The notes under the pieces are model-generated. The model was not told where the DNA came from. It worked only from the letters and a program-made list of their open reading frames with translations, and made no database searches. Positions 1 to 64,000 of a stretch of 64,000 bases of DNA are shown piece by piece. This stretch comes from Alteromonas sp. LMIT006 (lineage in GTDB: Bacteria > Pseudomonadota > Gammaproteobacteria > Enterobacterales > Alteromonadaceae): positions 1,054,001-1,118,000 of the forward strand of contig NZ_CP101291.1 of assembly GCF_024300645.1 (NCBI RefSeq). Direction: 5' to 3'. The translations under genes were made by a program, and so were the position numbers. The first letter of the stretch is position 1, and each line of letters starts with the position of its first letter.

Positions 1-3131
<3,131 letters not shown>

Positions 3132-3195
3132 AGGCTTCTTCTCCTTTGGCTAGACCAAAAAGTGTAGAGTTATTAAATATCTGTTGTTTTTTTGT

Positions 3196-3212
3196 AACTG
3201 GTCGTACAAGTT
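3196..3212. promoter_or_regulatory. FadR-like operator in the fadB-pepQ divergent region
   Basis: The 17-mer AACTGGTCGTACAAGTT resembles the enterobacterial FadR operator AACTGGTCnGACnTGTT, with two mismatches in the right half. It lies between divergent fadB and pepQ, 65 bp upstream of fadB, where repression by FadR in the absence of acyl-CoA would be expected. The assignment rests on sequence similarity and gene context. fadR itself is not in the window. Confidence 0.6.
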
Positions 3213-3388
3213 AACATTTAACAATGTTTTGCACAATAGTCCAAATTGCTTGTCTACTTATATAATTATCATAGTGTCTTTGATTAAGCTCTGTCCTATG
3301 CCAAAATCAGAATCGATGACCTGACACTATCTACGCAACGTGCTAGACTCAGCGCATTATAAAATCATAACAAAAACAACGACATTAA

Positions 3389-4705
<1,317 letters not shown>

Positions 4706-4711
4706 TTAAGC

Positions 4712-5692
4712 TTACAGGTCTCGTTCCACTGCAATGTGCGCGAGACCTATTAAAGCGTCTTTGTAAGGTGATTCTGGTAGAACATTGAGGTGTTTAATTG
4801 CTCGCTCAGCCTCAGTTTTCGCAATGCTCATGGTGTAATCTAACGCGCCGGTTTGGTTCATTGCTTCAAGTATAAGGTCAAAATTAGCCAAGCCATTGCC
4901 TTGTTCAATGGCATTGCGAATGATGGTTTGGGTTGCCTCATCACTGTGCCACATTGCGTAAAGAAGTGGTAGGGTAGGCTTACCCTCAGCGAGATCATCA
5001 CCCACATTCTTGCCCATATCATTGGCATTGGCAGTGTAATCGAGAATGTCATCAACCAGTTGAAACGCCGTACCTAAGTGCTTACCGTACTCTTGCAAAG
5101 CAACTTGTACACGTTCATCTTGGCGCGTAATTACTGCGGCAAGCTGTGTCGCGGCCTCAAATAAACGTGCAGTTTTGGAGTAGATGACAGCCATATAAGA
5201 GGCTTCAGTGGTGTCAGGGTCGTTGACGTTCATCAACTGCATGACTTCGCCTTGAGCAATCTCATTAGTGGCATCAGATAGGATCTGCATGACTTGCATT
5301 GAATCCAGCGTGACCATCATTTGAAAGGCACGAGAATATAAAAAATCTCCCACCAAAACACTGGCTTCATTCCCAAACATGGCGTTGGCTGTTTCACGGC
5401 CACGACGCAGTTTCGAATCATCCACGACATCATCGTGTAATAATGTCGCAGTGTGAATAAACTCAATAATGGCTGCTAGAGTGTGATGTTGAGTGTTCTC
5501 GATATTGAGAGCGCGAGCCGCAAGTACGGTTAACAAAGGACGTAAGCGTTTACCGCCACTATTAACGATGTAAAACCCCAATTGATTCACCAAACTTACA
5601 TCACTTGCCACTTGTACTTGGATCAACTCATTGACCGCTCGCATATCCGCTTGTGCGAGCTCAGTTATTTGGGATAAAGACATCGTGGACAT
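4712..5692 (-). CDS. ispB: octaprenyl diphosphate synthase IspB
   Basis: This trans-polyprenyl diphosphate synthase extends FPP with IPP to make the C40 side chain of ubiquinone and menaquinone. Both aspartate-rich motifs are present: HDDVVDDSKLRRG (first) and QLVDDILDYTAN (second). The family's GGKRLRP motif lies near the N-terminus. The start is uncertain: an upstream TTG at 5698 and ATGs at 5692 and 5683 are in frame, and none has a convincing ribosome binding site. Alignment with E. coli (MNLEKINELTAQDM) would favour 5683 (MSLSQITELAQADM). The gene is divergent from rplU-rpmA as in many proteobacteria and convergent with pepQ, whose stop is 6 bp away. A hairpin (4716-4723 with 4741-4748) lies inside its 3' end. 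Confidence 0.95.
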   Translation of the reverse strand: MSTMSLSQITELAQADMRAVNELIQVQVASDVSLVNQLGFYIVNSGGKRLRPLLTVLAARALNIENTQHHTLAAIIEFIHTATLLHDDVVDDSKLRRGRETANAMFGNEASVLVGDFLYSRAFQMMVTLDSMQVMQILSDATNEIAQGEVMQLMNVNDPDTTEASYMAVIYSKTARLFEAATQLAAVITRQDERVQVALQEYGKHLGTAFQLVDDILDYTANANDMGKNVGDDLAEGKPTLPLLYAMWHSDEATQTIIRNAIEQGNGLANFDLILEAMNQTGALDYTMSIAKTEAERAIKHLNVLPESPYKDALIGLAHIAVERDL

Positions 5693-5858
5693 AAACAAGT
5701 ATCGTTATTTGTGGAAAGCTTCGTTCAGTTTATGGGTCGCAAAATACAGTTTATAACAGCAAAAATCAATAATACCTTGCGCTTTAGTCTTTATTTTACA
5801 AGCTTTTGACGCAAAGAGAGGCGAAAAGCAAAAAAATTATATTTTATTCGGATCTCAC

Positions 5859-5887
5859 TTGATCAACGAGTGCTCTTTGCGTATAAT
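5859..5887 (+). promoter_or_regulatory. sigma-70 promoter of rplU-rpmA
   Basis: A -35 hexamer TTGATC (5859-5864) and a perfect -10 TATAAT (5882-5887) are separated by 17 bp, with a GC-rich discriminator just downstream. It lies about 50 bp before the rplU ATG, which leaves a short leader. This is read directly from sequence and not tested. Confidence 0.75.
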
Positions 5888-5939
5888 CCGCGCCCTGTAT
5901 TTTTAATTATTGTGCAATGTGCACAGAGCGGAGTTTTAT

Positions 5940-6251
5940 ATGTACGCGGTTTTCCAAAGTGGTGGTAAACAACACCGTGTGGCTGAAGGCCAGACCGTTC
6001 GTTTGGAGAAAATCGAAGTTGCTCCAGGTGACTCGGTAGAATTCGACAATGTATTAATGGTTAGCAATGGTGACGATGTTAAAATCGGTACCCCTGTAGT
6101 TGCTAACGCAAAAGTAACTGCTGAAGTGATTACTCACGGTCGTGGCGATAAAGTCAAAATCGTCAAGTTCCGTCGTCGTAAGCACTCGCGTAAGCAGCAA
6201 GGCCATCGTCAGTGGTTCACAGAAGTGAAAATCACTGGTATTAACGCATAA
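5940..6251 (+). CDS. rplU: 50S ribosomal protein L21
   Basis: A component of the large ribosomal subunit that binds 23S rRNA. The 103-residue product starts [14 protein letters not shown] and has the conserved [16 protein letters not shown] basic tail, matching the E. coli length. The ATG at 5940 is chosen because it follows a GCGGAG ribosome binding site and gives the canonical N-terminus; an upstream in-frame TTG at 5910 lies in the leader. It is the first gene of rplU-rpmA, with rpmA 16 bp downstream, and is divergent from ispB. Confidence 0.98.
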
Positions 6252-6267
6252 TAGGAGTAACTAACTA

Positions 6268-6519
6268 ATGGCTCACAAAAAAGCTGGTGGTAGTACCAAA
6301 AACGGTCGTGATTCAGAAAGTAAACGTCTTGGCGTTAAGCGTTTCGGCGGTCAATCTGTATTAGCGGGTAACATCATTGTTCGTCAGCGTGGTACTAAAT
6401 TCCACCCTGGAAACAATATGGGTATTGGCCGTGACCACACGTTATTTGCATTATCTGACGGTAAAGTTCAGTTTGATGTTAAAAACAACAAGAAAGTGGT
6501 TAGCATCGTAGCTGAATAA
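6268..6519 (+). CDS. rpmA: 50S ribosomal protein L27
   Basis: This large-subunit protein places its N-terminal tail near the peptidyl transferase centre. The 83-residue product begins [20 protein letters not shown] and contains RFGGQ and [10 protein letters not shown], the family signature. The N-terminus has no cleavable extension of the kind seen in Firmicutes. It is cotranscribed with rplU and has a TAGGAG ribosome binding site. The operon ends at a strong bidirectional hairpin 30 bp after the stop. In many relatives obgE follows directly; here a convergent peroxiredoxin-glutaredoxin gene sits between. Confidence 0.98.
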
Positions 6520-6546
6520 TCAGCGCTTGCCATTTTTTAAATTATT

Positions 6547-6590
6547 AAAAAAATCCCGAGCATCAGATGATGGTCGGGATTTTTGTTTGT
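6547..6590. terminator. bidirectional rho-independent terminator, rpmA / prx-grx
   Basis: The stem AAATCCCGA (6551-6559) pairs with TCGGGATTT (6574-6582). It is flanked by an A-run on the left and a T-run on the right, so it can terminate both rplU-rpmA on plus and the peroxiredoxin gene on minus. Confidence 0.85.
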
Positions 6591-6608
6591 CTAATTGATT
6601 TACAGCGT

Positions 6609-7349
6609 TTATGCAAAATAGGCTTCTAAATCGTCACTGCCACCAATGTGTTTACCACCAATGAAGACCTGAGGTACGGTCTCACGACCAGTGACCGCTT
6701 TCAGTGAGGTAAGGGTAGCACCTCGTCCTAACACGATTTCCTCATATTCAAACCCCTTCTCTGTCAGTAACGTTTTGGCTTTATCGCAAAATGGGCAACC
6801 TGGCTTAGTAAATAGCGATGCGGCTTGTGGAACAATGGCATCCGGCGCAAGATACTTGAGCATGGTATCGGCGTCAGATACTTCAAAAGGATCTCCTGGT
6901 ACATCTGGTTCAATGAACATCTTTTTAATAACGCCATCAACCACCAACATAGAATAGCGCCATGAACGCTTGCCAAAACCAATCGCTGACTTGTCTACAA
7001 GTAAGCCCATCTTATCGGTGAATTCGCCATTGCCATCTGGGATCATGGTAATGTTTTCGGCTTCTTGATCAGCCAGCCAAGAGTTCATGACAAAGGTATC
7101 ATTGACTGAGATACACACAATCTCATCCACACCATGCGCATTAAATAATTTGGCAAGCTGGTTATAGCGAGGTAAATGGGTTGACGAACACGTCGGAGTA
7201 AAAGCGCCAGGTAATGAAAACACGACAACGGTACGATTCTCAAATATGGCTTTGCTGTCTAAGGTTTGCCATTCGTCATTTATACGCACCGGCCATTGAC
7301 ACTCTGGTACGGGTTGTCCTTCGCTATTGGGTAAGTGTAGTGCACTCAT
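6609..7349 (-). CDS. peroxiredoxin-glutaredoxin hybrid (Prx5/Grx)
   Basis: This fused thiol peroxidase reduces hydrogen and alkyl peroxides with glutathione; the glutaredoxin domain recycles the peroxiredoxin domain. It has 246 residues. Residues about 1-165 form the AhpC/Prx5-like domain with the peroxidatic cysteine C54 in GAFTPTCSS. Residues about 175-246 form the glutaredoxin domain with a CPFC redox pair (C185, C188) and the TVPQVFIGG substrate loop. The layout matches the hybrid Prx5 described in Haemophilus and Chromatium. It sits between the L21-L27 operon and obgE on the opposite strand and shares a terminator with rpmA. An imperfect dyad upstream (7414-7442) could be a regulator site but matches no motif I can name. 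Confidence 0.93.
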   Translation of the reverse strand: MSALHLPNSEGQPVPECQWPVRINDEWQTLDSKAIFENRTVVVFSLPGAFTPTCSSTHLPRYNQLAKLFNAHGVDEIVCISVNDTFVMNSWLADQEAENITMIPDGNGEFTDKMGLLVDKSAIGFGKRSWRYSMLVVDGVIKKMFIEPDVPGDPFEVSDADTMLKYLAPDAIVPQAASLFTKPGCPFCDKAKTLLTEKGFEYEEIVLGRGATLTSLKAVTGRETVPQVFIGGKHIGGSDDLEAYFA

Positions 7350-7520
7350 GTTGAATTCCTTCTATGGGTTATTGAGTTAGTCGTTAATGAGTATACGCAC
7401 AAACTTAACAATTGATAGCCAATAAAATGAATTGGTCTTATCTAAGTTATGAATCAGTACTAATCATCCTTTAAACATTCATGTATAATTAATGGCGTTT
7501 GAACAATTAGTGACTTCTAA

Positions 7521-8681
<1,161 letters not shown>

Positions 8682-8684
8682 TTA

Positions 8685-8721
8685 TAAAATAGCTAAAACC
8701 AGCGCGCCACTTTGCGCTGGT
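8685..8721 (-). terminator. hairpin over the 3' end of the methyltransferase gene
   Basis: ACCAGCGC (8698-8705) pairs with GCGCTGGT (8714-8721). On the minus strand the stem is followed by TTTTAGCTATTTT, an interrupted T-tract, so it probably ends transcription of the convergent minus-strand gene. The stem overlaps that gene's last codons. On plus there is no T-run after it. Confidence 0.5.
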
Positions 8722-9157
8722 ATTGAGCGTATTCTTCACCGAACTTGTCCAACAATATTCGCTCTTCAGGCAAGATCTGAAAGCAATGCAGATAGGTCAT
8801 TGCCCCTAAAGCAAATAGAATAAAGCCTGTATGCTGTAGATATAACCCACAAGCGATGATGCTCATCACAAAACTCAAATACATTGGGTTACGAGAAATG
8901 GCAAAAACGCCACTTTGAACTATCTTAGAGGTGTGATCAGGACGCATTGGGTGTACGGTCGTTTGGTGCTTCTTAAATACGTACACGCCCATGACCGCAA
9001 AGGTCATGGCACTGAATAATACAAATCCTGCAAACAAATTAGCCATGACTTGTGGAAAACCAAAATGCGGAAATATCTCGCGAGTCAGGTACATCCCTAA
9101 AATTGCCAAAATAGGTAAGATAACCGGTGGAATTTTGAGTTCAAGTGTGCGAAACAT
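8693..9157 (-). CDS. isoprenylcysteine carboxyl methyltransferase family membrane protein
   Basis: A small integral membrane protein of 154 residues with about four hydrophobic segments. The C-terminal part HPMRPDHTSKIVQSGVF-AISRNPMYLS and LPEERILLDKFGEEYAQYQRKVARW is typical of the ICMT/PEMT-like family, in which an SAM-binding site is formed by the RNPMY and E-E motifs. Bacterial members have unknown substrates. The ATG at 9157 is preferred over the TTG two codons upstream, since it gives MFRTLELKIPP with a normal first membrane segment. It is convergent with obgE (11 bp apart) and divergent from folA. Confidence 0.85.
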   Translation of the reverse strand: MFRTLELKIPPVILPILAILGMYLTREIFPHFGFPQVMANLFAGFVLFSAMTFAVMGVYVFKKHQTTVHPMRPDHTSKIVQSGVFAISRNPMYLSFVMSIIACGLYLQHTGFILFALGAMTYLHCFQILPEERILLDKFGEEYAQYQRKVARWF

Positions 9158-9236
9158 AAGCAATCATGGTCTTATCATTATTAGATACCGTACAATATAG
9201 TCAAATACTGATTAACAATGCAACTGTGAGTTTTCC

Positions 9237-9728
9237 ATGAGCAAAATGTCGATGATAGTCGCAATGGCGCACAACCGTATTATTGGGGCAGATAATGATA
9301 TGCCATGGCATATGCCGGCAGACTTAAAACACTTCAAAGCCACCACAATGGGCAAGCCTGTCGTCATGGGTCGCAAGACGTATGAATCAATAGGGAAGGC
9401 TCTACCTGGCCGGCGCAATATCGTGATTACAAGAGATAGCTCATATCAACTAAGCGATGCTGATGTCGCACATGGTATCGATGACGCTTTGGCATTATGT
9501 GCAACCGAGGACGAGGTCATGATCATTGGCGGAGGCTCAATTTATGCCTCTTTAATCGAACATGCTGATACTTTGCATTTGACCTTTATTGATGTTGACG
9601 TGGCTGGTGATACGGAGTTCCCTGATTGGCACCAATACGGACAGTGGCGAGAAGTCTCTCGTGTGGCACATCAAGCGGATGACAAAAACCCACATAACTA
9701 CGAATTTGTGCAATTAGTTCGAGTTTAG
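9237..9728 (+). CDS. folA: dihydrofolate reductase FolA
   Basis: Reduces dihydrofolate to tetrahydrofolate with NADPH; the trimethoprim target. The 163-residue protein matches family length (E. coli 159). The motif MIVAMAHNRIIGADNDMPWHMPADL contains the Met20-type loop and the catalytic acid D29 (E. coli D27). GRKTYESIG, the NADPH-binding GGGSIYA and TFIDVDVAGDTEFP complete the fold. The first codon could be 9237 or 9246. Its last 15 bp overlap the 3' end of the convergent M48 peptidase gene. Confidence 0.97.
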   Translation: MSKMSMIVAMAHNRIIGADNDMPWHMPADLKHFKATTMGKPVVMGRKTYESIGKALPGRRNIVITRDSSYQLSDADVAHGIDDALALCATEDEVMIIGGGSIYASLIEHADTLHLTFIDVDVAGDTEFPDWHQYGQWREVSRVAHQADDKNPHNYEFVQLVRV

Positions 9729-10700
9729 TGAGTGCGCTTCTAACGCTTCCAACCGCTCTCTTTTGGCGGGATGAGTCGAAAACCATAAAGTCTCTGATTC
9801 ATCGGGCATTTCGTGCAAGAGAGTCGCGAGTGCTTCACTGATTAGGCTTTGCGAAAACCCAGCCTTCGCCAATAGGTCATGTGCATAGGCATCTGAAGCC
9901 AGTTCAAAATCTTGACTGTGCTGGAACGCATACAGATTCACAATCGCCGCCAAAAAATCCTCAGAAATGCCTTCTTCTGCCCCAAAAATGACTGAAGCAA
10001 TAGCCAGGCTACCCGAGACCAGCACAATCTGTTGCATCGAATGACGCTCTTCAATATGAGCGAGTTCGTGCGCTAATACGGCCGCGACTAATTCAGGCTT
10101 GGCAAGCTTGTTAACCAGATCATCCGTCACCACAATGGGGCCGCCCGGGAAGGCGAGCGCGTTGGCGCCAATGGTATCTGAGGAATGAAAAAATAACTCA
10201 GGCCGAGAAGCAATTTGGCTATGGCGATGCAATTGTTTGTACATCTCGATGATGGTTAAGCGTTTGTCTAGCGGAATACGCGAAGGTTCGAAATGCATGC
10301 TGTTGATGCGGTTATACCCCATTTCTCCGATTTCACGTTCAAGTGACATGGGAATAAGATTCACCACAACAGGGGTGGCAAAGACCAACGCAAGACGTAA
10401 AGCAATAATCAGAACAACAAAGCCACTCATCAGCAATAAAACATTACGCCAGGAAAATAACTCTAACGCAGCAATACCTTGCTGAACTTTATTTCGCTGT
10501 GAATTGACAAATGCCTCAGGTAACTTTAATTCCGCAACGAAACTAGCGCCATTATCGAAGTAGATGTGCCGCCCTTGAAACCCCTCAACGGACATCGGAA
10601 TTTTAGCACCGGTTGATAAAATGAGTTGTTTATGTTGCCAATCATAATCAGCCGGAATGGTAACCGCTGATGCTGGAGCAAAGTATTCTCCACGGATCAT
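9714..10700 (-). CDS. M48 family zinc metallopeptidase, membrane-anchored
   Basis: A predicted membrane-bound zinc protease of 328 residues. Residues about 1-80 form a soluble N-terminal region, a membrane segment follows at about 85-115, and then the M48 catalytic domain. The metal site is HELAH (H211, E212, H215), followed by EERHS; the third ligand is probably in DFELASDAYAHDLL. The C-terminal STHPAKRERLEAL motif is typical of M48 peptidases. Its ATG overlaps the stop of the upstream DUF898 gene (TAATG), so the two are translationally coupled. The substrate is unknown; membrane-protein quality control as in HtpX/BepA is only an analogy. Confidence 0.9.
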   Translation of the reverse strand: MIRGEYFAPASAVTIPADYDWQHKQLILSTGAKIPMSVEGFQGRHIYFDNGASFVAELKLPEAFVNSQRNKVQQGIAALELFSWRNVLLLMSGFVVLIIALRLALVFATPVVVNLIPMSLEREIGEMGYNRINSMHFEPSRIPLDKRLTIIEMYKQLHRHSQIASRPELFFHSSDTIGANALAFPGGPIVVTDDLVNKLAKPELVAAVLAHELAHIEERHSMQQIVLVSGSLAIASVIFGAEEGISEDFLAAIVNLYAFQHSQDFELASDAYAHDLLAKAGFSQSLISEALATLLHEMPDESETLWFSTHPAKRERLEALEAHSLNSN

Positions 10701-11734
10701 TATAACCCCAACTCGATGCCTTCAAAGTCAGCAAACTCTTCGCCAATGGATGATTGCTCTTTTTGTGCGGTACCGATGTAATCTGAAAAATCAGGACTGG
10801 TTTGTGTGTATATATTGGCGCAAAGATAACGTGATTTGCGGACTTGCGCCCATGGGATAGCTAATCCAATAGTACAGACAATAGCAACAATATTAGAGAA
10901 CAAAATCCACAGAAGACGTGGAGAGGAAATACTTGATGAAAAAACGATCTTATTGGGCAATTTTAAGTTGTTAAACACCAGTTTGAGGCAACAAACACGA
11001 TACACCACATACACTAAAAATAGCATTACATAGACCGCAATCACGCCAAGGGCAAAAGACGCTTCTGCTGGCACCACAAAACCAGCGAGTAAACCTATTA
11101 GTAAAAGGGGAGATATTACAACAAGCACATACACCTTATAAAAGGCCTTGTAAGTTAATTCAACAGAGACTCTTTTACCGCCATAAGCCAAACCATTATA
11201 TACATAATCAAAGGCTTTTTTGACCGCAACGGGGGCTAACAATCCAAGCGTAAATAGGGCGAGCAAAGGCATGATTTGGAAGGTTAAAAACGCCTCCCAA
11301 TAATCGCCTCTAAATTGGAACCTAAGATTGCGATAGGAGGTGACTTTTGCATTAAACTCGAGTGATAGATTAATTAAATAAGGGATTGTGAAAAATAAAA
11401 TAATGATTAGAAATATATAAATAGCGGGAAAAAAAGTCGCTGCTACATTTAAAAATATTAAGGTTGCAACAACAATCAATCGTCCTTTTAAAATTTGTAA
11501 TCCATCGGCGTGATAACCAAATGCATAATCGTCAAGGTAGGTGTGGTTGTAGAAATACTGTAAGCGCCTGACTTTGGCCCAAGCACTGTAAATACCTAAA
11601 GTGACAATAGAAAGCAAAAGGTTGGAAAGCCAAATACTAAAGTATTCAGAAGTGATTCCTGAAAAACGCATTGCTTTGGGTTCGCCTAAGCAATGGTTTT
11701 GATGGGTATGCGAATCCTGCATTGGTTCTTCCAT
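10700..11734 (-). CDS. DUF898 (YjgN-like) polytopic membrane protein
   Basis: A 344-residue protein with about six to seven hydrophobic segments. It contains repeated motifs such as SAWAKVRRLQYFYNHTYLD and PWAQVRKSRYLCANIYT, each a W-A-(K/Q)-V-R-(R/K)-(L/S) element after a membrane helix. This is the hallmark of DUF898/YjgN proteins, whose function is not known. The first residues (HTHQNHCLGEPKAMRFSG) are cytoplasmic-like. It is immediately upstream of, and coupled to, the M48 peptidase by a 1-nt stop/start overlap. That arrangement suggests one works on or through the other. The upstream 257 bp (11735-11991) is very AT-rich and holds no gene I can support. Confidence 0.85.
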   Translation of the reverse strand: MEEPMQDSHTHQNHCLGEPKAMRFSGITSEYFSIWLSNLLLSIVTLGIYSAWAKVRRLQYFYNHTYLDDYAFGYHADGLQILKGRLIVVATLIFLNVAATFFPAIYIFLIIILFFTIPYLINLSLEFNAKVTSYRNLRFQFRGDYWEAFLTFQIMPLLALFTLGLLAPVAVKKAFDYVYNGLAYGGKRVSVELTYKAFYKVYVLVVISPLLLIGLLAGFVVPAEASFALGVIAVYVMLFLVYVVYRVCCLKLVFNNLKLPNKIVFSSSISSPRLLWILFSNIVAIVCTIGLAIPWAQVRKSRYLCANIYTQTSPDFSDYIGTAQKEQSSIGEEFADFEGIELGL

Positions 11735-11991
11735 TGGTGTTGCTATAAGACTCTAGTCTAACAATAAATAATATTTAAAAGCAATGTAAATAATTTGTAA
11801 ATTAATTATTTTTTGCTAATGAGAAAGTATAAATGTAACCATAAATACCACTAAATATTATAGAGGGAAGTATCGTTAATATAATATTGGGCGTGTTCTT
11901 TATGATGTGAATACTTGTAATTAAACTCGCTTGTTTAAGCATAGGCAAAAAATGCAATGCTGGCTGACATCCATAAACGTGGGTTCATCTT

Positions 11992-12948
11992 TTATCCTGT
12001 TTGTGCCGGAGCGACAACCCCAATTGCAATTAACAGCACAAGTGTAGACATCATTATGGGGATGGCGACAAGAGTGGTAGTGACAACGATATTGGCCGCT
12101 AATACCGGATTGGCATTATTTTTCTTGGCCATGATGTAACTCGCCGCAGCCGTCGGCGACGCACACATCATAAAAAGAATGCCCATCTCAATTGGATCAA
12201 GGCCAATCCAGTAACCTACAGCAAGAATAACGGCGGGGTAAACTAAACATTTACCCACATTGGCCAAAACCAGAGCAAACCAGTCACACTTCATAGCATA
12301 AAACTGCAAAGAGGCGCCGGTACAGATTAATGCAAGTGGTAAAGTGAGCTGGGCAAAATACGCAAGGCTGACTTCTGCCACCACAGGCAAACTCAAGGAA
12401 AAGTATGAAAAAATAAGTGCAATGACGATAGAACCTATGATGGGGTTTTTCGCAAGCGCAACAAGGTTGTCTTTAATGGAATGATTTTTGTCGGTGTAAT
12501 GGTTCAGTAATAAAACGGCTAGCAGATTATAGATAAGGGTGGTACAGGCCATAAAGACCGATGCCGTGGCAAAAAAACTCGGATACGCATTGGCGCTTAA
12601 TGCCAAACCAACGATGCCAATATTAGAACGATACGCACCTTGCACCACGACACCGCGATCAACCCGTTGTGCGACGATAAAATGACAAATAACGACAAAC
12701 AGTGCGACGAGTGCAATCGTACCTAATACACTCACCAAGATCATGTTGGTATTGGCTGCGGTGGCAAAATCCGCTTGATAGATGCTGTTAAATAACAGCG
12801 CAGGCAACGAAATATTATAAATTAGCTTAGACGCATCATCGACAAACGCATCCGACACAAAGCCGATGCGTTTAAGACACACACCTACCATGATTAGACA
12901 AATGACTGGGCCGACCACGATGAGCGCGGTCATAACGGCAGAGGACAT
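11992..12948 (-). CDS. AEC family transporter (auxin efflux carrier-like permease)
   Basis: A 318-residue integral membrane protein with about ten hydrophobic segments in two halves. Typical AEC/malonate-permease features are present: a start near GPVICLIMVGVCLKRIGFVSD, SLPALLFNSIYQADF in the first half, YRSNIGIVGLALSANAYP, and the late MCASPTAAASYIMAKKNNANP motif. The substrate cannot be deduced; family members carry small carboxylates among other anions. It is a single gene, divergent from the SulP transporter with 165 bp between. Confidence 0.88.
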   Translation of the reverse strand: MSSAVMTALIVVGPVICLIMVGVCLKRIGFVSDAFVDDASKLIYNISLPALLFNSIYQADFATAANTNMILVSVLGTIALVALFVVICHFIVAQRVDRGVVVQGAYRSNIGIVGLALSANAYPSFFATASVFMACTTLIYNLLAVLLLNHYTDKNHSIKDNLVALAKNPIIGSIVIALIFSYFSLSLPVVAEVSLAYFAQLTLPLALICTGASLQFYAMKCDWFALVLANVGKCLVYPAVILAVGYWIGLDPIEMGILFMMCASPTAAASYIMAKKNNANPVLAANIVVTTTLVAIPIMMSTLVLLIAIGVVAPAQTG

Positions 12949-13113
12949 ATTTTTCTCGTTGAAGTAAAGCGAACATTATGGCGCTAGAACATGTCTTGCG
13001 CAATTGATGATTGAAGTAATTCCCCTCGGATTACATTTAATTAACAGAAGTCGAGGGTGATTTGTGCTACCCTGCGCGCGGTTATTGATAGATACACAAG
13101 CGCGTGAAAATTT

Positions 13114-14670
13114 ATGTTCGATTTTAAACACAGCAACATCAAAAACGATGTACTCTCTGGTATTACTGTTGCCTTAGCTTTGGTCCCTGAAGCGGTAGCT
13201 TTTGCTTTTGTTGCAGGGGTTGAGCCGATGATCGGTCTTTATGCCGCTTTTATGATGGGGTTGATTACGTCTGCGATAGGTGGTCGTCCTGGCATGATTT
13301 CTGGTGCCACTGGCGCAATGGCAGTTGTCATGGTGGCTTTGGTTGCGCAACACGGGGTGCAATACTTGTTTGCGGCGGTTCTGCTAGCCGGTGTACTACA
13401 GATATTGGCTGGCGTATTTCGACTCGGTAAGTTTATCAGGCTAGTGCCGTATCCGGTGATGCTCGGCTTCGTAAATGGCCTAGCGATTGTGATCTTCTTA
13501 GCGCAGCTGGGTCAATTCAAAGTGTTCAATGCTGAAGGTATTCAAGTTTGGATGCAAGGCGAGATGCTCTATATCATGCTTGGACTCGTCGCTTTAACCA
13601 TGGCGATCATTCATTTTCTGCCTAAATTCACTAAAGCCATACCGTCTTCGTTAGCAGCGATTATCATTGTCACGGCCATTGTTCATGGCTTAGGCGTTGA
13701 TTCACGGACCGTGATTGATTTTGTGCGTGACATGTTACCGGAGGCCGAAAAAGCCACCGCAACGCTGGCGGGGGAATTGCCAACTTTTGCAATCCCAGCA
13801 GTCCCATTCACGCTTGAAACCCTGTATATTATTCTGCCAACAGCGATCATTTTGGCGCTTGTAGGTCTAATTGAATCGCTATTAACCCTCACTTTGATTG
13901 ATGAGATGACGGATACGCGCGGTCGCGGCAACAAAGAGTGTATTGGCCAGGGGGTTGCCAATTCGGTCAATGGTTTCTTCGGAGGCATGGGGGGCTGTGC
14001 GATGATTGGTCAGTCCATGATTAATATCAATTCTGGTGGTCGTGGCCGATTATCCGGTATCACCGCTGCACTGGTTTTGTTGGGCTTTATTTTATTTGCC
14101 TCTTCATTGATTGAGATGATCCCGCTTGCAGCGTTAGTCGGTGTGATGTTCATGGTGGTGATTGGTACGTTTGAATGGGCGAGTTTCCGCATCATTCGTG
14201 GCGTCAACAAAGAAGATGCCTTCGTCTTATTTCTCGTGACATTCGTGACGGTTATTGCTGACCTCGCCATTGCCGTTATAGTAGGTGTCATTGTGTCTGC
14301 GCTGGTCTTTGCATGGAAACACGCTACGCATATCAACGCCAAAACCCATACTGATGGCGATGATTGGAAAGTCTACGAGTTAGATGGGCCTTTGTTCTTT
14401 GGTTCGATAACGCATTTTAAAGCGCTGTTTGATATTCAGAACGATCCGAAAGACATCGTACTGGATTTTGCTGAGTCTCGGATCTGGGACTCATCGGGAA
14501 TAGATGCTTTGGATTCACTTGCGGATAAATATGAAGCAGCAGGCAAAAAATTGCATATTCGGCATATCTCGCCAGAGTGTGCGACGTTATTGCGAAAAGC
14601 ATCTAAATACGTTGAGATCAACGTCAATGAAGATCCACGCTACAAAGTAGCGACGGACGAGCTAGGCTAA
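13114..14670 (+). CDS. SulP family anion transporter with STAS domain
   Basis: A 518-residue inner-membrane anion transporter. Residues about 1-400 hold the SLC26/SulP transmembrane core, starting with [22 protein letters not shown]; the conserved [19 protein letters not shown] motif lies mid-protein. Residues about 415-510 form a cytoplasmic STAS domain ([20 protein letters not shown]). Substrates in the family include sulfate, bicarbonate and dicarboxylates, and this member cannot be assigned. The stop is 11 bp before the PhoB half-site array of the next gene. That array is thus downstream of SulP and not part of its promoter. Confidence 0.93.
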
Positions 14671-14681
14671 ATACAAAAGTT

Positions 14682-14781
14682 CTGTCATGATTTTGTCATC
14701 GTTGTGACATCAAATTTACGCAGAACTTTCATCAAACTGCCTTTGTTTAGAAAACAATTTGTCATTTATCTCCCTCACAAT
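14682..14781 (+). promoter_or_regulatory. phased array of six PhoB half-sites and promoter of the receptor-phosphatase unit
   Basis: The PhoB unit CTGTCAT recurs on an 11-bp grid: 14682 CTGTCAT (7/7), 14693 TTGTCAT (6/7), 14704 GTGACAT (5/7), 14726 CTTTCAT (6/7), 14737 CTGCCTT (5/7) and 14759 TTGTCAT (6/7). The grid positions 14715 and 14748 do not match. A -10-like CACAAT at 14776-14781 lies exactly 10 bp after the last unit, the spacing typical of PhoB-activated promoters where the Pho box replaces -35. The ATG of the TonB-dependent receptor follows at 14817. Confidence 0.82.
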
Positions 14782-14816
14782 GTGCGCAACTAAACTCACA
14801 TACTTAGGGAATATCC

Positions 14817-17138
14817 ATGACAAAATTACAACCACTAGCTATTGCAGTTGGCGTTGCACTAAGTGCCTCAGTATTAGCTGATACAACAGAAGAAAATAAA
14901 GTCATCGATGAGATCACCGTGGTTGGCAAGAGCGTGTCTTTTGCCAACAGTGCCACGTCTCAAGAAATGCAACTTCAACAATCTACTCTAACTAGTGCGT
15001 TAGCTGTTATTGACAACCTTCCGGGTGTATTGGTCAACGAAGGGGACACCTTCGGAGCGGATGATTGGTCTACTACTGTGTCAATTCGTGGTTTTCAGTT
15101 GAGCTTAGACGAGCAACAAATCGGTATTACTATCGATGGTATTGCGAACGGTAACTCAAATTATGGCGGTGGTGCCAAAGCCAACCGTTACATCGACACC
15201 GAAAACCTTCGCGGTGTAGACGTCTCTCAAGGTACAGCTGATATTGCTTCTCGCTCAAACGAAGCACTAGGCGGCACATTAAACTTCACCACCGTTAACC
15301 CAACCGAAGAGCAAGAAGTATTAACGAGTTTCTCTATTGGCGATTTTGGGGCGCAAAAGGCCTTTGCACGTATTAATACTGGTGAGATTGCGTCAGGCAC
15401 CCGTGCATGGTTCTCTGTTTCCAAATCGCAAAGTTCTGATTGGATTGATCAATCCGCTGAAAATGACCGTTTCCACATGGCTGCCAAAATGGTCAGCGAA
15501 CAAGGTCAAATGACCTACACTGGATATGTGTCTTTTGACGACACGCATGAAGATAACTATCAACGTATCAGCCTTGGACAGTTTGCAGAAAACCCTGAGT
15601 GGGACCGTCTCACATCAGAATGGACGGGAATTCCATACGTTGACCAGGCATATCGTCGCGGCTGGTCGACTTTGCGCGAAAACCTCTTTGCTTATCTTCA
15701 AGCAGAGTATGCAATAGATAACCTAACCGTGAAAGCCAATGCTTACATGCATCGCAACGAAGGTCGCGGTGATTGGGTGCCACCGTATATCGTTAATGTT
15801 ACAGATGATGGTGCAGGTAATGCCGAATCAGAAGTGACGACGGATAGAACTGTTCTGGGCGGCGCACCATTGGGTCGTTTATTCTTTGTTAACAATGCTG
15901 GTGTAGCCTTGGCACCGAATACAGAATGCCAAGGCTCAATTACTTTCCCTTACGGTGGCGCAGGCGCAGAGTATGACCCATTATGTTATGGCGCTGGTGC
16001 GGTTCCGGTTGGATCATATCGTCATACACATTATGAAAAAGACCGCGTTGGTATCAACGTAGATTTTGCTTACGATTCCATGATTGGTGATATTGTCAAC
16101 ACCACACGCGGTGGTTTCTGGTACGAAGATTACGAGCGTGGCGAATACCGTGACTGGCACCGTATGCTGGATTCTAAGACAGGCTATGAGTTCGACCACG
16201 TTGCTTATTGGAAGCAGTACGACCGTACTTTCCCAGTTGAAACCATGATGTTTTACATCGAAAACGAAATGGATTTTGGTGGCGTACAAGCGCGTATTGG
16301 TGCAAAACAGTTCTTGGTGGAATTAGAAGCGCAAGATAACTTCGCGAATACTTCAATTGACGTAAACTCTGATTCTGACTTGTTATTAAACGCAGGTTTA
16401 GTGGCACAAACGGGTGTTGACGGTTTAGAAATATTTGCTGGGTATGCGGAAAACTTCGCGGCAGTCAAAGACACAGTGTTAGAGCGCGACGCATCAGCCT
16501 TTGATTTGATTGAACCTGAAACAGCAGAAAACATTGATTTGGGTGTGCGTTACACGTCAAACATGATCAATGCTTCAGCAACCTTCTATGACATTACGTT
16601 TGAAGACCGCTTAGTCTTCTTGTCACCAGACTCACCGGATGCGATTAACTACTTAGTCGGTACCAACGGTTCATACGTCAATGTCGGCGGTATTGAATCC
16701 ACTGGTTTTGAGTTATCCGCAACGGTATATCTCAATGATAACTGGGCGGTATATGGTTCCTATACAGCAAACGAATCTGAGTATGCGGATGGTTCATTAG
16801 ATTACCCTCAAGGTAACACCGTATTTGGTTCGCCAGAAGACATGTACGTATTATCGATTGACTATGCCAAAGATAGTGTCTTTGCTGGCTTATCCAATAA
16901 ATACGTTGGTAAGCGTTGGATGGATGCGGCGAATTCACAACGCATTGATGACTATATGGTATCTGATTTGTATATCGGTGCGAGTTTAGAAAACTTTGCT
17001 CAAGGTCTAAAAAATGCCGAAGTGCGTTTAACCGTCAACAACTTATTTGATAAGAGCTATTTAGGTGGCGTTGCGGGACAATCGGCATGGATTGGTGCGC
17101 CTCGTACTGCAGCATTAAATGTGAACTTCACTTTCTAA
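14817..17138 (+). CDS. TonB-dependent outer-membrane receptor, PhoB-controlled (phosphorus source suspected)
   Basis: A 773-residue outer-membrane active transporter. A signal peptide (about 1-21, ending VLA) precedes a TonB-box-like DEITVVG near 31-37. A plug domain follows, with VIDNLPGVLVNEGD and TVSIRGFQ. The beta-barrel ends in the aromatic ALNVNFTF, as expected for assembly by Bam. The ligand is unknown and the protein is not one of the standard siderophore or B12 receptors by motif. The six-unit Pho array upstream and the secreted phosphatase gene 78 bp downstream argue for a phosphorylated or phosphate-bearing substrate. A terminator hairpin follows the gene, so the phosphatase probably receives partial readthrough. 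Confidence 0.9.
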   Translation: MTKLQPLAIAVGVALSASVLADTTEENKVIDEITVVGKSVSFANSATSQEMQLQQSTLTSALAVIDNLPGVLVNEGDTFGADDWSTTVSIRGFQLSLDEQQIGITIDGIANGNSNYGGGAKANRYIDTENLRGVDVSQGTADIASRSNEALGGTLNFTTVNPTEEQEVLTSFSIGDFGAQKAFARINTGEIASGTRAWFSVSKSQSSDWIDQSAENDRFHMAAKMVSEQGQMTYTGYVSFDDTHEDNYQRISLGQFAENPEWDRLTSEWTGIPYVDQAYRRGWSTLRENLFAYLQAEYAIDNLTVKANAYMHRNEGRGDWVPPYIVNVTDDGAGNAESEVTTDRTVLGGAPLGRLFFVNNAGVALAPNTECQGSITFPYGGAGAEYDPLCYGAGAVPVGSYRHTHYEKDRVGINVDFAYDSMIGDIVNTTRGGFWYEDYERGEYRDWHRMLDSKTGYEFDHVAYWKQYDRTFPVETMMFYIENEMDFGGVQARIGAKQFLVELEAQDNFANTSIDVNSDSDLLLNAGLVAQTGVDGLEIFAGYAENFAAVKDTVLERDASAFDLIEPETAENIDLGVRYTSNMINASATFYDITFEDRLVFLSPDSPDAINYLVGTNGSYVNVGGIESTGFELSATVYLNDNWAVYGSYTANESEYADGSLDYPQGNTVFGSPEDMYVLSIDYAKDSVFAGLSNKYVGKRWMDAANSQRIDDYMVSDLYIGASLENFAQGLKNAEVRLTVNNLFDKSYLGGVAGQSAWIGAPRTAALNVNFTF

Positions 17139-17153
17139 CAGTTTGGATTGTCT

Positions 17154-17201
17154 TGTTCCCTGGAACAGTCCCACTTCCGGATGGTTGTGGGACATTTTTT
17201 T
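17154..17201 (+). terminator. terminator or attenuator between receptor and phosphatase genes
   Basis: A small hairpin TGTTCC/GGAACA (17154-17159 with 17162-17167) abuts a stronger one, GTCCCAC (17168-17174) with GTGGGAC (17187-17193). The second is followed by A and seven Ts (17195-17201). It lies 29 bp after the receptor stop and before the phosphatase ribosome binding site (GGAGATAAGG), so it may set the ratio of receptor to enzyme. Confidence 0.8.
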
Positions 17202-17216
17202 ATTTGGAGATAAGGT

Positions 17217-19322
17217 ATGCGTCCTATAGTAATCACACTCTTTTGTTTATTATCACTAAATACCCAGGCTGCGGATAATGTATTGGTCGTTACGCTTGAT
17301 GGACTGCGTTGGCAAGAGCTATTTTATGGTGTCGATGAAACATTATTAGAAACGGAAGACAACCCACAGGTACGCGATGCGGTTATGGCAAGATATGGCC
17401 AAGGTACGATTGAGGAACGAAGAGCTGCTTTGATGCCGTTTTTTTGGTCTGAGATTGCCCAAAAAGGAACCCTTATTGGTGATCACCGCAATGATTCCAA
17501 AATGTCCCTGAGCAATGCTTGGTGGTTTTCATATCCCGGATACAATGAAATTTTAACGGGCGTTGCCGACGATAAAATTGACTCAAACGCATCTGAGTTC
17601 AATCAAAATAAGACGTTTCTCGAGTATTTACACAAACAAAATCATCATGTCGCTGCCTTTGGTAGTTGGGACGTATTTCCATATATTATCAATACTGAGC
17701 GCAATGACTTTGTGGTTAATGCTGGATTTACCGGGGTTAACTGGGACGATGCGTCAGAGCATGCACATTGGCTGGCAGAGCTGCAATCTCAGATCCCATC
17801 TCCTTGGTACACCGTGCGTTTAGATGCCTTTACCCATGGCTTTACACAAGAATACATCAAACAACACCAACCGAATATCATCTATGTTGCTTTAGGTGAA
17901 ACTGATGATTTTGCCCATGATGGAGAATATGTGCAGTATCTTCAAGCGGCTCACCGCAGTGACAGTTTTATTAAATCATTGTGGGAGTTACTACAATCCA
18001 TTCCACAATATAAGGATAACACGAATATCCTTTTGACGACCGATCACGGTAGAGGAACCACTCAATTAGACTGGACACATCATGCTTCAAAAGCGTCTCT
18101 CGATGGCTATATGAGTAAATTAAAGCCTGAATTTCCAGAAGGGATCGTCGACGCAGATCAGGTATGGTTTGCTGCTATGGGTCCCAACATCGCTCAACAT
18201 GGTATTGTTCGCTCTACAGAAACGTATTCATTGAATCAATTTGCAGCAACCGTGTTAGCCACTCTTGCTATAGATCATCGTGACTTTAATCCAAAAGCAG
18301 GGAAGCCACTTCCCGTTTTAACCCCCACAGCTCAGATTACACCGGTAAATGAAACAAAGAGTCTTACTCGTATCGGATTTGGTTCTTGTCTCAAAGAAAA
18401 TAAACCACAACCATTGTGGGATGATGTCATGGCGCAAAACCCTGATTTGTTTGTGTTGATGGGCGATAATGTCTATGGCGATACCGAAGATATGCAAGAA
18501 TTAGCAAACAAATATCAATTGTTAGCACAACAACCAGGCTTTGCGAAACTGCGCTCGATCACGCCAGTTATTGGGATCTGGGATGATCATGATTATGGAG
18601 AAAACGACGCTGGTGCTGAATATCCTAAAAAGGCAGAATCAAAACAGATTATGCTAGATTTTTTCGGTGAGCCTAAACATTCTGAGCGCCGGATGCGCGA
18701 GGATGGAGCTTACACGAGTTACATGTTTGATGATGGTAAACGCAAAGTTCACATTATTTTGCCAGATTTACGCTACAATCGAACACCATTAGAATCTGTG
18801 AATAAGCTCAACTATACCGTTAATCGCTTGCCTAACGACCAAGGGCCTTACCGCATCATAGATGCCTCTGAGGCGACGATGTTAGGTGAACAGCAATGGC
18901 AGTGGTTAGAGACAGAATTGGCTAAGCCAGCAGACCTGAAAATCTTGATTTCCAGTTTACAAGTTGTTGCAGATTTTACCGGATGGGAAGCTTGGGCAAA
19001 CTTTAAAGCTGATCAAAGTAGGCTGTATGGGTTGATCCAATCTTTGGCGTTAGATAATTTACTGATTATCAGTGGCGATACACATTGGTCAGAAATTTCT
19101 CGCCGGACTGTAGGCGACATTGATCTAGTGGATATGACAGCCTCTGGAATGACTGAAGAATGGAAGCAAATCTCTCCCAATCAATATCGAGCAAGTGAAG
19201 CGCATGCAATAGCGAATTTTGGTATGCTGACGATTGATTGGGATACCGACCCAATCAATGCCACATTGCAAATCATTGCCGAAGACGGCAAAGTGTTGAT
19301 TGAACAAAATTGGCGACGCTAA
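17217..19322 (+). CDS. secreted fusion of an alkaline-phosphatase-superfamily domain and a PhoD-like phosphatase domain
   Basis: A 701-residue protein with a signal peptide (about 1-19, TQA|AD). Domain 1 (about 20-365) has the alkaline phosphatase superfamily pattern. VVTLDGLRW holds first metal ligand D28, and WWFSYPGYNEILTG places candidate nucleophile S105. GETDDFAHDGE holds D231/H235-type ligands, and LTTDHGRG holds D276/H277; a further His lies at 288-289. Domain 2 (about 384-701) is a PhoD-like metallophosphatase: FGSCL, GDNVYGDT (416-422), WDDHDYGEND (about 455-464) and SGDTHWSE (619-626). Both active sites look intact. The protein probably acts in the periplasm or outside the cell on two classes of phosphoester. 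It follows a Pho-controlled TonB receptor. The stop overlaps the convergent ACT gene by 4 bp. Confidence 0.88.
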   Translation: MRPIVITLFCLLSLNTQAADNVLVVTLDGLRWQELFYGVDETLLETEDNPQVRDAVMARYGQGTIEERRAALMPFFWSEIAQKGTLIGDHRNDSKMSLSNAWWFSYPGYNEILTGVADDKIDSNASEFNQNKTFLEYLHKQNHHVAAFGSWDVFPYIINTERNDFVVNAGFTGVNWDDASEHAHWLAELQSQIPSPWYTVRLDAFTHGFTQEYIKQHQPNIIYVALGETDDFAHDGEYVQYLQAAHRSDSFIKSLWELLQSIPQYKDNTNILLTTDHGRGTTQLDWTHHASKASLDGYMSKLKPEFPEGIVDADQVWFAAMGPNIAQHGIVRSTETYSLNQFAATVLATLAIDHRDFNPKAGKPLPVLTPTAQITPVNETKSLTRIGFGSCLKENKPQPLWDDVMAQNPDLFVLMGDNVYGDTEDMQELANKYQLLAQQPGFAKLRSITPVIGIWDDHDYGENDAGAEYPKKAESKQIMLDFFGEPKHSERRMREDGAYTSYMFDDGKRKVHIILPDLRYNRTPLESVNKLNYTVNRLPNDQGPYRIIDASEATMLGEQQWQWLETELAKPADLKILISSLQVVADFTGWEAWANFKADQSRLYGLIQSLALDNLLIISGDTHWSEISRRTVGDIDLVDMTASGMTEEWKQISPNQYRASEAHAIANFGMLTIDWDTDPINATLQIIAEDGKVLIEQNWRR

Positions 19323-19723
19323 GGCGTTGCTCTATCACTCAATGCCTTAAGCACATTCATCGCATCTTGTGCATCTCTTTTCGCCACAAAAATGTGGTCG
19401 TGATAATATCCTGCGACCACATTAGCGCTGATGTTTGCTTTAGACAGTGCTTGAGCAAACGCAGCAGTTAAGCCAACAGCTTCTAGTGAAGAATGCACAT
19501 TTAAAGTTATGCAAGCGTAAGGGCCATCGGCCTTTATTTCTAATTCGTGAGCAATAGTTTCCTGTAAAATTAAAGTCACGCCTTCTTTTTCGACAAACAT
19601 GCCTTTTGCCAATGAGTACATTTTGGCTGTCGGATGGAGCACACTTGCAAAAACAAATGTTTCTGAGTCTAACTCAGGTGCCATCGAAGCAATAAGCGTG
19701 TTTAGATCAGTGATCCCAGTCAT
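19319..19723 (-). CDS. ACT domain-containing protein (ACT_3-like)
   Basis: A 134-residue cytoplasmic protein of the small ACT-domain family (often DUF2241/ACT_3). It starts MTGITDLNTLIASMAPEL; the ACT part includes YACITLNVHSSLEAVGLTAAFAQALSKANI followed by NVVAGYYHDHIFV. Members may bind amino acids, but no function is established. The ATG at 19723 is chosen because GGCGAG precedes it; a longer reading frame to 19783 would run through the dsbA terminator. The last 4 bp overlap the convergent phosphatase gene. Confidence 0.85.
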   Translation of the reverse strand: MTGITDLNTLIASMAPELDSETFVFASVLHPTAKMYSLAKGMFVEKEGVTLILQETIAHELEIKADGPYACITLNVHSSLEAVGLTAAFAQALSKANISANVVAGYYHDHIFVAKRDAQDAMNVLKALSDRATP

Positions 19724-19748
19724 AGTCTCGCCACTAGTGATTGCCGAT

Positions 19749-19779
19749 AAAAAAAAGCCGATACACACTGCGTACCGGC
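19749..19779 (-). terminator. rho-independent terminator of dsbA
   Basis: On the minus strand GCCGGTAC...GTATCGGC forms a stem (19772-19779 with 19757-19764), followed by eight Ts (complement of 19749-19756). It lies 23 bp after the dsbA stop. Confidence 0.85.
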
Positions 19780-19801
19780 ACAAGTTTCAACTAAATCGTC
19801 T

Positions 19802-20431
19802 TTAGTTTAGTTCAGATAAAAATACAATCAAATCAATCATGTCATCAGGCGTCATATCTCTAGTGAATGTAGCTTGGTATTTGCCATTAACAATGAAATT
19901 TGGCACACCTGAAACGAATTTACGAAATTCGTCGATCGTTTTGTTGTTTTTACGCAACATGCTGGTAATGGTAAAAGAGCCAATTTTTTTATCAAACTCA
20001 GCGCTATCTACCCCATTTACCGCAAAGATACTGCGTAGGTCGTCGCGATTGGTAATTGCAGCACGTTGGCGATGGATGTAGTTAAAAATTGCAGTATTTA
20101 ATTCTTGCTCGCGTTTTAAAGCACGCCCTAATAACATCGCACGCGTCACATCGTCTTGCAAATCTCGACCTGCAAAGCCCATGAAATTAACGTGGATTTT
20201 ATTAAATTCTACGTCGGGATCTAAGCGCTTTTTCATCTCTAAAACAAGCGGTTCGAAGTTAAAGCAATGTGGGCACCAAAAACTGAAAAATTCAGTAACT
20301 TGACGCTGTTCGGATACGTCATCAGCAATGACTCGATAATGTTCACCTTCAACATAACGCGCTTGAGCACAGGCAGCGGTAGAAAACACCACAGCGAACA
20401 TGATTACGATGGAACGAAAAAGGGACTTCAT
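19802..20431 (-). CDS. dsbA: thiol:disulfide interchange protein DsbA
   Basis: A periplasmic oxidase that introduces disulfides into exported proteins and is re-oxidised by DsbB. It has 209 residues (E. coli 208) with a signal peptide ending ACAQA. The thioredoxin-fold active site is CPHC (C53, C56) in FFSFWCPHCFNFEP, and the cis-proline loop is SGVPNFIVNGKY. In enterobacteria dsbA lies directly behind srkA (yihE). Here srkA is also upstream on the same strand, but a riboswitch-controlled btuB has come between them. An intrinsic terminator follows. Confidence 0.95.
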   Translation of the reverse strand: MKSLFRSIVIMFAVVFSTAACAQARYVEGEHYRVIADDVSEQRQVTEFFSFWCPHCFNFEPLVLEMKKRLDPDVEFNKIHVNFMGFAGRDLQDDVTRAMLLGRALKREQELNTAIFNYIHRQRAAITNRDDLRSIFAVNGVDSAEFDKKIGSFTITSMLRKNNKTIDEFRKFVSGVPNFIVNGKYQATFTRDMTPDDMIDLIVFLSELN

Positions 20432-20514
20432 ACTGTTTTTACTCTCATTAAGAATTGTTCAAATCATACTAATCGAGGTCTGAATGTAAACTTAATTACT
20501 TCGCTCAAGGCTGT

Positions 20515-22413
20515 TTACCATAGATAGCGATAGCTCAGTTGCAAGGTGCGTTCTTTGCCTCGATATCCAACAATATCGGAATAGTCTTTATCTAATAGGT
20601 TACGTCCTGATAAGCCAATACTGTGTTTGGCATCCAGCTCAATATTCAATGCCATATTAAATAGCCAGTAGGCATCGAGTTTGACAATCTGACTTGGTTG
20701 GGGCCAGGGTGGAAAAAATTGATCCAACTGAGACCCTTGATATAAGGCTTGACCTTGTAAAGACCACTGTGGAGCCAATGTGATATTGGTGGTCACAGAA
20801 GCATTGTGGCGTGACCGCCGCAGTTCACTTGCCGAGCCATCTGATGCATCTGTATAGCTGTAATGCACTGCCAAATCCCAGCTGTCGAAGGCCATACTCG
20901 ACTGCCATTGCCAGCCTTGACGCTGACTGGTGCCATCGACATTGTCTGCGGTAAAGCCTCCACTATTGGCATCAAAAACAAACCCATTAATTTCATTTTT
21001 AAGGTTAGTATCAAAAATACTGAGCTGGATAGACGTGTTTTGTGCCGACCACGCAAGGCCGATTTCTTTGTTGTCTGCAACCTCCGGTTTAAGGTTTGGA
21101 TTGCCTTGAAAGGTGCCAGCAAAAAAGCCAAAACGCTCAGTAAAAGTCGGTTTTTTACTTGCACGACCACTCTGCACAAAGACCCTCAAGTTAGGGCGAG
21201 CGTGATAGCTTGCACCCAGTGTATAGTCACGGCTTTGGTCAAAATCACTGTTTTGTGTTAAACGCATGGAGCCGGTTAAAACAAGTTCATCCGTTACTCG
21301 ATAAGCGGTATCTGCAAAAAAAGCTTCCGAATTAATGTTTTGTGCTTGATTCGGATCGCCAAAGCCAATAGGGCCTTTTTGTGTAAAATCAATATCACTG
21401 AACTGCACTCCGGCAGACACATCCATATCTGAATGGTTAACGGTTACCCATGCCAAATAGCGATGCTCGTCGGTATCACTGGCACTAGTCAAGGCACCAT
21501 TCGCGGTATTTTTGACTGCATCACGCTGATTTTGCCACTGCGCATTGAGGGTAACATTGTCACTGAGTGCTTGAGTGTAATGCAGTGAAAAGGTTTGTTT
21601 AACCCCATTCGATTCACTGTCTGCATCAATTGGCAAGCCAGTCACAGCAAAATCAGTTTCATCAAATGCTGTGACATATTCTGTATAGCGCAGAAACCCC
21701 TGCAATTGTGAAGCGTCAGATAGTTGAATAGTTGGCTTGTAGACAAACTGCATATTTTGATAGCCATCGCGTTCCCTTTGTCCTTCGACCACGGAGATGT
21801 TCTGTCCATCGGTGTGGTAGGCGGAGACACTTAAGCTATGACGATAGCTGTCTTGTTTGATGGTTTGTGTCAATGCAACATTTGCTGTGCGGTGTAAACC
21901 TAAGTCAATGTTTACTGTGTGTTGGTTCCTGTCGGCAACGAGGGTCGTAATAGATAATACACCGCTGAGCGCCCCGTCACCCCATTGCGCACCAGAGGTG
22001 CCTTGCAATAGTTCAATACTTTCGATGCTACTCAATGGGATATGGGCAAGATCGATTAAACCACCTTGGGCTTGGTCGTTGATTTGGATGCCATCAAGTA
22101 GAACGACTAAATGGTTTGTTTCACCACCGCGCACTCTCAACTCGGCAAATTGTCCTGTACCGCCGTTATTTGAAATATCAACACCGGCAAAGGTTGGTAG
22201 GATATCACTTAAAAACTGTGCTTGAGAACGCTCTATGTCGTCTCGGGTGAGGATCTGGCGAAACCCAGCAAGTTCATTAGCTGGGATCGCTAAACGAGAA
22301 CTCGTCACCGTTATAGTGTCAACGGTGTCATTTTGCAAAGGTGTTTGTGCTTGAATAGAAAAAGAGGTCGCAAACGCAACAAGCGCTACGGAGGATTTTA
22401 TAGAACTAAACAT
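20515..22413 (-). CDS. btuB: TonB-dependent vitamin B12 receptor BtuB
   Basis: An outer-membrane cobalamin transporter of 632 residues. A signal peptide (MFSSIKSSVALVAFATSFSIQAQ) is followed by a TonB-box-like DTITVTSSR, a plug with DILPTFAGVDISNNGG, RVRGGETNHLVVLLDG and IQINDQ, and a barrel ending QLSYRYLW. Identification as BtuB rests on these plug motifs and above all on the cobalamin riboswitch in its leader. The ATG at 22413 is used because an upstream TTG at 22428 gives no better signal peptide. It sits between srkA and dsbA, all on minus. Confidence 0.92.
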   Translation of the reverse strand: MFSSIKSSVALVAFATSFSIQAQTPLQNDTVDTITVTSSRLAIPANELAGFRQILTRDDIERSQAQFLSDILPTFAGVDISNNGGTGQFAELRVRGGETNHLVVLLDGIQINDQAQGGLIDLAHIPLSSIESIELLQGTSGAQWGDGALSGVLSITTLVADRNQHTVNIDLGLHRTANVALTQTIKQDSYRHSLSVSAYHTDGQNISVVEGQRERDGYQNMQFVYKPTIQLSDASQLQGFLRYTEYVTAFDETDFAVTGLPIDADSESNGVKQTFSLHYTQALSDNVTLNAQWQNQRDAVKNTANGALTSASDTDEHRYLAWVTVNHSDMDVSAGVQFSDIDFTQKGPIGFGDPNQAQNINSEAFFADTAYRVTDELVLTGSMRLTQNSDFDQSRDYTLGASYHARPNLRVFVQSGRASKKPTFTERFGFFAGTFQGNPNLKPEVADNKEIGLAWSAQNTSIQLSIFDTNLKNEINGFVFDANSGGFTADNVDGTSQRQGWQWQSSMAFDSWDLAVHYSYTDASDGSASELRRSRHNASVTTNITLAPQWSLQGQALYQGSQLDQFFPPWPQPSQIVKLDAYWLFNMALNIELDAKHSIGLSGRNLLDKDYSDIVGYRGKERTLQLSYRYLW

Positions 22414-22489
22414 GAAAAATGTATCCAATCAACTAAGTGCCCACCGCACCTATGAGTGATGTGTATCCATCTGCCACTTGCAGAGATAT

Positions 22490-22675
22490 CGGAGTTAGGC
22501 CGGTATCCGGACTGAGCACGAGTCAGTATATAAATACTGACGAGCATTTTTACCTTCCCATGTCGTTAGACACAGTGGCGATATCAAAAATGCGAACGCG
22601 CGTTCACCGTTGCGGGGGCAGTGGATGATTTGCACATCCTTCCCGATTATCTGACGTTAAGTCAGCACCTAATTC
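22490..22675 (-). ncRNA. cobalamin (B12) riboswitch in the btuB leader
   Basis: Read on minus, the leader contains GGTGC, AATCGGGAAGGATGTGCAAATC, the core CTGCCCCCGCAACGGTGA, a second GGGAAGG, and the B12-box-like AGTCCGGATACCGGCC (22498-22513). These are the conserved AdoCbl riboswitch elements in correct order. A perfect 8-bp hairpin (22522-22529 with 22534-22541) fills the variable arm. The start codon is 77-85 nt after the box. Small hairpins CTGC..GCAG and GTGC..GCAC lie in between and may act as the expression platform, probably at the level of translation since no T-run terminator is seen. B12 excess would lower btuB expression. Confidence 0.93.
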
Positions 22676-22773
22676 GGGCGTAGTATACTTGAATTTGACT
22701 TATTTGTTATCGGTTTCTCACTTTGTTTTTTCACTACCTCAATCAACACTTTTCGAGTACACCGTTTTTTAAT

Positions 22774-23763
22774 TTATGGCATTAATTTAAGTGGAGGTTC
22801 ATTGAGCGCTGCCAACTGTTCTTTCAAAGCGAGTATTTGATGCTCCCAATATTTGTCTTCGGCAAACCATGGAAAGGCTTGTGGAAAAGCAGGATCTGCC
22901 CACCGCTGAGTTAACCAAGCCATGTAATGTACCATGCGCATTGCCCGCAGGGGCTCAATTAAAGGCAGCTGACTGTGGTCAAAATCCGCAAATTCTTCAT
23001 ATGCGCCAACCAGCGTATCAAGCTGCAATAACTGTTGTTGGCGATCACCATTGAGCAACAGCCAAAGATCTTGTATGGCAGGGCCTTGACGACAATCATC
23101 TAAATCAACAAAGCACGGGCCATCTCGCCACAAAATATTCGATGGGTGACAATCGCCATGCAGACGAATGTGAGGTGTCGTGATATAACGAGCGGCAGTT
23201 TCATTGACCACAGGCTCTAATATGGCAAAAAACGCTGTGCGCAGATGCATTGGGATCATGCTTGATTCATGCAAAATAGCAAAGGGCTCATGCAGATGAG
23301 ATTGCGTGGAAAACTCAGCGCGATGAACAAAGGGCTTTGCTTGCCCAATCTGATGCGTACGTCCTAAAAAGCGACCGACCACTTCAAGTTGGTCAAGATT
23401 ATCGACTTCAAGTTGACGCCCACCCGCAGAAGGAAATAGGGTAAAACGACACGATTCAAAGTGATGCAATGTTTGTCTTGCAATGCACAAAGGAGCGATG
23501 ACAGGCACTTCGTTGCGCTCAAGTTCCAGAGAAAAATCGTGTTCTTCTTGGATCTGAGCATCAGACCAACGCCCACTGCGGTAAAATTTGACCACATAGC
23601 GAGCGTCTTCGGTCGCAAACTGGTACACTCTATTTTCATAGCTATTTAGAGCCAGTAAACCCGAGGTAGGATAAATCCCGATGGACTCAAGGGCATTGAG
23701 TATCACATCGGGAGAAAGTTGGGCAAACGTAAAATCCGTCGCTGAGCCAAATTGCGCTGTCAT
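22774..23763 (-). CDS. srkA: stress response serine/threonine kinase SrkA (YihE/RdoA)
   Basis: A cytoplasmic aminoglycoside-phosphotransferase-fold protein kinase that protects against stress-linked death in E. coli. It has 329 residues (E. coli 328). The N-lobe contains NSYENRVYQF and the lysine in YVVKFYR (about K59). The catalytic loop is HGDCHPSNILW with D204 and N209, and the metal-binding aspartate is D220 in CFVDLDDCRQGP. The gene lies 10 bp or less from no other gene; ccoG is 27 bp upstream on the same strand. The conserved downstream neighbour dsbA is displaced by btuB. Confidence 0.93.
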   Translation of the reverse strand: MTAQFGSATDFTFAQLSPDVILNALESIGIYPTSGLLALNSYENRVYQFATEDARYVVKFYRSGRWSDAQIQEEHDFSLELERNEVPVIAPLCIARQTLHHFESCRFTLFPSAGGRQLEVDNLDQLEVVGRFLGRTHQIGQAKPFVHRAEFSTQSHLHEPFAILHESSMIPMHLRTAFFAILEPVVNETAARYITTPHIRLHGDCHPSNILWRDGPCFVDLDDCRQGPAIQDLWLLLNGDRQQQLLQLDTLVGAYEEFADFDHSQLPLIEPLRAMRMVHYMAWLTQRWADPAFPQAFPWFAEDKYWEHQILALKEQLAALNEPPLKLMP

Positions 23764-23790
23764 GCTCTTCCTAAAGCGTATAAATTGCGC

Positions 23791-25251
23791 TTAACGATAT
23801 AGGAATTTAGCTGGCTCTTCAATGCTGATCACTTCTCCATCACTATCGGTGGTACTTAACGTAAAGTATATTTCAGTCACGCGTTCTTCAAGGTTATAAG
23901 CATCGGTGGCAATACTGATTGGAAGATTTAACACTTCACCACCGCCGACAGTGACGTGTTGCTCGCCGATCCACTCATACGTGGCAAGGCCTGAGACACT
24001 CAAGTCAAAGGTACGAATTTGTTGTGATTTATTGAGCACTTTTAAGGTAAAGACATTTTCAATTAGACCCTGATTCGTCTCTCGATACAAGGAATTCCGG
24101 TCACGAATAATATCCAAATCAAGCGGTTTACGACTCATAAAATCTGCTGCAAGTAAACCTGTCATGACGGCTAAAACCACGGCGTAACCAATTAATTTAG
24201 GACGAATTATTTTGGTTTTGCCGCCCGCAAGTTCATGCTCTGAGGTAAAGCTAATTAAGCCTTTGGCATAGCCCATCTTGTCCATGACACCATTACATGC
24301 ATCCACACATGCACCGCAGTTAATGCACTCGTATTGCAGACCATTGCGTATATCAATACCCGTCGGACAGACTTGTACACATAAGTTGCAATCGATGCAA
24401 TCTCCTAATCCTTTGGCTTGCAATTGTTCTGTTGTGGCTTTGCGCGAACGTGGTCCTCTTCCTTCACCCCGTTTGGCATCGTATGCTACGGTGAAAGTAT
24501 CTTTGTCAAACATAGCCGATTGGAAACGCGCATAAGGACACATGTGTAAGCACATGATTTCTCTCATCCAACCAGCGTTGCCATAGGTACATCCAGCGAA
24601 CAATAAAATACTAAACGCGGCCCAAAAACTCGTATCAAGTGTGACCACGTCAATAAATAGTTCTCGTATCGGAGTAAAGTAACCCACAAACGTCATCGCC
24701 GTAAGGAGTGATATCAATAACCACGTTGTGTGTTTGGCGGATTTGCGCAAGAACTTATCGGTATCCATTTTGCGTTGGTCAAGCTTCATGCGTTTGTTGG
24801 CATTACCTTCAAACAGTTCTTCAAAATAGATGAACATATAGACCCAAGTCGTTTGTGGGCACATGAAACCACACCATACACGTCCGGCAAAGGTGGTGAC
24901 AAAAAATAATGCAAACGCCGCCACAATGAATATATAAGCCAATACTGTTAAGTCTTGTGGCCAAAGCGTCATTGCAAAAAGGGTAAAACGTTGCTCAGGA
25001 ATATCAAATAAAATAGCTTGCTGCCCGTTATATGTAAGCCACGGAATGACCGCAAACAAGGCGAGGAAAATAAAACCAAAGAACCGACGGAAATTTTCAA
25101 TGGTGCCTTTTACGGCGCGAACATAGATACGTGAGCGAGCGGGATATTGTGTTTGCCCAGCATCATCTGCTGGTTTAACCGTTACGCGTTTGGGTACGGT
25201 TTTGGGTTTTTGCTCTGGAGGTATAACCTTGATAGGGATTTGTTCGCTCAT
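23791..25251 (-). CDS. ccoG: cytochrome c oxidase accessory protein CcoG (FixG family)
   Basis: A membrane iron-sulfur protein needed for copper delivery in assembly of cbb3-type oxidase. It has 486 residues. The cytoplasmic N-terminus is proline/lysine-rich. About four membrane segments are interleaved with the motif WCGFMCPQTTWVYMFIYFEE, typical of CcoG/NapH-like proteins. Two ferredoxin-type clusters follow (CIDCNLCVQVCP and CINCGACVDACN, about residues 275-310). After a further membrane helix comes a periplasmic Ig-like domain. The ccoNOQP genes are not in the window. The promoter carries an FNR-type site placed at -41.5. Confidence 0.94.
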   Translation of the reverse strand: MSEQIPIKVIPPEQKPKTVPKRVTVKPADDAGQTQYPARSRIYVRAVKGTIENFRRFFGFIFLALFAVIPWLTYNGQQAILFDIPEQRFTLFAMTLWPQDLTVLAYIFIVAAFALFFVTTFAGRVWCGFMCPQTTWVYMFIYFEELFEGNANKRMKLDQRKMDTDKFLRKSAKHTTWLLISLLTAMTFVGYFTPIRELFIDVVTLDTSFWAAFSILLFAGCTYGNAGWMREIMCLHMCPYARFQSAMFDKDTFTVAYDAKRGEGRGPRSRKATTEQLQAKGLGDCIDCNLCVQVCPTGIDIRNGLQYECINCGACVDACNGVMDKMGYAKGLISFTSEHELAGGKTKIIRPKLIGYAVVLAVMTGLLAADFMSRKPLDLDIIRDRNSLYRETNQGLIENVFTLKVLNKSQQIRTFDLSVSGLATYEWIGEQHVTVGGGEVLNLPISIATDAYNLEERVTEIYFTLSTTDSDGEVISIEEPAKFLYR

Positions 25252-25284
25252 GTGACACCTTGATTGGTTGACTCAACTATTTCG

Positions 25285-25326
25285 ATTATAAATGATGAGT
25301 CCGGTTCCTTTATTGAAGTATATCAA
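25285..25326 (-). promoter_or_regulatory. FNR/ANR class II promoter of ccoG
   Basis: TTGAAGTATATCAA (25313-25326) matches the FNR site TTGATnnnnATCAA at 9 of 10 positions. On minus a perfect -10 TATAAT lies at 25290-25285. With a start of transcription about 7 nt beyond it (about 25278), the site is centred near -41.5, the class II activation position. Low-oxygen induction fits the role of ccoG. Confidence 0.75.
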
Positions 25327-25508
25327 TGTTTTGCTGTGTTTTTTGTTATCTAACTGTATGTTTTGCGTGAATTAAATGTAAATCTTTGCTTGGTTTAGTC
25401 TGAATTCAATCTGAACTTTACCTTAGCCATCTAGTGAAATACTGTGGTTTTTGCTAGATTGGTAAATGTAACTTTTTGTAATTATCGACCGACGTTGAGG
25501 TAAACGTA

Positions 25509-26060
25509 ATGCGTGCCCTAATCATTAGTTTTGTTGTGGTAAGTTTTTTTGCACAGATGCAAGCTAACGCGGAAGAATCAGCACAAGACATTGTGTCAGA
25601 AATAGAGCGAGTGTCCATTATATGGCAAGACTATCGCTCATTTAATGATGTGAAGCCGGTCAATCAAGGTCGAACCAAATTCGCTAAACACGTGTTTAAG
25701 GAACTCAGCGACTATTTTGCTCAACTTGCTTCAGAGCTCCCTGATGGGCAGCGCTTTGAGATCACTGTGACGGATTTAGATCTTGCCGGACAGGTATTTC
25801 CTGCAAGCTTTGTTGGTTTGGGCTCTGGTGGCCAAGATGTTCGTTTAGTGAAAGATGTACATATTCCTCGAATGGACTTAAGCTGGCGCATCTTGGACGC
25901 CAATGGAGTTCAAATAAAAGCGGCTGAAGACTCGATAAAAGACATGAGTTTTAACCAACGTCACAATCCTTTTTTCAGTCATGAATTTTTGCGTTACGAA
26001 AAAAATATGTTGCGCTCGTGGTTCAAGCGCAACATTGCTGAAGATATCGCGCAAAATTAA
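25509..26060 (+). CDS. DUF3016 domain-containing exported protein
   Basis: A 183-residue protein with a signal peptide (MRALIISFVVVSFFAQMQANA). The body has VSIIWQDYRSFNDVKPVNQGRTKFAKHVFKELSDYF and ITVTDLDLAGQVFP, the pattern of DUF3016, a periplasmic family of unknown function common in marine gammaproteobacteria. The C-terminus is basic (RSWFKRNIAEDIAQN). It stands alone on plus, with a GAGG ribosome binding site, and its last 4 bp overlap the convergent acyl-CoA dehydrogenase gene. Confidence 0.85.
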   Translation: MRALIISFVVVSFFAQMQANAEESAQDIVSEIERVSIIWQDYRSFNDVKPVNQGRTKFAKHVFKELSDYFAQLASELPDGQRFEITVTDLDLAGQVFPASFVGLGSGGQDVRLVKDVHIPRMDLSWRILDANGVQIKAAEDSIKDMSFNQRHNPFFSHEFLRYEKNMLRSWFKRNIAEDIAQN

Positions 26061-27814
26061 TCGAGCGTAAACACCTTTAAGGGGATGTCGTTTACGCATT
26101 CTGCACATGAGAGTAATGATTTATGATGTTCTGCTCGAGGCAAAATGTATTTTAAATAAAACTGCCCAGTGAAAGACTTATTTTCTGTGTAAAGTGAATC
26201 TTCAACTTGATTAAGCGTATCTAAAACTGAACACCACAATATCCCAGTAACTTGATACCCACAATATTGCAAATAATCATGCGCTTGACTGGCGCTCGTT
26301 GCAGCAGAAGTCCCCATTAATGATTGCGATGTGTGATACCAATCATCCAGCAGTTGTTGTGCCTTATCGACAAGCTGCTCATCTTGGATCCTGTCAATTA
26401 ACCTAGCGAGTTCGATTTGTGTTGCGCGAAGATATTCGCCATGACTGCGTGTCAACTTGCGCCCGATCAAATCACCCGCCTGGATCCCGTTGGTCCCTTC
26501 GTACAACTGTGCAATTCGATTATCACGAAGTAGCTGTTCCATGCCCCATTCGCGGATGTAACCATGTCCACCCAATATTTGAATGCCATGATGCGCAGCT
26601 TCGGTGCCAATATCCGTAAAAAAGGCTTTTGTAATTGGCGTTAAGTATGCGATCACGTGTGAGGCGTGAGATTGTTGTTCAGGTTCACCATGCTTTTCAA
26701 TATCCATCAGTTTGGCGTACCACAAAGACATGGCGCGACAACCTTCGGCCAATGATTTTTGTGTCAATAACATGCGTTTGACGTCTGGCTGGGCAAGGAT
26801 CGGGTCTGCTTTTTTTGAAGGGGTTACAGCACCAGATGGACTGCGTGATTGTAAGCGATCACTAGCATAGGCTAGGGAGCCTTGATAAGCGATTTCAGCG
26901 GTACCTAGGCCTTCTAATCCAACTTGAAACCGTGCATCATTCATCATGGTAAACATACACGCTAAACCGTTATTTTCTTCCCCTACAAGATAGCCAATGG
27001 CGCCATCGTAATGCATAACACACGTTGGGGAGCCCTTGATCCCCATTTTGTGCTCCAAACTACCCACGCTAAGCGAGTTTGCTGCACCTAAATTTCCTTG
27101 ATCATCGATTGTGATTTTGGGGACCAAAAATAAACTAATGCCTTTCACTCCTGGTGGCGCATCCGGCAACCGCGCGAGCACCATGTGGATAATATTATCA
27201 GTCCAATCGTGATCGCCGCCGGTAATGAATATTTTGGTGCCGGTGATCCGATACGACCCGTCATCTTGGTGTTCGGCTTTGGTCGACAACAGACTCAAAT
27301 CAGTGCCCGCATGAGGTTCCGTTAGATTCATCGTGCCGGTCCACTCACCACTGATGAGTTTAGCCAGATAGGTGTCTTTTAGCGCTTGCGAACCGTGTTT
27401 GGTTAATGCCAGTATGGCTGATTCTGTCAGCATAGTGGTTAAACGCCAACTGATGTTAGCTGAATTAAGACACTCATGGATGGGAACCGCCATGGTATAA
27501 GGCAATGCAGAACCGCCATAAGCGACATCGCCGAGCATCGCATTCCAGCCATTGGCAATATATTCCGCGTATGCCCGGGCAAATCCATCGGGCGTTGTAA
27601 CTTTGCCATTTTTCAAGCGACACCCCTGATCATCTCCTATTTGATTGAGTGGTGCAATGACATCCTGGGCAAATTTAGCACCCTGCTCGAGGATATTTTG
27701 CGCCAATTCACTGTCATAATCAGATAGACCAAGAGCTTGATAATGAGTATCTAAATCCAGCCATGTCTGTTGTAAAAACTGTAAATCTCGGAGCGGAGCA
27801 CGATATTTAGGCAT
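26057..27814 (-). CDS. acyl-CoA dehydrogenase with C-terminal extension
   Basis: A flavoprotein of 585 residues that oxidises acyl-CoA to enoyl-CoA, the step before FadB. Domains run: N-terminal helical (about 1-155), middle beta domain with TEPHAGTDLS and ITGTKIFITGGDHD (about 160-270), helical flavin domain, then the extra C-terminal domain of the long bacterial acyl-CoA dehydrogenases (about 465-585). The catalytic glutamate is probably in LYEGTNGIQ. A motif ILGGHGYIREWGMEQLLRDNRI is typical. Its promoter region carries a FadR-like operator, which ties it to the fadBA locus 23 kb away. Chain-length specificity cannot be read. Confidence 0.93.
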   Translation of the reverse strand: MPKYRAPLRDLQFLQQTWLDLDTHYQALGLSDYDSELAQNILEQGAKFAQDVIAPLNQIGDDQGCRLKNGKVTTPDGFARAYAEYIANGWNAMLGDVAYGGSALPYTMAVPIHECLNSANISWRLTTMLTESAILALTKHGSQALKDTYLAKLISGEWTGTMNLTEPHAGTDLSLLSTKAEHQDDGSYRITGTKIFITGGDHDWTDNIIHMVLARLPDAPPGVKGISLFLVPKITIDDQGNLGAANSLSVGSLEHKMGIKGSPTCVMHYDGAIGYLVGEENNGLACMFTMMNDARFQVGLEGLGTAEIAYQGSLAYASDRLQSRSPSGAVTPSKKADPILAQPDVKRMLLTQKSLAEGCRAMSLWYAKLMDIEKHGEPEQQSHASHVIAYLTPITKAFFTDIGTEAAHHGIQILGGHGYIREWGMEQLLRDNRIAQLYEGTNGIQAGDLIGRKLTRSHGEYLRATQIELARLIDRIQDEQLVDKAQQLLDDWYHTSQSLMGTSAATSASQAHDYLQYCGYQVTGILWCSVLDTLNQVEDSLYTENKSFTGQFYLKYILPRAEHHKSLLSCAECVNDIPLKVFTLD

Positions 27815-27826
27815 AGCAAATCCTTT

Positions 27827-27879
27827 ATGTGGTTAGACCAGTCAATCTAATTGTAGCGGATTTGTTAAATGGGTGTAAA
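27827..27879 (-). promoter_or_regulatory. promoter and FadR-like operator of the acyl-CoA dehydrogenase gene
   Basis: On minus, -35 TTTACA (27879-27874) and -10 TACAAT (27855-27850) are 18 bp apart. Directly downstream, at about +1 to +17, lies GACTGGTCTAACCACAT (27843-27827), which shares CTGGTC and ACC with the FadR operator. It ends 12 bp before the start codon. Binding there would block initiation. Confidence 0.6.
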
Positions 27880-27881
27880 GT

Positions 27882-28385
27882 TTAGTCGAGGTTTGCTCTG
27901 ATGGATTTGGAACTTGGGGTTTGCAAAAACGTGTTTTTGATTGCAACGAGATCATCAGGATGATGAAGATTTTTGTGCGTCAGCGTGAAAGGATCTAACA
28001 AAACTAATTCCAAGCCGCTTGTGCTGGTTCGTGGAAATTGATTAGCGTTAATGACATTATCAAGAGAACATGCAAGCAGTTGTATTTGCGATGGTGTTAT
28101 TTGTCCCAAGTTTACTAGTTTTGCATTCCAGCCTGTGGAAATAAATAGCCCCTTATGTGCCGCGCACACATTAACACCCGTCTGTGAGATTAAGCTGTAT
28201 CGACCATCGGTTTGTTGTAATAGAATTTGGTCATCAAAACGAATGACACACGCGTAGGTCATGGCCGTATTTGACATTGCCCATACATCACTGCGGCATG
28301 TCGCTGTAAAGTCATTACTGGGTTGCGAACAACCACTTAAAAACCATAGGCTTAAGACTAAGGTAATAGATCTAAACATTTGCAT
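27882..28385 (-). CDS. lipoprotein resembling a Nudix domain that lacks catalytic residues
   Basis: A 167-residue predicted lipoprotein with the lipobox LSGC (C19) after MQMFRSITLVLSLWF. The segment TYACVIRFDDQILLQQTDGRYSLIS followed by CAAHKGLFISTGWNAKLVNLG reads like the strand-Nudix box-strand region of exported Nudix proteins. However, the positions of the conserved glutamates (REUxEExGU) hold K78, G79, I82 and S83, so catalysis is not expected. The end, HHPDDLVAIKNTF, also fits the family. The Nudix link is my inference from pattern. The ATG at 28385 is chosen over 28418 since it leaves a compact signal peptide. The gene is divergent from the RND operon, 74 bp away. Confidence 0.6.
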   Translation of the reverse strand: MQMFRSITLVLSLWFLSGCSQPSNDFTATCRSDVWAMSNTAMTYACVIRFDDQILLQQTDGRYSLISQTGVNVCAAHKGLFISTGWNAKLVNLGQITPSQIQLLACSLDNVINANQFPRTSTSGLELVLLDPFTLTHKNLHHPDDLVAIKNTFLQTPSSKSIRANLD

Positions 28386-28459
28386 TGTCGGTATTAATCG
28401 GGTGAATGTATAATACATTAGTGAAAGATTATATATAACTATAAATAAAAAGGATCCCC

Positions 28460-29512
28460 ATGCTTAACGCCCTACGTTCCCCAATTTGGTACGGTGTCAT
28501 CGCTTTAGTTATTTTTTTGGTTTATTTGAATTGGCCAGCGGAAGATCAACAACGGCGCGGCGGACCTCGTGCAACACCCGTAATTACTCAAGTTGTTAGC
28601 CAGCAAGCGTTGCCCATTACCGTAGAGGCATTAGGCACAGGTCGAGCAAATGAATCCATCACAATTGCAGCGCAAGATTCAGAAGTGATTGATGCTATTT
28701 ATTTTGATGACGGGCAACAAGTCAGCAAAGATACTCTGTTAATTCAACTCAATGCAACACAAGAAAAAGCGCGTTTCAACGAGGTTCAAACAAATTTAGA
28801 CGAAGCTTTGCGTCAGTTAACTCGGTTACAGAATTTGGCTCAGACCAACGCGACGTCCAAGCAACTTCTTGATGAACAAAATGCCCGAGTAGAAGCCTTA
28901 CGAGCGCAATTAGCGGTAGCACAAGCCAATTTGGCAGATAAACAGATCACCGCTCCGTTTTCTGGTGTGTTGGGGTTGCGCAACGTGTCTACCGGAGCTT
29001 TTGTTCGAGCCGGTGAAGTGTTGACGACACTAGATGATTTATCGGTACTAAAAATGGATTTTGCGTTGCCTGAAAAACATCTTGCTACTGTTGCCGTTGG
29101 TCAAGAAGTATTTGCCACAACGAGCGCCTATCCCAATGACACCTTTGCTGGAAAAATCACAAGTATTGATTCTCGCATCGATCCGGTCACACGTTCTATC
29201 AACGTGCGCACTGTGATTGACAATGCCGATGGGCGCTTGCGTCCTGGAATGTTGCTCAAGGTAGTGTTACAAAAAGACGTGTTGCAAACCTTGGTGATTG
29301 ATGAAAAAGCATTAGTGCCAGATGAAGATCGCCAGTTTGTGTTTAAAGTCGTTGACGGCAAGGCAGTAAAAACGCAAGTGCAACTCGGTGTTCGTCGTCC
29401 GGGCAAGGTACAAATCCTTGATGGATTAGTGCCCGGAGATGAGGTGGTAACCCAAGGCACCTTGAGGATCCGTGACGGGTCTTCGCTTAATGTTCTCAGC
29501 AACGAGGGCTAA
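28460..29512 (+). CDS. RND efflux periplasmic adaptor subunit
   Basis: A membrane fusion protein of 350 residues that links an RND pump to an outer-membrane channel. An N-terminal membrane anchor (about 10-25) is followed by a lipoyl-like half (SEVIDAIYFDDGQQVSKDTLLIQLN), a coiled-coil hairpin (about 95-155), the second lipoyl half (ITAPFSGVLGLRNVSTGAFVRAGEVL), a beta-barrel and a membrane-proximal domain. It ends 3 bp before the RND permease and the two form an operon. No outer-membrane TolC-type gene follows, so a shared channel from elsewhere is probable. The substrate is unknown. Confidence 0.93.
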   Translation: MLNALRSPIWYGVIALVIFLVYLNWPAEDQQRRGGPRATPVITQVVSQQALPITVEALGTGRANESITIAAQDSEVIDAIYFDDGQQVSKDTLLIQLNATQEKARFNEVQTNLDEALRQLTRLQNLAQTNATSKQLLDEQNARVEALRAQLAVAQANLADKQITAPFSGVLGLRNVSTGAFVRAGEVLTTLDDLSVLKMDFALPEKHLATVAVGQEVFATTSAYPNDTFAGKITSIDSRIDPVTRSINVRTVIDNADGRLRPGMLLKVVLQKDVLQTLVIDEKALVPDEDRQFVFKVVDGKAVKTQVQLGVRRPGKVQILDGLVPGDEVVTQGTLRIRDGSSLNVLSNEG

Positions 29513-29515
29513 ATT

Positions 29516-32500
29516 ATGTGGCTTTCAGATACGGCCGTTAAACGTCCGGTTTTTGCATCGGTCGTAAACTTACTTCTGATTGTGTTTGGGCTCGTCGCAA
29601 TTAGTTTGTTGTCTCTTCGGGAATATCCAGATATCGATCCGCCTATTGTATCTGTTAATACCAGTTATCCAGGCGCGTCTGCTGAAATTATTGAAACTCG
29701 TATCACGCAACTATTGGAAGATCGCATAAGCGGTATCGAGGGAATCAAAAACATCAATTCCTCTTCGCGCAACGGTCGATCGAGTATTTCCATTGAGTTT
29801 AATCTTTCACGTGATATTGATGCGGCTGCAAATGACGTCAGAGAGCGAATTAGTCGTGCATTGGGTAACTTACCTGACCAAGCATTTCCTCCGGAGGTGT
29901 CAAAGGCCGGTGGCGATGAAGACACGATTGTTTGGTATAACTTGCGCAGTACCAATTTATCCGTGATGGAGCTGACCGATTATGCTGACCGGTTCATTGT
30001 TGACCGATTATCGGTGGTGGACGGTGTCGCCCGAGTGCGCTTAGGTGGAGGCAGCAGTTATGCCATGAAAATACTGCTCGACCGTGATGCGATGGCGGCG
30101 CGTGGCGTGACTGTCAGTGATATCGAACGCATTATTCGAGCAGAAAATGTGGAATTGCCAGCGGGGCAAATCGAATCCACTTATCGCGATTTTGACGTGC
30201 GTGTTGCTAGGAGCTTTTTGACCCCAGATGACTTTGGGCGATTGGCGATAAAGGCGAATGCCTCGGGCTATATCGTGCGCTTAAACGAAGTGGCGCAAGT
30301 TTTGTTAACTGCAGATGATGATGAAACCGATTTTCGCGGTGATGGCGTCAATATGATTGGATTGGGGATCATCAAACAATCTAAAGCCAATACGCTAGCT
30401 GTAGCAAGAGGTGCCAAAGAAGAAATTAAACGCATTGAGGAGACTTTACCGGACAATATATTTATTGTGCCCAGTTATGATTCTTCGGTGTTTATCGAGC
30501 AATCGATTCAAGAGGTATACAACACACTCGCGATTGCGATGATGATGGTCATCATTGTGATTTATCTCTTTTTAGGCAATATTCGTGCAACCTTAATCCC
30601 GGCAGTGACGGTGCCTGTGTCGTTGATTTCGGCGTTTATTGTTATGTATGCGTTAGGCTTTTCAATTAACTTATTGACCTTATTGGCATTAGTGTTAGCC
30701 ATCGGCCTTGTCGTAGATGATGCGATTGTGGTCCTCGAGAATATTTATCGCCGCATCGAAATGGGCGAGCCGGCTTTACTTGCTGCGTATCGCGGTACAA
30801 GAGAAGTCGGTTTTGCGGTTGTTGCAACGACGCTCGTGTTGATTTCGGTGTTTGTGCCTTTGGTGTTTTTGGAAGGCAATATCGGCAGTTTATTTACCGA
30901 GTTTGCTCTTGCCATTGCAGCGGCAGTGGCGTTTTCAAGCTTTACTGCGTTAACGCTTTCGCCGATGTTAAGCTCTAAACTCCTCAAGAAGCGTTCGCGC
31001 AGCAGTGGCTTTGGCAAGCTTGTCGAAAAGGTGTTTAGCAGAGTTGAACTCTCATATACTTCGACGTTACAACGCACCATCAAGCAACCTATAGGTACTT
31101 TAGCATTGCTGATTGCCTCAGGGGCTGTGATTTATTTATTACAAGCAAGTTTACCGTCAGAAGTGGTGCCGCGTGAAGATCGAGGAAATTTCTATATTTT
31201 GATGCAAGCACAAGAGGGCGCGTCGTACGAATCGAATAGTGCAAACCTCAAAAAAATTGAAGATATCCTATTACCCTATTTAGAAACCGGAGAGATGGTT
31301 CGCGTGTTAGTCAGAACGCCTGGTTTCGGAGGCCGTGCCGGTATTGCGATTGTAGGTGCTGCGGATTGGGATTCGCGCAGCCGTGATACCTTTTCTTTGA
31401 TGAATGAGGTAACAGGCAAGTTACAAGCGATTCCGGATGTGAGAGCCTTTGCAATTATGCGTTCAGCAATTGGCGGGCGTGGACTTGGGCGTCCAGTGCA
31501 GTTTGTATTGCAAGGCAATACCTATGAAGAGCTGGCACAGTGGCGTGACATCGTCATGGAAAAAGCACGAGAAAATCCAAAACTGCAGCGCTTGGACTCA
31601 GACTACAAAGAAACGACCCCACAAATTCTACTCAATATTGATAAAGAACGTGCGGCTGATCTGGGTGTGTCCATTTCGGATATTGGGCGAACTCTTGAAA
31701 CCATGTTGGGACAGCGCAGAGTATCGAGATACATTGACCGTGGTCAAGAATACGAAGTGATCATGGAAGGCATCGAGTCAGATTATCGAGATCCAAGTAG
31801 CATCGACAATATCTTTGTGCGTTCGAGTACAAGTGGTCAACTTATTCCGATGGAGAATTTGTTGCAAGTGTCTGAGCAGGCAACATCTGCCACATTAAAT
31901 CGCTATAACCGCATGCGCAGCATTACTATTTCGGCGAATTTAGCAGATGATTATACGCTGGGTGAAGCCTTGGCTTATTTAGAAAATATTGTGGCAACCG
32001 AATTACCTGATGGAGTGAGTATTGATTACAAAGGTCAGTCCTTATTACTTCAAGAATCGGGCAGCTCATTTTTGTTTATATTTGCCATGGCGTTGGCGGT
32101 GACCTATTTTGTCCTTGCTGCGCAATTTGAGAGTTGGATACACCCGTTGGTCATCATGTTGACGGTTCCTCTTGCCCTTGCTGGTGCCTTCATTGGCTTA
32201 CAGTTGTCGGGGATGTCATTGAATATTTATTCCCAAATTGGGCTCGTGATGCTCATTGGTTTGGCAGCCAAAAATGGTATTTTAATCGTCGAGTTTGCCA
32301 ATCAATTACGGGATGCGGGTAAAGAGTTTTCAGACGCCTTACTCATGGCTTCCAAACAACGTTTTCGCCCTATCGTGATGACGGGTTTTACGACCGTGTT
32401 TAGCGCGCTGCCTCTAGTGTTGGCAACCGGTCCTGGTGCCGAAAGTCGCTCGGTGATCGGAATGGTGATATTTGCTGGGGTGTTATTCTCGGTGTTTTTG

Positions 32501-32620
32501 ACACTCTTTGTGGTGCCGACAATTTACTATTATTTGGCGCGTAACACTCGCTCACCGCAAGCATTAAGTCAGCAAATTGAACAATATGAGGATGAGATCC
32601 CTTATCGTAAGGGTGAGTAG
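29516..32620 (+). CDS. RND family efflux permease (HAE1 type)
   Basis: An inner-membrane proton-driven exporter of 1034 residues, the usual HAE1 length. It begins MWLSDTAVKRPVFASVVNLL (first of twelve helices). The proton-relay aspartates D401-D402 lie in GLVVDDAIVVLENI. Two large periplasmic loops follow helices 1 and 7, and the second half contains GLAAKNGILIVEFANQLRD. It follows its adaptor by 3 bp. It resembles multidrug or solvent pumps of the MexF/AcrB group, but specificity cannot be deduced. A bidirectional terminator separates it from rpoD. Confidence 0.95.
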   Translation: MWLSDTAVKRPVFASVVNLLLIVFGLVAISLLSLREYPDIDPPIVSVNTSYPGASAEIIETRITQLLEDRISGIEGIKNINSSSRNGRSSISIEFNLSRDIDAAANDVRERISRALGNLPDQAFPPEVSKAGGDEDTIVWYNLRSTNLSVMELTDYADRFIVDRLSVVDGVARVRLGGGSSYAMKILLDRDAMAARGVTVSDIERIIRAENVELPAGQIESTYRDFDVRVARSFLTPDDFGRLAIKANASGYIVRLNEVAQVLLTADDDETDFRGDGVNMIGLGIIKQSKANTLAVARGAKEEIKRIEETLPDNIFIVPSYDSSVFIEQSIQEVYNTLAIAMMMVIIVIYLFLGNIRATLIPAVTVPVSLISAFIVMYALGFSINLLTLLALVLAIGLVVDDAIVVLENIYRRIEMGEPALLAAYRGTREVGFAVVATTLVLISVFVPLVFLEGNIGSLFTEFALAIAAAVAFSSFTALTLSPMLSSKLLKKRSRSSGFGKLVEKVFSRVELSYTSTLQRTIKQPIGTLALLIASGAVIYLLQASLPSEVVPREDRGNFYILMQAQEGASYESNSANLKKIEDILLPYLETGEMVRVLVRTPGFGGRAGIAIVGAADWDSRSRDTFSLMNEVTGKLQAIPDVRAFAIMRSAIGGRGLGRPVQFVLQGNTYEELAQWRDIVMEKARENPKLQRLDSDYKETTPQILLNIDKERAADLGVSISDIGRTLETMLGQRRVSRYIDRGQEYEVIMEGIESDYRDPSSIDNIFVRSSTSGQLIPMENLLQVSEQATSATLNRYNRMRSITISANLADDYTLGEALAYLENIVATELPDGVSIDYKGQSLLLQESGSSFLFIFAMALAVTYFVLAAQFESWIHPLVIMLTVPLALAGAFIGLQLSGMSLNIYSQIGLVMLIGLAAKNGILIVEFANQLRDAGKEFSDALLMASKQRFRPIVMTGFTTVFSALPLVLATGPGAESRSVIGMVIFAGVLFSVFLTLFVVPTIYYYLARNTRSPQALSQQIEQYEDEIPYRKGE

Positions 32621-32636
32621 AGCTTAAGGATACCCA

Positions 32637-32673
32637 TAAAAAATCCCGCCATCGTTGCCGAGGCGGGATTTTT
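32637..32673. terminator. bidirectional terminator, RND operon / rpoD
   Basis: A perfect 10-bp stem AAATCCCGCC (32641-32650) pairs with GGCGGGATTT (32662-32671), flanked by As and Ts. It serves both converging transcription units. Confidence 0.88.
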
Positions 32674-32690
32674 CAATTTAAGAGATTTAA

Positions 32691-34520
32691 TTACTCGTCT
32701 AAGAAGCTCTTGAGTGGTTCAGAGCGGCTAGGATGACGTAACTTACGCAATGCCTTGGCTTCAATTTGACGAATACGCTCACGCGTTACATCGAACTGTT
32801 TACCAACCTCTTCGAGCGTGTGGTCAGTGTTCATATCAATACCAAAACGCATGCGCAGAACCTTGGCTTCACGTTGAGTCAATCCGGCAAGGACTTCTTG
32901 CGTGGCGTTTTTAAGGCTACCGTTGGTTGCATTATCCAAAGGTTGGGTAATGGTCGTATCCTCAATAAAATCGCCTAAGTGCGAATCTTCATCGTCACCA
33001 ATCGGCGTTTCCATTGAAATCGGCTCTTTTGCGATCTTCAATACTTTGCGGATCTTATCTTCTGGCATCTGCATGCGTTCAGATAGTTCCTCTGGAGATG
33101 GCTCTCGACCCATTTCTTGAAGCATTTGACGGCTGATGCGATTGAGTTTGTTGATGGTTTCAATCATGTGCACTGGGATTCGAATGGTACGTGCTTGGTC
33201 TGCAATTGAGCGAGTAATTGCTTGACGGATCCACCAAGTTGCGTAAGTTGAAAACTTGTAGCCACGGCGGTATTCGAATTTATCTACCGCTTTCATCAAG
33301 CCGATATTACCTTCTTGAATTAAGTCCAAGAACTGTAATCCTCGGTTGGTGTATTTTTTGGCGATGGAGATCACCAAACGTAAGTTGGCTTCAACCATTT
33401 CTTTTTTGGCGCGTCGAGCTTTAGCTTCACCTATTGACATGCGGCGGTTGATGTCTTTGATGTCAGCAATCGCGAGTCCGGTTTCAGCTTCGACAGCATT
33501 CATCTTTGAAACACTGCGCTCAATGTCTTCGGTAAACGACGCGAGTGCCGCGGAATAGGCTTTGCCCGAATCCACAGCCTTGTAGAACCAATCCGTTGTG
33601 GTTTCATTGCCAGCGAAGGCTTTTATAAAGTCTTTCTTTGGCATTTTGGCTTGCATCACGCAATGCTTCATAACCAAGCGTTCTTGGATGCGCACACGGT
33701 CCATCATGTCTCGCATATTTTTGACCATGCGGTCAAACTGCTTAGGTACAAGACGAAACTCTTTGAAGACATCAGAAAGGGCTTCGATTTCCTTTTTAGC
33801 AGATTTATGAGCTCGGCCTTTTGAATTGATGACTTTTCGAGTTTTCTCGTATTGTTTACGCAAATCAGCAAATTTCTCTGCCGCGAGTTCAGGATCAACA
33901 CCGGTATCGGCTTCTTGGTCTTCTGAATCATCGCCGTCATCATCTTCATCATCAAGTTCTTCTTCAGATAAGTCAGAACCGATGTGAGTAGCTGTAGGTG
34001 CCATTTCATCCACTTCATTTGGATCGACAAAACCAGATACGATGTCTGACAAGCGAATTTCTTCCGCTTCGTAAAGCTCATACTGGTCAAGTAGATAGGT
34101 AATAGCTTCTGGGTATTCAGCCACTGAGCACTGGACTTGATTTATACCCTCTTCAATGCGTTTGGCGATTTCGATTTCGCCTTCACGTGTCAGAAGTTCA
34201 ACGGTACCCATTTCACGCATATACATACGAACGGGGTCAGTAGTTCTACCAATTTCACTTTCAACGGTAGCAAGTGCTTGTGCGGCAGCTTCTGCGACAT
34301 CTTCATCGGTCGATGTTTCAGCCATTAATAACTCATCTGAATCCGGTGCGGATTCAAATGTTTGAATGCCCATGTCGTTGAACATGCGAATGATGTCTTC
34401 AATCTGGTCTGAATCGACGATGTCTTCAGGTAAGTGGTCGTTAATCTCCGAGAATGTGAGATAACCCTGTTCTTTACCTTTTGCAATCAGGAGCTTTATC
34501 TGAGACTGCTTACTTTGCAT
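32691..34520 (-). CDS. rpoD: RNA polymerase sigma factor RpoD (sigma-70)
   Basis: The housekeeping sigma factor, 609 residues (E. coli 613). Region 1.1 begins [22 protein letters not shown]. Region 1.2 is [21 protein letters not shown] (about 97-117). The acidic non-conserved region follows ([18 protein letters not shown], about 185-205). Region 2 contains [27 protein letters not shown] and [17 protein letters not shown]. Region 4 has the helix-turn-helix [33 protein letters not shown]. It is the last gene of the rpsU-yqeY-dnaG-rpoD macromolecular synthesis cluster, separated from dnaG by 255 bp holding its own promoters. Confidence 0.99.
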
Positions 34521-34634
34521 ATATTTTATACACTTCTCATGAAAACCAATAAACGACTACTCGCATCCATACTGTGTAAACTATCGGTTTTTGAAATTGA
34601 AATGACTCGTCTTTGAGGCATTAGTAAATACTGA

Positions 34635-34738
34635 ATTATAGCAGACTATTGCAGTATGATGCTAGTTAGTATACGTCCTAACATTATGTTTGTATCGTTA
34701 GTTAGTACTAAATATTGAAGTTTTTTTGTATTTGTCAA
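34635..34738 (-). promoter_or_regulatory. candidate internal promoters between dnaG and rpoD
   Basis: Two sigma-70-like elements are visible on minus. One is an extended -10, TGCTATAAT (hexamer at 34640-34635), with a weak -35. The other is a perfect -35 TTGACA (34738-34733) with an AT-rich TATTTA about 18 bp downstream. E. coli also has promoters inside dnaG-rpoD that uncouple rpoD from the operon. The rest of the 34521-34775 gap holds no gene. Confidence 0.5.
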
Positions 34739-34775
34739 ATTTTAATGTGTTTTTGGGTTAACAAAATGCAAATAG

Positions 34776-36551
34776 TTATTTATGCGCGAGTAATTTACGC
34801 AGTTCTTCTTTCTCACCAAGCGTCAGCTGGCTATGTCGAGATTTTGCCAATAATTCGTCCGCACGACCTTTAAGATATTGTTGAATTAAACGCGAAAAAG
34901 CATCGGCATACACCGTGTCATAATCTTCTGGATTGACCAGACATTCCTGCTGCATAAGTGCGGTTAAATGGGGAGACGCATCGTGGTCTTTAAACGCTTC
35001 AAACAACATACCGGTATTTGCGTTCGGATGCTCTACGCAATACGCATGGAGTTGCATAAAAATAGGCCAGCCTTTGAACCCAGCGGTGACTAGAAGTTGG
35101 GGTTGTACTTGCTGTACATCAGTCGCTAGTTGCGGCGCTTCCAAAAGTAAGCGGATTAACATCCGAACGGGGGACTGCTCAAGTTTTTGCGCCCCTTTGC
35201 TAAAATCTTTTTTGGGTTTGCGCTGAGATTGTGCCGACTTGATATCACGGTCAATTTGATATTTGTCGTGCTCACCACAGATGCGCGAAAGTTCTGAAGT
35301 GAGAAGCTCTTTTTGGTTTGTACCCAAAATACTGTCAATCAGAGGTTGGGCAACTTTTTTAAGCGCGGCTTTGCCTTCAGTTGACGTCACTGAGTGCTCT
35401 TTGAGGAGGTGTTCAAACATAAACTGTGAAAGGGGTTGTGCTTGTTGGAATAAATCTTCCATTGCCTCTTTGCCAATTTGACGCACCATGGTATCCGGAT
35501 CTTCTCCATCGGGCAGAAACATAAACTTGATCTGTTTGCCATCTTGTAACATGGGTAAGGCATTTTCTAAGGTACGCCATGCCGCCTTGCGTCCAGCATT
35601 ATCCCCATCGTAACAGCAGACGATTTCATCCGTATTGCGGAACATTAACTGTACATGATCGGGAGTGGTTGCTGTACCTAGGGAAGCGACAGCATAATCA
35701 ATCTCGTATTGACTCAAGGCAACCACATCCATATAGCCTTCTACAACGACTAAGCGTTTTAATGAGCGATGTAATGTTCGAGCCCGATGTAATCCATAAA
35801 GCTCTGAGCCTTTATGGAAAATTCGAGTTTCGGGTGAGTTGAGATATTTGGGGCTTTGTTCGGCCTGCATCACACGACCACCAAAGCCAATAACCCGACC
35901 GCGCCGGTCGCGGATCGGGAACATCAACCTCCCACGGAAAAAATCATAGCGCTTACCGCGTTCATTCTCAGTCGTTAACTTTAAATCTAAACATTGTTGC
36001 GAGCGTTGCGGGTTGGTGGCTAATGCATCACTGAGGTATTGCCATTCATCAGGGGCAAAACCGATTTCCCAAGCTTTAGCAATTTCCCCACTTAAGCCAC
36101 GTTGTTTGAGATAATCGATAACTTGAGCATGATCTGGGTGTTTACGCAATGCAACCTGAAATAACTTACAGGCTTGTTCCATTAATTCAAAGTCATTATC
36201 GGCTTGTTGTTTTTTTTGCGCAGCTTTGCTTGGATCATAGTTGGAGTGTTGTTCTCGAGGAACATCAATCCCATGGGTACGAGCCAATTCTTCAATGGCT
36301 TCAACAAACTCTAGACGGTCATAGTCCATCAAAAAACTGATGACATTACCGTGCGCACCACACCCAAAACAATGATAAAACTGTTTGTCAGGGGCAACGC
36401 TAAAAGATGGGGATTTTTCGTTGTGAAAAGGACAGCAGGCTTGGTAATTACGACCGGCTTTTTTGAGCTTTACGCGCGCATCAATAATATCCACGATATC
36501 TGATCGCGCGATTAGATCGTCAATAAATTCCCGAGGGATCCTACCCGCCAT
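34776..36551 (-). CDS. dnaG: DNA primase DnaG
   Basis: Synthesises RNA primers at the replication fork with DnaB. It has 591 residues (E. coli 581). The N-terminal zinc finger uses C40, H43, C61 and C64 (CCPFHNEKSPSF ... CFGCGAHGN). The catalytic core contains the TOPRIM motif VVEGYMDVVAL with its glutamate, and YDGDNAGRKAAWR. The C-terminal about 150 residues form the DnaB-interaction domain. It starts 8 bp after yqeY and is in the rpsU-yqeY-dnaG-rpoD cluster. Confidence 0.98.
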   Translation of the reverse strand: MAGRIPREFIDDLIARSDIVDIIDARVKLKKAGRNYQACCPFHNEKSPSFSVAPDKQFYHCFGCGAHGNVISFLMDYDRLEFVEAIEELARTHGIDVPREQHSNYDPSKAAQKKQQADNDFELMEQACKLFQVALRKHPDHAQVIDYLKQRGLSGEIAKAWEIGFAPDEWQYLSDALATNPQRSQQCLDLKLTTENERGKRYDFFRGRLMFPIRDRRGRVIGFGGRVMQAEQSPKYLNSPETRIFHKGSELYGLHRARTLHRSLKRLVVVEGYMDVVALSQYEIDYAVASLGTATTPDHVQLMFRNTDEIVCCYDGDNAGRKAAWRTLENALPMLQDGKQIKFMFLPDGEDPDTMVRQIGKEAMEDLFQQAQPLSQFMFEHLLKEHSVTSTEGKAALKKVAQPLIDSILGTNQKELLTSELSRICGEHDKYQIDRDIKSAQSQRKPKKDFSKGAQKLEQSPVRMLIRLLLEAPQLATDVQQVQPQLLVTAGFKGWPIFMQLHAYCVEHPNANTGMLFEAFKDHDASPHLTALMQQECLVNPEDYDTVYADAFSRLIQQYLKGRADELLAKSRHSQLTLGEKEELRKLLAHK

Positions 36552-36559
36552 TTAATCGT

Positions 36560-37003
36560 TTAGCCTAATTGTGCTTTGATTAAACCACTGACTTGTCCTA
36601 AGTCCGCCCGACCTTGCATCTTTGGACGTAAAACACCCATGACTTTGCCCATATCAGCCATGCCATTGGCGCCCGTTTGGGAAATAGCCTCGACAATCAT
36701 GGCATTGATTTCAGCTTCGCTGAGCGCTTGTGGCAAGAAGTCTTGCAAGATTACAATTTCAGCGTCTTCATTGTCAGCCAAATCATCACGGCCTGCGTCG
36801 CGGAATTGCTGTGATGCATCTTTGCGTTGCTTTACCATCTTGGTAATGATCTGCAAAACATCCGTATCGTTCAGCTCAACGCGCTCGTCTATTTCACGTT
36901 GCTTGACTGCTGCCAGGGCCATGCGAATAGTTCCCAAACGCAATTTGTCTTTGGCGCGCATCGCGTCTTTTTGAGCGTTTTTTAACTCATCTAGTAAAGC
37001 CAT
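36560..37003 (-). CDS. yqeY: GatB/YqeY domain-containing protein
   Basis: A 147-residue protein of the YqeY family, related to the tRNA-binding tail domain of GatB. It begins MALLDELKNAQKDAMRAKDKLRLGTIRMALAAVKQREID and ends with the conserved MGKVMGVLRPKMQGRADLGQVSGLIKAQL. The exact function is not established; tRNA-related roles have been suggested for the fold. Its position between rpsU and dnaG is a common variant of the macromolecular synthesis operon outside the Enterobacterales. Confidence 0.93.
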   Translation of the reverse strand: MALLDELKNAQKDAMRAKDKLRLGTIRMALAAVKQREIDERVELNDTDVLQIITKMVKQRKDASQQFRDAGRDDLADNEDAEIVILQDFLPQALSEAEINAMIVEAISQTGANGMADMGKVMGVLRPKMQGRADLGQVSGLIKAQLG

Positions 37004-37063
37004 ATTGGTATCCTTTGTTCTTAAAGATAATCGCAGACTATCTATTTTTTATTGTCAAATATA

Positions 37064-37102
37064 ATACAGCAAAAACACAAAAAGCGGTTAAAAAACCGCT
37101 TT
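37064..37102 (-). terminator. intrinsic terminator between rpsU and yqeY-dnaG
   Basis: On minus AAAGCGGTT pairs with AACCGCTTT (37102-37094 with 37089-37081), followed by a T-rich TTGTGTTTTTGC. It lies just over 50 bp after rpsU. A second hairpin, CCTTGTA (37112-37118) with TACAAGG (37133-37139), precedes it. As in E. coli, partial readthrough would keep S21 in excess over primase. Confidence 0.8.
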
Positions 37103-37154
37103 GAGTTTATACCTTGTAAACATATGAAACGCTACAAGGAATGCTAATCAATGA

Positions 37155-37370
37155 TTAGTATAATTTAACGCGACGAGCGTTTTCGCGAGATAGCTTCTTC
37201 AAGTGACGCTTTTTCGCAGCCGCTTTTTTGCGCTTGCGTTCCCACGTTGGCTTCTCGAAGAACTCACGCTTACGGACTTCTGATAAGATACCCGCTTTTT
37301 CGCAAGAACGCTTAAAACGACGTAGTGCTACGTCAAACGGTTCGTTGTCTTTTACTTTAACGATCGGCAT
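37155..37370 (-). CDS. rpsU: 30S ribosomal protein S21
   Basis: A small-subunit protein of 71 residues, the standard length, needed for initiation on natural mRNAs. It begins [27 protein letters not shown] and has a lysine/arginine-rich C-terminal half ending NARRVKLY. It is the first gene of the macromolecular synthesis cluster and is divergent from tsaD, exactly as in E. coli. Confidence 0.98.
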
Positions 37371-37493
37371 TAAAACTCAACCTCAATATGTCAATAATCT
37401 TCAATTCGAGTCGTGTGCGTCTAGTGCATCAATGCCGGTTTGGGCAAATAAAGCGACATTTCACGAGTCGACTTGGCTAAAAAATGGTGCGCT

Positions 37494-37522
37494 ATACTAA
37501 TCTTTATAGCGTCTGTTGTAAA
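37494..37522 (-). promoter_or_regulatory. probable rpsU promoter
   Basis: On minus -35 TTTACA (37522-37517) and -10 TAGTAT (37499-37494) are spaced by 17 bp, about 124 bp before the rpsU ATG. On the other strand the same stretch contains TATACT (37493-37498), a possible -10 for tsaD, so divergent promoters may overlap here. Confidence 0.55.
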
Positions 37523-37611
37523 GTCAGAATTGCGATTATTTGAACATTTGTGGCAAATGGTTGAAAAATCCGTACAATCCACACCATTGTTACTCCATCT
37601 CGACTAACACC

Positions 37612-38631
37612 ATGCGTATTTTGGGAATTGAAACCTCTTGTGATGAAACCGGCATAGCTGTGTACGACAGCGAGCAGGGGTTACTCGCTCATCATCTTTA
37701 TAGTCAAGTTAAATTACACGCTGATTATGGCGGTGTGGTGCCTGAATTAGCCTCTCGTGACCATGCCCGAAAAATCATACCTTTGGTACAGAAGACCCTT
37801 GCTGAAGCACATTCCTCACGCCGTGATATTGATGCAATTGCCTATACTCGAGGACCAGGTTTAATCGGAGCATTACTCGTCGGAGCAAGCGTAGGTCGAA
37901 GCTTGGCTTATGCCTGGGGCATCCCAACTGTTGGCGTACATCATATGGAAGGACATCTTTTAGCCCCCATGCTAGAGGACAATGCACCTGAATATCCATT
38001 TATTGCGTTGTTAGTCAGTGGAGGGCACTCGATGATCGTCGATGTCAAAGGCATTGGCGAGTACACTGTATTAGGTGAATCGATTGACGACGCCGCAGGT
38101 GAAGCGTTTGATAAAACCGCTAAACTGATGGGACTGGACTATCCTGGGGGGCCGCATTTGGCCAAATTGGCGGATCAAGGCGAAGCAGGTCATTATCAAT
38201 TTCCTCGCCCCATGTGCGATCGTCCTGGCTTAGATTTGAGCTTCAGTGGTCTCAAAACGTTTGCGGCGAACACGATCCGCGATAATGCCAATGACGAAAT
38301 CACTCGAGCCAATATCGCTTATGCGTTCCAAGAAGCGGTAGTGGATACGTTACTTATCAAATCCAAACGCGCCCTCAAAGCAACCGGATATAAGCGAGTG
38401 GTGATTGCGGGTGGAGTCAGTGCCAATCGCATGTTGCGTAGCCGTTTTGATGAAGAAATGCAAAAGCTCGGCGGACAAGCTTATTATCCTAGTTTGGGTT
38501 TGTGTACAGATAATGGGGCGATGATTGCCTATGCGGGAATGCAACGATTGTTAGCGGGGCAAGTCGAAAATGAATTCGCCAAAGTCATGCCGCGTTGGCC
38601 GTTGGAAAGTTTACCTGCATTAACCGACTAA
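37612..38631 (+). CDS. tsaD: tRNA N6-threonylcarbamoyladenosine transferase TsaD
   Basis: Transfers threonylcarbamoyl to A37 of ANN-decoding tRNAs, working with TsaB, TsaC and TsaE. It has 339 residues (E. coli 337). The ASKHA-fold signature [19 protein letters not shown] opens the protein, and the metal-binding histidines H111 and H115 lie in [35 protein letters not shown] and the late [10 protein letters not shown] also match. The ATG at 37612 is chosen since all family members begin at MRILGIE; an upstream in-frame ATG at 37540 would add 24 unrelated residues. It is divergent from rpsU. Confidence 0.97.
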
Positions 38632-38640
38632 ACCCATTTA

Positions 38641-39237
38641 TTACGTTTTTGGCTCAGTACCATGCAGAAGCCTTGCAATATTGCCACGATGTTGCCAGAT
38701 GATCAGTGCGCTAAGCATACTCACCGCATATACATAGTCTGGTTTGAGCCAATAGGTTAAAGCGGGCGCGATGCAGACTGTCGTAAGAGCCGCGAGAGAT
38801 GAGAAACGAAACGCTTTGTAAACCAGCAACCAAGTGGTCAGAATTCCAACCAAAACCCCCCAATCCAGAGGGATCATGCAGCCTAGCGCGGTGGCAACGC
38901 CCTTGCCCCCAGTAAAACGAAAAAATAAAGGGTACATGTGTCCCAAACTCGCGGCGACGGCAATGCAGCCAAGCTCAAATGGATTCATACCTAGCATAAA
39001 GCCCGTGTAGACTGGCACTAAGCCTTTTCCAAGATCAAATAATAAAACGCACAGCGCAGGTATTTGACCTGAAAGGCGATACACATTGGTTGCCCCAGGA
39101 TTTTTTGAACCATGCGTACGTGGGTCAGGCAGTTTACCTATACGACTGATCAAAATGGCACTGGAAATTGAGCCAAGTAAGTATGCAAAAAGACACAGAA
39201 ATATCGCTAAGACAGAAATATACTTCCCCTGAAACAT
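38641..39237 (-). CDS. plsY: glycerol-3-phosphate acyltransferase PlsY
   Basis: An inner-membrane enzyme that transfers acyl from acyl-phosphate to glycerol-3-phosphate, the first step of phospholipid synthesis. It has 198 residues with about five membrane helices. Conserved motifs are GSISSAILISR, DPRTHGSKNPGATNVYRLSG and the glycine-rich FTGGKGVATALG. In E. coli too it lies between tsaD and folB. Its start is 6 bp from the opposite-strand reading frame of folB. Confidence 0.95.
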   Translation of the reverse strand: MFQGKYISVLAIFLCLFAYLLGSISSAILISRIGKLPDPRTHGSKNPGATNVYRLSGQIPALCVLLFDLGKGLVPVYTGFMLGMNPFELGCIAVAASLGHMYPLFFRFTGGKGVATALGCMIPLDWGVLVGILTTWLLVYKAFRFSSLAALTTVCIAPALTYWLKPDYVYAVSMLSALIIWQHRGNIARLLHGTEPKT

Positions 39238-39306
39238 GGATATATGTGTATAATTTACCTGTTTTTATCCACAGATGCCAAATCAATCGACGAAGGTAGA
39301 CAAGTT

Positions 39307-39666
39307 ATGTCTGATAAAGTACTCATACGCAATTTGCAATGCGATGTTCTCATTGGTGTGTATGATTTTGAGCGCGAGGCGAAGCAACGTGTGATTTTTG
39401 ATATTGATTGTTTGGTGGATAATCGTAAAGCTGGTCAATCTGATGACGTCAAAGACGCCGTCGATTATGCACAAGTCGTTGGTATGATAGAAGAATTGTG
39501 CGATACCACACAGTATCATTTACTTGAAGCATTAGCAGAACATGTTGCACGTGATGCAATAGCTCGGTTTAAGGCATTGAACGGCATTGTAATCACCTTA
39601 TACAAGCCCGATATCATGCCAAATGATGTGAATGTGGCCGTACAGATTGAACGGTTGCGCGGATGA
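39307..39666 (+). CDS. folB: dihydroneopterin aldolase FolB
   Basis: Converts 7,8-dihydroneopterin to 6-hydroxymethyl-dihydropterin in folate synthesis. It has 119 residues, beginning MSDKVLIRNLQCDVLIGVYDFEREAKQ; the family's catalytic region near ALAEHVARDAIARF and the C-terminal KPDIMPNDVNVAVQIER are present. The ATG at 39307 is chosen to match the family; the frame stays open upstream to 39244. Its stop overlaps the folK start (ATGA), so the two sequential folate enzymes are coupled. Confidence 0.95.
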   Translation: MSDKVLIRNLQCDVLIGVYDFEREAKQRVIFDIDCLVDNRKAGQSDDVKDAVDYAQVVGMIEELCDTTQYHLLEALAEHVARDAIARFKALNGIVITLYKPDIMPNDVNVAVQIERLRG

Positions 39667-40169
39667 GTCAGCCGCTTCACCACATATTAATCAGCGTGGG
39701 TTCGAATATTCGTAGAGAGTATTACACTCAGCGCGGACTACAATCATTGAAAGATGCATTTGGGCACATTCTGATTTCTCCCACCTACGAAAGTGCCGCG
39801 GTGGGTTTTGTCGGCAATCCTTTTTATAATCTCGTGGTCAGTGCGATGACAGATTTATCCATTGCCGAGGTAAATCGTTTATTCAAACAAATTGAAGACG
39901 CAAATGACCGCGATCGCAGTGAAAAAAAATTCGCCCCGCGCACTTTAGATATTGACCTGCTGACGTATGATGATACCGTGTGTATCGAGCCTGTGGTTCT
40001 GCCCAGGCCCGAAATTGAATACCATGCATTTTGTCTAAAACCCATGGCGGATTTGGTACCTGAGCACGTTCACCCAGGTACGGGCAAAACGTATGCCCAA
40101 ATGTGGGCGAGCTTTGATCGCCCAGAGCAAACATTATGGACTATCAACAAACAATGGAACTTGAATTAA
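39663..40169 (+). CDS. folK: 2-amino-4-hydroxy-6-hydroxymethyldihydropteridine diphosphokinase FolK
   Basis: Pyrophosphorylates the pterin made by FolB, using ATP. It has 168 residues. [24 protein letters not shown] opens the HPPK fold, and [18 protein letters not shown] carries the metal-binding DIDL aspartates. [22 protein letters not shown] follows. The gene overlaps folB by 4 nt and ends 1 bp before uppP. In E. coli folK lies elsewhere (with pcnB), so the folB-folK coupling is a lineage feature. Confidence 0.95.
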
Positions 40170-40170
40170 T

Positions 40171-40968
40171 ATGACGATTTTTGAAATCATCATCCTTGCG
40201 ATCATCCAAGGGATCACCGAATTTTTACCCATTTCATCTTCTGCTCATTTGCTTTTACCTGAAGTGTTCTTGGGCTGGGAAGCGCAAGGCCTAGCATTTG
40301 ATGTGGCGGTGCACATGGGGAGTTTATTGGCGGTTATGATTTATTTTCGTAATGACATCATTGCCATGACCATCGATTGGGTCAGCAAAGGGTTTACCCG
40401 TCAGCAGACTCCCAATAGCCGCTTAGCGTGGTGGGTCATTTTGGCGACACTACCGGCTATCGCCTTTGGTGCGGTGTTCAAAAATGTCATTGAAGTATAT
40501 TTACGCACTGGCGAGGTAATTGCCTTTACGACCATCGCCTTTGGTCTATTATTGTGGTACGCCGACCGCAAAGCTTCTTTGGCTCATGAAGTCACTCATA
40601 TTGGTTGGAAACACGCGCTCACGATAGGTTTTTCTCAAGTGCTCGCTCTCATCCCCGGCACCTCTCGATCAGGGATCACGATGACTACTGGTTTGTTATT
40701 GGGTTATAGCCGTGAGGCGGCTGCGCGGTTTTCGTTTTTATTATCCATTCCAGTGATTTTGGGCGCGGGGTTGTTGTCTACACTTGATCTCTTGGAAGAA
40801 CCTTATCTTGTTGATTGGGCGGCCTTAGGCTACGGTGTATTATTTTCATTTGTCTCAGCTTATGCGTGTATCAGTTTATTTTTAGCTTGGATCAATCGCA
40901 TTGGTATGACGCCATTTGTTATTTATAGATTAGCGCTTGGCGCGATTCTTATATTGGTTCTCATTTAG
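40171..40968 (+). CDS. uppP: undecaprenyl-diphosphatase UppP (BacA)
   Basis: A membrane phosphatase that recycles the C55 lipid carrier of cell wall synthesis. It has 265 residues and about eight helices. The two BacA signatures are present: [18 protein letters not shown] near the N-terminus and [17 protein letters not shown] at about 155-171, which carries the catalytic Ser/Arg. It follows folK by 1 bp and precedes the HIT gene by 11 bp, so four genes form one transcription unit. Confidence 0.96.
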
Positions 40969-40979
40969 GGAGACACGTT

Positions 40980-41345
40980 ATGTCCGAAACCATTTTTGAT
41001 AAAATCATCAGCAAAGCGATCCCAGCCACCATCATATACGAAGATGAGGATGTGTTGGCATTTAACGATATTAATCCGCAAGCCCCTATACACTTTTTGG
41101 TGATCCCAAAAAAACGCATTTCTACGATTAATGATATTGAAGTCGAAGATTGTGCGGTGGTAGGTAAGCTCTCAATGGTAGCGGCCCAAATAGCCAAAGA
41201 ACAAGGCTTTGCCGAGGAAGGCTTTCGCACAGTGATGAACTGCAATCAGTATGGTGGACAGACGGTGTATCATATTCATCTGCATGTTCTGGCAGGAAAA
41301 CCATTAGGCTGGCCTCCCTACCAGGAGCGATTAAAAGAAGCCTAA
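40980..41345 (+). CDS. hinT: HIT family purine nucleoside phosphoramidase-like protein (HinT)
   Basis: A 121-residue nucleotide hydrolase or transferase of the histidine-triad family. The catalytic triad motif is HIHLHVLAG preceded by GGQTVY; DEDVLAFNDINPQAPIHFLVIPKK is characteristic of HinT. It follows uppP and its last 4 bp overlap the convergent rdgC gene. Confidence 0.93.
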   Translation: MSETIFDKIISKAIPATIIYEDEDVLAFNDINPQAPIHFLVIPKKRISTINDIEVEDCAVVGKLSMVAAQIAKEQGFAEEGFRTVMNCNQYGGQTVYHIHLHVLAGKPLGWPPYQERLKEA

Positions 41346-42235
41346 TCGTTTAACGCAAAGGTGTCTTGCAAGAACTTGGCTAAGGCTAGGATCTCAGAAG
41401 AAGATAAAGCATAGTCTGCGTCAAAGCGAGCGGCTTGCTGATCTTTTGGAATGTCTTGGTTTTGTTCTTTCAAATCATCCGCATATTTTATGCGTTTTAT
41501 GCTGCAATCGGCGGTCAGTAAACAGCTGATTTGCTCATTAAGTGAAATACCGAGTTGCTCCACTAATTTGCCATGCGAAATATGTTGTAAGATCTCATCT
41601 GCTTGTAGGTCTTGATTTTTACATTTGACCACTGCACCTTCGTCATCAAACGCTTTGAGCTCCGCTTCCATGAGCAACTCAACCTCCACTGGAGGATTGT
41701 CCGTTACCCAGGCAGTTAATTGTGCGTGAACCGGCGATTTACAAAGCGGAACAACCGGAAGTGATTCTATGGCTTTGCGCAACATCGCAAGAAACACCTC
41801 CGCTTTCCCATCCGCTGATGCATCAACCACCACTAAATCATCTTTGAGTGAAATAAACCCATAGGTTTTGGCATTTTTGGTAAAAGCTTGCGGCAATAAT
41901 CGTTGAATAATCTCTTGTTTCAGATCCTGTTGGGCTTTTTTACCAACTAGAGCACCGGTTTCACGTTCTACTTGGGCGACTTTGTCAGCTAATTCAGAAT
42001 TGATCACAGGTGCTGGCAAAATCCGTTCTTGCTTTTTCAGACAGAACAAAAACGTATCGCCAACAATGTGAAACAGCATCTCGCTATCAGGTAATGGCGG
42101 TACAAATCCCATTGTTGCCAATTCTTGTGAGCCGCAAGGGCGAAAAGCAACATTGGATAATTGCTCGGATAAGGTGTCTTCCGAAAAAGACAAGGGTTGA
42201 GTTAGTTGGTAAAGCTTAGCGTTTTTAAACCACAT
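41342..42235 (-). CDS. rdgC: recombination-associated protein RdgC
   Basis: A nucleoid-associated ring-shaped DNA-binding protein that restrains RecA. It has 297 residues (E. coli 303). MWFKNAKLYQLTQPLSF is the standard start, followed by FRPCGSQELATMGFVPPLP. The final part contains SLNEQISCLLTADCSIKRIKYADDLKEQN and a DADYALSSSEILALAKFL tail. It is divergent from phoB. A near-perfect 26-bp palindrome lies 34 bp upstream of its start. Confidence 0.95.
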   Translation of the reverse strand: MWFKNAKLYQLTQPLSFSEDTLSEQLSNVAFRPCGSQELATMGFVPPLPDSEMLFHIVGDTFLFCLKKQERILPAPVINSELADKVAQVERETGALVGKKAQQDLKQEIIQRLLPQAFTKNAKTYGFISLKDDLVVVDASADGKAEVFLAMLRKAIESLPVVPLCKSPVHAQLTAWVTDNPPVEVELLMEAELKAFDDEGAVVKCKNQDLQADEILQHISHGKLVEQLGISLNEQISCLLTADCSIKRIKYADDLKEQNQDIPKDQQAARFDADYALSSSEILALAKFLQDTFALND

Positions 42236-42268
42236 GGAGGATACCTAGTTGGCAATAAATGGGGCGCA

Positions 42269-42294
42269 GACAATAGCAAAATTTTGCCATTGTC
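42269..42294. promoter_or_regulatory. 26-bp palindrome between rdgC and phoB
   Basis: The inner 12 bp GCAAAATTTTGC are perfectly symmetric. The outer arms GACAAT and ATTGTC are also symmetric, with a single mismatched pair between inner and outer parts. It looks like an operator for a dimeric regulator and lies 34 bp before rdgC and 16 bp before the phoB Pho box. A hairpin in the rdgC mRNA is the alternative. I recognise no known regulator motif. Confidence 0.55.
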
Positions 42295-42309
42295 ACAATT
42301 GAGATGCAC

Positions 42310-42343
42310 TTTTAATAAAAATGTCATAAAGTCGGATGATAAT
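42310..42343 (+). promoter_or_regulatory. Pho box and -10 of phoB
   Basis: Two 7-bp units at 11-bp spacing, TTTTAAT (42310-42316) and ATGTCAT (42321-42327), form a Pho box. A -10 hexamer GATAAT (42338-42343) follows after exactly 10 bp. The phoB start is at 42372 with an AGGA ribosome binding site. This indicates autoactivation of phoBR, as in E. coli. Confidence 0.75.
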
Positions 42344-42371
42344 GAGTCCAAGATATTTGAAGGAACTACCT

Positions 42372-43058
42372 ATGTCTCGTTCTATTTTATTGATTGAAGA
42401 CGAAGCGCCAATTCGTGATATGTTACGTATTGTGCTTGAACAAGCCGGTTATGAAGTTGCCGAAGCAGGTGATTTTGATGAAGGTTTAGCCAAAGTGGTT
42501 GAACCGTTTCCAGATTTGATTTTGCTCGATTGGATGTTGCCAGGTGGCAGTGGTGTCCAGTTAGCGAAACGCTTAAAAGAGCAAGAGTATGCTCGAGATA
42601 TTCCCATCATTATGCTCACTGCACGTGGTGAAGAAGAAGACAAAATTCGAGGTCTTGAAGCCGGTGCGGACGATTACATCACCAAACCATTTTCACCCAA
42701 AGAACTGGTGGCACGAATCAAAGCCGTTATGCGTCGAGCCACGCCTACCACAAATGAAGAGCCGATTTCATATAGTGGTTTGGTGTTAGATCCTGTTTCG
42801 CATAGAGTGACTGCTAATGGTGACCCCGTTGATATGGGGCCAACGGAATTTAAGCTGTTGCACTTTTTTATGTCTCATGCTGAGCGTGTGTATTCACGTG
42901 AACAGTTGTTAGACAATGTTTGGGGGACGAACGTGTATGTCGAAGACCGAACGGTGGATGTGCATATTCGTCGTTTGCGCAAAGCGATTTCGCAACACGG
43001 ACATGATGCGATGATTCAAACGGTGCGCGGTGCGGGATATCGGTTCTCAGCAAAATAA
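42372..43058 (+). CDS. phoB: phosphate regulon response regulator PhoB
   Basis: An OmpR-family transcription factor activated by PhoR under phosphate limitation. It has 228 residues (E. coli 229). The receiver domain (about 1-120) has the acidic pocket EDE, phospho-acceptor D53 ([11 protein letters not shown]) and K in [11 protein letters not shown]. The winged-helix domain (about 130-228) contains [15 protein letters not shown] and the recognition-helix region [18 protein letters not shown]. The ATG at 42372 matches the family start [11 protein letters not shown]. phoR follows after 29 bp. Its predicted binding sites occur at four promoters in this window. Confidence 0.97.
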
Positions 43059-43087
43059 TTTTAGCTTATTAACATTGGGGTTAGGGC

Positions 43088-44407
43088 GTGTATTACCCAC
43101 TCTCTTTAAAAAAGAGTATCGGTATCCTAGTTGTATTTCTGCTTGTGTGGTTGGTAATAGGCAGTTGGGTCAACGATTACTTATTATCACTTAGTATCGC
43201 CATGGCGGGATTGGTCGTTTTTAATTACTATCAGCTATTTCGCTTGAACCATTGGATCTGGCATTCAAAAAGATTATCTCCCCCGTCTGTCTATGGTGCT
43301 TGGGAATACATTTATGAAGGTGTGTATTTTTTGCAGCGTCGCAACCGCGCTAAACGCAAAGAGTTAGGTGAGTTAGTTAAGCGCTTTAGGGAAGGAGCGG
43401 AAGCCTTGCCTGACGCGGTTGTGATCATCGATTCAGATTCAACGATTTTGTGGTGTAACCGTTTGGCCAGATTAGAATTGGGAATTCAATGGCCGTCTGA
43501 TTTGGGCTTGCGTATAGACAACTTATTACGTCATCCTTTGTTTGTCGAGTATTTTAATGAAGGAGATTTTTCTCATCCCATTGAAGTGCCGTCTCCAATT
43601 AATCAAAACAAGACCAATGAATATCGTATTATGCCCTACGGGGATGATAACTTGTTATTGATTTCAAGGGATGTAACACGTGTATCTCAACTAGAAGATA
43701 TGCGCAGAGATTTTGTGGCCAATGTTTCCCATGAAATGCGCACACCATTGACTGTGATTTCTGGGTATCTTGAAATGCTTCCTGAAAGTGCCGTTAATGC
43801 GGATCCGTTTGCTGGAAAGGCCCTGCATGAAATGTCAGAGCAAACTAAACGTATGCAACATCTGATTGAGGATTTGTTAGTCTTATCTCGCATAGAAAGC
43901 AGTTCGGAACGCATCTATGAAAATATCGTGCAAATGCCCAATATGCTATCGCAAATTGAGCAAGAAGCCTTGCGTTTAAACAAAGAGCATGGTCATTTGA
44001 TTCGTTTTCACATTGATAAGTCTTTAACCATGTTTGGTGTGGAAACCGAGATCCGTTCGGCGTGTTCGAATCTCATTTTTAACGCAATCAACTATACCCC
44101 TGCAAAAGGCCAAATCGACGTTCATTGGTATCGCGACGGTGATAATGCGGTCTTTAAAGTAATAGATAATGGCGATGGTATTGAAGAAAAACATTTGTTG
44201 CGGTTAACGGAACGCTTCTATAGAGTGGATAAAGCACGTTCACGTAAAACGGGCGGTTCAGGATTAGGCTTATCCATTGTCAAACACGTCTTAAACCATC
44301 ATAATTCAATGCTCAAAATAAAAAGCATCGTTGGAGTCGGCAGTGAGTTCTACTTTATTATCGGACCAGAATTGTTACCCGAAGTGGTTATGGACGCTAC
44401 TATTTAG
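43088..44407 (+). CDS. phoR: phosphate regulon sensor histidine kinase PhoR
   Basis: A membrane kinase/phosphatase that sets PhoB phosphorylation. It has 439 residues (E. coli 431). Two adjacent membrane segments (about 9-50), then a PAS domain (about 95-190, ALPDAVVIIDSDSTILWCN), a dimerisation domain with the phospho-acceptor H215 in NVSHEMRTPLTVISGYLEML, and an ATPase domain with N (LIFNAINYTP), G1 DNGDGI and G2 GGSGLGLSIVKHVL. The start is GTG at 43088 behind TTAGGG. Its 3' end overlaps the next gene by about 65 nt. As in E. coli PhoR, no large periplasmic sensor loop is present, so sensing probably goes through other proteins. Confidence 0.97.
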   Translation: MYYPLSLKKSIGILVVFLLVWLVIGSWVNDYLLSLSIAMAGLVVFNYYQLFRLNHWIWHSKRLSPPSVYGAWEYIYEGVYFLQRRNRAKRKELGELVKRFREGAEALPDAVVIIDSDSTILWCNRLARLELGIQWPSDLGLRIDNLLRHPLFVEYFNEGDFSHPIEVPSPINQNKTNEYRIMPYGDDNLLLISRDVTRVSQLEDMRRDFVANVSHEMRTPLTVISGYLEMLPESAVNADPFAGKALHEMSEQTKRMQHLIEDLLVLSRIESSSERIYENIVQMPNMLSQIEQEALRLNKEHGHLIRFHIDKSLTMFGVETEIRSACSNLIFNAINYTPAKGQIDVHWYRDGDNAVFKVIDNGDGIEEKHLLRLTERFYRVDKARSRKTGGSGLGLSIVKHVLNHHNSMLKIKSIVGVGSEFYFIIGPELLPEVVMDATI

Positions 44408-45362
44408 CATCTCGTTGACACTGTGTTTTCCAGCGTATTCTGATTCAGAAGAGCAACAGTTTGGAATTGTTGGCATCTTGCATTCAATTGGCTCTGATAC
44501 GTTAGATGATGTCATTACTCAGTGGGCGAGTGCCTTCCAAAAACGCTACCCCCATATTCGTATTCAAATCCAGACCTCAGGTTCATCTGCTGCACCCATA
44601 GCGATTATTGGTGGCACCGCTTCGATAGGGCCAATGTCTCGTCCCTTACGAGACTCCGAGCGGCAATCATTTGTCAAGAAATATCACTACGAACCAACGA
44701 TGTTAACGGTAGGCATCGATGCGATTGGTGTATTTGTCCACCCGGCCAATCCGGTGCAACAAATTTCACAATACGATTTGGATGCTGCATTTTCAGTAAC
44801 TCGCTTCTGTGGAGCTCGAAATAATATTAACCGTTGGTGGGGGCTAATAAAAAGCAATGATTTGACCGAATTTGCGCAATCAGAAATCCGCTTGTATGGA
44901 CGAAACTCAGCTTCTGGAACCTATGCGTTTTTTAAACAAACGGCCTTGTGTGCTGGCGATTACAAAGCTGAGGTTCATCAGCAACCGAGTTCGTCTGCGA
45001 TTATTCGGTCGGTTGCCAACCAAATCGACAGTCTTGGTTATGCTTCAATAGGTGCGATTTCGAATCTGGTAAAGCCACTGGCATTGGAAAATCAATCAGG
45101 TGAATACATATCATTGAACGAACAAAATATTCAATCAGGGGCTTATCCTTTAACTCGGAACCTATATTTAATGATTAATAAACCGCCAGAGGCGGATCTC
45201 TCTCCAAGCTTGAGGGCGTTTTTGCGTTTTATTTACTCGGATGAAGGGCAGTCCATTGTGTCACAGAATGGTTATGTGCCGGTATCTGATGCTATGCGCC
45301 GTCGTGAGTTGGCTAAGTTTGCCCCGCTAAAGACCAAGCAAATCCTTGAAGTTATTCGTTAA
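44343..45362 (+). CDS. PstS-like phosphate-binding protein, orphan
   Basis: A periplasmic substrate-binding protein of about 339 residues in the PstS family. A signal peptide region (KWLWTLLFSISLTLCFPAYS) precedes the binding fold. Phosphate-contact-type motifs are IGSDTLDD, QTSGSSAAPIAIIGGTASIGPMSRPLRDSE and YGRNSASGTYAFFK. The start lies inside phoR: GTG at 44343 is preferred because TTGGAG precedes it by 6 nt; a TTG at 44331 is the alternative. No pstC, pstA or pstB follows. It may serve a distant transporter or act as a phosphate sensor partner for PhoR; that is inference. Confidence 0.88.
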   Translation: MSSTLLSDQNCYPKWLWTLLFSISLTLCFPAYSDSEEQQFGIVGILHSIGSDTLDDVITQWASAFQKRYPHIRIQIQTSGSSAAPIAIIGGTASIGPMSRPLRDSERQSFVKKYHYEPTMLTVGIDAIGVFVHPANPVQQISQYDLDAAFSVTRFCGARNNINRWWGLIKSNDLTEFAQSEIRLYGRNSASGTYAFFKQTALCAGDYKAEVHQQPSSSAIIRSVANQIDSLGYASIGAISNLVKPLALENQSGEYISLNEQNIQSGAYPLTRNLYLMINKPPEADLSPSLRAFLRFIYSDEGQSIVSQNGYVPVSDAMRRRELAKFAPLKTKQILEVIR

Positions 45363-45382
45363 TCTTAAAAAATATGAAAGTT

Positions 45383-45432
45383 TTGTGACAATTTTCTCAT
45401 GTAACATTACTGTCATTTTCACCATGTAATCT
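45383..45432 (+). promoter_or_regulatory. tandem Pho boxes upstream of the duplicated-module lipoprotein
   Basis: Box A is TTGTGAC-AATT-TTCTCAT (45383-45400). Box B is ATGTAAC-ATTA-CTGTCAT (45399-45416). Each has two 7-bp units at 11-bp spacing. A weak -10, TAATCT, lies at 45427-45432, 10 bp after box B. The lipoprotein ATG is at 45489. Confidence 0.72.
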
Positions 45433-45488
45433 TCGCCAGAATTATATTTTGGAAAAAATTCCATAACTTAGTCCAAACGGAGAACAAC

Positions 45489-48296
45489 ATGCGTTTAAAG
45501 CACATCTTTCAAACGTCAGCACTTGCAGCGGCATTAGCGCTTGCTGGTTGTGGTGGTGATATCAACATTAGTGAAGGTGACATTGTTACTACTACTAATA
45601 CAACCAATAATAATGCGCCAAGCACACCAACCACTCCGACTACACCAGTCGATACAGCACCGGGTCAGGCATCAGCCTTTTTATCGACTCAAGTGTCAAA
45701 TGCATTGGGTGAGACAGTGGAAGTACGCACATTGTCAGGTCGTTTAACGGCGTCTGATGCGGATGCACAAGGAAAAGTCATACTTACCAATGACACAGTG
45801 TGGGCTCTAGAAGGCCCTGTCTTTGTCGGTGGTGATAATACCGATAGCGTCATTCTTGAAATTGAAGAAGGTACTATTATTTTCGGTCGCTCTGGAGCGG
45901 ATTACTTGGTTGTTAGCCGTGGTTCACAAATCGAAGCATTGGGTTCTGCGTCTGCTCCTATCCTAATGACGTCTTATAACGACGTGCTTGGTGATGTTGT
46001 TGGTGCTGGTCAATGGGGTGGTTTAGTTATTCTTGGTAACGCACCAACTAACGCTTGTGAAGTAGGCGACGCAACGTGCTCAATTCAGGTTGAAGGGGTA
46101 CAAGAAGGTGCTGTATACGGCGGTGTAGATAGCACTGACGATTCAGGTACATTAAACTACCTAGTTGTTAAATATGCTGGTTTCGAAATTGCACCAGATA
46201 ACGAATTAAACGGTATCACGTTTGGTGGCGTTGGTTCTGGTACGACGGTTGAGAACATCCAAGTTCACGCTAACGCGGACGATGGTATAGAATTCTTCGG
46301 TGGTTCTGTAAATGCTAAGAACGTTGTTTTAACTGGTATTCAAGACGACTCAGTCGATTGGGATCGCGGTTACAACGGCAAGCTTCAGTACATTTATATC
46401 CAACACGCACGTGACAACTCTGATGCCAACCGTGGTATCGAAGGTGACGGCGATGGTAGCGGTACGAACCCTAATTTCTCAGCTCCAATGGTAGCTAATA
46501 TCACCATCATTGGTAACGACTTTGACGGTGAAGATGATTCTGAAGGTGTTTTATTACGGGACCAAACGGGCGCAAAAATCATGAACATGCTTGTGACTGG
46601 CTCTGCTGGTATGGGCGAATGTTTAGAAATGGATCACGACGATACAGTGCAAGGTAACTTGCAAAACGGTGGAATCGAGATTACTCACTCTGTCATTTCT
46701 TGTGCAGAAGCATTTAAAGGCGTAGCTTCAGATCAAACTGGTCTGGATGCAGCTGGACTTGAAGCGTGGTTTGAAGGTCAAACTGGTAACCAAAACATTG
46801 CTTATGCAGACCGTGCTAACCTCGGCTTAAACATCGATGGTACGCTTACGACTGAGTCAGCATTATTGACAGCTGGCGGAAACCCTGCAAGCTTGGATAG
46901 CTTCTTTGAAACCAACTCATTCGTTGGTGCGGTAGGTGCTGATGACTGGCGTCAAGGTTGGGCATTTGGTTTTGGTGGCGGAACAGTTGACGTAGTGTCT
47001 ACTGCATCTGGCTGTCCTGCAGGTACCACAACGATTGCATCTGTTGATGGGGTAACACCAACTTGTCAAGTATCAGGTCGTTTAACTGCAAACTTACGTT
47101 TAACCGCAGGTAACCACTACGCTCTAGACGGTGCAGTATTTGTCGGTGGTGACAATGTTGATTCTGCAACCTTGACTGTTGACCCAGGTGTCATCGTTTA
47201 CGGTTCTTCTGGTAACGATTATCTTGTAGTTAGCCGTGGTTCGAAAATTGAAGCAAACGGTACTGCGTCAAACCCAATTACCTTTACTTCACGTCAACAC
47301 GCACAAAACCCAGCTACATTGGATAATGGCGCTGCTGGTCAATGGGGTGGTTTAGTTATCTTAGGTAACGCACCATCAACTAAATGTCCTGCAGACTCAG
47401 CTTGTGCACTTCAAGTAGAAGGTGTAGCAGAAGGTGCCGTATTCGGCGGTAACAACGAAGCTGACAACTCTGGTACATTACGTTACGTTCGCGTCATGCA
47501 CGGCGGTTTCGAAATCGCACCGGATAACGAGTTAAACGGTATCACGTTTGGTGGTGTTGGTTCCGGTACAACAGTTGAGTATGTACAAGTACACAAAAAC
47601 GCTGATGACGGTGTTGAGTTCTTCGGCGGTACGGTTAGTGCTAAGTACGTTGTTCTTACAGGTATCCAAGATGACTCGGTAGACTGGGATAACGGCTACA
47701 AAGGCAACATGCAGTTCGTACTGGTTAAGCACGCTGACGACAACTCTGATGCAAACCGCGGTATTGAAGGCGACGGTGACGGCGGTGATGACGCAGTTAA
47801 CTTTGGTTTCTCAAACCCAGTCGTTGCAAACATGACTGTGATTGGTAACGACTTCGACGGTGAAGACGATTCAGAAGGTTTACTATTACGTGACCAAACG
47901 TCTGCTAAGCTATATAACTTCGTAGTGACTGGTTCTGCTGGCATGGGCGAGTGTTTAGAGTTTGACCATGACGACACAGTACAGGGTAACCTCACTAACG
48001 GTAACATGGTTATCTCGACTTCAGTGCTAGCCTGTGCCGAGAACTTCAAAGGTGTCGCATCTACCGAAACAGGTTTAGACGCAGCCGGTGTTGAAGCATG
48101 GTTCCTAGATGCCTCTCGTAACAATGCAGTTGCAACTGACCAAGCAGCAGTGTTAAACGGTATCTACACAATTGACACTTCAGTGACTGCAACGGATGCA
48201 GCAACACTTGGTAGCTTCTTTACAACAACTGATTTCATCGGTGCGGTAAAAGATGCGCAAAACGATTGGACAGCAGGTTGGACTGTAGGTCTATAA
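45489..48296 (+). CDS. large surface-type lipoprotein with two tandem homologous modules, PhoB-controlled
   Basis: A 935-residue predicted lipoprotein of unknown function. The lipobox LAGC places the lipid on C21, followed by GGD, so outer-membrane sorting is expected. A Thr/Pro/Asn linker (about 35-65) leads to two modules of about 400 residues (about 75-490 and 529-935). Both contain, in order, SGRLTA, FVGGDN, DYLVVSRGS, GQWGGLVILGNAP, FEIAPDNELNGITFGGVGSG, GIQDDSVDW, NRGIEGDGDG, GNDFDGEDDSEG, GSAGMGECLE and GLDAAG. The Asp/Gly clusters suggest calcium binding, and the strand-rich repeats suggest a right-handed beta-helix. It lies after tandem Pho boxes and before a TonB-dependent receptor. 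A SusD-like role in substrate capture is a guess by analogy. Confidence 0.85.
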   Translation: MRLKHIFQTSALAAALALAGCGGDINISEGDIVTTTNTTNNNAPSTPTTPTTPVDTAPGQASAFLSTQVSNALGETVEVRTLSGRLTASDADAQGKVILTNDTVWALEGPVFVGGDNTDSVILEIEEGTIIFGRSGADYLVVSRGSQIEALGSASAPILMTSYNDVLGDVVGAGQWGGLVILGNAPTNACEVGDATCSIQVEGVQEGAVYGGVDSTDDSGTLNYLVVKYAGFEIAPDNELNGITFGGVGSGTTVENIQVHANADDGIEFFGGSVNAKNVVLTGIQDDSVDWDRGYNGKLQYIYIQHARDNSDANRGIEGDGDGSGTNPNFSAPMVANITIIGNDFDGEDDSEGVLLRDQTGAKIMNMLVTGSAGMGECLEMDHDDTVQGNLQNGGIEITHSVISCAEAFKGVASDQTGLDAAGLEAWFEGQTGNQNIAYADRANLGLNIDGTLTTESALLTAGGNPASLDSFFETNSFVGAVGADDWRQGWAFGFGGGTVDVVSTASGCPAGTTTIASVDGVTPTCQVSGRLTANLRLTAGNHYALDGAVFVGGDNVDSATLTVDPGVIVYGSSGNDYLVVSRGSKIEANGTASNPITFTSRQHAQNPATLDNGAAGQWGGLVILGNAPSTKCPADSACALQVEGVAEGAVFGGNNEADNSGTLRYVRVMHGGFEIAPDNELNGITFGGVGSGTTVEYVQVHKNADDGVEFFGGTVSAKYVVLTGIQDDSVDWDNGYKGNMQFVLVKHADDNSDANRGIEGDGDGGDDAVNFGFSNPVVANMTVIGNDFDGEDDSEGLLLRDQTSAKLYNFVVTGSAGMGECLEFDHDDTVQGNLTNGNMVISTSVLACAENFKGVASTETGLDAAGVEAWFLDASRNNAVATDQAAVLNGIYTIDTSVTATDAATLGSFFTTTDFIGAVKDAQNDWTAGWTVGL

Positions 48297-48322
48297 GACC
48301 CACACCCACGCTGTAAGATGAA

Positions 48323-48361
48323 AAGTGCGTTACTCTATAGTTAGCTATAAGTAACGCACTT
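48323..48361 (+). terminator. strong hairpin between lipoprotein and receptor genes
   Basis: A perfect 12-bp stem AAGTGCGTTACT (48323-48334) pairs with AGTAACGCACTT (48350-48361), with a further CTATAG/CTATA pairing in the loop. The T-tract after it is poor (GTGTTTC), so it could be an mRNA stabiliser or partial attenuator as readily as a terminator. The receptor start is 58 bp further on. Confidence 0.65.
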
Positions 48362-48418
48362 GTGTTTCAAAAATCCAAGTTCTCAGCTCACCATATGAGC
48401 TAAGGAAATGAGGTAACC

Positions 48419-51067
48419 ATGAAAAATTCTAACCATAGGTTTCCTGTTGCACCTTTATCAATTGCTATTTTAGCAGCATTATCTTTTACGCCGGCAGTAC
48501 ATGCTCAGGAAAGCGAAGATGAAGTCATTGAAGAGGTTGTTGCGACGGGTACACGCTTAAAAGGAACGGCAACAGCGGTTCTTGAAGAGCGTAAAAACCA
48601 AGCATTCGTTGCAGATATCTTAGGTGCTGAGCAAATCTCACGTACCGGTGATAGCGATGCAGCATCAGCTTTACGCCGTGTGACAGGCCTTACGCTTGTC
48701 GATGGTAAATTTATTTATGTTCGTGGTTTAGGTGAGCGTTATTCATCAACGCTTCTAAACGGCGCAAATGTGCCAAGCCCGGATCCAACTCGTAACGTTA
48801 TTCCACTGGATTTGTTCCCATCAGATATTATTGAAAGTCTCTCGGTACAAAAATCTTATTCACCGTCGATGCCTGCATCGTTTGGTGGTGGTAACGTGGA
48901 TATTCGTTTAAAGTCTATCCCTTCAGACTTTATTTTTAATGTGTCAGCGTCTTTGGGGACGAATTCAGAAAACAGTGGCGATGCCATTGGTTATAACGGC
49001 GGTGACCGCGACTGGTTTGGCGAAGATGACGGTTCGCGTGCAGCGCCTGCTGTGATTGTTGAACGCTGGACAAATAAGAACTTTTTAGATGGTCTTGAAC
49101 AAGAAACGGCTCTATCGTATTTCTCGCTAATGAAGCGCGATTACGATCCTGTTTTTGAGTCAGTTGGTCCTGATTTTGGTTTGAGCCTTTCTTTAGGCAA
49201 TAACTACGACATCAATAATGATTGGCGTTGGGGTTATTTGCTGACGTCAAGCTATGACCGTGGTACTAATGTCTCGGAAGAATACGAGCTTGAACAAGCT
49301 AACCGTGTAGGTGATATAACTGAAATTGTTCGTTTTTTCGATGAAGTTTTAGTCACGGAGAAGACGGTAAAATGGTCAACTATGTTCAACCTAGGTCTCG
49401 ATTATAACCGCAATCATCGCGTGGATTATTCACTCATCGCCCTGAACGATACCTCTGATGAAATCAAAGAGAAGTTTGGTAATACTGAAAACTTCAACTT
49501 AGGTGAAGGGTTGCGCATACGCGATATCGGTGTCGATTACGAAGAACGTCAAATGTTTACCAATCAAATTAAAGGCATGCATACTTTCCCAGAGTATAAC
49601 TTCGCTGGTTTTGATTGGAAATATTCACTCGGTCGTTCGATTCGTAATGCTCCTGGTAGTTTTAAAACCCGTTTCTTGATGGAAGATCTCAATGGTGATG
49701 GCATGTTTGATACCACCAATGAGATTGCTTTGACAAACTCAACGGGTGCGGCGCAGTACGATTTCCAAATCTTACATGACCGGGTTGAGAACTACGGTTA
49801 TAACTTTACTTTGCCCGTCACGACTGAAGATTGGGAAATGGAGTTTAAATTCGGTGCAGACTTCCTAAGCAAAGCGCGTACCGCTGAAAACCGTCGTATT
49901 GCGGTGAGCACACGTGCGTTTACTAACTCGTCTGATCTTGCTGGCGGTGCGTTCGCTGACATCATGAGTAACGATGTGCTTGCAAACGGCGATTTCCGCG
50001 AAGGTACGCCTTTGATCCGTGACTTGACGATCGCAGGTGATGATTATGTTGCTGCACAAAAAGTCGATGCATATTACCTTGAAGGTGATTTTTTCTATCA
50101 AGGCAAGTGGCGCTTTAGCGGCGGCGCTCGCTTTGAAGACTTCCGTCAAGCGGTTGTACCTTTTGATCCTCGTACGAATCAAATTGATTTGGCAGATGAA
50201 GATGATCGCGCCCAATTAGCATTCCAAGAAGATGACTTCTACCCAGCATTTGCCTTGACGTACTTTATGGAATCAGACATGCAGTTACGTGCTTCCATTG
50301 GTCAAACCGTGGTTCGTCCTGATTTGCGTGAAGTATCATCTGCTACGTATATCGACCCATTAACTGAGTTCCCAGTTGCGGGTACTCCAGGTGTACGTAC
50401 TACGTCTATCTTAAACTATGATTTGCGTTGGGAATGGTACCGTGAAGCTGGTAATAACGTCTCTGTTGGTATTTTCTATAAGGATATGGAAGACCCGATT
50501 GAATCAGTACAGTCTCCAGCCCAGGATGGTCCGCCATTGATTCGTATTGCCAACGCTGAAAGCGGTACCTTGTTTGGTGTCGAAATTGAGTTCTTGCAAG
50601 ATTTGATGTTTGTCGGTGACGGTATTTGGGAAAACTTGTTCTTGTCAGGTAACGTGACAATCTCTGATTCAGAAATTGAATTAGATCGTCAAAACATCGT
50701 TGAGCAAACCGGTGTGTCAGCAGCGATTACTAATACAAAACGTCGTTTAACTGGTCATTCTGAGTATGTAGTGAACCTACAGCTTGGTTTTGATTCTGAT
50801 AATGGTGAGCGCAGTGCATCATTAGTGTACAACGTATTTGGTGACCGCATCTTGATCCCAGGCATTGACGGTTTTGATGATAACTTTGAGAAACCGTTCC
50901 ATTCTTTGGATTTGGTCTACAAGTTTTATCCAGATTTTAACACGACATGGACATTCAAGGTGGGTAATATCCTTGGTGAAGAAAAAGAGTTAGAGTTTGA
51001 AGACACACTCTTGCGTCGTGAGAGCAAAGGCACGAGTGTCAGCTTGTCGTTCAAATACGATTTCTAA
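48419..51067 (+). CDS. TonB-dependent outer-membrane receptor, partner of the Pho lipoprotein
   Basis: An 882-residue outer-membrane receptor. A signal peptide ending AVHA is followed by the TonB-box-like EEVVATGTR. The plug contains DSDAASALRRVTGLTLVDGKFIYVRGLGERYSSTLLNGANVPSPDP, a motif set typical of a large marine-gammaproteobacterial receptor group. The barrel ends GTSVSLSFKYDF. The ligand is unknown. It follows the PhoB-controlled lipoprotein gene by 122 bp with no Pho box of its own, so expression probably comes from the 45.4-kb promoter through the intervening hairpin. A clear terminator follows. Confidence 0.9.
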   Translation: MKNSNHRFPVAPLSIAILAALSFTPAVHAQESEDEVIEEVVATGTRLKGTATAVLEERKNQAFVADILGAEQISRTGDSDAASALRRVTGLTLVDGKFIYVRGLGERYSSTLLNGANVPSPDPTRNVIPLDLFPSDIIESLSVQKSYSPSMPASFGGGNVDIRLKSIPSDFIFNVSASLGTNSENSGDAIGYNGGDRDWFGEDDGSRAAPAVIVERWTNKNFLDGLEQETALSYFSLMKRDYDPVFESVGPDFGLSLSLGNNYDINNDWRWGYLLTSSYDRGTNVSEEYELEQANRVGDITEIVRFFDEVLVTEKTVKWSTMFNLGLDYNRNHRVDYSLIALNDTSDEIKEKFGNTENFNLGEGLRIRDIGVDYEERQMFTNQIKGMHTFPEYNFAGFDWKYSLGRSIRNAPGSFKTRFLMEDLNGDGMFDTTNEIALTNSTGAAQYDFQILHDRVENYGYNFTLPVTTEDWEMEFKFGADFLSKARTAENRRIAVSTRAFTNSSDLAGGAFADIMSNDVLANGDFREGTPLIRDLTIAGDDYVAAQKVDAYYLEGDFFYQGKWRFSGGARFEDFRQAVVPFDPRTNQIDLADEDDRAQLAFQEDDFYPAFALTYFMESDMQLRASIGQTVVRPDLREVSSATYIDPLTEFPVAGTPGVRTTSILNYDLRWEWYREAGNNVSVGIFYKDMEDPIESVQSPAQDGPPLIRIANAESGTLFGVEIEFLQDLMFVGDGIWENLFLSGNVTISDSEIELDRQNIVEQTGVSAAITNTKRRLTGHSEYVVNLQLGFDSDNGERSASLVYNVFGDRILIPGIDGFDDNFEKPFHSLDLVYKFYPDFNTTWTFKVGNILGEEKELEFEDTLLRRESKGTSVSLSFKYDF

Positions 51068-51090
51068 TTACACTGTAATCAAATATCAAG

Positions 51091-51123
51091 GCGCTATACA
51101 TTTTTATGTATGGCGCTTTTTTT
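51091..51123 (+). terminator. rho-independent terminator after the Pho receptor
   Basis: GCGCTATACAT (51091-51101) pairs with ATGTATGGCGC (51106-51116), allowing one T-G pair, and is followed by seven Ts. It closes the phosphate-related cluster. Confidence 0.88.
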
Positions 51124-51132
51124 GATGAATGA

Positions 51133-52194
51133 CTAAGGTAATGTGAGCATGGCCATGTTATTGTGATTTAGAGAACCAAGATAGAGGAAGTTGCCGTTGC
51201 GCACTGTCGTTGTGATTTGCGTATAGCCAGAGTCTGCTTGTAAATTGTGAACCACATTCCCTTTTGCATCGACGGCAATCGTCATTGCGTAATTGGATGA
51301 AGGTTTTAAAAATGTCTTGGGCAATCCCCCAATCCACCTTCTCACCATCGGATAGGACGCAAGCTGAGTGATCAAAGGGTCATTTAAGCCAATAACACTG
51401 ATCCACAATAATCCTTCATCGTCCAAAAACAGATTATCTGGCATCCCGGGTAAGTTGATAAAGGTGAGTAGCTCATTACTTGTCAAATCGAGCGCAAGCG
51501 TCCGAGACCGCCCTGTTTCGTTAATATATAAAATCGACTCGTCTGCATTTAAGGCAACGCCATTGGCAAAAAATAGCCGATCCACCAATAACTCCAAAGT
51601 ATTTGTGGTTGCGCGATAGACAAAAATGCGTCCAGTGTGACTCGCTTCGATAAAATCTAGGATGAAATCGTGATAACTGAAGCGTGTTGACGCATCAGAA
51701 AAATATATATCCCCGTTGCTAGCGATGACGAGATGATCAACAAAAAGCAAAGGGATTGCTTGGTACTCATTCGCTAAAACCGTCCATGAATTATCCGGTT
51801 CAAGCCGAATTAACCCTTTATCGGCATCTGCGACAACCAGGCGTTGTTGATTGTCAAAACGCATTCCAAGAGGGCGACCTCCGGTATTAGCGATGAGTTG
51901 TGGTTGACTGGTATCGTAAGGAGGTAGGAGTTTAACGATATCGCCATTGGCTAGCCCTGTCCACAGTGCACCTTGGTCATCAAAAGTGATGTCTTCAGGA
52001 CCTTGACCGCATGGCTGACAAATCAGTTGATAGTTTACTAGCTTGTTATTTGGTGAAAAGTGACCATCTAATGTCACAGCGGTTGATGGCTGCCAAACTT
52101 CTGGGCGAACAGGTGAGAGAGAATAGGGCAGAATGAGCAGCGACATGATGCATCCTAAGACACATCCTGTCACTAGCCAACTGCGATTGCACAT
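51133..52194 (-). CDS. strictosidine synthase-like / SMP-30 family membrane-anchored beta-propeller protein
   Basis: A 353-residue protein with an N-terminal membrane anchor (WLVTGCVLGCIMSLLILPYSL). The propeller has GPEDITFDDQGALWTGLANGDIVKL, RPLGMRFDNQQRLVVADADKGLIRL, DIYFSDASTRFSYHDFILDFIEASHTGRIFVY and FANGVALNADESILYINETGRSR. These resemble the strictosidine synthase-like (APMAP) family, members of which show lactonase or arylesterase activity. The substrate is unknown. It starts 6 bp after the AbgT transporter stop on the same strand, so it is cotranscribed with it. Confidence 0.82.
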   Translation of the reverse strand: MCNRSWLVTGCVLGCIMSLLILPYSLSPVRPEVWQPSTAVTLDGHFSPNNKLVNYQLICQPCGQGPEDITFDDQGALWTGLANGDIVKLLPPYDTSQPQLIANTGGRPLGMRFDNQQRLVVADADKGLIRLEPDNSWTVLANEYQAIPLLFVDHLVIASNGDIYFSDASTRFSYHDFILDFIEASHTGRIFVYRATTNTLELLVDRLFFANGVALNADESILYINETGRSRTLALDLTSNELLTFINLPGMPDNLFLDDEGLLWISVIGLNDPLITQLASYPMVRRWIGGLPKTFLKPSSNYAMTIAVDAKGNVVHNLQADSGYTQITTTVRNGNFLYLGSLNHNNMAMLTLP

Positions 52195-52200
52195 TAGTAT

Positions 52201-53745
52201 CTAAAAGCCCAATGGAATGCCAAAGGCAAAAAAGCCAATGAGCAACGCCGTCCAAAAGACCAAGAACGTGATGGAGTATGGCAACATGGTCACGATCATG
52301 TCACCAAAAGTGAGTTGCGGCTTGTATTTGCGCATAAAGGCCAATACCACTCCTGAGTAGACCATCATGGGAGTAATGATATTGGTTGAGGAATCCGCAA
52401 CACGATAGGCAGCAGCAACCAGGTCTGGTGTCATCTCCGGATTAACTTGATATAACATGGGGACAAAAATTGGCCCTAATAGCATCCATTTTGACGTCAG
52501 TCCCCCAACGAACAAATTAATAATGGCAGTCGTTAAGATAAATCCAATGATCAATAGAATAGGGAACTGTTGTAATCCAAGCGCTTGCAAAAAGCTCGCC
52601 CCCAAATACGTAATATAGGTGCCTAGCCCAGAGTATCCTAATAATCCCAGAAAGTTATAACAGAAAAACGTCAACACCATGATATATCCCATGGTATTGG
52701 ATTGTTTGATCATGGATTGAATGATGTCCATTAAAGACGTGAACGTCTTTGCACCATAACCATACGCTGCACCCGTAATGACGAAGACGAGAGTAATCAT
52801 CAAAATGACGTTATTGGTAAATGGCGTGACAGTGTTACCCGCATCATCAGTAAAACTCGCCAGAGGTCCCATCGCCATAAATACAACGATTGCCAAAGAT
52901 ATGAGTAAGCCCCAGAATGCGAAGGTAAGGCCTCGACTTTCTTCAGGCTTCACGGCGAAGTCTTCTAAATTCATCTCGGCAGGGACTTCGTATTCGTCAT
53001 TGGCATAGCGCGGAACAACGAACTTATTGGTGACCCATGTGCCCAATACGACCAGTAAAAACGTGGATACTAGAATGAAAAAGTAATGCATGGTCGCAGG
53101 GACTAACACCGTCCCTTCTGCAGTGGTAAAGGGCACGCCTTGGCTCTCAGCAAAAATCTTAGCATTCATCCCTATAATGACATCCACTGGCGTTGCAGGG
53201 ATCAAATTGGCACTGAAGCCTGCTGAGACGCCAGCAAACGCGGCCGCCATACCAATGATTGGATGCTTGCCTAATCCGGCAAATAACAAACCCGCAAGCG
53301 GGATCAAAATCAAATAGCCAGCATCGGTCGCAATGGAGGACATAATGCCCAAAAAGACCAAAGAGGGAATGAGGAGTTTTTCAGGGAGTCGGTTACCGAG
53401 TTTTTTGATAAGCGTCGCAAATAAACCTGAGTATTCCGCAACACCAACGCCCAGCATCACAATTAAGATAACCCCTAACACACCTCCACCAAAGGCCAGC
53501 CAGTTCGCTACTAAGGCATTATCAAATAACCAAACGACATGTTCGCTTTCTGCCATATTTTTGATGGTATGAGTAATAGTAGAGCCATCGGCTGATTGGG
53601 TTTCGAAAGTCAAACCGCCAATCAGGGCTGTTAATATAAAAGCGAAAACAAAAAAGTAGATAAAGATGATGATGGGATCCGGGATCTTTTGTCCGGCTTT
53701 TTCGATAAATTGAATGATTTTGGATGGAGAAGTTTGCGTCGTCAT
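52201..53745 (-). CDS. AbgT family transporter
   Basis: A 514-residue inner-membrane transporter with about eleven helices. The start IIQFIEKAGQKIPDPIIIFIYFF and internal GAAYGYGAKTFTSLMDIIQSM and TSKWMLLGPIFVPMLYQVNPEMTPDLVAAAYRVADSSTNIITPMM are diagnostic of the AbgT family. Known members take up p-aminobenzoyl-glutamate or export sulfonamides. No abgA/B peptidase is nearby; instead a strictosidine-synthase-like hydrolase follows in the same operon, so the real substrate may differ from p-aminobenzoyl-glutamate. Confidence 0.94.
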   Translation of the reverse strand: MTTQTSPSKIIQFIEKAGQKIPDPIIIFIYFFVFAFILTALIGGLTFETQSADGSTITHTIKNMAESEHVVWLFDNALVANWLAFGGGVLGVILIVMLGVGVAEYSGLFATLIKKLGNRLPEKLLIPSLVFLGIMSSIATDAGYLILIPLAGLLFAGLGKHPIIGMAAAFAGVSAGFSANLIPATPVDVIIGMNAKIFAESQGVPFTTAEGTVLVPATMHYFFILVSTFLLVVLGTWVTNKFVVPRYANDEYEVPAEMNLEDFAVKPEESRGLTFAFWGLLISLAIVVFMAMGPLASFTDDAGNTVTPFTNNVILMITLVFVITGAAYGYGAKTFTSLMDIIQSMIKQSNTMGYIMVLTFFCYNFLGLLGYSGLGTYITYLGASFLQALGLQQFPILLIIGFILTTAIINLFVGGLTSKWMLLGPIFVPMLYQVNPEMTPDLVAAAYRVADSSTNIITPMMVYSGVVLAFMRKYKPQLTFGDMIVTMLPYSITFLVFWTALLIGFFAFGIPLGF

Positions 53746-53816
53746 GTTGTTTTTTGTGATGTTTTTTTGTTAACTAAAGCAAAAATGATAGCAAACTGCA
53801 AGTGTTACTGCTGAGA

Positions 53817-54413
53817 TTAAGGTTGCTGAACCTGTATTTGCTGGTTGCGACACCAGTCGATAAAAGCGGATTCGTGCGCACATGGAACGCTAGCGCAAAT
53901 TTGCACACTTTGCGAGTAGACGACCTCTTGAATCAATATATTTAGCTTTTGTGCTTGCTGCCGTAGCCATGGTTCTTGGTGAAACTCGCAAACGATATTA
54001 TATATATGGCGCTCGATAAATGGGGTGGTGTCAGCATGTTCGAGCACCAACTTGGTTGCTTGAGAATAAGCTCTTACCAAACCTCCAGCCCCAAGCTTGA
54101 TACCCCCAAAATACCGACTAATGACGATCATGACATCACCGCATTCAGAGTGAGTTAGCACATTAAGCATGGGTTTTCCTGCGGTACCAGAAGGTTCTCC
54201 ATCGTCATTGTAACCTTGATTATTTGGTTGTTGCGGATTGCCTAATAAATATGCCCAGCAATGATGACGGGCATCGGGATAAGATACTTTCTCTTTGGCT
54301 AATGCATCCATTGCCTCAGCGCGTGAAGCAATGGGGTAGACGGCTGCGTGAAACAGGCTTTTTTTGATTTCATAAGTGTGAAATGCCGGCTCCGTGAGCT
54401 GTTGGTAAGTCAT
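53817..54413 (-). CDS. yigZ: YigZ family (IMPACT domain) protein
   Basis: A 198-residue protein related to eukaryotic IMPACT, a regulator of GCN2. The N-terminal UPF0029 domain has KSLFHAAVYPIASRAEAMDAL, HHCWAYLLG, NDDGEPSGTAGKPML and VMIVISRYFGGIKLGAGGLVRAYSQA, all conserved. A C-terminal RNA-binding-like domain follows. The bacterial function is not settled. In E. coli yigZ follows pepQ; here it lies far away, next to an FKBP gene 9 bp upstream. Confidence 0.94.
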   Translation of the reverse strand: MTYQQLTEPAFHTYEIKKSLFHAAVYPIASRAEAMDALAKEKVSYPDARHHCWAYLLGNPQQPNNQGYNDDGEPSGTAGKPMLNVLTHSECGDVMIVISRYFGGIKLGAGGLVRAYSQATKLVLEHADTTPFIERHIYNIVCEFHQEPWLRQQAQKLNILIQEVVYSQSVQICASVPCAHESAFIDWCRNQQIQVQQP

Positions 54414-54422
54414 TTAAATAGG

Positions 54423-54893
54423 CTACTCAATACCTAATAACTCAACTTCAAAAATCAGGGTTGAACCGGGTTCGATTTTACCGGCTGCATTATTGCCATA
54501 GGCTAGTTCAGGCGGGATGAAAAATCTGAATTTGTCGCCAACCACCATCAGCTGGACACCCTCCGTCCAACCTGGAATAACGCGATGCAATGGAAAGCTA
54601 ATGGGCTGGCCACGCTCTACTGAACTATCAAACACCACGCCATTGATCATGGTACCGTGGTAGTGCACTTTGACCGTATCTGAAGCTGTTGGGTTTTGTG
54701 TGCCGTCTCCTTTGGTTAGAATTTCGTATTGCAAACCTGATGAGGTGGTTTGAATACCATCCTTGCTTTGGTTTTCCTGTAAAAACTGCTGGCCGATAAC
54801 GAGATTTTCGGCAGCGATTTTTTTGCTTTCAGAGCTTTTGTAAAAGACGAATAAAACGACTAGGGCAATAATCCCAATGATGACAAACTTCAT
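54423..54893 (-). CDS. FKBP-type peptidyl-prolyl cis-trans isomerase, membrane-anchored
   Basis: A 156-residue prolyl isomerase. An N-terminal membrane anchor (MKFVIIGIIALVVLFVFY) is followed by a short linker and one FKBP domain (about 55-156). The domain has VKVHYHGTMINGVVFDSSVERGQPISF, VIPGWTEGVQLM, FIPPELAYGN and LIFEVELLGIE, with the usual aromatic pocket residues. It resembles the catalytic half of FkpA or Mip without their long dimerisation helix. It is followed by yigZ after 9 bp, probably as an operon. Confidence 0.92.
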   Translation of the reverse strand: MKFVIIGIIALVVLFVFYKSSESKKIAAENLVIGQQFLQENQSKDGIQTTSSGLQYEILTKGDGTQNPTASDTVKVHYHGTMINGVVFDSSVERGQPISFPLHRVIPGWTEGVQLMVVGDKFRFFIPPELAYGNNAAGKIEPGSTLIFEVELLGIE

Positions 54894-54990
54894 ATAATTC
54901 TCTTGGTTAACTAATAGATTTGAAAATTAATTTATTATAACAGCTTATCTGTACATTTTGAGAAGTTCCGTTACAATACACATCCTCAAC

Positions 54991-55067
54991 GCACCCTTAG
55001 CTCAGCTGGATAGAGCGCGCCCCTCCGGAGGGCGAGGCCGCAGGTTCGACTCCTGCAGGGTGCGCCA
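54991..55067 (+). tRNA. tRNA-Arg (anticodon CCG)
   Basis: A 77-nt cloverleaf. The acceptor stem GCACCCT pairs with AGGGTGC, the D arm is GCTC..GAGC, and the anticodon stem CGCCC/GGGCG encloses loop CTCCGGA, giving anticodon CCG (reads CGG). The T arm is GCAGG-TTCGACT-CCTGC, and the 3' CCA is encoded. A promoter candidate, TGTACA (54950-54955) and TACAAT (54972-54977), spaced 16 bp, precedes it. The gene stands alone between an FKBP and a HAD gene. No integrase gene or repeated 3' end is present nearby. Confidence 0.96.
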
Positions 55068-55077
55068 TAAACAACAA

Positions 55078-55108
55078 AAACCAGCCTTGTGCTGGTTTCA
55101 TTCTTTTT
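55078..55108. terminator. terminator after tRNA-Arg, also facing the HAD gene
   Basis: AAACCAGC (55078-55085) pairs with GCTGGTTT (55091-55098), followed by CATTCTTTTTT on plus. On minus the stem continues into TTTTTGTTGTTT, so it can also end the HAD gene transcript. Confidence 0.82.
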
Positions 55109-55939
55109 TCATAGATTAAAGCGCTGCCTAACAAACCGCGCTACACCATCTTCATGATGATGACCTATTACTTTTGTCGACATGGCTTTGATTTCATCAA
55201 TGGCGTTTGCCGGAGCGTAACATTCATCTGCAATCGCAAACATTGATGCGTCATTATCATTGTCCCCAAAACAAATAATATTGGCGTCTTCGTATTTAGC
55301 TTTGACTTGTGCAATAGCACTGCCTTTTGAAGCAAAGCGATGATGAATATCTATCCACCAATGTTCGTCAGACTCATGTGTCGGTCCAGAATACGCGATG
55401 AGTTCCTCTGTGTCATTGATTTGATGATACAACGATTTAACCTTTGTAGATGTGCCGATCATACTGATATTGGTAACGACTACCTGTTCATTAATTTTGT
55501 GCAGAGGTTGCAAGCGAAATTCACACTTTTTTTCACAATATGCTAACCATATTTTCTCAATGGTCGTTTGGGGGACAGTATGAAAGATAAAGTGCTCGGG
55601 GACTTGTTTGCCTTGAATGATACCGCTGACAAATGGGGTTAAATCAGATTGGTTGGCAAGTAACAGGATGGTTTCTACGTCTTGGGAAGTCAGAGTGTGG
55701 CTAAAATCTAGTTGTTCTTTTTGAGGATGCCATAAAGTCACGCCATTGGTGTAAATTTGTGATTGAGTTAATGGATGATTTCCCAACACCTGTGTCGCGG
55801 ATGCTAAAGTGCGCCCCGTGGCAACCGTATAAGCAATCCCATGCGCATCAAGCAACTTAAGCGTATCGCGTGTAAAGTCACTTAACCCAGAGGATTGATT
55901 GAGTAAGGTGCCATCAAGATCAAAAAAGATAAAGTCCAT
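55109..55939 (-). CDS. HAD superfamily Cof-type phosphatase
   Basis: A 276-residue HAD hydrolase of the Cof/YidA type (subfamily IIB). The nucleophile and acid are D7 and D9 in FFDLDGTLL. Motif II is TVATGRT, the mobile cap lies at about 85-190, and motif IV is CFGDNDNDASMFAIAD. Such proteins dephosphorylate sugar phosphates, nucleotides or PLP with broad specificity. No Pho box was seen in front of it. It is an isolated gene between tRNA-Arg and acnB. Confidence 0.9.
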   Translation of the reverse strand: MDFIFFDLDGTLLNQSSGLSDFTRDTLKLLDAHGIAYTVATGRTLASATQVLGNHPLTQSQIYTNGVTLWHPQKEQLDFSHTLTSQDVETILLLANQSDLTPFVSGIIQGKQVPEHFIFHTVPQTTIEKIWLAYCEKKCEFRLQPLHKINEQVVVTNISMIGTSTKVKSLYHQINDTEELIAYSGPTHESDEHWWIDIHHRFASKGSAIAQVKAKYEDANIICFGDNDNDASMFAIADECYAPANAIDEIKAMSTKVIGHHHEDGVARFVRQRFNL

Positions 55940-56021
55940 ATACTATTTTAATTTTTCTTTGGGTAGAAATTAAAAATAACGAATTTGTCGAACTTTGTAT
56001 AGTGTAAGGCTCAAATACGAA

Positions 56022-56054
56022 AAAAGCCAATGAGCACGACACCCATTGGCTTTT
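56022..56054 (-). terminator. rho-independent terminator of acnB
   Basis: On minus AAAAGCCAATG pairs with CATTGGCTTTT (56054-56044 with 56032-56022), followed by further Ts. It lies about 20 bp after the acnB stop. Confidence 0.87.
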
Positions 56055-56075
56055 GATTCTACAAGCGATTAGTGA

Positions 56076-58874
56076 CTATACACGAACCGCAGGAATGATA
56101 TCCGAACCAGCTACCGCCAAGTCTTCTTGTGGCGGTTGGAACGTGGTCAAATCGATACCAGCAACGGCTTCTTGATATTCTTGCAATGTCGGGAAACGAC
56201 CTAAGATACAAGATAAAACCACCATTGGCGTTGAGCCAAGTAAAGATTCACCTTTCTTCTCAGAGCTGTCTTCAACCACACGACCTTGGAATAAACGCGT
56301 AGAAGTCGCAAGAACAGTATCACCCGGTTCGGCTTTTTCTTGGTTACCCATGCACAAGTTACATCCAGGACGCTCTAGGTATAAGATGTTGTCGTACTTA
56401 GTACGCGCAGCTTCTTTTGGATTCTCATCTGAGAATTCGAAACCAGCATATTTTTGCAGGATATCCCAATCACCTTCGGCTTTCAGCTCATCCACGATGT
56501 TGTACGTTGGTGGCGCAACCACTAGCGGTGCGTTAAAGCTGATAGGACCTTTTTGCTCAAGGTTGCGAAGCATCGCAGCAATGATCTTCATGTCGCCTTT
56601 GTGGACCATACAAGAACCCACAAAGCCTAAGTCAACTTTACGGCCATCATAGTATGATGCTGGGCGGATCACGTCGTGCGTATAACGCTTGGAGACGTCT
56701 TCGTTGTTCACATCTGGGTCAGCAATCATTGGCTCAACGATTGAGTCAAGGTCAACAACGACTTCTGCATAGTACTTAGCATTGTCATCTGGTGCTAGTG
56801 CTGGTGCTTCGCCAGATTTCACTTCTGCTATACGCTTATCAGCAAGGTCGATTAGTCCTTGAAGCATCTTCGCTTCGTTGTCCATACCCTTGTTGATCAT
56901 GATTTGGATACGTGACTTAGCCAGCTCTAAAGAAGCAATCAATGTCTCATCGGTAGAGATACAGATAGACGCTTTGGCTTTCATCTCAGCAGTCCAATCG
57001 GTAAACGTAAACGCTTGGTCAGCTAATAGAGTACCGATTTGTACTTCGATAACACGGCCTTGGAAGACGTTTTCGCCAGCAAATTGCTTAAGCATTTGTG
57101 CTTGTGTGGCGTGAACGATATCACGGAAGTCCATGTGCGGCTGCATGTTGCCTTTGAATGTCACTTTGACAGACTCAGGAATCGGCATTGCCGCTTCACC
57201 TGTTGCAAGCGCAAGTGCAACCGTACCTGAGTCCGCACCGAATGCGACGCCTTTTGACATGCGTGTATGCGAGTCACCGCCGATAATGATGGCGCGATCA
57301 TCCACTGTGATGTCATTCAATACTTTGTGGATTACGTCAGTCATTGAGTGATAAACGTGCTTAGGATCGCGTGCTGTGATTACACCAAACGCATTCATGA
57401 ATGCCATCAATTTAGGTGTATTTGCTTTGGCTTTGTTATCCCAAACCGATGCTGTGTGACAGCCAGATTGGAATGCACCGTCAACGCTAGGAGAAATCTT
57501 AGAAGCAGCCATTGCTTCCAGTTCCTGACACGTCATTGGGCCAGTGGTATCTTGTGAGCCAACGATGTTGACTTTAACTCGTACGTCAGAACCTGCGTGC
57601 AGTGGCGTCGCAGATTTCACGCCGATTGCATTGCGGTTGAAGATTTTTTCAACGGCAGTAAGGCCTTGGCCTTCGATAGAAATTTCTTTAGATGGAGCGT
57701 ATACCACAGGTGCTTCAATACCTAATGTTTCCGCTGCGAACGTTTGTAATTTCTTACCGAAAACAACTGCGTAAGAGCCGCCCGCTTTCATGAATTCGAC
57801 TTTTTGCGGAGTAAAGGCGTCAGAAACGTCTACTAACTCTTGGTCGCCGTTGTAAAGTTTCTTCGCTTTGGTATCAATTGTTAGAATCGTACCAGTTGCA
57901 ACTGAGTAAGCTTCTTCTAATACGGGATCGCCATTTGCGTCACGCACGATTTCGCCGTTTTCGTCAGTCTTTTTCACCCAGTTTTTAAGGTCAAGACCGA
58001 TACCGCCAGTTACACCAACGGTGGTTAAGAAGATTGGCGCGATGCCATTCGTTCCTGCAACAACTGGCTTATTGTTCACAAATGGAATGTAAGGAGAAGT
58101 TTCTTCGCCCGCCCATAATGCCACGTTGTTCACACCCGACATACGCGAAGAACCAACGCCCATAGTGCCTTTTTCAGCGATCAGCATGACTTTGCAGTCT
58201 GGGTGAGCGGCTTTGAGCTCAGTGATTTCTTTTTGAGCTTCAGGAGAAATCATACATAAGCCGTGAAGCTCGCGGTCTGCACGTGAGTGAGACTGATTGC
58301 CTGGAGAAAGAAGGTCAGTAGAAATATCACCTTCAGCGGCAATATAAGTCACGACGTTGATTTTTTCTGGGATATCGTCAAGCTTAGTGAAGAACTCAGC
58401 GTTCGCATAGCTGGTTAGTATGTCTTTTGCAATCGTATTACCCGCTGCGTTCGCTTCCGCTAAACGGCTAGTATCTGCGTCATACAAGAATACTTGTGAT
58501 TTTAATACTTCGCCAGCTGCTGCTGCTTGTGGGTGGTCAGAAAGTGCAACATCAAGTAGAACTTCAACAGAAGGACCGCCTTTCATATGAGAAAGTTGCT
58601 CAAGTGCAAATTCAGGCGTAATTTCAGCTACTTGTTGCTCACCTAATACGATGTCTTTCAAAAATGCCGCTTTAACACCTGCAGCTGGCGTCGTACCAGG
58701 CAATGTGTTGTAGATAAAGAAGTTTAGAGAAGCTTCGCGGTGCTCATTACCCGTATCTTTGATTTGTTCAATGATTTCTGACAACAATTCTGCGCTGTCA
58801 ATTGGTTTAGGGTTTAGACCAAGTTCGTTTTTGCGAACTTCAATCTCTTTTAGATATTCAGAATAATAACTCAT
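56076..58874 (-). CDS. acnB: aconitate hydratase B / 2-methylisocitrate dehydratase (long variant)
   Basis: A TCA-cycle 4Fe-4S enzyme interconverting citrate and isocitrate. At 932 residues it is longer than E. coli AcnB (865). The N-terminal HEAT-like AcnB domain (about 1-165) is followed by the swivel domain and catalytic domains. GSQDTTGPMTCQEL, GGDSHTRMSKGVAFGADSG and GSCMVHKGDMK hold substrate and cluster contacts, and the cluster cysteines lie in FVGSCM and ERPGCNLCMGNQ. The segment DLLSPGNQSHSRADRELHG differs from the enterobacterial SPAPDAWSRPDIPLHA. The protein thus belongs to a divergent AcnB branch. A TATAAT hexamer on minus at 58922-58927 suits a promoter. A terminator follows. 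Confidence 0.95.
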   Translation of the reverse strand: MSYYSEYLKEIEVRKNELGLNPKPIDSAELLSEIIEQIKDTGNEHREASLNFFIYNTLPGTTPAAGVKAAFLKDIVLGEQQVAEITPEFALEQLSHMKGGPSVEVLLDVALSDHPQAAAAGEVLKSQVFLYDADTSRLAEANAAGNTIAKDILTSYANAEFFTKLDDIPEKINVVTYIAAEGDISTDLLSPGNQSHSRADRELHGLCMISPEAQKEITELKAAHPDCKVMLIAEKGTMGVGSSRMSGVNNVALWAGEETSPYIPFVNNKPVVAGTNGIAPIFLTTVGVTGGIGLDLKNWVKKTDENGEIVRDANGDPVLEEAYSVATGTILTIDTKAKKLYNGDQELVDVSDAFTPQKVEFMKAGGSYAVVFGKKLQTFAAETLGIEAPVVYAPSKEISIEGQGLTAVEKIFNRNAIGVKSATPLHAGSDVRVKVNIVGSQDTTGPMTCQELEAMAASKISPSVDGAFQSGCHTASVWDNKAKANTPKLMAFMNAFGVITARDPKHVYHSMTDVIHKVLNDITVDDRAIIIGGDSHTRMSKGVAFGADSGTVALALATGEAAMPIPESVKVTFKGNMQPHMDFRDIVHATQAQMLKQFAGENVFQGRVIEVQIGTLLADQAFTFTDWTAEMKAKASICISTDETLIASLELAKSRIQIMINKGMDNEAKMLQGLIDLADKRIAEVKSGEAPALAPDDNAKYYAEVVVDLDSIVEPMIADPDVNNEDVSKRYTHDVIRPASYYDGRKVDLGFVGSCMVHKGDMKIIAAMLRNLEQKGPISFNAPLVVAPPTYNIVDELKAEGDWDILQKYAGFEFSDENPKEAARTKYDNILYLERPGCNLCMGNQEKAEPGDTVLATSTRLFQGRVVEDSSEKKGESLLGSTPMVVLSCILGRFPTLQEYQEAVAGIDLTTFQPPQEDLAVAGSDIIPAVRV

Positions 58875-59079
58875 CGTATGTAACGCCTTTTTTTAAATCC
58901 ATTAATGATTAACCCGCGGATTATATGAAAAAAGTGAGTCAATGCCCATAGGTAAGAGGTGTCATAATCATAATTCATGCTATGAATGGTTTGAAATCCT
59001 TTTATATCAAGGATTTATTACCACTATACCTTAGTTGTAATCCCTTGGTGATTGTGTGAAATCTTAGCGGGTATTGGTT

Positions 59080-59718
59080 TTATTTGGATTGTAAAAGGAC
59101 TATTTGCTCGTTTGCGGAGACTTTTCCTTTTAAGCCGTCCTCCAGCACAACGCTCTCTAAACACTTGATGTTAAAGTGATGGCTGTAGTGTTTTTCAATT
59201 TCTTGCATATCAATGCTAAACGGTGGGCCAGATAAAGCTGATTGGTCGTAGACAAACGTGACCAATAACATGGGGCACTGTTCAGTGAGCATGGGTAACC
59301 TTCGCACATAGCGTTGTCGGATCTCTGGCGGCAAAGCCACCATGGCCGCGCGGTCGTATACCGCATCGATAGGCCCTAATTGCTCCGGCGTTAAGGCAAA
59401 AAAATCCCCCACAAACAAACAAATATTCTCATATGAGTAGCATACGTGGTCGCCAACTATTTTGATATTGGGAGATAGATTTCGCTCCGCAAAAAATTGC
59501 TCAACCGCGGATTCATTCAATTCAACGCCTATTACTTCACAGTCTTGTGAGGCTATCCATTCAATATCAACGGCTTTGCCACATAAAGGGATAAATACTC
59601 TTGCCTGGTGCGGCAAAGCCAACGCTGAAAAATACCTCGCAAGCAATGCATTGACTTGACCTTCGTGAAAGCCAATCTCTTGTTTCGTCCATCGGTCATG
59701 CCAAAATTCATGATGCAT
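59080..59718 (-). CDS. tpm: thiopurine S-methyltransferase
   Basis: An SAM-dependent methyltransferase of 212 residues that methylates thiopurines and, in bacteria, tellurite or selenite. It begins MHHEFWHDRWTKQEIGFHEGQVNALL, and the SAM-binding sites are VFIPLCGKAVDIEWIA and VIGVELNESAVEQFF. The later AVYDRAAMVALPPEIRQRYVRRL is a family signature. It lies 17 bp or so after the upstream prolyl oligopeptidase gene on the same strand and may share its transcript. Confidence 0.94.
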   Translation of the reverse strand: MHHEFWHDRWTKQEIGFHEGQVNALLARYFSALALPHQARVFIPLCGKAVDIEWIASQDCEVIGVELNESAVEQFFAERNLSPNIKIVGDHVCYSYENICLFVGDFFALTPEQLGPIDAVYDRAAMVALPPEIRQRYVRRLPMLTEQCPMLLVTFVYDQSALSGPPFSIDMQEIEKHYSHHFNIKCLESVVLEDGLKGKVSANEQIVLLQSK

Positions 59719-59737
59719 TGCTCAACGTCCTCTTTGA

Positions 59738-61936
59738 TTAAAGGCTTTTTATGCCCATGTGATATAACGCAAAACCAAACATGTCTGCAGATTCTTCAAT
59801 GCGTTTACTGATGGGGGTACCTGCACCATGGCCAGCATCCTTCTCAATACGGATAACAACGGGGTTATCGCCGGCATGATGATCCTGTAGTTCGGCAATA
59901 AACTTGTAAGAATGGGCGGGTACAACGCGGTCATCATGATCTGCGGTAGTAACCATAGTCGCTGGATAGCGCACGCCTTCTTTGACGTTGTGTACCGGTG
60001 AATACCCCAATAGATATTCGAACATTTCTTTACTTTGCTCAGACGTACCATAATCATATGCCCACCCAGCACCTGCAGTGAAGGTGTGATAGCGCAACAT
60101 ATCTAGCACTCCCACATCAGGAAATGCCACTGCTGCCAACGTTGGGCGTTGGGTCATGACCGCACCAACTAATAAACCTCCGTTGGATGAACCGCTTAAT
60201 GCCATTTTTTCTGAGGAGGTGTAGCCGTTTTCAATTAAGTATTCACCTGCAGCAATAAAGTCGTCAAATACGTTTTGTTTCTGCATTTGCGTACCGGCTT
60301 TGTGCCATGCTTTACCGTATTCACCACCTCCACGGATATTTGGCACTGCATACACACCACCTAACTTTAGCCATGCCGCAACAATCGGGCTAAAACGTGG
60401 CGTTAAACTAATATTGAAGCCGCCGTAACCGTACAAGATTGTAGGGGTTGAACCATCTTTGACTAAGTCCTTGCGATGCGTAATGAGCATGGGTACACGT
60501 GTTCCGTCTTTCGATGTATAAAAGACTTGCTCACTGACATACTTGCTCGCATCAAATGCGGTTTTAGGTTGGGCAAACACGGTTGGCTCACCAGTTGCTA
60601 AATCCAGCGCATAAATCGTAGTCGGCGTGATGGCATTGGCAAATGTGAAATAGGTCTTGGTTGCATCGATTTTGCCATTGTTAACCGAAGCAGTGCCAAC
60701 ACCGGGCAAGGTAATTTCGCGAATAAGTTGACCTTCAAGATCGTATTGGAAGACCTTAGACTTAGCATCGATCATGTAATTTGCAAATAGCTGTCCACCG
60801 ACGGTTGAAATGGATAGCACATTTTCAGTTTCAGCAATCACATCCACCCAATTTTCCGGTGACGGATTGGTAATCGATGTTTTGACCAAGCGCTTGTTCG
60901 GTGCATCTAGGTTAGTGATTAAATATATATCATCCCCTTTAGACGTGACCCAGTCCACATCGACACCGTCTTGGTCATAAATGACTTGCCATTGTGGGTT
61001 TTCTAACGATAAGTCTTTGACAAAATAATGATTGCCTGAGGTCGTATTTGCACCATAGGCGATTAAATAGCGACCATCTTCAGATACCCCAGCGCCGGCG
61101 TAGCGGTATTTTTCACTGTCCACGTGACCAAAGACTTTGGCATCTTCTGACTGTGCGGTGCCAATGCGATGATAATACACTTTATGTTGGTCGGTTTTGG
61201 CTGAGAGCTCAGAGCCGTCTGGCTTGTCATAACTAGAGTAATAAAATCCCTCGTTTTTGTACCAAGATAAACCGCTGAACTTAATGTCTTTGAGTGGCTC
61301 GCCTATTAGTGCTTTCGTTTCGGTGTCCATAATAAAGGCTTCGCGCCAATCACTGCCACCGGTAGAGGTCATGTAGGCAACCATCGACGCGTCTTCAGAA
61401 AACGCAACGGTCGTTAATGATACAGTGCCATCTTCACTAAAAGTATTGGGATCTAAAAATACTTCGGGTTCGCCAGCGTCTTTTTGACGAAACAACACGC
61501 TGTGATTTTGTAATCCATCATTTTTATAAAAATAGGTATACTCACCTTCGACGAATGGCGCGGTGATTCGCTCATAGTCATACATGCTTTTGAGTGTCGC
61601 AGAGATTTTGTCGCGATAGGTAATTTGTGAGAGCACTTGCTGAGTCAATGCATTTTGCGCATCCACCCAAGCTGCGGTTTCCTCACTGAGATCATCTTCT
61701 AACCAGCGATATGGGTCGGCTACTTGAGTGCCAAAATACGTATCTACGACATCGCCTTTGCGGGTTTCAGGGTAAGGCGTAGGCATTTTGGACATATCGC
61801 TCTCTTTGTTTTTTGCTAATTGTTGTGCGTTTGTGGTGTCAGGCTGACAGGCACTGAGACCAATAACCGAAGTGGCAATCGCGGCGCAAATCAGAGAGCG
61901 TCGCCACAATTTGTTAAATAAAGAGGGGGTTGGCAT
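59738..61936 (-). CDS. prolyl oligopeptidase family serine peptidase (S9A), lipoprotein
   Basis: A 732-residue prolyl endopeptidase exported as a lipoprotein: the lipobox LSAC follows LICAAIATSVIG. The N-terminal catalytic segment (YPETRKGDVVDTYFGTQVADPYRWLEDD) precedes a seven-bladed propeller (about 120-470). The alpha/beta-hydrolase domain carries GGFNISLTPRFSP, nucleophile S584 in GSSNGG, the aspartate in DHDDRVVPAHSYK and the histidine in DAGHGAG. The ATG at 61936 is preferred to the frame start at 61981 because AAGGA precedes it and the signal peptide is then normal. It probably degrades proline-containing peptides in the periplasm or at the surface. Confidence 0.93.
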   Translation of the reverse strand: MPTPSLFNKLWRRSLICAAIATSVIGLSACQPDTTNAQQLAKNKESDMSKMPTPYPETRKGDVVDTYFGTQVADPYRWLEDDLSEETAAWVDAQNALTQQVLSQITYRDKISATLKSMYDYERITAPFVEGEYTYFYKNDGLQNHSVLFRQKDAGEPEVFLDPNTFSEDGTVSLTTVAFSEDASMVAYMTSTGGSDWREAFIMDTETKALIGEPLKDIKFSGLSWYKNEGFYYSSYDKPDGSELSAKTDQHKVYYHRIGTAQSEDAKVFGHVDSEKYRYAGAGVSEDGRYLIAYGANTTSGNHYFVKDLSLENPQWQVIYDQDGVDVDWVTSKGDDIYLITNLDAPNKRLVKTSITNPSPENWVDVIAETENVLSISTVGGQLFANYMIDAKSKVFQYDLEGQLIREITLPGVGTASVNNGKIDATKTYFTFANAITPTTIYALDLATGEPTVFAQPKTAFDASKYVSEQVFYTSKDGTRVPMLITHRKDLVKDGSTPTILYGYGGFNISLTPRFSPIVAAWLKLGGVYAVPNIRGGGEYGKAWHKAGTQMQKQNVFDDFIAAGEYLIENGYTSSEKMALSGSSNGGLLVGAVMTQRPTLAAVAFPDVGVLDMLRYHTFTAGAGWAYDYGTSEQSKEMFEYLLGYSPVHNVKEGVRYPATMVTTADHDDRVVPAHSYKFIAELQDHHAGDNPVVIRIEKDAGHGAGTPISKRIEESADMFGFALYHMGIKSL

Positions 61937-62244
61937 GGAGCTATCCTTCTTGTCGTTTTTATTATTATCACGGCAAATCACAACACAAAATTAGGAGCTT
62001 GCCAAGGGAGGAATTGTAAACACTTATTTTTGTAATATAGTTATTTTTAATCATACCGATAAAACTTTACGGAGTGATATTCACAGAAAGTTAAACCCAT
62101 AGCATATGTCGAATCATTGAATCTCTTGGCCATTAAACCCACCAAGCAGCTGATGGGCGAGACGCCATCGAGCAACTCCAAACCCTTACAGTAGACTGTG
62201 ATTAACCTTCATAAGCAAAAAAGCGAGCCGGATAGGCAGGATAG
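61937..62244. other. 308-bp intergenic region with no gene seen
   Basis: On minus it holds the leader of the oligopeptidase gene, with a possible promoter TTGGCA-17-TGTGAT. A small hairpin GATGG/CCATC (62152-62156 with 62165-62169) is present. I see no reading frame with coding character, no Pho box and no clear terminator for ppk2. Confidence 0.5.
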
Positions 62245-63051
62245 TTAAAGCCCGAGTTGTTCTTTTGCCAAGCCGATTACATCAGGATCAAGTGGCGGAG
62301 GAGTGATGTCTATTCCAACACTGAGTTGGTCTACAACGGTTTGCAAAACGGCCAAACGAGCATACCACTTGTGGTTGCCTGGAATAACATGCCAAGGAGA
62401 ACGCACGGTAGAAGTATGAGTAAACATTTGATTAATCGCAGTTTGATAGTCAGCCCATTTTTCTCGGTTTCGCAAATCTTCGGTGGTCAATTTCCAACGC
62501 TTCATTGGATTGTGTAAACGTTCAGCAAAGCGTCTGAGTTGTTCATCTGCACTGATGTGCATGAAAATCTTAACAATCCGCGTATCGTCAGCCAATTGCA
62601 TTTCTTCAAATTGATTGATTTCACAATATGCTCTATGCCACTCAGTTGTGTTGGCAATGCCTTCTACGCGTTCGACTAGCACCCGCCCGTACCAGGAACG
62701 GTCAAAAATCGCGATATTACCTTTTGCTGGCAATCGATTTTGAAAGCGAACCAGATAGTGTTGCGATAATTCCGTAGGTGTGGGCGCACTGATTGGATGT
62801 ACTGAATAACTTCGCGGATCAAGCTTCTCAGTCATACGCCTGATCGCTCCACCTTTTCCGCTGGCATCAGTACCTTCAAATACAATAATGGCACGTTTAT
62901 TTTGATGCCAATAAACTTGCTGGATGGCTAGTATTGATGTTTGCAAAGATATTAATGCGCTTTCATATGCCTTTTTAGAACCTTCATATTTAATAGCTGC
63001 AGAGATAGCTGATAACTGATTTGCTTGCAACGCATTTGGTGTGCTGTTCAT
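62245..63051 (-). CDS. ppk2: polyphosphate kinase 2 family protein
   Basis: A 268-residue PPK2, a P-loop kinase that moves phosphate between polyphosphate and nucleoside mono- or diphosphates. The Walker A motif is GTDASGKGG (60-68). The Walker B region is NIAIFDRSWYGRVLVERVEG. The lid contains RRFAERLHNPMKRWKLTTEDLRNREKW. The ATG at 63051 is chosen because the longer frame to 63231 would run through the Pho promoter of the divergent gene and gives an N-terminus without family resemblance. A PPK2 next to a PhoB-type promoter fits phosphate economy, but no Pho box faces this gene. Confidence 0.92.
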   Translation of the reverse strand: MNSTPNALQANQLSAISAAIKYEGSKKAYESALISLQTSILAIQQVYWHQNKRAIIVFEGTDASGKGGAIRRMTEKLDPRSYSVHPISAPTPTELSQHYLVRFQNRLPAKGNIAIFDRSWYGRVLVERVEGIANTTEWHRAYCEINQFEEMQLADDTRIVKIFMHISADEQLRRFAERLHNPMKRWKLTTEDLRNREKWADYQTAINQMFTHTSTVRSPWHVIPGNHKWYARLAVLQTVVDQLSVGIDITPPPLDPDVIGLAKEQLGL

Positions 63052-63161
63052 ACAATATAACCTTAAGGAGAAATGACGTATCCTAAATAAGCATAGCCGC
63101 ATAATCCTTGTTCTCCCACCCCAAATAGTTCCCGCATGACAGATGTGTGAATATGACAATT

Positions 63162-63195
63162 TTGTAATAAAACTGTCACACATTGCATTTATTAT
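63162..63195 (+). promoter_or_regulatory. Pho box and -10 of the DUF3450 gene
   Basis: TTGTAAT-AAAA-CTGTCAC (63162-63179) is close to the E. coli Pho box consensus CTGTCATAAAACTGTCAC. A -10 hexamer TATTAT (63190-63195) follows after exactly 10 bp. The start codon is at 63246. This is the best single Pho box in the window. Confidence 0.85.
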
Positions 63196-63245
63196 TTCGC
63201 ACAGTTTTAAATTGCCTCTAAAAGGCATCAAAGAAGGTCCTAACT

Positions 63246-64000
63246 ATGAATCGCGTAATCTCTCTTGTGGCGCTTGTGTTAGCTGGAAGCATTGGCTTTT
63301 CAGTGCTAGCTCAAGAAGACCAAGCCGTTGAGAAAGTGGTAACAGAAGCTGGCAAAATCAATGAGTCCGCTGCTAAGTCACAAGTCAAAATTGACAACAT
63401 TGCCGACCAAATTGATGGTAAGTTGCAACAGTTCAAAGCGTTGAATAAAGAAATTGAAGGGTTAAATGTATACAACTCTCAATTACAAAAGCAAATCGAC
63501 AATCAAATAGACGAGATGGCTGCGTTAAACGAAGCGATTGACGAAGTCAGTGTGATTGAGCGTCAAATCACGCCACTAATGATCAATATGATTGATGGCT
63601 TAGAGCAATTTGTACAATTAGACGTTCCTTTTTTACCAGAAGAGCGCAACGCACGTATCGCCGATTTACGCAGCATGATGGACCGTGCTGATGTCGCACC
63701 TTCCGAAAAATTCCGTCGCGTAATGGAAGCGTTCCAAGTTGAAATGGATTATGGACGCACGCTTGAAGCTTACCCAGGGACACACACAGTTGCTGGTGTT
63801 GAGCGTGAAGTTGAGTTTTTACGTCTTGGTCGTACGGCTCTGATTTATCAAACACGTGATGCATCAAGTCAAGGTGTTTGGAATAAGCAAACACGTCAAT
63901 GGGAAGCATTAGATTCAAGCTATCGCACACAGATCACTAAAGGTTTACGCATGGCGAAGAAGCAACTCGCACCTGATTTATTAATGTTACCAGTCGCAAT
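63246..64000 (+). CDS. DUF3450 family periplasmic protein, start of a probable TonB-ExbBD cluster (3' end outside window)
   Basis: The first 251 codons of an exported protein. The signal peptide is MNRVISLVALVLAGSIGFSVLA. Residues about 27-110 are a long coiled coil (INESAAKSQVKIDNIADQI...). Then come PLMINMIDGLEQFVQLDVPFLPEERNARIADLR and GREVEFLRLGR-type segments typical of DUF3450. In many marine gammaproteobacteria this family is encoded directly before MotA/TolQ/ExbB, ExbD and TonB genes. I cannot see whether those follow here. With a strong Pho box in front, this is a candidate energy supplier for the two Pho-linked TonB receptors. ppk2 is divergent. Confidence 0.85.
   Translation, partial: MNRVISLVALVLAGSIGFSVLAQEDQAVEKVVTEAGKINESAAKSQVKIDNIADQIDGKLQQFKALNKEIEGLNVYNSQLQKQIDNQIDEMAALNEAIDEVSVIERQITPLMINMIDGLEQFVQLDVPFLPEERNARIADLRSMMDRADVAPSEKFRRVMEAFQVEMDYGRTLEAYPGTHTVAGVEREVEFLRLGRTALIYQTRDASSQGVWNKQTRQWEALDSSYRTQITKGLRMAKKQLAPDLLMLPVA

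Follow-up and report, generated by a model that had tools for sequence, protein, structure and literature searches.

The window (64,000 nucleotides of Alteromonas sp. LMIT006) quite likely harbors a PhoB-controlled outer-membrane locus for phosphorus acquisition, split in this genome, together with a further PhoB-linked pair of receptor and phosphatase genes. Judging from gene families and promoters, phosphate shortage would probably switch on an outer-membrane import system that possesses its own TonB energy supply. The ancestral arrangement was probably a single stretch in the order phoB-phoR-pstS-elpS-receptor-ttpB-ttpC-exbB-exbD-tonB-ttpD, which in this genome would have come apart, leaving two blocks with about 12 kb between them; the receptor/phosphatase pair ends 23 kb upstream of phoB. 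An earlier note on this DNA had described a dispersed regulon, and its four units stand, but the dispersal is better read as one locus that is split here, since some relatives carry phoBR, elpS, receptor and TonB system in one stretch.

Table 1. Features of the window discussed in the text, numbered from its first nucleotide.
Feature	Position	Strand	Match or remark
Pho box	14682..14715	+	upstream of the receptor and phosphodiesterase/PhoD pair
Possible second, promoter-proximal Pho site	14748..14781	+	CACAAT 10 bp after
TonB-dependent receptor P0005	14817..17138	+	PF00593, PF07715
Type I phosphodiesterase-like and PhoD-like phosphatase fusion P0004	17217..19322	+	PF01663, PF09423
Pho box and -10 (GATAAT) of phoBR-pstS	42310..42343	+	
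PhoB response regulator	42372..43058	+	PF00072, PF00486
PhoR sensor kinase	43088..44407	+	PF11808, PF00512, PF02518
PstS-like phosphate-binding protein	44331..45362	+	PF12849; TIGR02136 below its cut-off
Pho box and -10 (TAATCT) of elpS-like gene	45399..45432	+	
ElpS-like Asp-rich lipoprotein P0001, two units 62% identical	45489..48296	+	lipobox LAGC, repeat motifs, repeat alignment
TonB-dependent receptor P0002, ElpS partner	48419..51067	+	PF00593, PF07715
PPK2-family polyphosphate kinase	62245..63102	-	PF03976; divergent from DUF3450, common intergenic region
Pho box and -10 (TATTAT) of DUF3450-TonB operon	63162..63195	+	
DUF3450 (TtpB-like) gene	63246..64000	+	PF11932; cut by window end

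The four promoters carry tandem 11-bp units (CTGTCAT-type) and are predicted to be PhoB-activated, their boxes, and the -10 spacing of three of them, resting on conservation and PhoB being the putative ligand. A plain two-unit pattern with at most two mismatches gave 74 matches in the window against 75.8 expected, no excess over shuffled sequence; since such a pattern alone proves nothing, conservation in orthologous promoters was taken as the test, and it confirmed the boxes that had been proposed at 14682, 42310, 45399 and 63162, all on the forward strand. Promoters were scored as matches out of 18 to an E. coli-type Pho-box consensus, with a limit of at least 13 and with the own genome included in each count. 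A box was found in 11/11 phoB promoters, 14/15 elpS promoters, 6/6 receptor-phosphatase promoters and all 14 DUF3450 promoters of the TonB cluster that begins in the window (cluster A; each at least 14/18), whereas the controls gave 0/9 for a paralogous TonB cluster (cluster B) and 0/7 upstream of the receptor inside the elpS operon. A lone score of 13 can be unremarkable: those of elpS in G001 and G015 were equalled by 31 and 34 of 200 shuffles. The boxes weaken in more distant relatives, where 10 of 12 further DUF3450 promoters reach 13 and five reach 14, with a score of 11 in G221 and G179.

A position weight matrix trained on sites from relatives (G000 and the near-identical G007 left out), and re-trained with each promoter class left out, gave the three highest scores among 127,934 positions to the DUF3450, elpS-like and phoB sites, even when their own class was omitted, although the matrix is not independent of the consensus by which its training sites were chosen. 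Their ranks were 1-2, 1-3 and 2-3, respectively, and they kept 27.9, 19.7 and 20.0 bits with all sites of their own class left out. The 14682 box ranked 4-5 in three trainings and 25 with the elpS sites left out; it matches the consensus at 15/18, a score attained by 1 of 200 shuffles. Genome-wide, a first pattern was too loose (101 matches versus 60 for a reversed control), and a refined one gave 23 versus 6; because the latter was composed after the window sites were known, its perfect matches on three of them are circular. A fourth perfect match, at C1:1899402, has no listed gene downstream in its direction and may be due to chance.

The same geometry had been ascribed to all four promoters, and this holds for phoB, elpS and DUF3450 but not for the 14682 promoter. 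The motif TAnnnT lies 10 bp after the box in 12 of 14 elpS and 12 of 14 DUF3450 promoters (G010 and G015 being the two of the latter without a -10 at this spacing), and nAnnnT does so in 11/11 phoB promoters. When the spacing is set to any other value between 5 and 16 bp, the counts do not exceed 2/14 or, for nAnnnT in phoB, 2/11. The elpS promoter of G013 was dropped from the spacing count since its best score, 11, is under the limit, its gene start perhaps being misplaced. At the 14682 promoter TAnnnT occurs at 10 bp in 0/6 orthologues and nAnnnT in 2/6. The possible second site at 14748 ranks 7-9 of 127,934 positions (7.8-11.0 bits) and is present too in a close relative (L038).

Profile matches agree with the gene contents that the earlier note gave after the four promoters. 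The start of phoB was picked by eye after AAGGAA, the longest reading frame beginning at 42336. The note's view that the arrangement is unlike the classic PstSCAB-PhoA layout does not survive the rest of the genome, which possesses a pstC-pstA-pstB-phoU cluster and a PhoA-family alkaline phosphatase (PF00245) whose Pho site, at 9.7 bits, is weak but exceeds the 99% point of the null, 7.0 bits. What is unusual relative to that layout is that the only PstS-type match in the genome (PF12849) sits with phoBR, pstS being missing from the pst cluster, and that no Pho box is detectable upstream of pstC (best -4.9 bits). The two domains of the phosphatase fusion P0004 are encoded by separate adjacent genes in several relatives, according to gene order (L043, L044, L039, L040, L260); the fusion has no PDB sequence match and no NCBIfam match at E <= 0.001.

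The ElpS-like lipoprotein has no Pfam and no NCBIfam match at E <= 0.001, and a PDB sequence search gave no match at this threshold, only a nanobody at E 0.2. Lengths in the family fit one to three repeat units. The structure of one unit, predicted from a two-row alignment of the protein's own halves, reached a mean pLDDT of 51.7 and gave no Foldseek match at E <= 0.001; the rows listed consist mainly of enzymes and tailspikes with a right-handed beta-helix, which is a hint at most. A homologue of P0002 follows elpS in every elpS locus read in the relatives and in the sample of the order; for an ElpS match on a Marinobacter plasmid this does not hold. The neighbours of the pair in the window are the PstS-like gene upstream and, past the receptor, genes of strictosidine-synthase-like and AbgT type, with no type II secretion system (T2SS) genes beside it. 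Among the 39 ElpS-positive genomes, the loci read were those of the own genome, G010, G011, G022 and 20 others; of the plasmid records that matched ElpS, seven out of 21 were covered.

The earlier note had also predicted that the DUF3450 gene heads an ExbB-ExbD-TonB cluster and offered the sequence past 64000 as its own check. That sequence bears the prediction out: genes for a TtpC-like protein (long ExbB-like), ExbB, ExbD, TonB and a TPR protein follow, to C1:1122281 (L030:1247-6282), the last being by its position a putative TtpD counterpart. The ppk2 gene on the same intergenic region had been overlooked, and its presence allows a different account, in which the Pho box serves ppk2 and the DUF3450-TonB genes make up an ordinary system for iron or housekeeping. 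Polyphosphate genes are often members of Pho regulons, and ppk1 of this genome has a site of 18.2 bits. Nevertheless, the box in the DUF3450 direction is kept, with its -10, in genomes without a ppk2 match (G001, G002, G003, G005), and the direction of ppk2 itself gives only 6.4 bits, under the null 99% point, so that ppk2 was rejected as owner of the box. As to iron, a Fur consensus was matched at 10-11/19 in the 14 cluster-A promoters, the level of random windows, and at 10-13/19 in cluster-B promoters, nothing clear either, in a weak comparison made without a positive control. The ppk2 and iron account is very unlikely. In a tree of 35 TtpC proteins, clusters A and B separate with 100/100 support, under a warning from the tree tool that long A-B branch joins may mislead.

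The assignment of this motor to the ElpS receptor draws on linkage and co-occurrence. In a sample of the order (247 genomes) the cluster-A type is present in 20 genomes and ElpS in 39, and all 20 cluster-A genomes have ElpS, a count that ignores kinship, 18 of the 20 belonging to one family. The distance to elpS is at most 10 kb for cluster A in 13/20, versus 1/20 for the second TtpC-type match, with the distance undefined for the 12/20 second matches and 3/20 cluster-A matches that are on another contig than elpS in draft genomes; the count takes one second match per genome, a further one being present in each of G200 and G240, off the elpS contig. phoBR, elpS, the receptor and the TonB cluster form one stretch in G001, G003, G005, G011, G013, G210 and G118, and likewise on the Alteromonas macleodii plasmid pBGP9; cluster A is away from elpS in G000, G007 and G017 and on another contig in G130, G200 and G240. 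As the parts are often side by side in related bacteria, their grouping is unlikely to be chance. PhoB might nonetheless control all these genes while the TonB cluster acts as a general second motor for any phosphate-stress receptor rather than one dedicated to ElpS, a reading that is plausible but falls short of likely. Several receptors with Pho sites in this genome would suit it (at 14817, at 48419 through elpS, and an Oar-like receptor with 23.0 bits), and in G009 cluster A is present although nothing there matches ElpS, which means that the motor can serve something else; the tighter linkage of elpS to cluster A than to the second cluster, and its presence in all cluster-A genomes of the sample, argue for the dedicated role. 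Equally, the second TonB system could energise the ElpS-linked receptor.

Two alphaproteobacterial homologues of P0001, in Sphingomonas and Indioceanicola, are found in the order elpS-receptor-T2SS, and in many of the Alteromonadaceae read the Ton cluster occupies the place of the T2SS genes. The motor might accordingly drive release or surface assembly of ElpS, and not import. This is quite unlikely: one set of genes standing where another stood is no proof that it has taken over the other's function, the Ton cluster of Pseudoalteromonas stands before elpS and not after it, and the process that Ton systems are known to energise is import. A broader and rather doubtful proposal is that elpS-receptor constitutes a portable phosphorus-scavenging module, coupled to T2SS in alphaproteobacteria and, in Alteromonadaceae, to a dedicated, PhoB-switched TtpBCD-TonB motor that would perform ElpS release or movement as well as import, the number of repeats (one, two or three) tuning capacity.

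Several known systems resemble parts of the locus. In Caulobacter crescentus, ElpS (CC0170) is a surface lipoprotein in a phosphate-starvation context, followed by the TonB-dependent receptor CC0171, which was constitutive and whose deletion left ElpS production unsuppressed (PMC2996285). The window likewise has a lipoprotein gene (with lipobox) and then a TonB-dependent receptor gene but, unlike the Caulobacter pair, that of the relatives is linked to a Ton motor and not to T2SS genes; in view of the gene order in Sphingomonas and Indioceanicola, the lipoprotein may belong to the family of CC0170. The Vibrio TonB2 and TonB3 systems include TtpB (DUF3450), TtpC and TtpD (PMC6957404), and their order of DUF3450, long ExbB-like, ExbB, ExbD, TonB and a last gene (in cluster A the TPR gene, putatively TtpD) is that of cluster A. 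TonB2 is up in low iron and has a potential Fur site (PMC6957404), whereas cluster A bears Pho boxes; the comparison with TonB3 is one of gene order. The nearest PhoB-linked TonB motor in a literature whose coverage is thin for subscription journals, so that absence weighs little, is Pseudomonas aeruginosa PUMA3 (exbB2-exbD2-tonB4), a TonB operon of a PhoB-dependent regulon at low phosphate. It depends on the sigma factor VreI and shares its transcript with phdA-pdtB, and its account, in the text available, names no ElpS-receptor pair or DUF3450 gene (PMC4971064). The Caulobacter PhoB regulon comprises several TonB-dependent receptors, PstSCAB and phosphatases, and the main text of its account is without the word ExbB, that is, without a TonB motor under that name (PMC11208175).

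Under the preferred reading of a PhoB-controlled import locus, phosphate limitation would activate PhoR-PhoB, as expected from their families, and PhoB on its boxes would recruit RNA polymerase to a -10 fixed 10 bp downstream. At the cell surface, the ElpS-like lipoprotein may capture a phosphorus source or assist in processing it, the partner receptor would import that source, and the co-induced TtpBCD-ExbBD-TonB motor would energise this receptor and perhaps other PhoB-linked ones, a step proposed from the linkage and co-occurrence and from what systems of this kind are known to do. The phosphatases would free phosphate, which PstS would hand to PstCAB.

In Vibrio, six-gene TonB motors of the TtpBCD type are known to take part in iron uptake. 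That a clade of such motors bears Pho boxes and travels with an ElpS-receptor pair, frequently accompanied by phoBR and pstS and in one case located on an Alteromonas macleodii plasmid, suggests that marine bacteria import phosphorus with energy from TonB. The locus supplies a defined set of genes with which the imported substrate can be sought, and it offers a possible use for ElpS of Caulobacter, which may be the surface partner of an energised receptor.

The plain two-unit Pho pattern showed no excess within the window, and promoters of orthologues were therefore compared instead; they were scored against an E. coli-type Pho consensus, with a limit of 13 or more of 18. Sites reaching this limit were found, with the LMIT006 genome itself included in each of these four sets, upstream of phoB (11/11 promoters), of elpS (14/15), of the receptor/phosphatase pair (6/6) and of the DUF3450 gene heading the TonB cluster at the window end, cluster A (14/14). 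Among the controls, none of nine promoters of a second, paralogous TonB cluster (cluster B; best 12) and none of seven promoters of the receptor downstream of elpS (best 11) did so. Some single scores are weak taken alone: for elpS, shuffles do as well in 31 of 200 cases in G001 and in 34 of 200 in G015. A position weight matrix trained on 33 sites from relatives only (own genome and the near-identical G007 excluded), chosen by the same E. coli-type consensus, ranked the DUF3450, elpS and phoB sites first to third among 127,934 positions. When all promoters of the respective gene were omitted from training, these sites ranked 2 (27.9 bits), 3 (19.7 bits) and 3 (20.0 bits); the site of the receptor/phosphatase pair reached 12-14 bits in three of the trainings and dropped to 3.3 bits (rank 25) once elpS was left out. 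The boxes fade with distance: among 12 further DUF3450 promoters, 10 reach 13 and 5 reach 14 (71 and 17 of 1,200 random windows of those loci), G221 and G179 scoring 11, and a score of 14 is reached by 15 of 24 further elpS promoters and 6/6 further phoB promoters. We infer PhoB binding and induction at these promoters.

The earlier note attributed one geometry to four promoters, which holds for three of them. TAnnnT lies exactly 10 bp past the box in 12/14 elpS and 12/14 DUF3450 promoters (the latter lacking it in G010 and G015), nAnnnT does so in 11/11 phoB promoters, and other spacings tried for TAnnnT (5 to 16 bp) gave at most 2/14. The promoter of the receptor/phosphatase pair does not share this arrangement, with TAnnnT at 10 bp in 0/6; a second, weaker site near it has CACAAT at the 10-bp distance.

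A PPK2-family gene, missed by the earlier note, is divergent from DUF3450 and shares its intergenic region, which makes it a candidate owner of the box. This was rejected since the conserved box and its -10 are directed toward DUF3450, both are kept in genomes lacking a ppk2 match (G001, G002, G003, G005), and the best site in the ppk2 direction (6.4 bits) falls below the 99% point (7.0) of 1,796 random 290-bp windows of the same genome. At the same place G009 has a 64% PPK2 homologue; in the sister genome G007 (C37:45374-45508) the PPK2 match is limited to the first 45 residues, with a stop inside.

The ElpS-like lipoprotein P0001 carries the lipobox LAGC, and its sequence contains two Asp-rich units that share 62% identity. 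Its homologues measure about 525-560, 927-961 or 1356-1385 residues (e.g. at loci L338, L346, L348 and L276-L278); these lengths and two repeat motifs, whose counts are unclean in some rows, fit one, two or three units depending on lineage. The Sphingomonas and Indioceanicola homologues each precede a gene for a TonB-dependent receptor and T2SS genes, a likeness in gene order to Caulobacter, for which ElpS (CC0170), CC0171 and the gsp genes are reported in this sequence (PMC2996285). Caulobacter ElpS is made under phosphate starvation and is tied to alkaline phosphatase activity in the supernatant (PMC2996285).

The genome is a single contig (C1) of 2.53 Mb, on which the window spans C1:1054001-1118000, and the TonB genes expected by the earlier note after DUF3450 are present just beyond it. 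Cluster A comprises DUF3450, a 453-aa ExbB-like protein, ExbB, ExbD, TonB and a TPR protein, the gene order of the Vibrio TonB2 and TonB3 systems, whose DUF3450 gene and its neighbour are named ttpB and ttpC and whose final gene is ttpD (PMC6957404). Cluster B, elsewhere in the genome, is another cluster of this kind. In a tree of 35 TtpC proteins clusters A and B form separate groups with 100/100 support, with a warning from the tool about long branches.

Cluster A, defined by a TtpC match of at least 61% identity (next match 48%), was counted in 247 genomes of the order not selected by linkage, with ElpS and TtpC counts from samples of equal size and settings and matching handles. It occurs in 20/247 genomes and ElpS in 39/247, ElpS being present in all 20 with cluster A (Fisher p 5e-19, uncorrected for descent; 18 of the 20 come from one family). 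The distance to elpS is at most 10 kb in 13 and at most 25 kb in 17, with another contig in 3; of the second TtpC-type matches (40-48%) in these genomes, one (G143) is no more than 10 kb from elpS, 7 share its contig at a greater distance and 12 are on a different contig. A counterexample among the relatives is G009, which has phoBR-pstS and cluster A with no ElpS match.

Among the relatives read, phoB-phoR-(pstS)-elpS-receptor-DUF3450...TPR forms one stretch in G001, G003, G005, G011 and G013 (the gene after phoR in G013 having no PstS match), and elpS-receptor-TonB cluster occurs without phoBR in G006, G008 and G010. The elpS-receptor pair lies ~6 kb from the TonB cluster in G002 and ~20 kb away on one contig in G015; G000, G007 and G017 hold phoBR-pstS-elpS-receptor with the TonB cluster elsewhere. 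G014 and G022 show elpS-receptor and no TonB cluster in the stretch read, G022 having a TonB-like gene directly before elpS; in G012 and G016 phoBR-pstS is present but ElpS found no match, nor did it in G004. In another 20 genomes of the order, the full locus is found in G210 and G118, elpS-receptor adjoins the TonB cluster in G167, G143, G221, G179 and G155, two genes intervene in G086, and the remaining 12 lack this adjacency within the stretch read. The TonB cluster directly precedes elpS in Pseudoalteromonas CF6-2, Bsw20308 and the unannotated NC201; on a Marinobacter plasmid, a weaker ElpS match stands without an adjacent receptor gene or TonB cluster.

The earlier note set this layout apart from the classic PstSCAB-PhoA one, yet pstC-pstA-pstB-phoU and a PhoA-family phosphatase are both encoded in the genome. 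The operon lacks pstS, and the sole PF12849 match is the PstS-like protein beside phoBR; ppk1 has a Pho site, though the adjoining divergent operon has none. Further site-bearing genes were picked by patterns or by choice, so that the regulon list is partial. Judged by its overlapping Pho sites, the gene of the 101-aa protein is probably strongly phosphate-controlled. Among named relatives, the phosphatase fusion protein (type I phosphodiesterase-like and PhoD-like) is closest to one from a Glaciecola MAG (94%), which marks the host as a Glaciecola-like member of the Alteromonadaceae. A perfect Pho-type site at C1:1899402 faces no listed gene and may be chance or belong to an unannotated transcript.

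Features of the predicted regulon (bare positions, window; C1, contig; L, loci read)
Feature	Position	Strand	Pho site
Box, receptor/phosphatase pair	14682	+	
Second, weaker site	14748		
Box, phoBR-pstS	42310	+	
Site in elpS promoter region, directed back toward pstS	45391	-	13-17 bits
Box, elpS	45399	+	
P0001, ElpS-like lipoprotein	45489-48296	+	
PPK2-family gene	62245-63102	-	
Box, DUF3450	63162	+	
Cluster A	L030:1247-6282		
Cluster B	C1:1440.5-1445.5 kb		
pstC-pstA-pstB-phoU, ppk1 divergent	C1:1196.7-1201.4 kb (region L285, C1:1194.4-1201.4 kb)		pstC none (best -4.9 bits); ppk1 18.2 bits
Oar-like receptor	L319:1001-4120	-	23.0 bits
101-aa protein, secretion-type N-terminus, no Pfam match	L031:5374-5679, C1:167.4-167.7 kb	-	three overlapping, 14.5-21.6 bits
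Glycerophosphodiester phosphodiesterase	L321:3126-4097	-	20.2 bits
PhoA-family phosphatase	own genome		9.7 bits
Site without listed gene	C1:1899402 (L318 about 2403-2435)		perfect

Every single part of this system is already known, and so is a PhoB-linked TonB operon: like the system predicted here, the PUMA3 locus of Pseudomonas aeruginosa places a TonB operon in a PhoB-dependent regulon (PMC4971064). The literature searched yielded no TtpBCD-type Ton system described as PhoB-controlled or as elpS-linked. In the proposed working, PhoB would turn on sensing and binding (phoBR, pstS), the surface lipoprotein with its receptor, the phosphatases and the Ton motor, which would most likely energise the ElpS-linked receptor and perhaps other induced receptors; the analysis shows gene content, promoter conservation, linkage and co-occurrence, and we infer this energy link, the substrate and the direction of transport. 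The Alteromonas macleodii plasmid pBGP9 (L348, NZ_OX359244.1, 238 kb) has the full phoBR-pstS-elpS-receptor-TonB locus, in which a 2OG-Fe(II) oxygenase gene separates pstS from elpS, and this phosphorus trait may therefore move between strains.
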